Source: Pomacea canaliculata
Lineage: Eukaryota; Mollusca; Gastropoda; Architaenioglossa; Ampullariidae
DNA: 64,000 bases
Assembly: GCF_003073045.1 (NCBI RefSeq)
Contig: NC_037594.1
Span: forward strand, 30,306,737-30,370,736
Direction: 5' to 3'
Both the position numbers and the translations under genes were made by a program. Shown here in pieces: positions 1-64,000 of this stretch (its first letter is position 1; each line of letters starts with the position of its first letter). Under the pieces are notes generated by a model. That model was given only the letters and a program-made list of their open reading frames with translations. It was not told the DNA's origin and made no database searches.

Positions 1-95
1 TTTATCTATATTTAGCTTCAGAAATAATCATCCTTAATTTAGGATTCACCTCCAAGTTTTGCTTACTTCATACAATTGACTTGGAAATCACGTGT

Positions 96-375
96 TCAGC
101 TGTAATCAATGGCGTTACTTTGTACTCCATTCCTGATAGTTTCTAGCTTCCACTGACTCATTTGTAGTCTCAAATCATCGCAAGCTTCAGGTTTTTCTGT
201 GCTTGCCCACATGTTGAGGACTGCGAGTGCAATGTGTTTGGAAAGTCGTCTCAAAAGAAAGCTGACATTGGAGTTGGGAGTGGCCCACTGATTCCATAAT
301 TCAACAACGGATGATAAGTTTTGCTCAAGCCGAGCTTTGAAAACCGTTTTAGGTTCTTGAAGGCTTTTCCATTCT
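96..375 (-). CDS. Unidentified coding-like stretch, possible terminal exon
   Basis: Read on the minus strand, 280 bases stay open from an AG acceptor (bases 376-377) to a TGA at 96-98. The predicted 92 residues have ordinary amphipathic protein composition, with segments such as VELWNQWATP, LLRRLSKHIALAVLNMW and SQWKLETIRNG. That looks more like a helical folded protein than a chance frame. I do not recognise the family. Upstream exons, if any, would lie between here and about 3400, and I could not find convincing ones. It could be the last exon of a host gene or the remnant of a duplicated gene. Confidence 0.35.
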
Positions 376-751
376 CTAAACTAGAAACTCGCTGCCACGA
401 ATGTACAGGTTATTAAGGGGCCTGAGACCGCTGCTTGTCTGAGGAACTGTTGGATGTAGTCATCTTGAAGGGACCTTCCTCCCTTCCTACCCGCTCCTGC
501 AGTGCCAAGCCATTGTAGCACAACAGACCTTCACCCAGTTGACAGGAGCCATTATTCTCATCTTCATTAAACTGTCTCAGTTTGCACATACGGTCGTTCT
601 TCTGAATTTTTGAAACATCTGTTTCTGGTCTTGCAAAATGACAGACAGGCGACAGCACTCTTGATCTCAGAAGAAGCAGAAAATTTGAAAAGTGTACTGT
701 GGATACAAGGTCATCTTGGTGCACGTGAAGCACTACAAACCAACCAACAGT
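376..751 (-). other. Open minus-strand stretch, family not recognised
   Basis: A minus-strand frame is open from about 960 down to 413. Its right part only shadows the LINE tail on the other strand. The part left of about 750 has protein-like composition (for example a PETDVSKIQKNDR segment) and lies next to the coding-like stretch at 96-375. I see no splice sites or family motif that make it a convincing gene. It may belong to the same decayed or unidentified unit. Confidence 0.25.
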
Positions 752-1245
752 CGACCTTACATCCCAGCTAGACAACTCCACTCCTCCTCTGATGGTCGTC
801 TTCTTACTCTTCCTGTCACCAGAACAACATATGGCCACAGGATTTTTATTGTGCAGTGAAACAATGAAACTCTCTCCCTTTATCCACCACCTCCCCGCTA
901 TTGAATCCTTTACACGTGCACTGTAAACACTTCTTCCGTAAACATGACTCCTAACATTTCCCATAATGCTAGTCCTTTGTCACACCCTTCCTTGCTCGTC
1001 TTCCTTTTGCAATATCATGTTACTCTCTGTTCTTGTTATTTCGTCCCTCTTAGCGTTTTATGTATTTGATTTTATTCTTCGATAGTAATGTTGGATATTC
1101 TTTAATAGTTCATATGTTGTTTGTTTTCCTGTCCTTTGTATGCTGTCCATGTTCGTTCTTGTTCTTCGAGTGTGAGTATGCGCTTTACAAATTTTGCATT
1201 TATTATTATTATTACTTGTAACTGTTGTACTTGATAAATTAAATT
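752..1245 (+). mobile_element. L2-like LINE, 3' end fragment
   Basis: From the motif CATCCCAGCTAGACAACTCC onward this aligns by eye, base for base with scattered differences, to 59280-59740. That second copy sits downstream of recognisable LINE reverse-transcriptase C-terminal sequence. Shared landmarks are the ACCAGAACAACA block, the CCACAGGATTTTTA block and the tail GAGTGTGAGTATG(C/T)GCTTTA. The copy is severely 5'-truncated, keeping only the ORF end and 3' UTR, and it ends in a short ATT-rich tail near 1200-1215. The orientation is plus. Confidence 0.7.
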
Positions 1246-3410
1246 TCAAATTAACTTAGGCTGAATTTTTTTTAAAAAGAGGAAAAACATGTACCCTTCT
1301 TTGACAGACATGCTAGTCTAAAGACGTCTCGGGGCCGCATCCTGCCCACCCCTGACCCCTAGTTGTTCTCGAACTAAACTGAGATTTGCTGGATCACGTG
1401 ATCTCTGTTGTCACTTCAAGATGTAACTCTGTGCATGACAGTACGTGTCACAATAGAAGCATCCTCCAGAGGTTTGCTGCGCATCCCATGCACGAAAACA
1501 ACATACTGTCTTTTTCTCGCGTCTAACGGGGGCTTCCTTGCACACACGTGTACGGATCCACACAGTCAAAAGTATCTTCTCGTTCTCAAGGAGTGACACA
1601 AAACAAAACAAAAAAACTTGGAATAGTTATGGCCAGAAAAAGTCCTGCCTGTACAAGCGTTTCCTCGAAAAAACATCAATTCCAATCCCTTCGAGATATC
1701 TTTGTCTTGGGTTGGTCAGTAAAGATTGATATAAGGGATCAGTGCCATTCCATCACTTCCTGGCTCTAAAAAGCTCCAGACAGCACTTCCTGCAAACGTA
1801 AGTTTGTCTTCCGACTCCCTTTGCCAAACAGGCCTGCAATTCCCTCAACCCAGGTCTAGCTATAGTCAACCCATTGCAGTTAGTGGTTCACCGGATCTTC
1901 AATAGGCTGTCCGCTGTTTTATCAACGAGTTGACGGAAATACAGTGTTGGAAATGGAACCCCGTGCGTTTCCAATTTAAGTGTTAAAGAGTTGGGAAAGC
2001 AAACAGTCCGCCATTTTGTTTCCCTACCACGTCTGACAATTTCCGAGAGAGAGGCTACCCGAAGTTTACCCAGTAAAATGCGCGGAAGCTAATCAAAACG
2101 GGTTTGCAGTCTGTTCTGTTGTGCGCATTCTGGTTCTTGTTTTTTTTTTTACGTTTTTGCAGCAGATCAGAAAAACTTATATAGGAGCCTCATCTAGAGA
2201 AAAGGTCACCACCAGCACCACCCCACCCATCGGGAGCAATTCTGAAGGAAACTTGTGTGGACATGGTCATTATGATATCACTGAGTGGAAATTGGCCAGA
2301 CCACAGCCCTGCAGACCCTAAGCTGTTTAGGCTGGAAATGCACTGAGAGAAGGCCAGATTGGCGGTTTGGGTGCTTGTGTGTGCATACATGTGTGAGTGC
2401 ATGTGCATATGTGCGGGTGAAGTTGGGGTGGAAGGTGGGGGAATCTCTCAGTTGAAAGAAGCTTCTAGGTGAAAGACAGCTTAAGGATGTAAGATGCAAA
2501 TATCTGAATGTTTGCCACCTTTATCTTTATATTTATTGACAACAGAGACACGGAAAAATGGGTCAGTGTCCAGAACTTTACATAATACTTTTTTCCTGGT
2601 CTCAGTAAGGGGATTTTCTCTCTGCAACTACGCAATAGAAGCATGCAATCGGTGCGCCTCTTTCAAAATTTTAAGAGTGACATTAACATGTATTCTTTTA
2701 CCTGTTTTGACAGAAAGATATCTGAATTAGTGAGCTGGGAAATCACAACTTTCTAATCCACCATGTGAACCAGACACGAGCGAGTGGTAAGTGCCTCAAT
2801 CTGTGCACAAGGCATGCGCTATACCACACAGTTTCCTCACATTTCTATGGTTCTTTTCTCTGTCACAGCAGTTCTGACCAACTCTCCCTGGCCCCTTGCT
2901 TACCGACCTTCCTCTTCCCAAACCCCATCACAAACATCTTGTTTTCCACTCCTGTTGCATTGTTAAAATTAGGTCTGATACTGGCCAATGACTAGAAACA
3001 GGATAGGGAATTTAATATTGCATTCAAGAAGTGAACTTGTCTGCCAGTTTGGTTTTTTTTTCCTTTCTTCTATGTCTACCCTCCTACATATGAATATGCT
3101 TCTGGTAACTTTTCCACATCCAAGGTAAGTCGGCCACTGAAGTGCATGTAACATTCCCCACACATCAGTCTGCACCCTTCTCTATTTGTCTGGCTGAGTT
3201 CACAGGGTGAACTAAGTGCACACTTTAACAGGAAGTGTGTGACCACATAATATTGCAAATATCCATGAGGACTTTGGCAGGATTAGTAATAATTACACAA
3301 GACAAAACACTAGACTGAATGAGGGCTGATGTGAGAGATGAAAGCAGAAAAGCATCATCTAAACATGCACCCACACACAAGCACATGCACTGAAGATATT
3401 TTTGCCCTCT
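1246..3410. other. Intergenic, no gene seen
   Basis: No exon with splice sites, RNA gene or recognisable transposon was found in this stretch. It contains short pyrimidine runs and CA/TG-rich patches near 2360-2410 and 3360-3390. Small open frames here overlap on both strands and have no protein-like character. Confidence 0.5.
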
Positions 3411-3416
3411 TTTATT
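3411..3416 (-). terminator. Candidate poly(A) signal for TRF-A
   Basis: TTTATT on the plus strand reads AATAAA on the minus strand. It lies 464 bases beyond the TRF-A stop codon, a normal 3' UTR length. No transcript evidence is available. Confidence 0.4.
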
Positions 3417-3761
3417 AAAGAGATTATATTTTTTTTCCAATTATCCTCGGCACGCACGGCAGTTAAAAGGGTGTGGCTGGTTCAACGTACCACACTTGTC
3501 AAACAAGTGCAAGTTTGTTTTCGTGGTAATATGAACATTATTTTTAAATTAGCCACTTCTGTTCCAAATGCCTAGAATCCAACAAAAATATCAAATCAAG
3601 GAACAAAAGGTAGCATATGTCTCACGTGATTGCATGCAACAAAAGTACAGGTGACATTCACTTAAAATGAGAAGCAGGTGGGGAAAGGGAAAACAAACTT
3701 TTACAATTTTACATACACACACACGTGCACACAAACACAGCTAAATTAGCAGGGAGGTCGG

Positions 3762-3812
3762 GGGGAATTGCTGCTTTATGCCAAGCCGGCAACTAAGGCT
3801 ACATGAAGAAAG
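3762..3812. repeat. SINE-core-like remnant in the TRF-A 3' UTR
   Basis: The block around TTTATGCCAAGCCGGCAACT and AAGGCTAC resembles the block at 57075-57110 (TTTTTACGCCGAGTCAGCAA, then CTGAGGCTATATTACGGC), which belongs to a tRNA-derived SINE. Only the core survives here. It lies inside the predicted 3' UTR of TRF-A, between the stop codon and the candidate poly(A) signal. Confidence 0.45.
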
Positions 3813-3879
3813 AACAGTGTGCCTGAGCAATAATTTCAAGAGGGTAGGAGGGAAGGGTTTAAAAATAAAGCATTCTCCA

Positions 3880-6800
3880 TTAAACAGGCCCAAACTTTTT
3901 GCAAAGCTTATTAAAAGTTGTGTGAAGAATAGTACGCCATTTGTCCTTCAGCTGCACGTTGGTACGCTGCATCCCAAGCTGGGAGCGAATGAGTGCCCAG
4001 TTGCCCACTCCATGCTGCTGCACTGCTTGGTAAAACTTTTCCTCCTCTGAAGCTGTCCACTTCAGGTGCTTCTTGTGACACGTTCGCAATTTCTGCTTGG
4101 GCCTTTTGGAAGGACTCTCATCAAGACCTGTGGAGAATGAAATTTTAAATATCTTCTAACTCAAAAATTAAGACTTCAAATTTTCTTGAAAATGTAATGT
4201 TAATGTAATGAAATATTATTTGCAAATAAATAGTTCGTCTTATCTCAGTTAACTCCCCACCAGCCTCAACACATACTTTTCTAGAGGTTAGTGACATTAT
4301 GTGTGACACAGATGTAGACACACTGTAAAAATGAATGTGTTACTGTATTCGACAATTTTATAATGTTCTCACTCCCAAAATAAATTGTGTGCTACTCTTG
4401 CTACTTTTATAAAGGGTTATGATGTTCAGTGAACAAAAATTTAACAATAAATTGCAGGTAGTGACATAATACCATATACAGTAGCACATTTGTGGTGAGA
4501 TGAGTTTCAGCTGATTCAGTTAGAATCAAAATAAACACTTTCTCTATCAACATACAGAGTTGAAACAATGGTGAAACACGAAAGAAGTAAGAATGTATTT
4601 CTGTCAAGAAGCTTATTCATGAATCAGCATCCCTAATGAGACCAAATGAGTCTTGAACATTCAGTTCAGCTCAAGGCATGCAAAAGAAGGATGCAAAAAC
4701 CTTTGCTAAAGAATGTGTGTGTGTGTGCATGCAGACATTTGTGAGTGCCATTGCATGCATGCATGTGGGATCAGCATGTTTGCTTTAAGTAGACTGTGAA
4801 TAACTTTGAACATTGGAATAAATGTATTGTCATCATTCTCCTCTTCCTCCCTTTACAAAAATAAGCAGCCGGTGACTGCTCTCACTCCCCTGTGGGACCC
4901 TGTGGTATGCTTGCCTAGCGAGCATTGTAAAAATAGGGTCCCTGCCATCCAGCCAGGCATGCCCTAAGAGGCGACTAAGGTGGACACCTCTCCTACAGGT
5001 AAAGTAGGTTGTGGTAAGGCTAACAACACCACCATGTATAAAAAGCGTGTTACAGAAACTAACAACAGAGTATTCGTCACGGATGGCGAAGGTAATGAAG
5101 CACACCAGGAGACTGGACTTATGAGGGTCGACAGCCAAACCCAAAGGGAGCTGGTGCCCCCACAGTGGACATGGGGTCACCTGGAGCGGGCTTCAGCCGA
5201 TCAACATCGGTGGTGGACTCTGCAACCTGATGCATGAAGAGGAATAGATAGATATTCTGCACTCACTGTCGTCACACACACTGTCTCCTGATGACTTTGT
5301 CTGTTCCGTGCATAGCCAATCGCTCTTTCTTTCAGGCTCCACATAACTCCTGTCACTATCACTGCCATCGATGTGACTATGACTTTCGCTGCACTCTGGT
5401 TCAACTCTTTTTTTATTTCTGTGATGACCCAGTTCTGAAGAACCTTTTCCGCTGTCAGACGATTTACTACTTCCCCTGGTCCTTTTATATTCACTTTGAC
5501 TACTTGCAACAGAATCGTGTAAATCAACTGTACTTCTCGGCGATTCACTCTGAGAAAACTTACTTGGGCTGAAAAAAATAATTCTTTGGACATGAAAATC
5601 ACGACAAAACCATCATAGCTGACTGACAAAACACAAAATCTTCTGCCAAAAAAACAGCCTATAAAATTTGTTTGCATTTGGATTAAATCCCTTTAAATTC
5701 TCCATATTAAACCAAGATATTTTATGCCAAAAATATTTCATACACAACTATAAATGTCTGCATAAAAAATAACAAAAAATTATATGAACATCACGGCAAA
5801 GTTGATAAAATTTATGAGGAAATCCTGGAACCTTAGATAAGGGAGGCTACCACTTTTGAACGTTTTAGTTAAAAAATTTTCTCCCTTTACAACTACTATT
5901 GTAAGTTGAAGCAAAGGAGCTTGGTAACATGACAAGTATTTGTGTTCATTCATTTCTTTTTTTTAACTAAGAACATACACTTTTTTAGGTGTTCTTTCCA
6001 TGCAGCTGTCAATTTCATCTGAAAACAATAAATCAAGACAAAGATAACACATAAACAAAACTAGAAAATTAAAAAACATAAATACCTTGTAAAAGAAAAA
6101 CCTACATATTTTTTAATTTACAAAAACAGATAAATTAAAAAAGCTCACAAATTAGGAAAGAAAAACTATAGGGTGAATTAAAAACAAAACTAGATTAATA
6201 TGGGCAGTTAATGACACAGTGGCTAAAGGGCATGTTGCATGACAGTGAGAACTGTTCTATCTCAGCTTCAACATTTCAATGGATGTGAGACCTTTTGACA
6301 GGGTTGACAACTGGTCGCTTTTCTGGGGTACTCGAATATGTACATGTGTGTGCATGTATGCATGCACACGTTTGTGTATATATAGTACTTTGGGCTTAGT
6401 TTTGGGGGATATTGAGCTTTATAAAATACTCACTGTTACCTTTGCAGTAACTAAACAAAAAAGGCTCAAACCTGGTAAAGGCAACTTTCTTTACTTATTC
6501 CTACTTATTACAAACAAGCAAACACATTCTTGATCATCATATATTTTCATTCGAATAATAAAACTCAAAATTAAAAATCAAAGAAATATCAACATTGAGT
6601 ATTATGCTTTATGTACTAAAACTCTGAATTAAAGTGTCTATTACAACATGCAGTTCACATAGGATATTTTTCACAATATCTTCGCATTTGTACCCTTGAT
6701 TAAAAGTCTTTATATATTTACATTGAACAGACATTTTCAGGACAGAAGCTTTTAGTACCTTCTTCACTCTGTTCCTCTTCCTGCAAGAGCCATCATGCGC

Positions 6801-9800
6801 TCATAAACAGCAGAAACTGCTTTTTCCGTAACCTGTAATGCAGTTATTTGGTCTATGTCTTAATATTATTTGAGAATTCCCAAAGCAATCCTGAGAGCAG
6901 CATACAACAGTAAAGTCCACACACTGTTGTCAATAGGGTCTTGAAAACTGTGACTGAAGCAGCAGGTAACAAAACTAATTTTACCATATCAAACTGATAA
7001 ACATGTATGTAAACAAAAGTTCCTACAGCATGTTTGTGGTCACAAAACATCACCAAGCTTCTAAATAAAGACCAAAACATGGGGAATTGATTTTGACAAC
7101 AGTTGATCCCCAAAAAACATCAGCAAAAATAAAATTAAGAAGTTTTTAATCTGTATAGAGACACATGTTCTCACCTACCCAACCCATCCCCCAACAAAAA
7201 TTACTGTACATTAATTCTTCAGCCTTATAGAGAAAATCTATGTTTACTTTAACGAGCAAAATGGCATTATACTCAATCTTAACCAAGTCTGTACCAGTCA
7301 AATCAAAGAAAATTTTTACACTAAGATATAGCAATAATTATACTTACCTGTGATCGTATTTGCTCCAGATTACAATAAAGCTTTTTCTTGTTTACTCTGT
7401 TGCTAGTTACCATATCTTTATTTGCTTTGAATCGTTTCAAATTTTTGCAAGTTACTTTTCTGAAAAATAATAAGAAAGACTGAAAGAAAAATGTTTTACA
7501 AATATTCTCACAAATGACATAAACGTAAGACTAAAAAGACAGAAATACTACTGGGGAATTGAGATACAATCGGCTTCAACGCGCTGGCAGCTACCAAACA
7601 GAAATTAAGAGAAAAAATCCTTATGCATACAATCGTATCACAGTATACAGTAGCAGGTATAGCTGACCTAAAAAAAATAGCAAGTAACAAACAAGGGTGT
7701 GGGAAAGCAGGGTGTTCAAAACCCCTACTTATTTTGGGGACTGCTCCTCTCCCTGGCTGTCTTACTTTTTCTAGCACTCTGAGGTCAAGTACTCAGTCCA
7801 CAGCTGAGTAAAGTTGAAGAAATATGTTGTCACAGGCATTAAATCAGCCGATGTGAACCACCTACAGATTCAGATGTCATTACTCTGACCAAAGAGTTAT
7901 TTCCAATGACATATTTCTTGCCTTCAAGTGGCTCTTCTGTTTCACTATAAAGCCATGTGAAATAGACTGTATGACACCAGCAAAAACGGCAATTTATGAG
8001 TTTGAAATCAGCTATGTTTAGAAATTATTGGGAAGAAAATAACTGATTTTTTTAAATTTGATTAATTCACAGTCTAAAAATGCAGCTATGACAGCCCATC
8101 TTATTAAGTTGTTGAGTTTTGTCCCTTTCTCCACTTTTATTACTGAGCCCCATGCTAATGTCAATCAGTATGCAATAAGATATCTGCAAGAATGCTGTGG
8201 AGTGACTGCATGTAAATCCATGGAGTACAGATGTTTCCAAAGTGCTTTGAGCAAAATTTAATAAATACCTCTTTGAAAGTTGAGATGGTGGTGTTGAAAA
8301 TGTATTCACAAGCTGCAAAAAAACGAAATAAAATTATATTGTTAATGAAGTCTTACACTGGGTTTTAACTAGACATCGTAACAGAGGTGAAGTATGATAA
8401 CCATAGTGCACAGCAAAGCATGTAAGAGAAAATAAAAACAACACAAGGAAATGCAAGATCAGGGATAACAAATGAGACACCCATCAGAATGTTATATAAC
8501 AGAAACCATTGCAAGAAATGTTTTTTATAAAGTTTTTTAAAGCTGGAAATTAAAATAAAGATGGAAAGACGGATAAGAAACTCCTTACTCCATAACACAG
8601 ATTCTACTTTCCATTTACATTTTCTTTGTTCCATATACTCTTCCTAAAATATGCATGTATACACTGTGAGGTTCAACATTTTATTTCTTTTACAGTGCTT
8701 TTGAACTCGTTTTTGTCAGCTCTGAAATATAAACTCAAAATGTACAACAGGACTGCTACAAAGAAAACTACATCAGTACCTATGAAAATTTGAAAACTCT
8801 AATTCACAGCCACTAATTTTCCTACTACACTAGTGTAAATATAGTTACCAAAGTCAAGACGGGGGTTTTGAAAGTCTCGTAGACAGAGGTCATGAAATTT
8901 CCAACTGACTCCATGTATTTTGCAAAAGACTCTTTCTCAAGGGATGAATTTGGTTTTTGCTTTGCTTTAAGAATTTTTTCTATCTTTGTGTTGACTTTTT
9001 CCTGCAAAGAGAATACACCTATTAAACAATAGCAATCAGACAAAGATAACATCTTTAAACTCAATGCTAATTATTTAGCCTATGTGAGAAATACTGTAGG
9101 AATAATGCTGAGTGCAATAAGAGCAGTTTTAAAGCTATATTATACTATACAATAAAATGGTAAGGAGTATTTTTATACAGACTATTTCTCCTTCAAACAT
9201 TACAAACTTACTCCATATGGACACAGTGAAGACAGCTTCTCACTTATCAATGCAGCAAGATCATAGCGGTCTTTTCGGCACAATACACAGACTGTCTGTA
9301 GGGAGAAAAAGGAAAGTGCTTGTTTAATTAAACCCAACACAAAAAAATTCTCACAGAGAAAGAGTTCTCAAACTGACTCTTTGAACAAATTTTATCAAGC
9401 TAACACTCGAATACACACACACAACCACAGAAGCAAACAAATTTAATACAAACATGCATACACAGATATACACACATCTGCACATATACATGCATCAACG
9501 CTTATACAAAAATATATCACAATCATCACATGTACATGAAATGAATATAAAAAGCAAAGGAAACAACCTGCAAAACTGTTTTTTGACGAAGTATCTTTGC
9601 TTCACTGACTAGATTAGGGAAGTCAGTGATGTTCAGCTCAAGCCTGTTGATACACTCAAGTACCAATCTGAATGATGAGAAAAAGTCTTCAAAGGCATCC
9701 TCATCCATTGGTGATGTGTCTAGATTTTGTACATGAAACAAATGTGCAAAAAGTGCAAGGAAACAGACTTCTTTCTTGTTTACAACACCAGGTTGATCTC

Positions 9801-12059
9801 TGATAATGCCAAACATACCTGCAACAACAAAAGCTGCTTATTAAGCAAAACATCTACTCTTGCAAAAATTTCAGTGCCTTACCTGCACTTTACATGTTAC
9901 ATTCACATGATTTCAAATTATCAACTCAAAAATTAGCCTGCTGTATTTGCTCAAACATTTATATAATTCACTCCTAACATGATAACCAGAACTGCTTCTC
10001 CAGTACCATATTGGCTTATTTCATTTTTTAAAGTAATATATCAGTGGCTTTACACTGCTTCCCTTGTAAACACATTACGGTTTTCAAAGAGCGCTCTGAA
10101 TAGTCCCCCATGGAAAAAAAAAAAAAGAAAAAGAAAAAACTTATACCTGCTTGATCTGTTCTATAACTGAAACTGTGATGTGGATACAAGCATTTACAGT
10201 CTGTATTAGTTTTTTAAAATAAATTGCGATCAGAGAGCAACTGCTGGCTACATATATTTCATCATCCCATATGGCATTCTACAGACAACACATCTGCATG
10301 TTAAGTTGAATGTATTCATGTGTGTGTCTCATTGTTTGAAAAGTTCCATGAGCTTGCTCACAGAGCCAGGATATGGTGATATATGAGTTAACTTTATTAT
10401 ATTATTATTATCTTGTCTACATCACTATTATTTCAGTTCTGTTCTTTCTTTAATGTATATGATCAAAGTTTTTTTCTTCATTTTAAGCCCAATACCCTAT
10501 CCCATCCAAAACAAACTACCGTCATCAGCCTTTTGATCTACCGGGGGTGAATGCAGCGGAGAGTAACACCCCTGGCACAGACCTGATAGCTTCAAAACCT
10601 TTTTAGACCCAATCTCATAAGGTTCCGCTTGTCACTACTTTTAAAACCCTTTAGGATGGTGACAGCTCATTGTTGCAAATGCCAACACTTCACCTATATC
10701 TTGCAGCAAATTAAGAACTATAAATTTTACAACAGTTGATTGGAAAGTTATTTATAGCAATAAATAAACTGAAGAAGACATCTTTCCCAAGATGGTGTAG
10801 CCGGACTGACCATGTTCCTCGCTAGGGCTAGCACTGCGACCTCTAGCGTCAAATCAGTCCATTCCTCTTTAGTCTTTAAGGGAAGAGGACGGAAGTTCCC
10901 AAGAAGAACTTTCCACTAAAATTCTAGCTCTCTTTTGTCAGGTGCATTGTCTAATCTCTACCTCACGTTGTGTTGGGGTTTTTTTCACATTCACTACACA
11001 CCCGCAATCAGCCGACCTTGGAATCCACAAAAGATTCTGCTTTTCCCATACAAAAGTGTATTTTCTTTGGTGTGTCAACTCCATGGATCTTCATGTGTGT
11101 ATCTGCTATTGTGTAACAACTACATGGACAGCACAAATCTCTCTCATGCTAGTAATACACGTTCACATAAATACGACATGTACAAGTGCCATTATTTGAA
11201 AAGTTCTGTAAAAGGATATGATTTATTTTTGGAATTATATAAATTGAAGTTTTTGGCCATGCTAGCAGTTGAATGTGGAACTAGCACTCTGAAATGCCAC
11301 TAAAATCATTATTTAGTGCAGCATGAACAAGAGAGTATCTGTGTTTCACTTAGTACAAAAAAGTCAGTGAACACAAAAGTCACATAATGAGAAATAAATT
11401 GTGAAACTTAATGCAATAATTATCACAGTTAAAACGGTCATCTAAAAAGAACTGATGACGTTTAGGTGAGTGTCAAGCAGATATTGTAACAGGCCTATCA
11501 CAAAATGATTCTAACATATTAATTATGCATTTGTTTGTTTATAAGTTAATGATGAAGATTGTACCCATCTGCCCATTACATGGCAAGCTCCAAGTGAAAA
11601 TGATGACAAAGAACCCAAAAGGCATGTTTTTAAATACACAAATTAAAACTTAAATGAGAATGCAAAACAAGAAAAAACAATGTACTGGACGAACAGCGTG
11701 ACTCGAAATAGCGAGCACCTTGCCATCTGATACAGGAAACGTAAGGAAGTTGTGTAGCAAGGTCGAACACAGATACAGATCTCTTCATTATCTAACTACT
11801 GTTTACTAAAATTATTGATTACAATTTATCTGTCTTCAAAAATAACAGACTGCCGATTTACTATCCAAGTCGTCATTTAGCAGAGGTGTAGAGGAACAGT
11901 AACAAACAAATTAAAAAATAAACTTACCGTCGATGAAATTTCGAGAAACTTCATCAACGACGAAAGAATTATCCATAAATCGTTTAAAACATAAGGGCAA
12001 AAGTACTCAATGATCCAATCAGCAACAACAAAGTGCACACTTTCTGAGGTTTGATCCAT
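3880..12059 (-). CDS. Telomeric repeat-binding factor-like protein TRF-A (TRFH + telobox Myb), frame-disrupted as assembled
   Basis: TRF proteins bind double-stranded telomeric repeats as dimers within shelterin. Minus-strand exons: 11928-12059, 9568-9818, 9212-9295, 8849-9001, 8269-8312, 7348-7459, 6759-6780 (or to 6832), 5979-6018, 5267-5568 and 3880-4127. Exons 1-5 give a helical TRFH-type region beginning about 11 residues after the start (DWIIEYFCPY). The final exon carries a Myb domain with KWTASEEEKF, GVGNWALIR and the telobox core LKDKWRT. The 302-base linker exon is Ser/Asp/Glu-rich. Exon 1 is one base shorter than its TRF-B counterpart: after FCPYVL the expected RFMDNS...DEVSR continues only in a shifted frame, and the literal frame would stop in exon 2. 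With that base restored and the 22-base exon 7, the total is 462 residues. It is either a decaying paralogue or an assembly error. The family call is firm; functionality is uncertain. Confidence 0.85.
4840..5245 (+). repeat. Dispersed repeat, possibly RTE-LINE 5' region
   Basis: This GC-richer block in the AT-rich last intron of TRF-A contains a reading frame (4980-5237) with no counterpart in TRF-B, and phrases such as GGGTCACCTGGAGCGGGC. Its texture matches repeat sequence I associate with molluscan RTE-type elements, but that recognition is from memory. The block ends about 20 bases from the splice donor of the TRF-A linker exon (exon end 5267). It could alternatively be a SINE or a lineage-specific element. 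Confidence 0.45.
9819..11927 (-). other. TRF-A intron 1, otherwise featureless
   Basis: This is a 2.1-kb intron between TRF-A exons 1 and 2. A GC-richer patch at about 10500-10920 may be an old repeat, but I could not assign it. No exons or RNA genes were seen. Confidence 0.5.
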
Positions 12060-12266
12060 CGTCTCTGTGTTCTCCCTCGCGTCCTAACTCTTCGTTGGCG
12101 AGTACACTCCCTTTGCCCATCAACTCGCTCGATCGTAGGTCATTTCACAAACTCATCTGCTTATATCTTGTAAACTGAGGCGTGCGAATAAGTTTAGCCA
12201 CCATTTTACTAACCAAAACGGTCGCTTTGCCTCGGTATTTTTCTCTTTATACTATATCTTTTAAAC

Positions 12267-12759
12267 CAGTGATTCTCAAAGTATTTCGGAGCGCGGATCA
12301 ATTTACTAAAATCAAAACTACATCGGCCCACCGAGGCCTAAATTCAATCACTCTGTACCGAGAATTTCACATTTAAATTAGCCGCATTTGTTTCATTACA
12401 ATTCAAAACTAAATGTATCTTTGTGACAGTAGTATAGTAATAAGTTTACATTAAATTACATTCTTCAGAAAGTACACATAATAATTACAAATAAGGACGT
12501 GCATTGCGTTACTAAGGGTAACGGATGACGCAAAGTTCGCGCTGTGACGTCAAGACTTGGTTGGTCAGCTAGCGTTTTGTACCAACGAGCAACTGGCCAT
12601 GGAGACAATTAAAACTGGTGTGCAATCAATGCTGGACTAATTAGTGTATCTGGCGATTTAAACATCACTTTGCTGACATATGATGACTGTCAGCCGCGGA
12701 CCACGTACTGACATGCATGCGGCCCACAAGTGGTCCGCGGACCACACTGAGAACCACTG
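12267..12759. mobile_element. hAT-type MITE just upstream of TRF-A
   Basis: The element starts CAGTGATTCTCAAAGT and ends ACACTGAGAACCACTG, which are imperfect terminal inverted repeats. The flanking 8-base duplications are TTTTAAAC (12259-12266) and TTTTAAAG (12760-12767), matching at 7 of 8 positions. The 8-bp target duplication and CAGTG/CACTG termini are typical of hAT elements. It is 493 bp long with no transposase frame, so it is non-autonomous. It lies 208 bases upstream of the TRF-A start codon and so occupies the likely promoter region. Confidence 0.85.
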
Positions 12760-15426
12760 TTTTAAAGTTAAAATGAAGATTTTGTCATCATTAAATTTAC
12801 AATCAACTTGTATTCTGACATTTTTTAACTTATTATATGCAGAGACTTCGCTGTTCGGGCACTCATTTAGCTCGAAGCACCTCACATACAGTGTACCGAC
12901 ACGCAAGCGCAAGTCTCGTCAATCGTGAATTCCGCTTTAAAAAATGTTGAATGTGCTATTTAAATCCATATTATTATTAATTTATAGTCATTAAATGACC
13001 GGCCCCCTTTTTTCATAGACTTCGCTTGTTTGTTGGTCATTTATAACTATCATTGCAATGTCACGGCTCTACGGAACAGTTAACGATATAGTCGACAGTA
13101 CACATGCAGCGTGCATATATTGTGACAAAAAGTTTTACTCTAAGATGGCTCTTAGGTAGTAAAATTATTTTATTATTCTTGTTATTCTGGCTATAATTTT
13201 TGAAAGCATGTGGCATGAAGTTTAAAAGCTCATCTGGTTCTTATATAATTACGTTTTTAGTGTGACATCCAGGCGTCCGATGGGCGTCATGCGACGACAA
13301 AAACGTACAGCAATTAGTCAATTACTCAGTACTGCTATCAAAGAAAACCCACAACACTGGTTCATTAATACTGTTTATGCATATATTTCAAAATGAAATA
13401 ATTAGAAGCAGCCTGTTGCATTGGAAGTGTGTTTAATGAAAGATTTTTTTTCCCCCCGACAACCATCTGGTATAAAAATTTATATTTTTCTCTCAAGTGC
13501 TCTTCTCTGCTGCAAACACCAAAAATATAACATGTACCCATAAAAAATGATACAGCACTACTTATCTTGTATGCTTTTCACATAATGTATAACAGTGTTA
13601 TATTAAAAAAAAGAAAACTGTTTTGTCCCACGACTCCCATCAGGCTTAATTAGCAGAAAAGTTTACACAACTAAAATACTCTACTGCATTTGTTAATGTA
13701 TGGATGTGGATGATAACATTTGATTTGCATGGTGTATCTGAAGTTGTTTGAAAATATAAAAACAAGATGCTGATGCTGACCAAAACGAACAAGAGAAAAT
13801 ATTGTGACTAGTGAAGCAATGCAATATTGCCAAGAAAAAAGTGCAGCAGAGTACAGAAATACACTAGCATAATGAAACAAAAAAGTGGTAAAACTCGACT
13901 GACTTTTGTTTTAAGAAGCACAGGGAAATCACAATATCATCATATCCTACACCTGAAATAATGCATTTTTCGTCTAGGGCTAAAGTTACTTTCTTAAGCA
14001 GGCATGTGTCTGTCTCCTTTGACGGGTTATATTTGCTTGGCCAGTAAAACAATCCATACCCAGCCCCCCCACCCCTTTCTCACATTAATTTAATTAACAC
14101 TGTATGTTGTTTATCATGACTAAGAACCTGTGCCACCTACTGCATCTGCTCCCACAAAACCTTGTGTCACCTGGAGTGATCTCTGCTTCACTTCCAGGCA
14201 CAAAGGCGTTTCAACTCTTTGTAGTTTTTCCTCCTCCTCCCACTCATCTACTATTGACTCCTCTGCCTTCATGTGGATGATTTGCCACTGTTCAGCACTG
14301 ACGGTCGTCATGTGGGAACTAATACACTTCCAGTCATAGATAACAGCCGTCATAGGGGACAAAGCCCTGCCCTTTGTCCCACAGTTTAAAACAACAAAAA
14401 CTGTACTGTTTTTACGTCGGTCAAAAATATGTTTTACCACCGCTGATCGAAGTAGAAACATCCAACCTTTGACACACGTTCACGCAGTTATAACGTGGAA
14501 GCTGTCAGTCAATTTATCTTGACAGCCGTAATAATAAGATGGCCGTCATGATTACAAAGTATAAAGCTAAGGACAAAGCGTAAAACACTGACCACACCGT
14601 CTGTCTCAGACCATTGTTTGCACGAAGCACTGCGCGTCTCTCAGTCTCAGCCAAATCATGTTGTCAAAGTTACGAGAGTGTAAAAAGTCGACACAAAACA
14701 GTTTCATGACAAAACAAAGCAAAAAAATAAGTAAAATCAAATGGCCGTCATGACTGGACAATGTCTTTTAGTTTCAAGCAAAATTTATATATTTCTGTAA
14801 ATCTGTTTGTGCTTCTGAGATTCTTAGCAGATATTTAATATAAAGTTAGCGTTCCGACAACCATTTTTTACATTTAACTTACGTTGTCTACTAGACAAAA
14901 GCGATTATCTCGGTGATCAAAGTTTCCGTAATTTCAGGACAGAATACCATGACTCCCATCAGCATGAATTCATATCGCGTTAGTTTTTGTTTTGTTTTGT
15001 CTTTTGGCAGATGTATGTTGACAAATACACTTTTTCTAGAAATTTGTTAGGTGAAAAGTTTCAGTCACTACAATATACACCTTGTTGCATTAACTTAAGC
15101 ATGAACATCATGTGTCACTGTAATCAATATTAAATTTAACGACCAAAAGATGCCTGAAAAGTATGTTTTACATGTTAGCAGTAGTCATAATTTTAGCAGT
15201 AACAACATTTCTCATCAGAAGTCACCATGGGATCAACAACAAAAGTAGACAAAAAAGAAACTAAAAATCCAGAATCACTTCATACATCATCAAAAGAGGA
15301 AAAGATTCCAAGGAAACAAGAAAAAAAAATTTTTTTGTGCATTTTGCCTGAAAATGTTTAAAATTTCTCCACCATCAAAAAACAACCGAAAGGAATTGCT
15401 TGGTCTATGGCATATGATATCGCATC
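12760..15426. other. Intergenic between TRF-A and TRF-B
   Basis: No confident gene was found. A minus-strand frame at 14120-14461 (113 codons, acidic near EEWEEEEK-like sequence) has no recognised domain. The heptamer CCGTCAT and near variants recur at about 14303, 14347, 14541 and 14743, and ACTCCCATCAG occurs at both about 13631 and 14951. Together these hint at an old unclassified repeat. The 3' UTR of TRF-B must also lie here, immediately left of 15427. Confidence 0.45.
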
Positions 15427-18400
15427 CTAAGGTGTCCCATTTTTTTTACAAATATTACGCCACTTGTCCTTCAGCTGAATGGTTGAACGATGCGTACAGA
15501 GGTGGGACCGAATTAATGCCCAATTACCCGCTCCATGTTGCCGCACTGCTTTGAAGAACTCCCGTTCTTCTGATTCAGTCCATTTTAAACGTTTCTTGCT
15601 ATTTGGTTTGGGGCCCAAGCTTAGTCTCAGTCTTCTGAGTGACAGTATCTTCTGTTTCTTTATTCTTTTGGTTAGGCTCTCAAAAGCGTCATCAGAACCT
15701 GTGGAGACATAAAGTACCTTATATAATAATTCGTCTGACAAGGTATATAGTGGTTTCCATGAACAGCTTGAAACAGTAAACTCCATCACCTAGTTCTATA
15801 GTGGGAAAGCAGTGAATTTCAAGTGGTTCCCCATGGGAATCATTTCCCTCTTTCCACCACCCTTTAGCAAACAAATCTGGTACCTGTTCACTAGAGGGTG
15901 GGCCAAGGTAATTTTCCAGTAATTGGCCCAAGAACTCATCATTTATAAACTGTCATTTTTATAGCTCTTAATACACTAGCCCTGGGTATCTCTTAAAACC
16001 GACACAACGTAAGCTCACGGCCTCTATGGCACACTGCGTATCAAGTAAAATAAAAAAAAAATTTATCTTATCTATAGCCCTTTTATAAACTTTATACTTT
16101 TTACCATTCTACAAGCTCTTTAACCCCAAACAAACATTAAAAAGCACAAAAATCTACATTTGTTAATATTATTGTTAACTTTATCTGTCTTTTTCTTACA
16201 TATGTAAAAGTATGTTACTGACAAGAAGTAATGATGAACCATCACCTTTCATGTCCAGTTTATTATACAGTGTCTTATGTAATGAGACATTAAGAGATGT
16301 TTACATTTTCAGATCCTAGGTAAATTTTCTTTACATTTGAAACACTCTTATGTGCATGTTTTTATGCATAGGGAAATTTTACTGACTCACGCAAGTCCCA
16401 AGAACTCAAAAAAATAAATCTGGAATTCTTACAAAACAGTTTACAGTACTACTAGCATGCAAATAAGTGCAGCTGAGACTCCACTTACTGCCTTCAGCTA
16501 TGCTATCTCCAGAGGCATGTCTCTTTTTTCTGTGTGATCTGCCACCACTCTCAACAGACTCAGCAACGCAGCAACTGTTGTCACTACTGCTTCCCAGTTC
16601 AGCCTGCTCAGAATGTCTATCAGGTTTGTTCCTGTTTTTGTAATACTTTTCGGTCTCTTGCTCACTCTTAGAAGACTTATTTCCACTGGAATCTTCACAG
16701 TCACATTCTAAAGAACACCTATTAAGACAATTTTCATGATCTTCACTTTTTTCAGATTTCTCCAGTCGAGAGCAAGATGACTTGTCCTGTCTGAATAAGA
16801 AAATTCAAAATAAATGTCTATCAGGCTACCTACCTACACTGGACTGATGATTCATAAGTTTCCAAAAAGTTCGTGGGTTAGTTTGTAAATGTTCATGAGT
16901 GTAAATGTGGTTTTTTAATTGCTAATTTTTTAAATGCATTAATAACCTTACATAGAAAGACAAATATATCAAATTTGTTTAGATTTAGGACAGAAGTTTA
17001 TGTCATTGACAGGACCAATAAGTAGCACACAGTGAAGGCAAGAGAGATGATGAAGCAAAATCTTTGTATTTTGATGATGATATTATTTATACAGCACTTT
17101 TTCCCACACAGAGAGGCGAGTTCAATGTGCTTTACAAGAAGTGAAAGGCAGTAGGTAGTGAAGAAAAGAGCAACACAATCAGGAAAACATTTAAACACAT
17201 ATGCACAATAAAGATTGTCAGGAACATGAAATGATGATGTCTTTTTGTCTGTATGCCCACACACCTTACCATATGACCTTACCCTTATGAATCTCTTTGT
17301 TGTTGGTTGCTTTTTTGCTTTTTTTTGTACCAATGTCAACAGATTTTTTTTTTCGCTATAAAAGTTCATTTATTATTAGGATTACTTTTTCATTTTTGCT
17401 GTTTGATCTTTTTTTATTCTTTTAAAATTTTTTTTAAAAAAAAACTTACATTTTTTTCTTTAAAGTCTTTTTGGTGCCACATTCAGACTCACCTGAAAAT
17501 GTAAGACTCTTGTTGACTCACAAAGTCTTTGATATTTCAAAGTTTCTTGTTCATCCATCAAGTAAACAGGGTTTCACAATTTTATGTGTTTGAATGAATC
17601 ATAAAGTGTTAAGTGAAATCACAAGGAAACCACAACCAAACTGATGATAATAATTTTCTTCTGCTCCATACCCTAAGCACTTTTGACGCATTTTCATTTT
17701 CATTTGAATCAGACAAAAGGATCTCTATAAAAGTGGAATGGCTGGCGATGTCATACAAAGCAAATCAATTTTTTTTAAAGTTTAGAACATCATAAATGAT
17801 TTGCAAGGAAATAATAAAAAGTGTAAGAAATGTGTTTTATACCAGGTTCTTTGTCACTCCTTTGTTCCACTCTACGGGCCACTGTGAATTTATTGCTAGG
17901 AGACACCAATTTACAGGACATCTGTAACATAGTTATTTTGTTACTTAACCAATGGCTCTTTGAATAAAAGTGAAGGGAGAATCATGTAACAACAGTATTT
18001 ATAAAACCATAAAGTCCACACATTAAAACATTTAAAAGAAGACATTTTACTAAGTTTACTTTCTTTTAATGCTAGTCAAAGAACTAAAAAAGCACTTTGA
18101 AATAATACACTCTTCCCCATTATGTACCATAGCATGTTTTGTTTACACATACCAAACTCCCCATTTCTGACTCATCAATGTTGAAAATAGTTTTATTTTT
18201 TCAGTCGACCCATTTTTATAATGACATTCTGCACCTTAAAATATTCTCCAGAAAATATATGTTTTGATTAAAATAAAAGAAAAACCAATCTCAAAATCTT
18301 AAGTTCATTATAATGAAAGATGTAATAAAAAATAAACAAGGCAGGCATTTTAGAGTTTTAAAAATATTACAAAACATTATATATACATTATTAACCAAAA

Positions 18401-21400
18401 AACATACTATTTATATGAGTTTATAACAAAGAGTAAGAAGTTATTTTTTCAAACACAGTAGTACTGTACTTAGTCATAAGCATGTCTGGACATGCTAAAA
18501 AATAATATCCACCTATATTTCACCATGATCAAGCTTGATAAATCAAGACAGGTTAAAAAGCATTTCACCTTTGAATGTAACTACTTTTCATGATTTAGAA
18601 AAATTATTAACCTCTGAACGTATTCTTTCCAGCTTATGTGCAAGATGATTTTCATTTTCAGTCTGGATTGACATCATGTTCTCCCCTTCTTTTATCCTTT
18701 TCATATTTTTGCTGGAAACTGCTTTTCTGAAAATCAATAAGAAAAACTAAAGGAATATTTTTAAATATTCATTGAAATGAAGCAACAGCAACAAATATAT
18801 ATATAAATCTAAAGTATATGAATGCACTTGTTTACTATTTGTAGTTGTCTAACATGTTGCATGTTTTTTTTTCTCCACTTTCCACTGTTTGTCTAGTCAG
18901 CCACCTCAGCTTATCTGCCATTATTTTGTTTATTAAAAAAAAAAAAAAAATTACCAACTGACATTCCAGCTGAATACAATAATGTTACCCCACCCCATGT
19001 CAGGAATTATGAATGTACTTCACCCGTCATGCTTTTCATCATTACCACTATGTTTAAGAATGATGTGACTTAGTAATCTCATGTCCAAACCCACCACACA
19101 TGCCTGACCCAATCTTAACCAACATTCTCTTTGAGTGCATTGCTCTTGTTCTTCCATCTTTGACCCAGGCCTTACTAGTTAATGGACAACTCTCAGCAGT
19201 TGCAGGTTTGACCTTTAGAGTCCCTCAGGGGTTGGTCCGATTTTATTTGTGCACAAAACCTTTATATCTGATGGTTTTGTCTTATGCCATTTCCCACCAC
19301 TCTTTTGCTGATGACAATCAATTCTACACTTCTATCTTACCTTAAATGGTGTGCATCCCTTTTCAAAATTCAGAATCACGTATCTTAGAAGCCTTCAGTG
19401 GTTGAATACAAACTACAATTTAATGACGCGATAAGACAGTAATGATTCATAAAATGTCAGTCATGCTCCCCAACCCCATGCCTAGACCCGTCAGAGTGGG
19501 TTTAATTGGCCTTCTTTCTTTTTTTTTTTTTTTTTGTCCTTCAGCCAAGAACCTTGGTTATACTGTGATGTTGGATAAGTCTCTAAACAAGTTATAGATT
19601 CTAACATCAGCAGAACTGCATATCCTTCACTATTTTCAATAATAACATGATGTGATGGTACTTTTCTATTCAAACTGCCTACATCTTCATCTGTGTCTTT
19701 GTGTTACCATGACTCCTGTAATAATAATACTGCTACAATTTCTCTTGATAAGCATGTTTCTCACATTTGAGCTCCACTCACCATAATCTGTCCATCTCAA
19801 CCACCAAAATTCTCATCTGCTCATTTGTTCTGTCTGAACTAGACTACTGCAATTCTCTTCTTACTGGCTGTCCACAGTTTTTCATTGATAAGCTTCAGAA
19901 AGTCCAGAACTCAGCTGCCTCTCATTTTCCTGACTCACAAATCTGAACATGTCACACCACTTCTTCACTCTCTTCACTGGCTACCAATTAAAGCTAGAAT
20001 AGACTACAAGCTCTGAACTCTATGCTATGGATTCTTTGAAAGCTACTCACCCACTACTTTACTGAAATCTTGTCTGTCTACACTTCTGCCTAATACCTTC
20101 GCTCCTCAGCACACTCCCACATTCTATCCCTCCCTTCCACAAAGACAGTCATATGCAGACAACGGACATTCTCCCTCTGTACTGCTAAGCAGTGGAACTC
20201 TCTTCCACATCACATTTGCCACTCTGACCCCAAGGCTAAAGTCACTCTCTGAAAACACATCTGTTCACAAAGAACCAACCCTATTGCTTTACATTCTACT
20301 CTTGTACTTCATCTTTATATTGTTTCAGTGTGCCTATGTGTACCTCACTGCCAACTGTTATCTTTCATTTTATTGGTCTGCACAGAGAGTACGATCTATC
20401 TTGGTCATGATGCTGTACACTTTAAGTTCCCATAATAATGGGATTTATACAGCCCATTTTGTGCCAAGGAGGTAAGCTTAATGCGCTTTACAGGATACAA
20501 TTTTTCTATTGTGCAGCTGTCCTCTGTGGCTTGTCAACGAACTCCAGCAGGTCTAAAACTCTGCAACATGACTTATACTGAAGTATTCAAATGAGATCAT
20601 GCTTTCTCTGTATTCGCCATTGACTTCCTGTCTAGGTTCATATATTATAAAAAAAACTTTTTCCACTTTGCTTCTATTTCTTTGCAGGCTTTTCTCCTTC
20701 TTACTTCTCTGACCTTCTAGCTCTCTACACTTCAAGCAGGGATCTTGGTATTTCTTCACCTCATCACCTCCTTTCCATTCTCAGAATCAGAATAAAAATG
20801 TCTGGTAAATAGGTTTGTCCATGTAGCATCAGCTCCCTCCTGCATGTGATTTGCCACCAGCAGATGACATTCTAATTCAAATATGCCATTAAAACAAATT
20901 TGTTCAGAAAAAAAAAACATGGAGTTTCAGGTCTCAAGTTTCAGTCTGCTATTCTTTCATATTACCTGTAGTTTTTACTGTTTTCCTTAGTTGTACAACT
21001 TCTATCCTTCATATTGTTTATGTAATCAAGTAACACCCAGAGCATAACCCTAATGCTGTTGTAGAGTGCTATGCAAATGTACTTTATGATTATTACTTGC
21101 TTGAAACATCTTTGGCAAATGTGAAATCTTAAGGATGTAAATTAAGAACTAATTGCCGTCTGGGATAAATAAAGCCTTATCTAAGAGATTACTATGTGTA
21201 CTTAAAATCTGCTTGCCAACATTAGTCATCTTGACAGAAGAAACAAAGCTGATATGGATAAAATAATTTTTTTTTAAAAAAAAGGTGCTACACTGTCTTA
21301 TCTCTAAAACTTGCAGCAAGGTTTTTTCAGTCTTGGACCAATCACAGCAAAAACGATTACAATTATACAAAACTCAAAGGGAGAATGTGTATGATTTAAT

Positions 21401-24400
21401 TCTGTTACTCTTTATGCATATTTAAGAAACCAGATAAAGAAACATCTGTATGCATGTGAATGCAACAGAGATGATTATATTAAAAATGCAAAATATGAAT
21501 ACCTCTTTGAGCACCAAGATGGTTCCATTGTAAACGCACTCGCAACCTGCACCAGACAGAAGATATAAAGAAAACTTACTGCCAACATAATCTTAAAATC
21601 AGTTTTGATTATGGGACGAAATCAAGACAAGGTGATTACATTCCTATTCCCTTTGTCTCTCTTATTGTGGGATGCATTAAAAGACACATACAACCATAAA
21701 ATGTATGCATCACACACATATACGCACATAGAAAAGACAAATGGATACACATTAAAAAGATACATGCAACCCTAAAACTTAAGGATTCCTTGTCAGCATA
21801 GAGAGGGTTGGCTAGGATGAGTAATGATGTTAGAACCCAAAGGCACATACTAAGCAGATCAATACCAGTGTCACATGGCATACTTTGACCCTGACCTGGC
21901 ACAAGGTTTGGGAAAGGTAAGGCAGTAAGAGATGGGCATCACTATCATAAAAGCAGGCTCGAAGTGAGGGCTCAAAAGTATCACTTCTTTGATTTTATGG
22001 TCATGGGTTTATCTTTACCTTTACCTACATGATTGCAATGGTGGCATGCTCTCACTTTCCTCTTAAAAATAGGACCGACATACTGGACCCCAGCTAAGAA
22101 CGACTTATGATCAAGATCTATTTCCTCGGTTCACAAAAAAAGGGAAGGTGCAATAGTTTACCGATGTCAAGATTGGGGTTTTAAAAGTCTTGCATACAGC
22201 TGTCATGAAATTTCCAAATGACTCGCTGTATGTTTCAAAAGATTCTTCCTCCAGGCATTTGTGTGGTTTCTGTTTTGCTTTAAGAACTCTACTAATCTTT
22301 GCTTTGACATTGACCTGAAAAAAGAAGAAAATAATGCAGATGTTACTGGTCACAATAATATATTGGGAGTTTTAAGAAATCAAGGTGAAAATTTGAACAA
22401 CTCAAGTAAATAAAACTTGTAGTGATGAAGTACTTTGTGCTGTACATTTTCAGTATGCCAGCAAAAGAATCAGTGGATGTAAACAGAATGTGTGTGTACA
22501 AATGCATGTGGCATGACCAAAAACATCAAAATTCCTAGTCATCCCCTTCCCCAAAATAAACTTTGTATTTCTTGTATAATTCTTTAATACAAACGAAACA
22601 GATGGAATGCCGATCTAAGAATTTCAGTCATTGCTTCTTAAGATTGTTTCACTAAAATCTGGTGCTACTGTTGTTTTTTCCTTTTATTTTTCTGATGCTA
22701 TAGAATTAGTTCCGAATGATTCTCATCTTTTGTATTATCAATTTTACATTGATCTTTAAGACAAGTAAAAGTAAAGATGAGTAAAGTAAAAGTTAATTCA
22801 TAGTCTATCAATATTACCATTCAAAATTGCCTATTTACCATATTTTCACACATAGGAGACAGCTTCTCAGTTATCATTTCAGCTTGGTCATACTGGGATT
22901 TCCTGCACAAAATAAAAGCTGCCTGTTTGGGGGGAAAAAAATTCAACACATTAAAATTAAACAGATACCAAGCAATGCCACTAAGATGTTAACTGTTAGA
23001 TTATGTTGCATAACAAAGAAAGCACTGACTCACTATCATGAAGCAACTTATTTGTCTGTGAGTATACACACATAAAAACATGCAATTGCAGTTGCATGCA
23101 CATACATTTATACATATATAGTTAATTCATTCTTCACAATTTTGAAGAATAAACATCATTTTCTAGAAAAGTTTTATACTGCTCTTTTTTCTTTTCCTTT
23201 TCATGCTAAATAACAAATAGCAGTCCATGGATTTATTAATTATGATGACAATGATAATGAAAAATTAATACACTAGCTTGGTCACACCAAGTGGACAAGA
23301 AACCTGAAGCACTTTCTTCTAAACTGGTTTTTCCTTGTCTTTGTAGAAATCCAACTATCACAAATTCTAGCATCTAGGCCATCCTAGCTAAAGATTGCCA
23401 ACCCATTCCAATTCTTCATAACAGTTGGTTTTGACGGTCATTCTTAGAAACACTACCATCAGCAGCACTATAAATTTGGGCCTGGGATAAGCTCTAAAAT
23501 CTAAAGCATTCCTTCAAAAAGTGTGTCCAGGTAACACTAACCAGCATTGGACTATTATCACTCTCCTATCCATAACATCCCACCCCTCTCCTCCTCCTTG
23601 GTAACAGTCCAATATAATATGTGACATCACAATAACTCAATGCATAAATCTGAACAAAGCTGGTATTTATGCATATACCCAACGGATTATTATAGGCAAA
23701 TATTTATCTCAGTATATCATAAAACATTAAACTGGATGGATTGCGGTGGCTGGGATTTACAACTATGCCTGAAAAAAATTGCTGGTTGCTTTGCTTTTGT
23801 CAATATATCCCTGTTTTATTTTAGAGAAATAAATTCACTCAGCTTCATTCTATTTTAAGATTAATTCAATTAAGCATCTGTCATCTTTGATTCAAAATTC
23901 ATACCACATATAGCATACAAACCTGCAAAACAGTTTTTTGCTTAAGTATATCTGCTTCTTTATTTAAGTCATGATGCTCAGTGATGTTCAACTTAAGTCT
24001 GTCTATGCATTTAAGCACCATGGTGATTGATGTGAAAAAGTCATCAAAAGCATCATCTTCTAACACTGATGTGTCTGGACTTTGCACATTAGACAAGTGT
24101 GCAAAAACTGCAAGGAAAACAGCCTCCTTTTTGTTTTCTACATCTCTTTGATCTCTGATAACTCCAAGCACACCTGCAACAATGAAAACTGTTTATACAG
24201 CTTTGCATGAATCTCAAAAGTTCCTTTTAATGAAATAGGTTCACTAAAGAAATTATGTAGTTAGTTGTTAATTATGAATTTATCATTGTGTGTCAAAATA
24301 ATGCTGCTAATTAAAAGCAGCAAAGTACTTAAGCAGACTGCCAAATTATTACACTAATTAATAATTATATGTATGGAGGGGAAAGTTGGGGATGGTGTAT

Positions 24401-27400
24401 GGGATATCTCCAGTTTTGCAAAAGTTTGTTGGTCTTTAAAAACCTGGCTTTGGCTAGGATTAAAGGGATACTCAAGGCTTGTGATAAGGCTGTGGCAACG
24501 GTCAAACGTTTCAAAAATATATTTAGTGACAATTACAGAGCACAAGAGCAATACAGGAAAAGTAAAGGATTTGTTTCTCACTTAATTACCACTTATTAGC
24601 ACTATTTCGGTTGCCGATGTTTATAAATTCGAAAAAATCCAGTGAAATTGACCCTTGTGTGCTTCCGCAGAGTAACTGCGATAGCTTCCCGAGATGGTCA
24701 AGCAGACGAGTCTGGGTGTGACGTTAGTCAGAGATGTACAGAAAGTGTCTGTGGTCATTGCGAAGATTTGACGTCGTCATCGGTGGTGTCTTGTGAGTTA
24801 ATTTAGGTTTTAAAGTGAAATTTTCAAAGCACAGTTTTCAAAATTACAGAAAACAGTCTGTTTCACTTGGTCAGCAGTCTTGGTCATATGTCATAAGGTC
24901 ACATGACGGAGAACAAGACTTTGTCTAAGTAAACGAAAGAGTCCTATGTAATTTCTCTTCTTAAACACAACATGCTAAAAAACCTTCAACTTTTTTCCAT
25001 ATGAACAGACGCGAAAATAGACAAGATTCAAGTGAAACATACTCTTTATGGGATTCTAAGCAGTTTTATTTTGCCTTTAGAATCCCTTTAAGCACTATAT
25101 AACTCTATAATTATTAAAGGTTTTACAGGTTAGAACTTTCCGTTCTCAAGAAACATCCTGAAAGCATCACAATGCAAATTAGGCATCTGGGCTATCCCAA
25201 TAATTTTGTATACACCTGCTCCAAAGTTATTGGGACAGACCAGACTTATCTTCCGACTCTTAACAGGAGGACATTTTTGAAAACATCTACAAATCTATGT
25301 GATGATATGCATGTCGTGTGGGGAGAGTTTTGTCAGGCTCTCAATTCTGTATACCTGCAGGTAGGACCAACAGACTGATCATGAGGTTATCCTTTGTTGC
25401 TTGACCATGTGACTTATCAACTCTACTGTGTATGAACAAATGTAGATCATATGCAAGTGTGAATAAGAATTGTATATGATTCTGTCTGGTGGAGTGGGTA
25501 TGAATGTGTTATGGTACTGTTTGTTATTGTTAAGCTGTGATTCTAATCCTTGCTTTCCTAGAGAGCTACTACTAATTGCCCTCTGGGACAAAGATTTTAT
25601 CAAAGAAAGAGGTCAAACCCATGTTATCATATCAGTACACAGGTATGCTAAACCAACAGAGTCCAAGCTCTCCCACTGGCTAAGACCTAGACCATTTAAC
25701 AGCATGAATGTACAATCCTCATGTCTTTAATGTTGACCTCTTTCTGAACATCAAATCAAACTTTATTGTCTGTCCACAGAAGTCCAAGACAGAAATTTTT
25801 CTTTTGCTGTGAAGCCAACCACATATACAAATATAATATGAGCATATCACAACATAACTGCCAGACATACCCATATAAGGCATTCAACACCTACACCTGC
25901 ACACCTACACCTTCTCTCACAAACATGTGAAACCTTCTAAGGAGGTAGGCATTTTTTCGCGTATGTGGTACTTTGTAGCGCCTGCCTGAGGATAACAGCT
26001 GAAATTTGGGGTGGAGAGGGTGTGTTTGGTCTGAAATGATGTTATGTGCCATCTTTCTGACTGCATGAAGATACGTCAGAAAGTGGCAGCTGTGGTGTAC
26101 CAGTAATTTTATTTGCCTGGTGGATGGCTTCTTTGACGAGAAGGTGACCATACCAGGAGGTGATATTAAATGTCAGGATGCTCTCAACAAGAGACCTGTA
26201 AACAGTCTCCAGCACTCCAGAGCTGACATTGAAGATGTGGAGTTTTCTCAAAAGGTACAGATTTTGTTGGGCCTTTTAGTACAATTGGTTCATGTGATCG
26301 CTAAAGGATAGTTTTCTGTCAATCACTGTACCAAGGTACTTAAAACTGGCAGCCCTCTGTACCTGCTGTCTTTTGATTTGAATTGGTGGGGAGAGAGGGG
26401 TACTGCCATCTCTTCCATTGTGTGCTCTCGCAAAGGCCATCTCCTCTGTTTTCTCAACATTCAGCTTCAGGAAGCTGTGGTCAAACCAGTCCTCCAATTC
26501 CCCCACGCAGGCCAGGTACTGTGACAGGGACTGCTCATCTTTGAGGTAGGCCACCAGGGCATGTCATCTACATACTTAACAAGTTTGAGAATAGCACTGT
26601 TAATAGTGATTTCATTTGTGTATACAGAAAATATGATAGGATAAAGCACACATCCCTTCGGGGTACCTGTGTTGAGGATCTGCTTGTCTGACAAAATCGT
26701 TCCATCCATTGACATGGACTCATTCAGATGAGCCAGACCCTACAGTCCCTGTAGGTGGAACTCTGCAACCCACCCTCTGTGGTCAGTCCTTCAGAATGAT
26801 TGTATCCACAGAATAAGGCTGGTGTCTAGTCTAGTAGGCACTTTACCAGAAGATGTGGCTGGACTGTGTTCAAGGAACTGGGAAAATCCAGGAAAAGGAC
26901 CCGAATATAGGTGCCAGAGGTGTCCAAGTGTTGTAGGAGATTATCTAAAAGAATGAGAGTGGCATCAGACACTCCCTTACATGGTTTATAAATGAACTGC
27001 AGAGGATCAGGCGATCGGCTACAGTGGAGGTTATCAAACTTCCTACAACCTTCTCCAAACACTTGGCCACAACAGATGTGAGAGCCACAAGTCAAAACTG
27101 TATGTTTAGTTTATTGCTTGCAAGCTCCAAACAAAGAAAAATGTCTATATTTGTTGTAAACAGAAATACAGCTCTCCCACATATTTTACCCCATTAGCAG
27201 AGTCAATTATGTAGCAAGATGCAAGATCACACGAAACTCATCTTATTACCAGATTACATCGCTGAAGCGCTGAGATCCAAATTCTAAACTTCACAGCAAT
27301 GTAGCAGCATGCATGGTCCCACATACACACAATTATTTTCTCTCACTCTTAATCGTCCTTCTAGCAATAATTATCAGAGGCACACACACACACGGCACGT

Positions 27401-27798
27401 TTATTAGCCCTGTTCAAGAGTGATATCGCAAGTAATTGGTACAAATAGGACTCTTCGTAGCAACCAGTTGTGTTCATCTATAGCCAGAGGGCAGAATTTG
27501 GAAATGATGTAGTGGGTGATAGTGGTAGAAAACAGTAGTTAATTCTCAACATGCTAATACTGTCTTAATCTAATGATGTGTTCTACAAACTAAAAAAATA
27601 TATAAACTACACTATAAAGAACAGTGTACCAGACGAATTACTGTAAGTACAAGTCCGTTACTTACCATCGATGAGATATCGAGAAACTTCATCCAGCAAA
27701 TATGAGTTATCTATAAAACGTCTCAGAATATAGGGGCAAAAGTATTCAATAATCCAATCAGAAACAAGAATCATATCGTCAGATTCAAAATCTTCCAT
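15427..27798 (-). CDS. Telomeric repeat-binding factor-like protein TRF-B (TRFH + telobox Myb)
   Basis: This is the intact tandem paralogue of TRF-A and presumably a shelterin-type telomere-binding protein in the nucleus. Minus-strand exons: 27666-27798, 23923-24173, 22839-22922, 22162-22314, 21503-21546, 18612-18726, 17843-17921, 17450-17492, 16489-16790 and 15427-15698. They sum to 1476 bases (491 residues) and all are open with GT-AG junctions. The TRFH-type region starts near residue 14 (DWIIEYFCPYIL) and spans exons 1-5, including VIRDQ, NKKEAVFLAVFAH and LKAKQKP. The linker (exons 6-9) is Ser/Lys/Glu-rich and probably disordered. The Myb domain near the C-terminus shows RLKWTESEEREFF, GAGNWALIR and LKDKWRN. 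No acidic or basic domain precedes the TRFH region. The start ATG is the first in the exon and aligns with the TRF-A start. LINEs and a TTAA-flanked MITE occupy introns 1 and 5. TERF1- versus TERF2-type identity cannot be decided by eye. Confidence 0.9.
17065..17140. repeat. Short interspersed repeat linked to GAT tract
   Basis: A TGATGATGATATTATTTATA start is followed by a block resembling the common 'stem' of L2-type LINE/SINE 3' tails (CAATGTGCTTTACAAGAAG). A similar GAT/AAT-tract arrangement occurs at about 29058-29110 and 33006-33100. It lies in a TRF-B intron. Confidence 0.4.
19095..20500 (+). mobile_element. L2-like LINE fragment (reverse transcriptase and 3' end)
   Basis: Plus-strand reading shows VPQG and SFADDNQFY (the RT A/DD region), then phrases typical of L2/CR1-type C-termini such as NLGYT and LDYCNSLLTGCP-like wording around 19840-19875. 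The 3' tail ends with AATGCGCTTTACAGGATAC near 20500. Several stops and frame changes show that it is old. It lies antisense to TRF-B within intron 5. Confidence 0.7.
20510..21095 (+). mobile_element. Second LINE 3' fragment
   Basis: A plus-strand frame yields FAGFSPSYFSDLLALYTSS followed by SSPHHL, matching the end of L2/CR1-like ORF2 proteins (usually 'GLSPSYLSDLL..Y.PSR.LRSS'). An AGAGTGCTATGCAAATGTAC tail is near 21065. It is 5'-truncated and lies directly behind the previous LINE fragment, antisense in TRF-B intron 5. Confidence 0.6.
24464..25087. mobile_element. TTAA-flanked MITE (piggyBac-like)
   Basis: The ends are AGGGATACTCAAGGC and, inverted, AGGGATTCTAAAGGC (13 of 15 positions match). 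TTAA occurs directly outside both ends (24460-24463 and 25088-25091). TTAA target duplication is the mark of the piggyBac superfamily. No transposase frame is present, so this is a 624-bp non-autonomous copy. A truncated second copy lies at 39138-39240. The element sits in TRF-B intron 1. Confidence 0.75.
25740..27095 (-). mobile_element. Non-LTR retrotransposon (Rex1/CR1-like), 5'-truncated
   Basis: Minus-strand frames show successive reverse-transcriptase blocks: DPLQFIYKPCKGVSDATL and LFLDFPSSLNTVQPHLL near 26840-27060, GTPKGCVLYP and a YVDD catalytic box near 26560-26680, FKYLGTVIDRKLSF near 26300-26350, and SLVESILTFNITSWYG near 26130-26200. The 3' UTR ends near 25745, where the minus strand reads CAATAAAGTTTGATTTGATG. 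The endonuclease domain is absent (5' truncation), and frame changes separate the blocks. It lies in TRF-B intron 1, in the same orientation as the gene. Confidence 0.85.
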
Positions 27799-28236
27799 TT
27801 GCCCGCTACGCAACGGTGCACCGTTTCAGTTCAGTACCTTTTAAAGTTTAGCGAGACAAAATTCGATGCATCCTGTTGCTAAACATCCGAAATTATGTTA
27901 TTTTTGTGTCCCCTAAAACGTTATATTTCTCGAGAAAAAGTTATGAGATATATCACAAATTAAAACAAAATAAAAAATTAAAATCTGCATCCAAAATATT
28001 GCAGAAAAAAACAACAGTTTGGGTTTATTTCATATAAGTCAAATGGTTTGGGGATTTTTCTGAGCCTGAAATATGACATCTTCTGAGCTATCAGAAATTT
28101 ATGTTTTAAAGTGTATCATAACAAGATTTTTCTAGAAACTACTTTGCACGGTGAAAACAAGATATTTCAACTCGTTTTTTTTTTAATCTCAATGAATCCG
28201 AGAGCGAGAGTGAGTCCTTAGTTATAAGCGTCAAAA
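27799..28236. promoter_or_regulatory. Putative bidirectional promoter TRF-B / BBS5
   Basis: The start codons of TRF-B (minus) and BBS5 (plus) face away from each other 438 bases apart, with no other gene between them. Both 5' UTRs and both core promoters must fit here unless unseen upstream exons exist. I see no clear TATA box placed for either gene. Confidence 0.55.
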
Positions 28237-31200
28237 ATGGCTGCCGATTTGTTATGGGAAGATCGAGATGTTCGCTTTGACATAAGCTCTCAGTAGGTAT
28301 TTCAAAGAGTCTGAGAAACAAAATTGTCTCTGAATTAGTGATAGCAAAATTTGTCTTTTTAATTATCGTTGCGCTGTCGTCAGTATTACTATTAACTAAG
28401 ATGAAAATGTGTGATTCTCTTCATTGACAACATCTTTTTTTTTCTGACTTAATACTCGAGCTTCGTATTACCCAAGAGCCGTTGAGACTGATACGACATT
28501 ACCAATATCAAGAGTAATTTTGTTCACTCCTTTCGATCACTGCCACATTTAGACCAGATGATTATCCTCCCCCTTCCCCCAAAACACACACATTAACGAG
28601 CCCCAAAAATTCAACCAAACAGAAGCCATAATAAAGACTTATAATCATAATATTTCATCTTGTGATGCATTTTTATAGACAGATGCGCCCCCGGCCAGGA
28701 GAAAAGACAATTGATCGATTAGATGCCGTTGAAGATACCAAAGGTAACAATGGGGAGAGAGGTAAGATTTATATTTTTAAATATTCTTGAATTATCAAAA
28801 GTAATTAAATTTTTAAAGTGTTTTAAAGCTCAAATTGTCACAGTAATAAAGATTAATGCAGAAATTAATGTTTAATTATTATTAAATTAATTATTATTTC
28901 CATTTAATTTAATGTTCTATTGATTATCTTACACTTTTATTGCACTGCTCTGGTAACATATCTTTCAGGCAGACTGATAGTAACTAACCTGCGAATCATC
29001 TGGCATTCATTAACAATACCACGAGCAAATCTTTGTAAGTTCTGTGTTTTTGTTTTGTAATAATAATAATATCATCATCATCATCATAAGTATATTTATA
29101 TAGTTCATTTTCCCAACTTTAAGTATTCACAATATACCTTATAAACATAAACAGTAAATTATACAAAATAAACATCAATGCAACAATACAAAGTAAAAGA
29201 TCTAAAACTTGCAATCAAGGCAAAGTGAAGAAAGTTAAATTTAAATACTTTATATAAGTTGTGTTCTAAATAAACTTCTAGGTTGAGAACGGAGCATACG
29301 ATTTTAAGTTCTATAGCCTATTTCAGGATCACACTGTTTTCATCTTCCATTTTATCACAAAGGTCTAGTCAAGTAGTGTAAGCCATTTTATTTAGTAGAC
29401 AAGCTAATCATAATGCCAATAAATCTTTTTTTAGCCTACCCTGCCCATGTGTCTACCTATTTATTATAAATCTGCCCATTCTCTATCAATGAGCTATGTT
29501 GATCTATTGTATAAAATCCAATGATCACTATTAAAATTGATGAGACCTGGCACTAGGAATCCAACTGTGTATCTTACCACATTTTAAATTAGACTGGTGA
29601 ATGTGCTTCTTACTTGTATCTATTACAGAAATACTTTATGCAAGGGCTTGTTACCCATATCATTGATGAAAAAAAGATACACAATGTAGCTATTCTTTAC
29701 TAATTAAAAGCTGAGGAAAGTTGTTGCATTATGCACTCATGCAATGTTGCTTCTGTTGCTTTACATATTGAAAGTGATTTTGCACATAAAGGCATGTTTG
29801 AAACAGCTTTTTCACTCTTTTAATTTTCCTGCTGTATTTTAAATTTTTTTCAGCCATTGGGTTCAACTGTGTGATTAACATTTCAACAAGGAGTGCCCAA
29901 TCGGTAAATAATCATTAGAGATTCTATCTGTACCACTCCTTTTTTTCTTAAATCATGACCTTATTCAGCCTGGTATAATGCTAGACATATAAATAATAAG
30001 GATAAAAAAATGTTCACTACATTTATAGTTAGTTTTGTTTGCTGTGTGTCATTAGTATAGGGGTGTGGGAGGTAATTAGCCATATATTTCTAGAAATAAG
30101 GAAAGCAGAATGTGGATAGCTAAATGGTTATAGCACCAGTATTCATGACCGGATGTGCACACAGTAGCTAGTTTGATACTCATGTAGGGAAACCCTTCTC
30201 CCAAGTGACCCACTTGTTGAATAGATTATTGACCCATTAGATAGTTGAGATAATAAAGGCAGTGATGGAGAGATAGGCACCGTCCTTACCAGAAAAACTG
30301 TCCCAGACATAATTGCAGTCTCTGACATCTTAATACCCAGTGACCTTAAAATTATATTACTACCTTAAAATAAATAAGTAAATAGCTTACTTATGCTGTG
30401 CCTTTTCCCCACCACTGAAGGCAGGATCAAGGCCTTTTATATGCTTATGTCCATAAACATATATGAACACACAAAGGTATGCAAGGACACTCCAGAAGAT
30501 GTAAAGCATCAAATGCACCTTAAATTCACATACCCGTACACACAGTGCTTACTATCATGTTGACAAGCCAATGAGCTACCCACCTTTAATGAAAATTGAA
30601 AATAAATGCGTGAAAAGTAGTAAATTCTTTTAGCTTATTACAAGTACATGAACAGTTTGTTTTGTAATGATATACACAATTGATAGAAATCTGTTTTCTA
30701 GTAATTAATAAACTGTGCATATTGTTTATTAACATGGACTGCATACCTTTAACACTATACCTGTGTACTTGACTGACGCTGCATAATTTTAATCATTATC
30801 AGTCAGGAGAGACTTTGTTTAAATTTCAGTCTCTTATGTAGATTTAAAACAGCTGCTTTAGGGATTTCGGAAAGATATTTTTATATATTTTATTTTTTCC
30901 ACAATTATTATTTGATGTGAATAATTTAGCTTCATCAGCTTGTAGTCATTTGTATATAGAGTCTCAAATGATTTGAAAATAAATGCATATATAACCTTTT
31001 GCTTCATTGGTCAACACTGAAATTATTACAGACTTAAAAAGGTCTTAATCTGAAGTATCTTGGTGTGCTGAACACAAATGTGACCATAAAAATTTGTATT
31101 GGCTCTCGTTTTGAAGTTATTTGATATAGTCCATTTCCTGTTTCACCATGTAAATGTATCCAGCAAGACTGTAACAACATCCTAAATAAGCCTAGAATGA

Positions 31201-34200
31201 TGTAATATTGCATCACATTGATTAATACCATCATGCACATTTCATCAAGAGTTTATTGCATCAATTTCTGATGCAGTGCAGTACTACTGCCAGTCAGCTG
31301 CTCAAGTAAGCTGATGTCAGCAGTGTACTTTATATAGCCCAGTGAGAAAGGTTGAGCATTTAAAATATTTCAGACTTTGTAGGATACAGTTTAAGCTACT
31401 GTTACATAAAATTGTTATTATTTTATCCATTTAGTTACAGAACACTAATACCTCAGAGGTGTGTTAATACTGTCGACAGTTTTGGCTATATTTGTGGGGA
31501 AGTGACATTTGCAAACCAGAAGAAAAGTATCACTTCTCAAGTGAAGAAGGCTTATCATCTTGACAAGTCTTGGGCCCCATATATATGCTGTGCTGCATGT
31601 GCACCAGTTTTCACATTGGTTGAATGGCAAAAGACCATCAATGCCGTCTACAGTCTCCATGGTGTGGAGAGAGCCAAGCAACCACACAAATGATTGTTAC
31701 CTCTGCTTGGTTCCGGCTGGATGAGAATAGTCTACCATAACATTCCATCCACATCATGAGGGACTTCCTATTCCAGAACCTCCAGCAGAATATTCTCTTG
31801 GTTCAGCTGATGAGGACCTGTTGTTTGTCAGCATGCAGTGATCCAGATTTTCACTACGGAGCATCATCAGCCCCACACAGAATAACACAGGAAGAACTAA
31901 ATGACCTGGTTCATGGTTTGGACTTATCCAAGAACAAGGCAGAATTGCTAGGTTCAGGACTCCAACAATGGAACTTTCTAGAAAAAATATGTCACAATTA
32001 CTTCATATCAAAAGTGCTGCCAGCAGTTGGAACCTGTCTTCAGAAAGGAAGATAATCTGGTATTCTGTTCCAATATTGAGGGCCTCATGAATGCTTAGAA
32101 ATCACTCAGGAATGGAGACTATTTGTGGACTCTTCGAATTTTAGTCTTAAGGCTGTGCTTTTGCACACTGGATTGAAAACATTTTTCATCTATTCCAGTA
32201 GCGCATGCTGTCCACATGAAAGAGATGCATGATAACTTAAATTCCATTGAGTATAATAAGTACAGCTAGCACCTCTATGGTGATTTGAAGATGGTTTCCT
32301 TTTTAATGGAACTGCACCAGGAATGTACAAAATACATGAGTTTCTTATGTGAGTGGGATAGTTATGCAAGAGAATCACACTACTTGCAAGAACTTGCAGA
32401 CAAAATGTAGCAGTTTCAGAAAAGAATATCCATCACCCATCTCTGGTTAAGGCTCACAAAATCCTGCTATCACCCCTTCACATCAAATTAAGTTTGATGA
32501 AGAACTTTGTGAAAGCTGTGGACCAGACTTCGCCAGCTTTTGGATACTTGCATGAAAAATTCCCTTGATTCAGCAAAGCAAATAATAAAGAGGGAGTTTT
32601 GCGAGTCAGATTCAAGAGCTTTTCAAGATGACCGGTTCAACAACTTCCTGCAGGGTGATGCAAAACAATTGTGGAATGCTTTTCACCCAGTGTCTACAAA
32701 CTTTCTTAGGAATATTAGGGCAGAAAACTACAAGGAACTAGTAGAAGACATTCTGATGCAGTATCAGAAACTTGACTTATTTCCATCTGGATTTCTTTCC
32801 TGACAACTGTGGTATGGTTAGTAATGAACGTGGCAAACGTTTTCACCAAGATATCGCAACAATGGAAAAAAGATACCAGGGAAAATTGTCCACTACCATG
32901 CTGGCTGACAACTCCTGGAGACTCCCCAAAGATGCTCCCGAATAGCTGTACAAGAGACAGGCAAAGAAATCTAAGACGTAGTCTATGATTTGATTTTTTT
33001 AACAGGTGATGATGATGATGATGACGATGATGTAGTTTTATAGCGCGCAAGTATCCGCATCACAAAGATGTGCTCAACCAGAGGTCAATTACTATTAGCA
33101 TGCATTTCGTTATGTACGCAATAGTTATTGCAGATTAAAAAAAAACTAGAGCCAATTTTAATTTTCATTTTGACTGCTATATTCGTGTTAAGCACATCAA
33201 ATTGATAAGAAATGACTAATTTTATTTCAGTTAATGACTTTCGTAAATATTTGTTGACCAGTATAACAGCACATTAAAAACTTTGTTGTTATACCAGAAA
33301 CTACGAGGCACAGTGGAAGCCCTTTATGTGCTATGCAAGTGTAATAACACAAGATTTGAATTCATCTTCACCAATCTGGTTAGTATCTGTTTGAATTTTT
33401 GTTGCTGCTTTTTCACTTCTTAATACAAATTGCTTAATAGTTTGGTCATGATAGTCTCTTGTTTTTTTTCACAAATATGTCTGTATAAAGTGTTCTGTCT
33501 CTTTAATTATAGTTAATGACAACAACAATAATAATACAATGATTGTAAGTCTGCACACTCACAGTAGTATGCTCACAGGATATTACAGTAAAATCAAACT
33601 AAAACAACATAAATTTAGCAAAGAAATAGATGAATATTATTAATATAGAAAATATCAAATCAGCATTAAATAAATAGCATAAAAGTCGGAAAACAAAGAA
33701 CATTCTCACACTCACACACACATCATTTTGATAGAACTATCTAAAGCTGTTTGAAGACATACGCAAAAAACATTTTTTAAATGTACATCATTATAAGATT
33801 GTTAATTTTTTTTAAGGTACCTGGATCACCTCGCCTTTTTACCTCGGTAATATCTGTGCACAGGTAAATTATAAAGACAGTTTGCTTCTCCCTTTTTTTA
33901 GTAACTTTATATTTAGCTAATACTTGTTTTACTCCACTATATTTGTAACAAAAACTGAAAAAAATCATTATAGAATTGCACATTATATAATTAAATATAT
34001 TAAATATTTAAAGTTTTCAGAACTGTTTTCCTTTCACCATTGTCTTAAACGCAGACCACACAAAGAGATAATCATAAAATAATACATATTGCATGAAAGT
34101 TTGTGTTTCTACATCAGGGCTTATGAGACAACTAAGTTGTATCGAGACTTAAAACTGCGAGGTGCTCTTATCCAAAATAAGCAGCTGCGTTTGCTGCCCC

Positions 34201-37200
34201 AGGAGCAAGTTTATGATAAAGTTAATGGAGTGTGGAATCTGTCTAGCGATCAGGTGAGAAAACCTTGTTTATGGGAAAACTCTTAAGTGCTCTTGCTAAT
34301 TCCATGTAGTCCGCACTAAAAAAGCCACAGCAGTGTATTCACTAGTTACTAGTTTGCCTATCTCCAAGTTCTCTTGCAGGAAATTTTTTTAACAGGATTC
34401 TGCTTTCTAATATTATGCAATAGCATAGTTCAGCATGCTAAAATGTTGAAGCTATTTTAAACATGTCTTCATTACAATTGTACATTATTATGCTAGTGCA
34501 TAACTCAACATATTGAAAGATACTTTTAATGCTGTTTCATCTTCAGGGTAATCTGGGAACCTTCTATATAACTAATGTGCGTCTTGTCTGGCATGCCAAT
34601 GTTAATGAATCCTTCAACGTCAGCATCCCTTATTTACAGATGGTGAGATGAGATATAAATAATGAGTGTATTAGTTACATAACTCATTTTATAGTTGTGC
34701 CAATGTTGTTGTAAACAGTATTAAAGAGCTATGAAATCAATAGTTTTTAGAATCAGGTACAAAGTATCAAAAATGTGTCGTATAGTCTTGTTGGTTGAAC
34801 TGGGCATGGTGAAATAAATGAGGCCTCCAAAAATATTCATGCTGAATGGTTGTATAATCGAACACTGCATATAAAATATGGTACACTGTAAATTTCTTTA
34901 CCTTATTTTATACATATAGATGTATGATATACTCTTGATTTGTTTGGTGGCTAATGTCTATTATAAAGCTGTGATATTTCCATTTTTAAAAATCTGACAG
35001 GGCAGTCACTGATTCAGTGTCTGTTTTATGCTTCCACAGAAAAGTGTGAAAATCAGAGATTCTAAGTTTGGAGTGGCACTTGTTGTTGAGACTTTAGCAA
35101 TGGTGAGCATGTTTTGTGCTATGCATAAATGCATACTTTGTTGGAGTTTTCTTTAAATTTTAGATCTTCTGGGGAGTCGACTTTCTTTTCCCCATCCTCC
35201 TTTTTTGGGTAGGTTTGTAGGGGTGGATGTGTTGCTTATGGATATACATTGGTCATGATTGTCATGTTTTGATTTTTTTTTAATATATCTCCATAAACTG
35301 GTCTGTTGGGTTCCTTTTAATTTTGTTTCTTTAATGGTAAAATCATTTTCTATATCATCTACATAAGCCCCACAAAATATCTCAGCTTCTGGCTTTCTTT
35401 GTCATAAAATGTGTGTATTTTAATATTTTTTCTTTTACTATGACCAATACATGCACAAATGTATTCCAAAATTTGAAAGAACAGTACAGTGGAACCTCGG
35501 TTAGCGAACGCCTCGGATAGCGAATATTTTGGATAACGAACAGAAATTTCATTACATATTTGTCTCGGATAGCGAACAAAATTTCATATAACGAACAGCC
35601 ACGTGAACCACATGTGACCGACCATCATGTCATCATTCGCGCTCGAGACACAGTTACGATCGGTCGTTCCTTATCTGTGCGCATCCTTATTATTTAGTGA
35701 TTTTTGTGCTTTATTTTAATAAGATAATCCTCAATTATGGCTCCAAAGAAAGGTCTGTAGAAAAGTCTTTCCCTAACAGTGCGATAGGCAGTAGGAGCAT
35801 AAACATGTTCAATGATAATGTGATATATTACCGAAGAGTTTTACAAAAAAGGCAGAAGCAGCAGACACTGGATAAGTTTTTTCCTTCAACTTCAAAGCGA
35901 CAAAAAAAGGAAGTCCCCCCGATTTTTCAATGTCATGTGTGCTCATGGAGTGGGAGTCCAAGCATGCAGTAATTCCACCCCTTCCTCCCCACACCTCTAT
36001 CCACCCACGCCGTCAAAACGGCACGTTTTCTTAGGTTTAAATGCGTTCGTTAATGTTTTTATGTATTTAACTCCATATATATTGTATTATAACTGTTCTC
36101 ATTAAAACAAATACCTATATAGCCTGTAACTTTCAAATACTAGCGAGTCAACAGGGGCTGGGAACCAATTAAATCTATTTCCTTTATTTCTTATGGGAAA
36201 AATTGTTTCGGATAACGAACGACTTTCCAGAACGGATAGTGTTCGTTAACCGTAGTTTCACTGTATTAAGATTTAAGTGGAGAGGCCCAGAGTTATTTGC
36301 ATGTCTTCTACATTTATGGGGATCCTGCATCTCCTAACCAAGTGTAACTGTAGTTTTAAAATCATACTATTTGTCAAGGATATATTTACATTCTGGTTAT
36401 GATCATTAATAGGCTTTTCTTTATGAGGGATAAATGTTGAAAAGGGAATTTTTAGAATATTTTTCAGAAGAAATTGTTTCATAAATACAAATGTTTGACT
36501 TCAAATATCACTAACAGATTTTTAAAATGCTTCTTTCAATCATGTCTACAATTTTTTCAAAGAGCGGAGGATATGTTCTTGGATTTCGGATTGATCCTAT
36601 AGAGAAACTACAGCAGGTTGCAAAAGAGATACAAAACCTGCATCGTGTCTACAGTGCCTGTCCAATATTTGGTGTAGAGTTTGAGAATGAAGAAAAGGTA
36701 GATATGCCTGATCTATTATATTTTCTTTTCAGTTTTGGTACTTAAATAGAATATGTTTGTTTATGTGGGGGTATTGATTTATGTAATATTTGCACCATAT
36801 TAAACTTTTAAATTAAAGTTATAAATGTTAATATGTCAGTTGCAATTTATTTAATACAATAGTATTTTATATTGTCTCATATGCATGTTTATGCATGTGC
36901 TTTCATTGTGTTACAGTTTTTAGTTGGAAGACTTCTTCTTGAACTGATGTTTTCTTCCATAACTTTTTACAAATTGTGAAATTATTTTTGGATTCACAAG
37001 CTACTCTTGCTTTTACATAATTTAGACAATCTGCTGCAGTACACTTTTCATACTTTCTCTTGATTTTAGCCTCAGAGCATTGAAGATCTCACTACAGAAG
37101 CTGTTCAGGATGATGTGGAAATACAGAATGATGGGCAAACAGATGCATTTGCTGTGAATATTACTTCTGTTGTTGCTATAGTAAAGCACTTGACTGTAAA

Positions 37201-37901
37201 TATAAGCCATCAGGTTTTAGAATGTGTAGTTAATGATGACAGTCAACATACAAAGTTATGTTACCATATGTATGTTAATATATGCCTTGCATATCACTAC
37301 ATACATTAATTCACAGAATTGACTTAGCAGACAGAATAATTTGTTCATAGCCCCTTTTTTGTGTGGAGGTAGTTAAAAACATATCTTTTACTTCATTCAG
37401 CCTTTTCGTTACATTAAAATTAGTTAAAATTAATTGATTAAAATTAATTAAAATTAGTTAAAATGCTTTTTTTCCAATTATTGAATGGCTTGAACAAACT
37501 GTCCTTGAATAAGTTATGCTTCTGACTTAAAAGACAAAAGACAAATGATATGCATTTGATCATAATTTTGATCATAATAACAAACACATAAATGTATAGA
37601 CACACAAGTATACACCACATTTTTTCCGTTTTTTGCCTTTTACAATTCTGTGTTTAATTGAGCCATATAACTGGCATGTTTTGGGCAGAAACCTGTATCA
37701 AATATTAAAGTAATGCTTCTTTGAAAGCAACACAGCATAGACTAAACAAGTTGCTTTGTTTCTTATATACAGGCATACTTTGCTGATGGAAACAAGGATG
37801 CCAACAGAGAGCCCATTTATTCAGAAGATCTTGGACTTGCCATAGAGAAGCTGAAGGATGGCTTCACATTGGCTGGCCTGTGGGAAGTGCTTGGCTCATA
37901 G
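28237..37901 (+). CDS. BBS5: Bardet-Biedl syndrome 5 protein (BBSome subunit)
   Basis: BBS5 is a subunit of the BBSome, the coat-like complex that moves membrane proteins in and out of cilia; its paired PH-like (DM16) domains bind phosphoinositides. Exons: 28237-28292, 28679-28761, 28969-29034, 29854-29903, 33298-33378, 33817-33863, 34118-34253, 34547-34642, 35040-35102, 36563-36697, 37070-37153 and 37773-37901. These total 1026 bases (341 residues), the same length as human BBS5. All junctions are GT-AG and in frame. Near-invariant strings include [10 protein letters not shown] at the N-terminus, [66 protein letters not shown] and, at the end, [20 protein letters not shown]. Intron 4 holds a decayed repeat-borne coding sequence, and intron 9 a Tigger-like element. 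The gene is divergent from TRF-B. It looks complete and functional. Confidence 0.97.
31430..32990 (+). pseudogene. Fossil of a repeat-borne protein in BBS5 intron 4
   Basis: Plus-strand segments such as [37 protein letters not shown] and [11 protein letters not shown] match, from memory, a protein family found in many copies in animal genomes and usually annotated as uncharacterized. The element class that carries it is not known to me. The copy is broken, with many breaks, and so is old. It lies in the same orientation as BBS5 inside a 3.4-kb intron and is not part of the BBS5 mRNA. Confidence 0.6.
33005..33100. repeat. GAT microsatellite with linked short repeat
   Basis: A (GAT)n tract runs straight into a conserved-looking block (TTTATAGCGCGCAAGTATCC, then CACAAAGATGTGCTCAA). 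This microsatellite-plus-unit arrangement is common in molluscan dispersed repeats. It directly abuts the 3' side of the repeat-borne fossil in BBS5 intron 4. Confidence 0.5.
35487..36263 (+). mobile_element. Tigger/pogo-like element, internally deleted
   Basis: The ends are CAGTGGAACCTCGGTTAGCG and, inverted, CAGTGAAACTACGGTTAACG, with TA on both sides (35485-35486 and 36264-36265). This is the Tc1/mariner-pogo arrangement. Inside, the plus strand keeps a putative transposase start (ATG GCT CCA AAG AAA, MAPKK, at 35737) followed after a short gap by [12 protein letters not shown] near 35850, the typical Tigger transposase C-terminus. The DDE core is missing, so this 777-bp copy is non-autonomous. 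It lies in BBS5 intron 9. Confidence 0.85.
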
Positions 37902-39049
37902 ATCATAGATCCTGTGAACTTTTTTACTTCTAAGACAACTGTTCTTCAGTTGGGTTGTCCCACTAAAGAGAGCCAATCCAAAAGGAAGATTCTCTTTCTA
38001 TCATCCTCAGTTTGTTATCATGGGCACAGCATCTCAATGAGCTTGCCATCTTACCATTTTCTTAAGTGTGCAATAGCAATAGTACCTGCTGAGTTCCATT
38101 ACTCTTCTCAAATCAGTTTATGAAGATTATAAATCTTCTAATCTTTTCCCTAACTGATAAGTTTTTATTTGATTGCTACTTAAAGATAATGCTGGAAGTG
38201 AAGAAAAACAATCTTGAATACTATCTTGGACTCAACTTCACAACAAACATTATTTAGCCACTTAACCTACCTGTGATAAAATTCAAAAAGGGTCACGGGC
38301 CCAACTGAAGGGAGCTGCTCAAAATCGGGTCTGTTGGCAAGGTGTTGTTGAGGCCCTAAGCACCTCGAGGAGTAGCAAGAAACTAAACTAATGCAAAATA
38401 TTTCACTGTTTACCTGGTTGATTAGTGTGACTTCTTTTTACAGCTGCAGTAGAGAGATGTCACCAAGTTCTGGATACTGTGTTCATTTATGTGCATAAGC
38501 ATATGTGGGTGTGTGTAGGTGTGTTGATGCAGTGTAAGTGATGGCAAAGAGCATAAGTTTGTGTGTTAGCCCACGAATTGTTTGATCATGGACGTATATA
38601 ACTGGACTGCTGCAGTCTACAGAGACCAGTGCCTATTAACCTTTTGCAAAGTTGTAGGCAAGATCTTGAAAATGCATTCAACAATCAATACTTGCAGCTG
38701 AATTTCAGTTTATACTCAAATAAGTTTACTGGTTACTATTTTTTTTTTTTTTTTTTTTTTGGAAAAAAATGTTGAGCTCCACTTCCCAAGCCAATAAACC
38801 CCCCCAAAAAATGCAACAGCCCATAAAGCTTGAGCTTTTGTGAGTCTGTCAACCCAATAGCTTGCATCATCTACTTTTCCTTTTCATATTCATAATGAAA
38901 CCAGAGGGAAATTCAATACATAAGAGAAACTTCGTCTGCAGGCAGTCCAGAGATCTACAAATACATGGTTTGATGCAGTGCAGACCATCTTTTAATGTTT
39001 GTTATTCTGGTTGGGTTTTTTCAAGGAAGGAAATTCCTTATGATGGATT
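37902..39049 (+). other. Presumed BBS5 3' UTR and flank
   Basis: There are AATAAA-type signals at 38793-38798 and 39050-39055. A 23-base poly(T) tract occurs near 38740-38760. No coding sequence was seen. Confidence 0.4.
38283..38400 (+). repeat. Candidate LINE 3' tail (RTE-like)
   Basis: This is a GC-richer block containing AACTGAAGGGAGCTGCTCAA, AATCGGGTCTGTTGGCAAGG, TGTTGTTGAGGCCCTA and GAGGAGTAGCAAGAA. The wording resembles the 3' end of RTE-type LINEs common in invertebrate genomes, recognised from memory only. It lies about 380 bases after the BBS5 stop codon and could be transcribed in its 3' UTR. Confidence 0.4.
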
Positions 39050-39055
39050 AATAAA
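39050..39055 (+). terminator. Candidate poly(A) signal for BBS5
   Basis: AATAAA lies 1.15 kb after the BBS5 stop codon. An earlier AATAAA at 38793 is an alternative. Confidence 0.35.
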
Positions 39056-39137
39056 ATGCATCCCTGATTTCATAATCTTTTAATGGATGTATAAAGCTGT
39101 AACTGATTATTATTCTTATGCAGTTTTATGCGTTTAA

Positions 39138-39240
39138 AGGGATACTCAAGGGTTGCGATAAGGCTGTGGCGATGGATGGTCAAACGTTTCAAAAAATATA
39201 TTTAGTTACAATTACATAGCATGAGAGCAATACAGAACTA
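39138..39240 (+). mobile_element. Truncated copy of the TTAA MITE
   Basis: From TTAA at 39134, the sequence AGGGATACTCAAGG and the next roughly 100 bases (GATAAGGCTGTGGC, GGTCAAACGTTTCAAAAA, AGAGCAATACAG) match 24464-24560 with few differences, then diverge. Only the left end is present. Confidence 0.7.
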
Positions 39241-40502
39241 ATTGATGTCCTTATTTATTGCATGATTCAAACTATCATCATAATAGCGAGTGACCAAGGG
39301 TCGTTTAATGACTGCCATTACTAGCCAGGCCCAATCTGTGATTATTATTTAACCAGTGAAAAACAGTAAACAAAATTGCCAGCAATTGACTATTAGTTTA
39401 TGGTGTTGTGGGTAAGCCTGCTGTTAGTTTTGTTGTTTTAGGAGATGGCAGAGATGTGAGACATCTGTGCTAGTTATGTTTCAGTTTTTAATTCTTATTT
39501 TCATGGTGGTATGTCTAATTCTGGTCAAATATGCATGATGAAATGTAATACCAGATATTCCAAAATATCAGCAGAGTGAACTGCTGGGTACTCGCCTAAC
39601 AGCTCAACACCTGATCAGTGGTATTCACTTTTCCTTTCAAATTCTAGTCATACTATAATAGTTTTAGCAAAGCTTTGCAGCAGGAAATTAATTTTCTTAC
39701 ACTTCTTACATTTGTGCTGGCAAGATTGATACATCAAGACAAATAAAGGTCCTGTGGTTAAAAACTGACCATTCACTGCAGCAACTTAAGTGTTATTTTT
39801 GAATGGAGGTAGAAGCAATGTGAAGAAGCATATTGCTGTAAAAGTATATAGTATCGATCAATAATTATGGTCGTTCAAAGAGCTGCTATAAAGATTTAGG
39901 CCAAAAGAATTGGTTGTGAGGCAATGCCCATATTCTGGACATTTGCAATGTGTCATGCATTTTTTTTTTATTTCATCTGTACAAGGAAGCACATGCTTCA
40001 TCCATGTATGAAAAGTCTATAGACAGGATGGAAAATTAATACATAATAAAAAGATTTTAATATATATTACACAAGCACCATGAAAAGTCCGCAAAATAAA
40101 CTGGAAAAGCTCCAGAAAAGACGAAAAGATTATTTTTAATATGTGGCAGAAAAAAGTTGTTACATGTCTTTACATGTTTATTTTTGGTGATAATATGTCG
40201 TACGATCGTGCCAGGGACAACGTTTCAACTTATATAAGCTTCTGACATCGGAGTCGGAAAAACAATGCACATGCACGAACGTGGAAAAGCTGTAACGGCG
40301 AAATCAACACTGCTAGCTCAAAGGTCGCGATTTGCTGGTGCATCCGAAGATAAAACAGCACGAAATGAGTATTAACAGTAATAAACGTAAGTAACCATCT
40401 ACTGACCGATTTTAAAGTAATCGATCATGCACTTCCTCAGTAGAAGGAACCCGTGATTCCTACCACTCCTGAATTGTATTTATTGATGTTTGTTTAGCGC
40501 GG
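39241..40502. other. Upstream flank of the SLC17-like gene
   Basis: No gene was seen. The last 200 bases are more GC- and CpG-rich than the surroundings (about 40195-40500), consistent with the promoter and 5' UTR of the transporter gene. Confidence 0.4.
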
Positions 40503-43500
40503 ATGTGCTGTTCAGCAAGACTTCATCTTGCTTTCCTGGCGATGCTCGGATGTGTCTGCTTCTACTCACTTCGCGTTAACATAAGCTTCTCGATCGTCTG
40601 CATGGTGAACCACACAGCCATTTCCATGTCGCCTGCATTGATCGCGACGAATGAAAGTGAAAATGCATCGACTATTGGTCCTACTCTACCTGGCCTTACT
40701 GAAAAATCGACCAGCAACATCGGTCCAGACAGCTGCAGTGCAGTGTCGATAAAGCAAGCGCAGCAGGTTTAGCAGGAGCTCAAGAATTAATGCATTAATT
40801 TGTTAATTAAGGCAAGGACTGTTTAGGTTGGTCCTTGTTATACTTGGCTTCGAACTCTTGTGACATGAAACCACGCGGAGAACGCCACCCACAAATTACC
40901 CTCATTTCACACACACACATATATCCTTCGCTCTCAATCTGTGGTCCGTGAAATGTAAGCAACTGTATGAAATCGGAAAACTGAACATGGGTTCCGCGGT
41001 GAAATCAAGTTTCATTAACCCTTGATTTCATTTAGACAAGTCTTAAATCAAGTTTTTATTTTTACTTTAAACTAAAAATCGGAGTAGGGTGTCAAAGTTC
41101 TGCTTTGCATGCAGACAGCGATCGAGGCACTTTCCCCGCTGTTGTCTTATGCGTTAGGGGAGACAACCATAAGAATTATTTGTCCTCCCAACAAATGACC
41201 CCTCAAAAAAACAAACCACAAATGTTTACTAAAGTGCTCCAGCGACAACTCATAAACGGCTGCTTCTAAGATGATTTTCACATACAAAACAACAAAGTAA
41301 GGCTGAGTCAAAAAGTATTAGCGCAAAAATGCAGGGATTTAAAAAGTACTTAAGGAAGATGGGTGCATGGGTGGCTAATTCAACTTAATGAAAATCTTTA
41401 GTTTTTCAAAAATAACAACTAGACATTTCCAAAGTTTCTGGTAAAATATTACTCGGACTTTTGTTTAAACAGGATGGTGAATTGACATGGACCAAAGAGC
41501 AACAAGGCCTAGTTCTTGGTTCAACCTTCTGGGGATATGTTTTAACCAACATTGCTGGTGGCGTGGCTGCTACTCGTTATGGTGGCAAGCGAGTCATCTT
41601 GGGAGCCCTCTTCTTTGCAGGAATTTTAACTGCAGTAACACCAGCAGCTGCACGCAGCAACCTTTATATCATTTTAGTCATCAGGTTTCTCATTGGTGTT
41701 TGTTTGGCAAGTATCAAAACCAGCAGAGACATAAATTAAGTATTTAACTAAAGCTAGTAAGATCAGCTCATCAAATAATTGCAATCCAGATGCTTTCATA
41801 TCCTGTAGCCTATTTAAAGGTAGTTCTACTCCAAATGTGTAACATTTATATATATATATGATCAGCAATATATATATATTGATAACTGGAAGATACTTAA
41901 ATTCTAATGTAAGTTGTAACTGTGGTACAATATTGTGCCTTCACTTGGAAAAACATTTTAAAGAACTCATAGAAGCTACCTCTTTGTCAATTAAAGTTGT
42001 CACTGGTTTTGTGCATCATTATGCCTATTCAAAGTATACAATGTTATAAAAATGAGAAGAAGATTCATATTTGTGTTTCAAAGACCAGATTGTTAACTTC
42101 AGCAATAAGCCTTCCATATGCTCATCTATAAAAATTTGTCACACTTATTGCATTATAGGGCACCATCTCACCAGCACTTCAGGCACTGTTTGTGCAATGG
42201 ATTCCTCCTCATGAGAGCAGTGTGCTTCGTAATTTGGCTTTTGCTGGCTGTCAGATGGGATACATTCTGACCTTTCCTGCATCAGGTCTGCTTTGTGAAT
42301 ATGGCTTTGATGGAGGATGGCCAAGTCTCTTCTACATTCAGGGTACTTTTTATTTTGAAGTGACCATGAATTATATTTATAACTACACTATTTGGAACAC
42401 TTTGTTTTGCCCCGGGCAGTATATTCCATCCTGTCGCCTGGGTGATATCCTGCCAGAATGTCAATGCACAGTGCATTATGTAGAGCAGATTAAAGGAAGG
42501 GGATAAGCAGAAAAAATAAATAAAACCTTCCTATTAAGACTCGATGAGTCCACCAAAATCGGGTCCATGCTGACAGTGAACAACATTCACATTGTTGCCT
42601 CCTTGCAATGTCTATTTCTGAGGAGGCAGCTGGCCCACTGATTCCTACACCACTGTATGTGACAGCCTGTCTACCATTGCAGATTGCTGACTAGAATTTT
42701 AGGAGATACTAAACTTGCACAAAATGAACTCACTGTCCATTTGCCTCACATTCAGATACTTTTCCCAGCTTGCAACTAGTGTATAAGGGAGACAAATTTC
42801 TGTGGCACAGGCAACCACCTATAGAAAAGAGGCTTTAAGAGTTGCATATATTTTTGGGGTGTCAAATGGTGACATTTTAGACTAGAACTGTGCATAGCTT
42901 TAAAACTGAAAGGTTTAAAAAGTGTACTTGAAACAGAGCTGTGTGAGTTGGCTATAGGCGATAACTAAATGCAGCTTTTAATGGTAAATCTTTTGTTTCT
43001 CTGGGGCTGATCAAGGTCCAAAAATATTTTATTAACATATGGAAGTATTTATAGCCTCTCTTGTCATGATGTGGTGCCTGCCTTGGACTTTAATGGTCAC
43101 TGACTCTCCTTTGGATCACCCACACATATCAAGCAAAGAGCGTGACTACATCGCTGACAGTCTGATGGGGATGGTATCTTTGGACAGGGTGAGCAATTGT
43201 TTTAACCATGCAGAACTGATTTTTTTTTATAAATAAATTCTATGAACCATGCTTGTGTGTACATTTACATAGGCCATTCAACTCATGATGACAAGTCAAA
43301 ACCATATTTTTAAATCCATTTTGTTGTTTCAAAAAAAAAAAGTAAACATGACTTTTTTAAAAATTAGAATAAGCAGTCAGCAAAAGTGCCATGGAATGAC
43401 GCATTCAGATCAAGACCAGTGTGGGCATGCATCTTCTGCCATATGTGCTTCAACTGGGGAGAATATACTTTTCTTACCAACATTCCTACTTACTTGAAGG

Positions 43501-46500
43501 AGGTGCTACATTTTGATGTCAAGTCTGTAAGTATGACTGAAAGATCTACTTGCCAATCTGTTCTGTTTATTGTGTCCGAGTGCAGCATTCTGTGAATAGC
43601 CAAAAGGTAAAGTGCCAGTGCAAGAAGTAAGCTACCATTTAGCAACTATTAAGCCGAAAAACCATTATTCCTCACTTTTGATTTCTCCTACAGAATGGAT
43701 TATTGTCAGCTTTACCTTACATTGGCTTCTGGCTGATCATCAACATCTCCAGTCATCTGGCAGACTTCTGTTGTCGCACCAAGATGATGGACAAGACAAA
43801 GACACGAAAACTCTTCAATACTATAGGCATGTGTTTTGAAATTATTTTATTTGAATACCTGTTGTCTTTTATTCCTTGAAGTCTGAATTTTTATGGACGC
43901 GCTTCTTTTTTTGTTTTCAAGTGTTTTCACCTTTGTGTGTATCAATACATGCATGAAACATCTGCTACCATGGTGTTGGTGTGTTGTGGAAGGATGGCTG
44001 CTTAAGTCAGCAGGGTTTTTTAGAGGGTTGTTATACACAAGTAAAGTATATTCAAATGATTGCTTCGCTTACTATTATTTACACTTTTTCTCTTGTAGGA
44101 ATGTTTATACCTGCAGGCCTTCTTGTAGGCATGGCTTTTGTGGACTGCACCCAGCCTGTTGCAGCTGTTGTTTTCCTTACAGCTGGGGTGTCCTTCACTG
44201 GCTTCAGCTATGGTGGTGGCCTCTTCATAGCTCTCTCTGACATTTCTGGCCGGCATGCTGGTGTACTCTATGGTGTCTCTAATACCCTAGCTACCATACC
44301 AGGGTTTGTTGCTCCTATTCTGATTGGATTGTCACACAAAATGTGAGTTGAGTTTTATGTTAACTGGGTTGAAAAGTGCATGGTCATGCAATCCTGCACT
44401 TATGCATGCAGAACTTTCTGTTAGAAAGATGAGATTGCTTTTCTCTAAAAATAAATTACTTTTGACAACTTTTTCATAATTTTCAGATAATGATTTAAAG
44501 ACTCTGTTCGAACAGAGTAATTTGACTTCTTAGGAATTAATCATATATCATGGCAAAGGCAACTCAACTAACAAGCGGGGTTTAAAATAATAGATGTTGA
44601 AGTTATATTATTTTCATTCCAAATTTTGAGCTGCATATAATCATTTACTTACAGTTGCATCTGAACTATAGCTCCAGGGTGATTTATGATGGCTGCCATG
44701 TTTTGTTGCAAAATAATGATATATGCGCAATGAAGGTTGAGAGTATGCGAGTGCACTTTCAGTCTCTTTAATAATCAAAACACTGGCAGCATGGATCTGG
44801 GGATTATGCCCTACAAGTTTGCAAGAAACCACAGTGATGAGAAGCTGGGTCAAGTGGAATATATTAAAACTCTGTAACTGTATGTTCAGCCACTCTTTCT
44901 CTTTTTAAAACTAATAAGCATCATGGTCTGCTAGTATTGGTCATTTGGAGCCAGGGGGAACAACTGGATAGATGCAGCAGTTGATGAAGCTTGCCATTTG
45001 AGCGGTTGTAAATAGGTCTGCATGGAAAAAGATCCATTCCTTCACATTTGCCACCCAGCTTTTCTTCTGCCTTCGCAGTGTCGATGTATCTCCCAACTCC
45101 TCCAACATACCCTACCGGATAGTTTTAGACAGCATGTTGTGCCAGGTCATGGCCGAACCAGACCAGCTTGCACTGCTTCGCTGTTGTGAGAAGTTCCTGC
45201 TGTTCCACAAGAGTTGTGACCACACAGAGTCATTTTGAATGCCTGGATTTTCCTTTTGTATCGATAAGCAGTGTTGATGTCTCACATCCGTGCAGCAAAA
45301 TAGGAACTACGAGGGACTTACAAGTTTTGGTAGCAAACAGGACTATCAAAGTGCCAGATCCTGTCCAGCCTAGCTGCTGCTGTTGCTCTTGTGATCCTGA
45401 TGTGGATGTCTGCCATCTCTGGAAAGCATGGCTTCTAAGTGCTTAAGACTGTTCACCTCCTCGAGCTGTATTCTGTCCATGTAAATCTCTACTTTGCTGT
45501 TGCCATTAGTTTTAACCTGACTTGTTCTTGTCAGTCCTGGTCTGATGGAAATGGAGATGTGATGATCATGAAGGGTTTCTTGGATATTTTCCCCCAAAAT
45601 GTTGAACAGTACAGGCAATGAAGATAACCTTGGCAATCATCCAGTGTTATGTGAAAGAAAGCTCCCCAATGGTTATCCATGAGCTCTGGTGCAGTGCTTC
45701 AATAAATTAAACAAAACTCTCTTTAGTCCTGAAATTTTGTATCATATGTTACAAACCCTCATGCCTTTTTTGATGTTGATAAAGTTGTGGAAGTTTTTCT
45801 AACCCTGATATGAAACCATTCTGGAAGTAGAATTCTTACAGATTCTTGTGTACAAGTGAAGCCATTGTCGCACAAACACCCTCCTTGTTCAAAGGTAAGA
45901 CATTAACCAAGACAAATCAGACCTTCCTCCTTAAATGTTTCAACAGGACACTGTACCCTCTCAGACTGCAAGCTACCCATGCCTTCTGATAGATTTTATG
46001 CCAGTGGTGCCCAACCTTTTCTTGCCCAAGGGCTGCACTGGACATGATATAAAATCTCACAGGCCAGAACATGGGAGTTTTGCCAAAATCAATAAGTTAA
46101 AAATGAAATTATGTTGTGTCTAGTTAAAATGAGTGGGCCGGATGAGGCACTTTCATGGGCTGAATGTGGCACATGGGCCACATGTTGGGAACCCGTGTTT
46201 TACATTGTAGAAGTGGGTCAGCTTGCTGTCCAGCCAGATTGATATTGAGTTCCCCTTGTTAGTTGACTTGCCTAATCCTTTAAGAATTAAAGCACTATGC
46301 GCACTCTGCTATTAAGATGTAAATAATCTTTCAGCAAACTCAAGAACAGTGGAAGTGGGTATTTTTCTTAGCCGCTTTCATTTATCTGGTTGGAGGATCT
46401 GGATTCTTGCTTTTTGGCAGCGGACAATTACAGCCCTGGGCTGCAGAAACATGTGAACAGACTGTAGATGGTAAAGAATTACATGAATATTTAATCCAGG

Positions 46501-46547
46501 ACAACAGATATAATACTGCAAAAGAAATTAAAGGAGAATCAGCATGA
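40503..46547 (+). CDS. SLC17-family (sialin-like) organic anion transporter
   Basis: This is a major-facilitator membrane transporter of the SLC17 group (sialin, VGLUT, VNUT, phosphate-transporter-like). Exons: 40503-40766, 41473-41706, 42159-42342, 43055-43188, 43368-43526, 43694-43826, 44099-44342 and 46335-46547. TM1 has YSLRVNISFS; an Asn-rich lumenal loop follows (NHT, NES and NAS glycosylation sites). Next come the LGSTFWGYVLTNIAGG motif, RYGGKR, TM4 RFLIGVCLGTISPA, VTDSPLDHP, the late FTGFSYGG segment and a QPWA-type C-terminus. Introns 2 and 6 begin with GC (GCAAGT, GCATGT) rather than GT. The last junction is one base out of frame: exon 7 ends in phase 2 but exon 8 needs phase 0, and read-through of exon 7 stops at once with ATG TGA. 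The exons sum to 1565 bases, one short of 522 codons. The TM4 glutamates of sialin are replaced. Substrate unknown. Confidence 0.9.
44925..45645 (-). mobile_element. RTE-type LINE fragment in transporter intron 7
   Basis: Minus-strand reading gives LFNILGENIQETLHDH, then IQLEEVNSLKHLEAMLSRDG (the usual KLEEV.SFKYLGA.L..DG block), then further left segments like FGHDLAQH, YPVGYVGG and EEKLGGKCEGMDLF, matching the C-terminal region of endonuclease-reverse transcriptases of the RTE type. Stops and frame shifts are frequent, and the FADD catalytic block is missing. It is antisense to the transporter gene. Confidence 0.7.
46002..46197. mobile_element. Short hAT-type MITE
   Basis: The ends CAGTGGTGCCCAAC and, inverted, CACGGGTTCCCAAC are imperfect terminal repeats. 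The flanks TTTTATGC and TTTTACAT could be a decayed 8-bp duplication, with the three differences all transitions. The interior is rich in GGGCC/GGCACATGGGCC. It is 196 bp, non-coding, and lies in the last intron of the SLC17-like gene. Confidence 0.7.
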
Positions 46548-46624
46548 CATCCAACAAGAGACAGCCTCACAAACATGTATTCCTGCATTGATGACTTATG
46601 CATATTTTTTTATGTATTTTATGC

Positions 46625-46630
46625 ATTAAA
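46625..46630 (+). terminator. Candidate poly(A) signal of the SLC17-like gene
   Basis: ATTAAA lies 78 bases after the stop codon at 46545-46547, followed by a GT-rich stretch. Confidence 0.4.
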
Positions 46631-47434
46631 TGTTGCATTTAACTTGGAAACTGCAGCTTCCATGTGTTATCTTGTGATAGTTAAACCTCAAACAATTGAG
46701 ATTTACTATGTCTGTTAAGGTGCTTTCCATTTTTAGCAGTCACAAATTATAGTCCTAATCCTCAATATAAGTACTTTTTTTAAAAATTCACACTTACATT
46801 GGAAAACTGCACACTTCATAGAAAAAAATTCATGCTTAAATTATATGCTTTCCTTTTCATGCCCACAGTTTCAATTCTCATTTAAGATTCAAGAAAATGT
46901 CAACAGAAGAAAATCTCAGTCCTGCATAATTTATTCAGTCTTGCCATAAGTCACAACACATCACTCCCATGTACACTATGTACAATATATTGCACAGGGA
47001 ACATTTTCACAGAAGCAGCCACAGACATGCAGTATACAGTCTGATCAAACAACATAGGATGATGTTAATCACAACTCATGAATGCATTCTGGAAGTAGAT
47101 TTGCTTTTAAATCATTTACCATATATGCCCAATTAGTTTTTGTATACGCCCAGTCCTGTACAATTAAAAAGCATCCCAAAAATTGTTATTAATGCACATA
47201 GCCTATTATTTCTTTGTCTCAGAATATTTAACCACCATATAGTTCAGTGCTTTGAAAAATAGGTACTACTTTATAATCATCCTGCACAAGATTGAGCACT
47301 AATCTCATAGGCTACTTTCTTCAAGATGGAGAACTGGCTAGTACAGGTATTTATTTCACTGCTGTTTAATTACTCGTACTCCATGAAGTACAAACATAGT
47401 TATAATGTCTGAATGTGATTGACACATGTAATTA

Positions 47435-48493
47435 CAGTCAAACCTCATTAACCCTATCAACACATAAAGCTCACTGTCCTTGTCTCTTGCCACGCTTCCT
47501 TTAAGAACAAATTTCCTGCCATATAATTAACTGCCAAGAACTACAAGTCAAGCTGTTGGTCTGCAGCAAATGCTGAAACTGCTCCTTCTAAAATTGGCAT
47601 TTCAGTATCAGGATTTAGTCAACTGGTCACGTCTTGGTCATCTGGTAGTCAAATGACCTCTGCTGCTGCTAGTCCGAGTAATGCCTCAGCAACCATCATT
47701 GAGCTGTAGTGTAATTGCTAGCTGGAACTTGTTGCAAGCTTATTTGTCCTTTGTCATTCATAATCCAATGCTCTACGACATTATGTATGTTGAGTCACCA
47801 TTGTTATTTGCCTGTCATTACGACAAATGACAATTAAATAAATGCTTATACAGTGTTCCCTCGTTTATCGTGGGGGATAGGTTCCAAGACCAGCCACGAT
47901 AAACGAATTTCCACGAAGTAGGGACATACATGAAATAATAATACATACATGTAAAACAATATAATGTTAGTGTAAAGTAATATATTAATCATGGTATTAA
48001 TACAGTACAATAACACTTAAGTGTAAAAAAATTATACAACACAGAGAAACCCAAAAAACTGATGCGAACTGGCTGCGAGATGGGAGATACCAATCATGGC
48101 TCGTCGCTTACACATAGCAATGGATTTCTCATACAGTTAATTTATTTCTTTCTTCTGACTATTCACAAAATTACCATGATTTTAATAGAAATACTAATAT
48201 AGCTAAATTTGTCGTCTTTTTCCTGTTGAAATATCTATGGTATTTTGTAGAACGATAATTCCTAGTGCGGAAGTAGCGATCGATACTTCACCCAAAAAAA
48301 CCGCGAAGTAGTGAATCCGCGATAGATGAACCGCGAAGTAGCGAGGGAACACTGTATTATTTTGAGCAAAGCATTGATTAGCAAACTAGCAGGACAGCTT
48401 ATTAATTCTAAAACTGTTTTCAGTAGTTCACCAGGCTGGCTCTTCGCAAGACATGGGGTGGACCAACAAATTTAAGATAATGAGGTTCAACTA
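47435..48493. mobile_element. Outer Tigger/mariner-like MITE, split by an insertion
   Basis: The left end CAGTCAAACCTCATTA and the inverted right end TAGTTGAACCTCATTA match at 14 of 16 positions. TA flanks both ends (47433-47434 and 48494-48495). A second, better-preserved element (47851-48354) lies inside it. Without the insert the element is about 550 bp. No transposase frame was recognised. Confidence 0.65.
47851..48354. mobile_element. Inner Tigger/pogo-like MITE
   Basis: It starts CAGTGTTCCCTCGTTTATCG and ends CGCGAAGTAGCGAGGGAACACTG; the terminal CAGTGTTCCCTCG is a perfect 13-base inverted repeat. TA lies on both sides (47849-47850 and 48355-48356). The subterminal CCGCGAAGTAG motif is repeated three times at the right end. 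It is 504 bp and non-coding. Its perfect ends make it younger than the element it interrupts. Confidence 0.85.
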
Positions 48494-51389
48494 TAAATTT
48501 GCGTAATAAAAAATTTACAGGCCACTACAAAAGCTGCTGATTTAGAAGTGTCATTAACTGATACATTTGAAACTGTTTACATCTAAGGACAAGTCCTGAT
48601 TCCATGCACTACTATTCATTCGTTGAAAATCAAGGAAATTCAGTGACCACTCATCCTGGTACCTTGACAAAAATTGTCAGCAAAGCAGATTTTATTATTC
48701 AGTTTAACACAATAATGATCATCAGTGTGTAATGTGAGCTCTGATACACCCTTTTATCCTTATGCCTGCATTGGTACGAAGACTGCATAAACCTACACAC
48801 AGCAGACAACCACTGTCAACCTCATTCACAAATTTTTACATTCTAAACAGAAAATAGGATGAACTGCACATCTAACATGAGCTTGTTTTTGCAAGTATAA
48901 ACCATATTTTCAACAAACTTTTGGAAACAGCCAACTGAGAGTAACACAGAAATGCTGTCATTGCTGTTAAATTCAAAACATCAGAAGGATTAAAATACCA
49001 AAAGAGATTGGATTTTTTGTATAACTTTAAGCTGCCAAAACAACAACCAGTGAAACCAACAAAACAAAGTAAAAACCTGAAACAAGGCAGTCACAGTCCT
49101 GCAGAAATTTATCTGAAGCTTGAAACTGACTAAAACCATATTAAACTGCCATGAGCCACATCTGAAAGGGTTCCTACTGAGGATTAAGAATGTATGTGAT
49201 GAGAACCCAGAAGCTGTCTAAATGATAAAAAAAATCTGTCACAGTATAATTTATGTTTGAAATAATGTATACATTTGTACAAAAGTGAAAATATGAAGCA
49301 AATTGAGAAAATAAATCAACACAAGAGTTTTATGGTAAAACTGAGTATATTTCTTGAGCCAAAATGTTTTGAAGATGGCAGATCTAAGGATAATACAGAT
49401 TCCCAACATCCATCCTTTTGTACATTTTTCTCCAATCTTCCTCTCCCAAAAAGCAAGGGTGCTAGCATTTCAGAGATTAGGTAAGTTTCCTGGAGCACTA
49501 GTCAAAGCATCTTAGAGAAAGATCTATTCGGTCTATAGAGGAGCAAAAGTTTAGAGCTGGCATTTAAATCTAAATGCTGGTTTCTTTTTGATCATCAATT
49601 TTCTTATTTTAGCAATTCTGTGAATAGTTCCCTACAATATGAGGGTCTTCAACTTGAGATGCATATACCTGTGTGAAACAGTTTATCTACAAGAGTATCT
49701 CATCCATTCAATTCTCGCAATGTAAACTTTTGTAGTATTCTAATAAATGTGACTCAATGTATCTCATTTTTTTCCCACTCATTAGTTTTATAACACCAGA
49801 CAAGCAAAAACAAATAGTGATATTATACATATGTTTATACATGTACATGCATGACATACACATGCATGCCTGTGCGCTCGCGCGCACACACACACAGAGA
49901 TATTGTACTAACAAACTTTACAGGTGCATGATGCCTCTTCCTCCCATAAAGCCACCCAACAAAATCAGGACATGGCCTTTTTGAACATTAGTGGTAGCCA
50001 CTGAGACAAAAGAAACTGGTGAAGATGCCATTATCATTTTAAAGGCACGTAAACTGATTTGAAAGCTTTGACAGAAAATTTATTATCTGAAAGGTTGCCA
50101 CTGGTTATTACTATCAGTAATAAGAAAACATTATTTTAATCCTTCAAACAAACGTCTGTGTCAAAAGCCATTACAGCTACTCATTGTCTGTGCTGATTCT
50201 TCTGAAAGTATGACAAATTGTCCACTCCATAATATTCAGAGATCCAGTTTCAATATAGAGACTATACAGCAAATACAGAAATTGAATAAAAAGCCCAGCA
50301 TTATCAAAATTTAAAAAATGTTCTTACATTTATACACATAAAAAACAAAGCAAGTAAATAAAAATACCAGATCAAGCAGGACAAAACAAAAGTAAAAAAA
50401 ATATACTTATTGTGTGTCATTTTGTTAAAACATTACTTTTTTCCAAGAGGCAAGTAAGTTTAAGAAAATCCACATATACACTTTAATTGAGCATACACTA
50501 GCTGGTCAAAGTAGACAAGAATATCTAGTTTAAAATGAACAAGTATCTGACACTCTCTGATGTGCATTACCCATTTACCTAGCCACCCATGGATACCTGT
50601 GTAAAGAAAACTCTTAAGTAATGGAAGTATTAATGAAAGACGAGTGCTGGAGACAGTACAGCTTTTTGAATGAGAACACTGTTTTTATGAAAATGTTCAT
50701 GTATCATAGGCAGTAGCAAAATTGGTGCATTAAGAACAAAACTTTTCTGCAATAACTTTGACATGCCTGTTTACAGCATAGATGGTAAGAAAGTGGCAGA
50801 AAATATATGTGTAGAGTTTACAATCCTTTGTAATTTTTTTTCTCCTCAAATGAAGTATGAAACAGGTAAAACAAAGTGTAGATTGAGGACAATACTCAAT
50901 ATTGGAAACAACTCATTAGTCTTCATGACATAAGCTATGTGCCACTGCACTACACACAACTGACATAACATTCTCATATTTTTTCATGTCTTCATAAACA
51001 ATTTAATTATGTGTTCATTTAATATTACAAATAGTTACATAATTTAAAATTGACCAGGCACATAATATAGTCCTTGAGAATATTCTTGCATCACATCTGT
51101 CACAGCTATTGAAAAAGTGGGAGACGGAGAAAGCATGCATGCATAACATTTGCAACATGCCTATATTAATGCAAGTACATGAAAGTATGATTTTGCATGA
51201 ACTGATAAGCTCCTTTCTGAGCCAGTGACTCTGTAGCAGATCTGGAAAATGAGGCAATCACAGCAAAGACTGACCATGAAAGAAGATCACAAAAATATCT
51301 GCATTAACAAGATATTCATGTAGCTAAGCATGTGATTTGGGGACAAAGAATGATTAAGATGTTGAACAATACCATTTTTAGTGGCAATA

Positions 51390-51760
51390 TTTTTTTTTTT
51401 GAGTACTTACCAGATGAAATAAGTATGTGGAGATCACCCTCTAGCTGCCTCAAATCCAGCTGTCCAAACCTGTTCCAGTTGAATGACCACAGAACAGTTC
51501 AGCCTCACCCCTTCCCTCCCCATCTTGTTTCTGTGGTCTCTTGGATATACCAGTGCGGCCTGTGAAGGCTACATGCTAAGATCTTCACAGCGACTGTCTG
51601 TCATGCGAGACAGGTAGGGAGGGAAGGGGGACTGAGCTGTTTTCATGTCCTACTGTTCTGTGGTCATTCAACCAGAATTGGTTTGGACAACTGGATTTGA
51701 GGTAGCTAAAGGGTGATCTCAACATAGTTTTGTCGTCTAGTACAGTACAAAGAAGAAATG
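51390..51760. mobile_element. Foldback element made of DIRS-like inverted ends
   Basis: The left arm (from TACTTACCAGATGA at 51404) and the right arm (ending TAGTACAGTA at 51747) are inverted copies of one another over roughly 120 bases, around a short centre. Both arms are homologous to the inverted terminal repeats of the larger element at 54535-57440. It appears to be a non-autonomous derivative that keeps only the ends. Confidence 0.7.
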
Positions 51761-53973
51761 TCACAAAGAACACTTTCCTATAACCTAAACATTTACATGA
51801 GAAAATAAAAGAGGGTATAGATGGCAGATACATCCCATGACCCTATATTCAGAACAGAACAACCATGACAGTAACTCACAAGTGACTCATCTGGATCTTC
51901 AGTTCTGGAAATTGAGCTGTCAGCAACAACTGTCACACTGACACATGAGATCCATCATAAGGGTCAGGAGTGCTCCCTTTACTACATACACCTTTGCCTG
52001 CTGACAGCTGATGAAAACATACTGTCAAAGCTGGACTTTCAGAATCTGTACTGCCATTCCTCTCATTCACCATTCTTTCTCTGCCTACAATGCCCATGAA
52101 ATTTGCCTTGAAACCACTAGAAACGATTATTTTAAATCAGAAATCTTGTCCATAGGCTAAACCAATGCAGCAAATGAGAAAGATGAGTTGAAATACCATA
52201 AAATATACACAATTTATAATTTCTATTTGTAGGTAGTAAAATGCCATAATCACTTGTTTCCAATATGGGTACGGGAGCAATATCTGACTATGACAGTCCC
52301 TTAGGCGCACTTTTAATTTAAAGGCCAAACTTCTTCTGACCTGAAGAAAGACTCAGGAACAGGAAGCAGGCATGTAGTGCTGTCCACACCAGTGATGAAA
52401 CAACAGAGTGGCCATAAATCTGCTTTAATGTGACGCCTGGTCTACCAGGCATTGGTGGTGGATACTTGATACTTGGCATTTCATGCTAACACTTGATGCC
52501 CCAGCTGCTAGGTGCGGACATAACAGGTCATACTGTCAACATACCATTCACCTTTCCTTTTGCATTCCATACATACCCAGAAGCTCAGCCTTTAAGCAAT
52601 ATGCTTGTTCATGACAAGACTGGAGAGTCCCAAAACACTTAAGGTTCCTGTCTGCATTAGCATTTTGTGCACTTTACATACACAATAAAAGAGCACACCA
52701 AATATCTTTAAAGTGAAAGCTGCCTCACACAGATGTGGAATGGTGTTGTGGTTAAGACAGTTTTGAATTAAATCTTCTTGAGGTTTTCAGGCCACAAGCT
52801 TAGGACCCTTTGTCATGTATATGCTGCCAATCATTGTAACAGCCACTGAAACAGACAACAAGAAGCAATCAAAAGTGGTCTTTTGTGAGCAAGAAACAAA
52901 AAACACAACTGAGACCAGCTTAATTTACCAAAAAAGACAGGTATGCAGAACTCTTTTCCATTGAAGTAATGCTTACAGATCAAATGGATTGGCACAAAAT
53001 GCTTACTCAAAATACTATTATTTTTATACATTATATATTTATATATGTACATACTATTACATAACCATGCCATAAGCACATTTTTAATACTTTGATAAAT
53101 TATAAATTTGGATCTCATTTCTATGAAGCAAGTGTTAAAAGACCCATAACATAAAGCCATGGAGGTCTGTATCAATCAGATTCATATTCTAAAAATATCA
53201 AGACATGGAACTAAAAGTGCCTGCTCTATTCTGTGTATATTAGCAAGAATGTCTCAAAAACATTATCAACATACACAAGCACATGCATATACACTTGGGC
53301 ACCTGTAAATTTCCATGTATATGTTATATGTTATGAAGATGCATGCATGAATAGCTCAAGTATGCATGCACCAACTATTAAAAAAAAAGCCCATTTTCTC
53401 TGAAACTCAAGATCAAAACATTTCCGCATAGCCAAACTACAGCTTTTAGACTACACTCTACTAATGGATGCACAAAGCACTTCTAAAATAAAATGTAAGG
53501 CCAAGATAGAATACCATTTCTGTCACTTTGCCAGATCACGCCTTCATCTGACAGAGTCAAAAAACATTTAAAAATAAAAAGACTGACACCATTCAACATT
53601 ATACATCTACTTAACTAATTTCTTTATGCATGTGTGTTTTTGTATGATCTTTTTTGAGCAGGGATGGGATGGGTAAGAGGAATTGAGAGGAGGTGGTGTG
53701 TACAGGACTCTTTCGTTTCTTATAATCACAAGTACTGCAGATGAAATAATTATTAATAGCTGAAGCCAACTGAATAGCTGAACAAAATGGTCTCAAGCTA
53801 AGTGTGAATTCCTTATTTCTAGAATAGTGTCTTCTGCATACCTCATGCTTTTAAAACCCAAGGCAAAAAACCATGTACAATTGGAGGTGGTGCAAAGGGT
53901 ATTACAAAATTTAGAAACTGCATTTTAACCATAAAGACTGGAATACACCAGGTAGCATTTTTAGAAATGCTAT

Positions 53974-53979
53974 TTTATT
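53974..53979 (-). terminator. Candidate poly(A) signal of the golgin gene
   Basis: TTTATT on the plus strand reads AATAAA on the minus strand, about 270 bases after the golgin stop codon. Other AATAAA sites further left are possible. Confidence 0.3.
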
Positions 53980-54249
53980 AACAACGTGAAAATATTTTAC
54001 TTGCCTCTTGAAAACACTCCGTTGCAACAGTAAATGTGACATGGCTGTAAGATCTGCCTTTTATATGTCTAGCTTTTTTTTTGAGAACCTACCAAGTGTA
54101 AATTATTTTGCTTTCTGAAGTTCTAAGGTAGTACATGTTCATGATATGAAGCAAAGACATTAAGCAAGTCCGACAGAGTTTAATGCAATTTCACAAGAAA
54201 GAAAATGCCTTTCTTTAAATAGCAGGAACAAGACTGCAAAAGGCAATCA

Positions 54250-57200
54250 TCAAGGTTTGCGAATGAAACGATGTCGAAAGCGTACCGATCGTGACTCAGC
54301 TTTGTCCAGAACATTCCTTGTCTGTTCATCTGAGAATCGCACCACTGTTGCAATAACTTTGGTCAGTGTCTGAAAAAGAAAAATATTCTATCATAAATTA
54401 TTTACAATCCTTTAACACAAAAATGGATAACACTGAACAATTATACTGGAGATAAGAACAGAATTCTGTGCGAGAAAACATTAATAAATAGTACAGATGT
54501 AAAAGCAAATGTAAAATACCATCTTTAATGGTAAAATTTTTCTTTGACTACTTACCAGATGACATGACTATGTGGAGATCACTGAATCCAGCTGACTAAA
54601 CTTGTTCTGGTCAAATAACCACAGAATGGTAGGACATGAATTCAGTTCAGTCACCCTCCCATTGCCACCTGTCATGCTTGTGAGCACTCAACTCCAGTGT
54701 TTTGCCTGCATTGAGTCTGTAACCCACTGCCGGGAGATGGGAGGGAGCTAGCTGGATGAAATCTCTGGCGCTGGATGAAAAGTTTATTGAGCGGTTGATT
54801 CAATGGGTGTCCGGATGGCTGGTAGTTTCTGCAGTACTACTATCGACAAGGTTGCTCACTCTAAGCTCCAAGGCTAACTCCCGATTAGTAGACCACTATG
54901 TGACTCTATGTCAGAGGGACTGCAGTTAAAAAGGCATATGCAGCTGGTCCCTCCCAGGGCCAGTCATTTACTGCCCCACCAACTGATCGGAGACTAGTGA
55001 AAGCTTGCAGTCCCAGCGCGCCGCAAACAGAGCCACCATGGGATAAAATCCCGAATTGGGAGCACTTGAAGTGAATAATCTATCCCTTCCTGCTCAAGGC
55101 ATCTCTAAAGCCAATGAGCCCTCCCAGAATGTGCCAAGGTAGCATCAATATTTGGGATAGTGGCACCAACAACTTCCCGACTATGGGGTACTGCTCAGGG
55201 AAGAGTGGGCCCTCTTTTGACTGTTGCACAAGATGTTAGGCACAGTTCAACAGGCCTCATCACCCCTGACAAACTCTGCCTTCAAATGCCAAATGCTTGA
55301 GGCCGTGCAAAAAAGAGACTGTCATGTCTATGCTGGCTGCAAAACTGCTACAGCAACTGCCACTCACTGGCCTGGCAGTTTCTAAGAGACGAGAGATAGG
55401 CGGCAAAAGTGGTAAGCCTGCTGAGATTTAGAATGGGTCTCCAGCGACCTCCTGGCTTAATGACCAGGAAAAATATAGTAGAAGGCCAGCAGGTCTGTCT
55501 GCTTTCCTTCTTTAGGAGCAGTAATGTAATTTCACTGTCCAAACTGGTAATCGCATGCAAGGAGGTCTGTCTATAAATGATAGTCTCAATCTTTCACTGA
55601 CCACTGTATAGACCCAGAGATCTGAGGTCTGAAAAGTGGACCCATGGTTCCAAAGTGTCACCTCGACTTGAATGTGGGAATGTCGAGATCTATTTGGTTG
55701 GATTTCTTCCCATTGTTCCTGAGGGTTAGCCTAGTCCTGTCAGCAAGTCTGGAAATAGAACCAGTCCCAAAGATGAGGATTGATCGCAGGCAGAGCTAGA
55801 TGACAGGCAAGTCTCGCTGACAAGTGTAGATGTCTATCCATGTTTCTCATTGAGCCTTGTCAGTTTTTCAGGCTCATAGATGCAGCCAGGAGTCTCAGCA
55901 GGCTCGAATACAAGGCTGAGCTGTAGACCAGGTTCTCCATCAAGGCTGGGTTGCTCACCTGACCTGCAGGCGGGACCAGGCACTCCTTGAGGTGTACCAG
56001 AGAGCATGCTCTCAAAGGTCTGTTAGTATAAAGAAGAAAGGAACTTACCTTGAATGCCAGCATGGCCAGACTGGAACTGGGGCTGACCAGGTCTGGCAAA
56101 CTTGACCCCTGGGTAAAACTTAGGGGGTAGGGGAGCTCGCTGAGAGATGGCGGTAACTTGTCTTTGTTTTGGACACTCACTAGTATGCTAATTCTGTTTA
56201 CTTATCCAACAATGACAGAGACCTCTTTACCGTAATATTTAACCATAGCTTCAGTAAGCAGTGAAAAATAACAACAGAACTTCTCCCAACTTGTTTGTCA
56301 GTAAAGCCAGTCAGCATCCATGCACCAAGACATAGATTGTGACAAAACAACAAGCGTGCATCTATTCCAAACTTTACTGCTAAAGTGAACACAGAATCTG
56401 AATTCACGTAAGTATGCTTAGCTGAACAAAGGTGAAAATCTTCAAGCACGGGATGGCAGAGCAGCCAGCGTTTTAATTACAGAATGCGTCACGTTGAAAT
56501 TGGCGTGGGGGTGGGTGGAACTGTTGTCATTGTCACCGTCAACTCGACCATGAACAGAAAGAAACAGCATGCTTTGAAGAGAACACCTTTCCATACACAT
56601 TTTTTAAAAACTAAAATAAAAGTGCACAGACACCACTTGGACCTGTATTGACGCCAACAGAGAGGGCACAGAAAACACTCTTGCATGGCCACTTCCATCC
56701 GGCCTCTCTACTCTTACTAAAAGAATAAGGTATCGGTGTTGTGTAACCACATTGTCACTCAGTGTGCCGAGGGGAGATGGAGTAAATATCTAGCCTTACT
56801 TTATAACGCTCTAAAGATAAGAGCATTTGACAGGCTGATGCGCATGCTTTCCCGCCGCAGTTCATCTCTGAACACCTGCCACAACCTTGTCCCCAGTCGT
56901 CTAGGAGCGGCAAACTTCACATGGAAGAGATCAGGGCAGGTATGGCAGGCAGTCAGTACTGTGAAGATGTTAGATAGCATGTAGCCTTAATCTTACTTCA
57001 TGGGTCGCTGTTAGAGACAGTAAAAATGAGGTAGCTGCCACGTCTTCACTGCCGAGGGGAGGGGGGATTGTTTTTTACGCCGAGTCAGCAACTGAGGCTA
57101 TATTACGGCAAGGCAGCCAGCCCTGTAAACAGATGCCATGTGCAGAGAAAGAACACGAGACGAGAAATGAACTCTGGGCAGCCAACCTTCACTGTATTGG

Positions 57201-60200
57201 TGACAGGCGCTATACCGTTGCGTCACCGGACCACTATCTTCACTGCAGAGAGCCCAGCAAAAAGCTGGAGATCAGTGCTCACTAGCTTGACAGGTGGGGA
57301 TAGAAGGGAAGCTGAACTGAATTCATGTCCTACCATTCTGTGGTCATTTGACTGGAACAAGTTTGGACAGCTGGATTTGGGGTAGCTAGAAGGTGATGTC
57401 CACATAGTCATGTCATCTAGTACAGTATGAAGAAGAAAAAGGAGGACTAGAAATAACAAAACAGGACAATTTTACATGTTAAAGTATTAAATATATGTAA
57501 ATCTACATTATCTACATGAGGAAACATTAAATATATGTAAATCTTTATCATCAACATGAGGAGAGTAACAGAAAAATAAGGTCTGATGAATGCACCAAAA
57601 TACCTTTGTTTCCTTGCCCATCATATATTCATAAAGGATGTTCTTCAAATACTGCACAAGGAGAAAACAGATTGAAAGGATTTTCATTTAAAATAATTTT
57701 TATGTTAAATATCATTGCAGTTGTATGTAACTAAATGATTTACATTGTTATTCACACCTCATGTATGTATCAAATACAGAAAGTAAAAGAGTTTAATGAG
57801 TAAATCCAAGAAACAGAAATGTGTTTGCCACAATTATTCAATTTTGAATAAAATTAACAGAAAAGAAGAAAAGAAACAAAAACAAGGTGGCTTTTCTATT
57901 TAATCACAATCCTCACCAAAAAAAAAATTTTACTTCATAATTATTTAAAGTTTCATCTCTTTTTACAAGTATATGCTACAATGGAGTAGATTTGAAAATG
58001 AAAACAAATGTCAAAGAATGCGCTCACTTCAAATTCTGTGGCTTCCCTCAAAAGTGAGGAGTCTTCATGAGACAAAAGAGAACCATCCAAACTTAAGGGT
58101 GGAGTGTCATCCTCTCTGTGTCCATATCGTAAGCGATGTTCAAACACATCCATCTGCAATGGAAGCTGACTAAATACACTTGGAGAAAAGTCCATTTTTC
58201 TGCTTTATTGCTCACTTTATAGAACTAGGTAGTGCTATTTATTTTCACTGACAAGTGAAAGGAAAACAATGTTTAGATAAAATAAATAGATGCTTGATAA
58301 TTGTTTTTCCAAGATAGTGCACTTTGACCTTCCTTTTAAACCCCTTTCAGAAGCCAGACAAGAAACTTGATTCACTGTGAGAAATCTGAAAAGCATATTA
58401 TCAGACTGCCATTTTCCATTTTAAATACCAGGGTGATGGCACCAAACCAAAAGTGCTACAGATGATTTTCACTCTTTAAATGGTCATAAAAAAGGTCAGC
58501 TTCACAGAAGATGTAATTCAAAGCCATATGACAAAGTGACACATTGTATCTTATATTCTATAAAATGTCCCCTCTTAAAGAGCTAGGTATTATTAGATGC
58601 TGTCTGATGCTTTGCAATGATGATATTGTGAATGGCAGCGAAAGCAGGGGATGGCAACTGTGGCAATAGAAATGGTGGCCTTGGCGATGGTAGTGATGAC
58701 TGATGATAACTATTAGAACCATAGAAGCCTGTATTAATGAAGTCAAAGACTGGATGGTAACAAACTTAAAATGGAAGCCCTTCTATGTTCCAGAAGAAGA
58801 AATCCAACTTCACTCGTTTATCAACCAAATCCCATCAAGGTTGGTGAAACCAACATCACTTTTGCATCCTCCATCAGGAACCTGGGATTCATTGTCACTG
58901 CAGACATGACTCTTGCTCAACAAGTTACAGCTGTCTGTCAGTCTGTCTATTATCATAAACAAGTTACAGCTGTCATTCTGCCAATTATGAGCTATGTGAG
59001 ATCAGCACCATCTGTCACATTCTGTCTACGTGCACTACCAACACTCTTGTCTGTGTGTTTGTTTTATCCAGGCTTGATTACTGCAACTCCTTGCTTCCTG
59101 GCTGCCCTGTATACCTTCTTCAAAAACTCCATAAAGTACAGAACTCTGCTGAACATCTGGTGCTTAGAGCCAGGAAATGTGACCATGGCACCGCTCTCCT
59201 TCGTTTTCTGAACTGGCTACCACTCCATTCTCGCATCCAGTACAAACTGTCCGCGCTGTGTTTTAATGCTCTTCCCTCACATCCCAGCTAGACAACTCCG
59301 CTCCTCATTTGATCATCTTCTTGCTCTTTCTATCACCAGAACAACATTGGCCACAGGATTTTTAGTTATTGAGCAGCGAAACAATGGAACTCTTTCCCTT
59401 TCCACATCCGCCTCCACCCACTATTGAATCCTTTAAATGTGCACTGAAAACGCACCTCTTCTGTAAACATTACTTCTAACAACCTTTCCCATGATCCTAG
59501 TCTTTTTTCACACCCTTCCTTTTGCAACATCATGTTACTCTCAGCTCTTGTTTTTGTTATTTGGTTCCTCTTTGTGTTTTCTGTATTTTATTCTTCATTA
59601 GTACTGTTTATTCTTTTATAGTTCATATGTTATTTGTTTGTTTTCCTGTCACTCGTTGTTCATGTTTCGTTCTTAAGCGCTAAGAGCATGCTCCTTAGGA
59701 GTGTGAGTATGTGCTTTATAAATTTTGTATTTGTAATTTGTTGTTGTTATTCGACTGATGAAGACACTGATCAAGGTGATAATAGTAATGATGGTGGTGA
59801 TGACAATAGTAGTAGTGGTGGTGGTAGAGATAGTGATGACTATGGTAGTTAGGGTGGAGATGATGGGAATGATGATGATGGTGCTGGTGGTTATGATAAT
59901 AACAGTGATGGTGATACTGCTGGTGATGATAAAGTTAGTGACGGTGATTGTAATGGTTATTCTACTTAAGCTGTTGCTAAAATAAAGTCTACTTGATATG
60001 GACTGATACATACATTTAGATATTTTTAGTGATTACAGCATGAAATCCTACAGCTGTTCACTTATTAGTTACTCTGAGTCATATTACACGCAAAAGATCT
60101 AGAGGCAACTTATAAAACTACAGAATAAATTAAAGGTATTTTAATTAAAAACCAGTTAACCAAACAGAAAAATATGGAAGCATTCCACAGATGAACACAT

Positions 60201-63200
60201 TCATCTATACTGTATACATTTAAAAATTTGGTTGCCCCCCCAAAAAAAATATACAAAAAAATATACAAAGCTGCAATAAGAACAGAAAAAATAGGAGAAC
60301 TCACACGTTGTTGCATGTCCTTTTCCCTAAGTCTGCTTTGTGCCAATTCTGCATTCAAATGGCGCAACTGAGCCTGAAAAATAAATAATAAATTCACAAT
60401 ATCAATGAAACAGTCTCTTACGTAGTATACCAATATTAAAATATACTTTCTGTAAATATTCAAGACTCCTAGTAAATGTAATGACAGCAAAATCAGTTTT
60501 ACAAGCATCTTTCAAATTATTTAAAAGTGCAGTCCTTCTGGTAGCTGATCAATAATTAAACATTTCAGTCCAAATATATCCTTAAAATGCACCATCCATT
60601 TGCAACTACTCTGTAAAATTCATATAAAAAATAAAATTCAAATACTGCCAAAAATATCTCACTTAATAATGAAATCAAAAATATTAATCAAAAGTACATT
60701 ATAATCAGAAGCAAACTCACAGAGTCAAATTTTTAAAAAAAAACAAAGAAAAAATATTTGCAGAATGGGCTCAACTGAAGCCATGAAATTGCAAATAATT
60801 ATCATTACCCCAAGCCAATGCCATGTGCTAACCTGCAAGTCCATATTATTCAGCTCTAAGTTCTGTAATTCTGAAAAAAGGTTGGGATCGTCTGGATCAA
60901 ATGTTCTAGGTGTATACTCTGCTACAAGGGGGCGTACAACACCTTTTGCCAGTTCCATGTTGCTATGCATTTCTGCTATCTCTAACCTGGGAAAAGCCAA
61001 AGACAAGAATGTTTGAATTCACAAGAAGTTTCTAATAAATGGATATGTTTTAGTTTTCATAAATTGTTCATACAAAACAACAAAATTATTTCTGATATTC
61101 TTACTAAATGAGAAATTTCTGCCAACAATACAAGCCCCAAGCCTCTACATAAAATGTACAAAGGCACATATGCCTGCACACATTCACTTTTTTAAAATTC
61201 ATACAAAGGTATGCATGCATGCATATGCAGATGCCTCTCTAAAGGGAATAAATCTGTGTAAAATCATATAGCTTATGCTGTTTCCAAAAGGCAGACATTG
61301 AGGAGTATCACTGTAACACAATGGTAATGGGTGCTATTTTACATACTTGTGTTTTTCCTTTAAATCTTCCAGCTGCCTGGTCAGTTTGACAACCTGTTGT
61401 CGCAGAATCTCCTCACTGCTTGAGCCTCCTTGCACAGCCATCAGTGCTGTCTGATTTTGCTGAACAAGTTCCTATTAAGCAAGAACTTGGACTGATGATT
61501 TTTTTTGTTTTTGTTTACAAATTATTAGAAACTACTGTAATATTCAAACTGTAAATTAGTTATTGTTAAATAAAATAAAAATTACTTTAAATTAGGTACC
61601 ATTAATTTATTGTAAATTTCTGCATGCAAAATCTTCTGGTTAGAATTGATGAAAGTTCAGATCCAAAACAGTTCTTGCAGATCCTTAACTCCTGTAAGAC
61701 TTAGAAAAATAATAAATCTTTCCTCATTAAACTCACCTTATAAAAGGTAAATACATTTCAGGATTAAAAAAAAAGAAGAAGAAGTGCAGTTTCTTGCAGG
61801 GTTTTGTATATACATGAACAAGACTGGAATTCTAACACAGTTCTGTTTTCTCTACATTCATGCATTCATAACAAAACATCGTTTGCAGGCAGAGACAATT
61901 AAAGGTGTACAATCAGAAACAAAACTACCTCTGAGATGGCACCACCAGGAGCATACGACTCAGCAATGGGCACGGCAGACTACAACAGCAACAGAAATAC
62001 TGGTGACAACGTAGGTATAAAACAACTAAAAATGTTACCACAAAAAATTCCATCCACACACCATATGCAGGCAAATAACAAAAACAGCCAAAGTGAACAA
62101 TATGAACAATGTCATGTACTGTGCACTCATGCTCACACATGCCACAGATTAAAACTGTCCAGTGAAACAGGAATAAAATATTTAAATGAGCACAATTGCA
62201 CGTGTCAAGTGAATGCTTCTGTCAAAGAAACTAAAGAAAATAAAACATCTCTATAATAAAAGTGATCTGAATAAGCAAGCAAGAAAGTTTTTGCTGCAGA
62301 AATGTATGTAAGCAAGCTAAAATGTGAAAGTACACATTGGGAAAGTGGTATGTATGGTGCATCTGTGTCTGTATGATAGCATTCACACATAAGCTGCTTT
62401 GCACAATGCAAGATGGCAAAGGAACAAAGCTTAGCCAAAAACAAAATAGTGTTTGATATTTAAAATCAGACTGTCAGCACCAGGTGAACAGTTGTGTATC
62501 ACTGTCTTGTCAACAGTAGAATCAACCCCGTTACTGCATCAAAAATCAGACACAATGCAGCTGCTCGTTATATAATAGCTATTGGAACATTGGAAGTTTG
62601 CATCTGTAACATTAATCATTCCATTCTACCATGCTTTTACCATCAAATCACGCATTGTGTCACAGCTAAACTAAATGGGGAACACCACAGTCAGACATAT
62701 AAGAAAACGCTGGTTCATAGACATACGCTGCAAAACAAAATGTCCCACAACACTAATCCTCTCATACAATGCTATCACATCAGTTGGTGAACATGTGCTG
62801 ACAACTTGTATAATTCTCATGCAAGGTCTCTTGCAGTTCAAAACAATATCACTTAGATTAAATACTCAATTTTTAATTAGCATTTAAATGATTTTTTAGC
62901 ATAAAATTTACTGGACTCAATATTAATGCTAAAATTCACATAATTAAATACAATGGATTAACATAAAAGTGAGTCATTCTACAAAATAAAGTTATTCAAA
63001 TGCTAAAAATGTCTTTTGCTAAGGCTTATTAAAGTCAGTAAAAGAAAAGGTTCTAATCTTACAGGAAATGAAAAAAAAAAACTGAAAAGAAAGGAAGGAA
63101 ACTTTTTGAAGAGTTTGGATGCAATGATGTTTGCTGAGTGAAAAGGAGGAGAGCAAAGCAGTGTACAGATAAGCTGATAGTGATACACAAGGGAAATTTG

Positions 63201-64000
63201 CAATGATCAACAAATACAAGACACAGATGTTTTGATTGTGACTCTCTTTGTCATGACCATCACAGCTACCTTTCGTTCTTGATTCCACTCCTTCATGAGT
63301 GCAGTAACCTCCTCTTGATGTGCTGTGCTGCGTGACTGCAGAGCACGCTGACTTTGGACTTTCAAACGCTCTTGCTGTTCCCATAGCTCCAATTGGTGAT
63401 GCTGGGTTATAGTTGACAGCTCATTCTGCAGGCTGGTTATAGATTCTGTTAAATTTTTGGCTTGTTCCTTTACCAAAAAACATAAGATATAACTTGTTAT
63501 TTTCATCAGACATATGACATAGTTTAAGAAAACAGACAAACAAGACTTAAGATATAACTTCTGTCCAAAACTTTATTTTAAACTTTCATGCTGAAATTTC
63601 AGTACTGAAGATTTGTTTGCATTAATATCTAGCTTGGTTTTTAGCACGTTAAGAGCTGTATTTGATGATGTCTTCTGGATCTAACTACAGCAGGCATAAG
63701 GTCAATGTACGCTTGCCATCCACGAACTCAGCTGAGTAAAGTTTGCGGTTAAGTCGGCCAACTTAAGTAAGAAATTTAAGTTCGCTTATGCACATCAGCC
63801 CAGGGCCTTTAAGTTCACCTGCAGCTGACAACAGATCTTAGAACCTGTTACCTATTGTAACTAATTTTTCCTCTCATGCTATTTATGTTGTTTCTACGAT
63901 ACAGTCATTACAAACTTTTATATCATCAAATATATGACAATAAGACCATAAAGAAAACATAAAAATTAAACATAAGCTTACTTTATCAAAGTTCAAAGGG
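54250..64000 (-). CDS. GRIP-domain golgin, golgin-245 (GOLGA4)-like, 3' part
   Basis: GRIP golgins are coiled-coil tethers recruited to the trans-Golgi by Arl1-GTP through the C-terminal GRIP domain. Minus-strand exons: 63982-64000 (cut by the window edge), 63270-63467, 61929-61979, 61347-61471, 60833-60986, 60305-60373, 58028-58153, 57604-57651 and 54250-54369 with its stop. All junctions are in phase. Early exons are heptad-rich coiled coil (SLQNELSTI, RQQVVKLTRQLEDLKEKH). The GRIP domain spans the last three exons: EATEFE, YLKNILYEYMMGKETK with the conserved Tyr, and TLTKVIATVVRFSDEQTRNVL. The EYMMG.ETKT wording is closest to golgin-245 in my memory; GCC1 or GCC2 identity is less likely but not excluded. 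The last 20 residues are Arg/Phe-rich. A 51-base exon encodes a Pro/Gly/Ala-containing break in the coil. The last intron contains a DIRS-like fossil, and the 58-60 kb intron an L2-like LINE. Confidence 0.88.
54535..57440 (-). mobile_element. DIRS-like (inverted-repeat) retroelement fossil
   Basis: The ends (about 54549-54660 and 57311-57427) are inverted copies of one another, roughly 110-120 bases each, rather than direct LTRs. Inside, the minus strand keeps a reverse-transcriptase-like segment near 55430-55500 (FFLVIKPGGRWRPILNLSRL) and a further open stretch at 55860-56180. Inverted ends plus an RT of this wording fit DIRS/tyrosine-recombinase retrotransposons. The copy is broken, with several breaks, and much of the expected coding length is absent. 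A tRNA-derived SINE lies just inside its right end. It sits in the last golgin intron, in sense orientation. Confidence 0.55.
57070..57235 (-). repeat. tRNA-derived SINE
   Basis: Read on the minus strand, GTGACGCAACGGTATAGCG resembles a tRNA A box and AGAGTTCATTTCTCG a B box, about 45 bases apart. A conserved-looking core (plus strand ACGCCGAGTCAGCAACTGAG, then GCTATATTACGGC) follows. The core recurs at 3762-3812. It lies within the DIRS-like element, next to its right inverted repeat. Confidence 0.6.
58703..59750 (+). mobile_element. L2-like LINE, 3' half
   Basis: The plus strand encodes EACINEVKDWMVTN, SIRNLGFIVTADMTLAQQV and then RLDYCNSLLPGCP with LLRFLNWLPLHSRIQYKLSA, the characteristic end of L2-type reverse transcriptases. 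The 3' UTR matches 752-1245 nearly base for base. At least two frame changes separate the blocks. It lies antisense in a golgin intron and is 5'-truncated. Confidence 0.85.
59755..59965 (+). repeat. Degenerate (GAT/GGT)n trinucleotide tract
   Basis: About 200 bases of GAT, GGT and AGT triplets run with interruptions directly from the 3' end of the LINE at 58703-59750. A weaker tract of similar character lies at 58618-58700, on the other side of the LINE. Open frames here on both strands reflect the repeat, not a gene. Confidence 0.8.
61980..63269 (-). other. Golgin intron without recognised features
   Basis: This is an AT-rich intron between the 198-base coiled-coil exon and the 51-base exon. 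Small open frames on the plus strand (62494-62790 and others) have no recognisable family. Confidence 0.5.

Follow-up and report, generated by a model that had tools for sequence, protein, structure and literature searches.

The locus of Pomacea canaliculata examined here raises the question of whether two neighboring genes encode telomere-binding proteins of the TRF family that were duplicated independently of vertebrate TERF1 and TERF2, and whether both genes are intact. Within the window (the whole 64,000-nucleotide stretch analyzed), the tandem same-strand pair described in an earlier note was borne out: gene B runs from 27798 to 15427 and gene A from 12059 to 3880, both on the minus strand, and both ten-exon models show GT-AG at all internal boundaries. 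The pair is real, and its products are TRF-like proteins of the kind that caps chromosome ends. The equal exon lengths noted previously (251, 84, 153, 44 and 302 bases) were recovered in exons 2, 3, 4, 5 and 9 of both genes. The one-to-one match of all ten exons did not hold, as exon 7 comprises 22 bases in A versus 79 in B, a model-dependent difference, and exons 6, 8 and 10 are also unequal in length.

Gene B (15427..27798, minus strand) is a complete TRF-like gene with a single open frame of 491 amino acids. Exon 1 (133 nt, 27666..27798) contains the start codon and the first TRFH helix; exons 2 (251 nt, 23923..24173), 3 (84 nt, 22839..22922) and 4 (153 nt, 22162..22314) carry TRFH sequence, and exon 5 (44 nt, 21503..21546) spans the end of the TRFH region and the hinge. 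The hinge occupies exons 6 (115 nt, 18612..18726), 7 (79 nt, 17843..17921), 8 (43 nt, 17450..17492) and 9 (302 nt, 16489..16790), and exon 10 (272 nt including the stop, 15427..15698) encodes a telobox-type Myb domain. The predicted product would be a complete TRF-like protein in which a long hinge separates a TRFH region, expected to dimerize and to offer a docking surface, from a C-terminal Myb domain that should read duplex telomeric repeats, presumably TTAGGG.

Gene A (3880..12059, minus strand) appears to be a paralogue of the same design, and the products of both genes would be expected to localize to telomeres. Its exon 1 (132 nt, 11928..12059) is one base shorter than that of B, and the frame shifts relative to B at short T and A runs (11983..11989), beyond which the match to the B protein resumes in another frame. 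Exons 2 (251 nt, 9568..9818), 3 (84 nt, 9212..9295) and 4 (153 nt, 8849..9001) carry TRFH sequence and are followed by exon 5 (44 nt, 8269..8312), by hinge exons 6 (112 nt, 7348..7459), 8 (40 nt, 5979..6018) and 9 (302 nt, 5267..5568), and by exon 10 (248 nt including the stop, 3880..4127) with a telobox-type Myb domain. Exon 7 is a model-dependent micro-exon of 22 nt (6759..6780). Because its acceptor and the donor of exon 8 were chosen to hold the frame, the openness of A is partly by construction. A long exon 7 from an upstream acceptor was discarded, as it contains an in-frame stop, and an alternative model worked out by hand, with exon 7 skipped and an exon 8 of 38 nt, is also frame-consistent. 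The full architecture previously claimed for A was not confirmed, since its frame is broken after codon 24.

No third copy or remnant was detected in the window by tblastn with both proteins at E up to 1. The rows obtained corresponded to modeled exons or their edges, with the exception of a lone plus-strand row beside exon 1 of A (E 0.46). Rfam yielded no match in the window at the gathering threshold, and a search for a relative in viral contigs gave 109 pattern matches, none of which was confirmed.

The C-terminal telobox Myb domain proposed for both genes was recovered with Pfam PF00249 (E=6.3e-11 for B and 2e-13 for A), and the Myb domains of TRF2 and TRF1 were among the PDB matches of both proteins. 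For the whole A protein, the top PDB entry was c-Myb, with three repeats summed (6.7e-8) and TRF2 behind it (1.8e-7); the best single stretch was that of TRF2, with 33.9 versus 23.2 bits for c-Myb. The telobox consensus is VxLKDKWRT, which is retained in A (VQLKDKWRT) and changed at both ends in B (IQLKDKWRN), the KDKWR core being common to both. Judged from sequence, A and B thus each carry the single C-terminal Myb domain with telobox that characterizes the TRF family.

The claim of a TRFH-type region in both genes was upheld as remote homology and was weak for A alone. Pfam reported no TRF model for either protein with E up to 1, A being given without exon 1. Residues 14-218 of B alone aligned to a TRF2 TRFH chain (E=0.0052), and A without exon 1 showed a weak similarity (E=0.34 over residues 53-166). 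When a profile of A and B was searched against 177,635 distinct PDB sequences, five matches were obtained at E up to 10 (best E=0.0099), and all five were named telomeric repeat-binding factor 2. In a profile-profile comparison, A and B aligned with the human TRF1 and TRF2 TRFH domains over 180 columns with 65% probability (E=5.9e-5). A local hhalign rerun of the same profiles gave 74% and a score of 32.9, compared with 10.6 for the best of 60 column shuffles and 6.2 for the reversed profile. The N-terminal TRFH domain of the TRF family is therefore recognizable in the pair, the resemblance being remote but specific.

The probable explanation is an old, lineage-specific tandem duplication of a TRF gene, in which B would be complete and the frameshift of A would not point to an old pseudogene. 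In the host lineage, a DNA-level tandem event may have copied an ancestral animal TRF gene together with its introns, after which A and B would have undergone prolonged divergence, with purifying selection prevailing at least for the most part. The two proteins are identical at 48% of positions (216/447 aligned codons), with dS about 1. Identity amounts to 58% in the TRFH region (205 aligned codons, exons 1-4), 69% in the Myb domain (51 aligned codons) and 31% in the hinge (169 aligned codons). The dN/dS ratios of 0.46 for TRFH (95% interval 0.30-0.68) and 0.13 for Myb (0.05-0.35) are pairwise values for A and B, in which constraint is not assignable to A alone. The synonymous distance is about 0.6 in the TRFH region and about 1.4 in the Myb domain; the lower value in TRFH (bootstrap P 0.035) may reflect gene conversion.

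A division of labor, compatible with this duplication, is possible, and we regard it as a minority prospect: telomere capping may have stayed with one protein, and the other may have shifted in the DNA or the partners that it recognizes. The low hinge identity, the differing telobox stretches, and the differences in exon 7 and in the C-terminal tails are consistent with such a split; however, the KDKWR core is kept in both, and the side on which a change occurred is not tellable from two sequences. A functional split resembling that of TRF1 and TRF2 is a possible outcome of the pair.

The hinge was also inspected for the iDDR, an MRN-inhibiting motif. Its core, sought as W465, D469, L471 and F472 of human TRF2, was not recognizable in either modeled hinge by five patterns in three minus-strand frames of 3880-27798 or by core scoring. 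The only pattern matches were WKVESVLW in intron 4 of A (8590-8613), one of the W-acidic type in the intergenic stretch (14228-14248), and one in the B Myb domain. The best core score was 23/71 in the A hinge, reached without Trp (P 0.027), and 8 in the B hinge (shuffle P 0.99). For the charge signature, a basic cluster with acidic residues after it, A reached a largest drop of 10 (shuffle P 0.043) and B one of 9 (P 0.17), compared with 9 for the human stretch, and a looser signature of this type may be present. According to PMC10497418, the iDDR is conserved in invertebrate TRFs, and failing to find its core here counts against the probable explanation. It is conceivable, though doubtful, that both genes are active and divide telomere protection and replication between them, so that the TRF1/TRF2 division of labor would have been invented twice among animals, and that MRN is restrained by means other than a recognizable iDDR core.

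The earlier note had raised the possibility of two shelterin TRFs; B is complete, but a second complete TRF was not established, since exon 1 of A is frameshifted as assembled. This is the one break in the frame of A from TRFH to Myb, that of B being uninterrupted. It consists of a one-base length difference within the first TRFH helix and brings a stop codon of exon 2 into frame. A may thus be a recently dead pseudogene with a real and fixed frameshift, leaving B as the sole working TRF, and the assembly is not obviously indel-rich: BBS5 gave 12 matching blocks, which run into intron sequence in places but show no frame change inside the coding match (12 among 23 tblastn rows, the rest being chance or secondary). 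Nevertheless, A retains an open frame of 418 amino acids between the last base of exon 1 and the stop, with GT-AG boundaries, which neutral decay permits only briefly: in simulations, the probability that these codons acquire no stop was 0.068 after 0.05 substitutions per site and 0.007 after 0.1, levels well below the A-B divergence. In addition, the Myb domain of A exceeds that of B on the Pfam Myb model (50.6 versus 42.7 bits), and an indel error could have arisen at the break, which coincides with T and A runs of 4 and 3 bases, although such runs are short. The 18 aligned codons of exon 1 past the frameshift are 67% identical to B at the amino acid level (dN 0.18 versus dS 0.85; omega 0.21, interval 0.05-0.79) and look constrained. 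Given how long the remainder of A stays open, either the gene was maintained until recent times or its frameshift was introduced by the assembly. A dead A is thus unlikely, although it deserves some weight; an error of assembly or base calling, or else a null allele of very recent origin, accounts for the frameshift more plausibly than an old pseudogene would.

It is improbable that translation of A instead initiates downstream, at 11976, or in an unseen first exon, yielding a protein that lacks the first TRFH helix and would bind telomeres without dimerizing or in competition. An in-frame ATG does lie just past the frameshift, about 28 codons in, but the sequence before the break strongly resembles exon 1 of B and is identical over DWIIEYFCPY, so not long ago this segment still encoded protein in the old frame.

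Turning to the origin of the pair, the proposed independence from the vertebrate duplication was supported by a quartet test, and the introns are retained in both copies. With four proteins, two outsiders that are both human and one MAFFT alignment of remote sequences, the tree (A,B),(TRF1,TRF2) was the best by 65 log units, in agreement with TRFH alone and Myb alone, and the alternatives were rejected (deltaL 65-66; AU p 1.9e-5 and 2.3e-5). Since A and B group against TRF1 and TRF2, the duplication appears to be independent of the vertebrate one, and on these comparisons it is old and local. The tree named beforehand as refuting, with A beside TERF1 and B beside TERF2, was not obtained in this four-protein test. 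An ancient linked pair orthologous to TERF1 and TERF2 is thus very improbable: beyond the shared order of TRFH, hinge and Myb nothing was found in its favor, and A and B are closer to each other in this test (57% in TRFH and 64% in Myb) than to TRF1 or TRF2 (17-23% and 33-42%). Mis-joined haplotypes or repeated contigs, the other refuting condition, are practically excluded despite the head-to-tail copies and equal exon lengths, given the protein identity and dS above, flanks without similarity in three of three comparisons, and blastn similarity confined to seven matches, one exon apiece (exons 1-6 and 10), which extend no more than about 60 bases into the adjoining introns.

A lineage-specific tandem duplication would place the pair beside several known systems. 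Vertebrate TERF1 and TERF2 likewise form two paralogues per genome, each with an N-terminal TRFH-like region, a hinge and one C-terminal telobox Myb domain, but they stem from their own duplication (our quartet; PMC8887477, PMC10497418), which PMC8887477 places at the chordate root, from one ancestral TRF, and PMC11670948, less exactly, during metazoan evolution. A and B differ from them in being adjacent, in their low TRFH identity and in the iDDR core not being recognized. A and B most likely descend from a gene of the invertebrate TRF type, from which they differ in forming two adjacent copies and in the iDDR, described as conserved there (PMC10497418), not being recognizable here. Medaka TERF2 paralogues (PMC5309834) are also a lineage-specific extra TRF copy in an animal, in this case a fish with copies named after TERF2. 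Trf2 and Tay1 of Ustilago maydis are two duplex telomere-binding factors in one organism, gained separately from those of vertebrates, but they are described as structurally distinct rather than sister duplicates (PMC11670948), and three TRF homologues are reported in Entamoeba histolytica (PMC6175992). No paper on tandem invertebrate TRF genes was among the matches listed, as judged by titles and the beginnings of abstracts, and we do not claim that the pair is unreported.

The pair is interesting and testable, but it is not a new kind of system. The invertebrate TRF is known as a single-copy gene. A tandem pair kept in another animal lineage would amount to the TRF1/TRF2 experiment repeated by nature. 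With it, one could examine which functions of a shelterin TRF part ways upon doubling, and whether conservation of the iDDR is as broad as has been stated.

Two neighbouring TRF-like genes on the minus strand, A and B, form a real tandem pair, whose origin is independent of the vertebrate duplication. Their exon models were rebuilt with explicitly set splice boundaries. Gene B runs from an ATG at 27798 to a stop at 15427 in ten exons (133, 251, 84, 153, 44, 115, 79, 43, 302 and 272 bases) that form one open frame of 491 residues, and gene A, also rebuilt with ten exons (132, 251, 84, 153, 44, 112, 22, 40, 302 and 248 bases), runs from an ATG at 12059 to a stop at 3880. GT-AG was found at every internal boundary of both models, with exons 7 and 8 of A being picked to preserve the frame, so that the openness of A is partly built in. 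The outer coordinates proposed in the earlier note were reproduced exactly, as were its five exons of equal length in the two genes. Its description of both genes as full-architecture fits B; it does not fit the assembled A, in which a frame break in exon 1, missed by the note, precedes an open remainder.

The C-terminal telobox Myb domains of A and B gave clear matches. The best single PDB stretch for A was the TRF2 Myb (33.9 bits), while the best total E-value was that of three-repeat c-Myb (6.7e-8 vs 1.8e-7 for TRF2). The homology of the N-terminal TRFH region is remote in both genes. The Pfam TRF model was not reported for either at E-values up to 1; residues 14-218 of B aligned to a TRF2 TRFH chain in PDB (E=0.0052), A alone, without exon 1, reached only E=0.34, and an A+B profile against PDB yielded five matches at E up to 10, all of them TRF2 (best 0.0099). 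Comparison of A+B with human TRF1+TRF2 by hhalign gave a probability of 65% over 180 columns, and a local rerun gave 74% with a score of 32.9, all 60 of 60 column shuffles scoring 10.6 or less. As these remote TRFH matches and the Myb domains lie at opposite ends of the same genes, the best reading is that A and B are TRF members.

Both copies contain introns, which indicates tandem duplication at the DNA level. Each of the seven blastn matches between the two loci fell on a single exon, from among exons 1-6 and 10, and similarity was absent from the flanking regions in all three comparisons; the event is thus old, and the possibility that A and B are haplotypes is ruled out. A tree of A, B and human TRF1 and TRF2 was built with LG+G4 on one MAFFT alignment, using human segments that were verified for the TRFH of each protein and for the Myb of TRF1. 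For the concatenation, (A,B),(TRF1,TRF2) was the best topology, ahead by 65 log-likelihood units; with only TRFH or only Myb, its lead was 42 or 25 units. The two alternative quartets were rejected by the AU test (p at most 2.3e-5, 2.8e-5 and 1.1e-3 for the concatenation, TRFH and Myb, respectively). The independent duplication suggested by the earlier note therefore withstood this four-protein form of the TERF1/TERF2 grouping test. The TRF1/TRF2 duplication is placed at the chordate root (PMC8887477) and later than the origin of the iDDR, the MRN-inhibiting hinge motif (PMC10497418). There are precedents in the two TERF2 paralogues of medaka, for an extra duplex binder (PMC5309834), and in Tay1 and Trf2 of Ustilago maydis, for separately acquired duplex binders (PMC11670948). 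No tandem invertebrate TRFs were reported in the titles and abstract openings of the matches listed, and the pair may already be annotated. In a scan of viral contigs, no relative was confirmed.

Exon 1 is shorter by one base in A than in B. From its own ATG, A matches B through DWIIEYFCPY, and the frame is then lost at 11989-11983 (minus strand), in short T and A runs; past the break, the match carries on in the next frame up to the end of the exon, while the first frame, if continued, reaches a stop in exon 2. A is open for 418 codons between the final base of exon 1 and its stop. Translation from an ATG at 11976, after the break, would drop about 28 residues, within which, by analogy with TRF2, the first TRFH helix presumably falls.

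Identical residues are encoded by 216 of the 447 aligned codons of A and B. The two genes lie at a synonymous distance of 0.61 over the TRFH exons and 1.41 over Myb, and dN/dS, which as a pairwise value averages over both lineages, is 0.46 (0.30-0.68) and 0.13 (0.05-0.35), respectively. The Myb exon seems to have diverged more at synonymous sites than the TRFH exons (bootstrap P 0.035), and partial gene conversion between the copies is possible. In simulated neutral decay of the 418 codons of A, the probability of no stop fell from 0.068 at 0.05 substitutions per site to 0.007 at 0.1; when indels were added at an assumed one tenth of the substitution rate, that of neither stop nor frameshift was 0.001 at 0.05. 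We favour the reading that selection kept A until at least very recently, and that its frameshift reflects either an error in base calling or a null allele of recent origin. In a rough check of the assembly with a human BBS5 probe, no frame change was seen within the coding match of the 12 matching blocks (of 23 tblastn rows), of which two or three extend into intron sequence, with stops in two. If anything, these blocks argue against an error-ridden assembly, and they do not settle the frameshift of A.

The human TRF2 iDDR core lies at residues 460-472, where W465, L471 and F472 form a plug (PMC11260466). This core, described as conserved among invertebrate TRFs (PMC10497418), was not recognisable in the modelled hinge, between TRFH and Myb, of A or B, and five patterns searched in the other minus-strand frames found nothing except one unconvincing match in intron 4 of A. 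A looser signature, basic and then acidic residues, is described in PMC10497418; the basic-to-acidic drop in A was 10 (P 0.043), and B (P 0.17) and human both gave 9. As these drops are of about the human degree, a diverged iDDR in A and B is possible.

Upstream of B, the BBS5 gene (28237 to about 37895, plus strand; tblastn blocks and Pfam BBL5) is arranged head-to-head with it, the start codons being 438 bases apart, and a common promoter is possible. Exons of an SLC17-type (sialin/VGLUT-like) transporter follow at 40473-46547 (plus strand, limits by eye; Pfam MFS_1); sialin was the top PDB match of one, and another matched TIGR00894 below cut-off. A stretch in intron 1 of B (26467-26739, minus strand; Pfam RVT_1, E 0.0032, below cut-off) is probably left over from a retroelement reverse transcriptase, and the adjoining frames, to 27110, look similar by eye. 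Between A and B, a 119-aa open frame with a W-acidic stretch (14120-14479, minus strand) matched no NCBIfam or PHROGs family at E up to 0.01 and is probably chance or repeat-derived. By eye, open stretches at 60110-63572 (minus strand) resemble the exons of a long coiled-coil protein; neither of two that were tested matched a family above its own cut-off.

On the model of TRF1 and TRF2, gene B, and A if intact, would dimerise via TRFH, present partners with a docking groove and use Myb to bind duplex TTAGGG, functions that we infer throughout. The recognition helix keeps KDKWR in both genes, within VQLKDKWRT in A, which retains the telobox form, and IQLKDKWRN in B. Identity between the hinges is only 31%, and the hinge would be the expected site of any split in partners between A and B. 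What makes the pair interesting is the role of the second copy.
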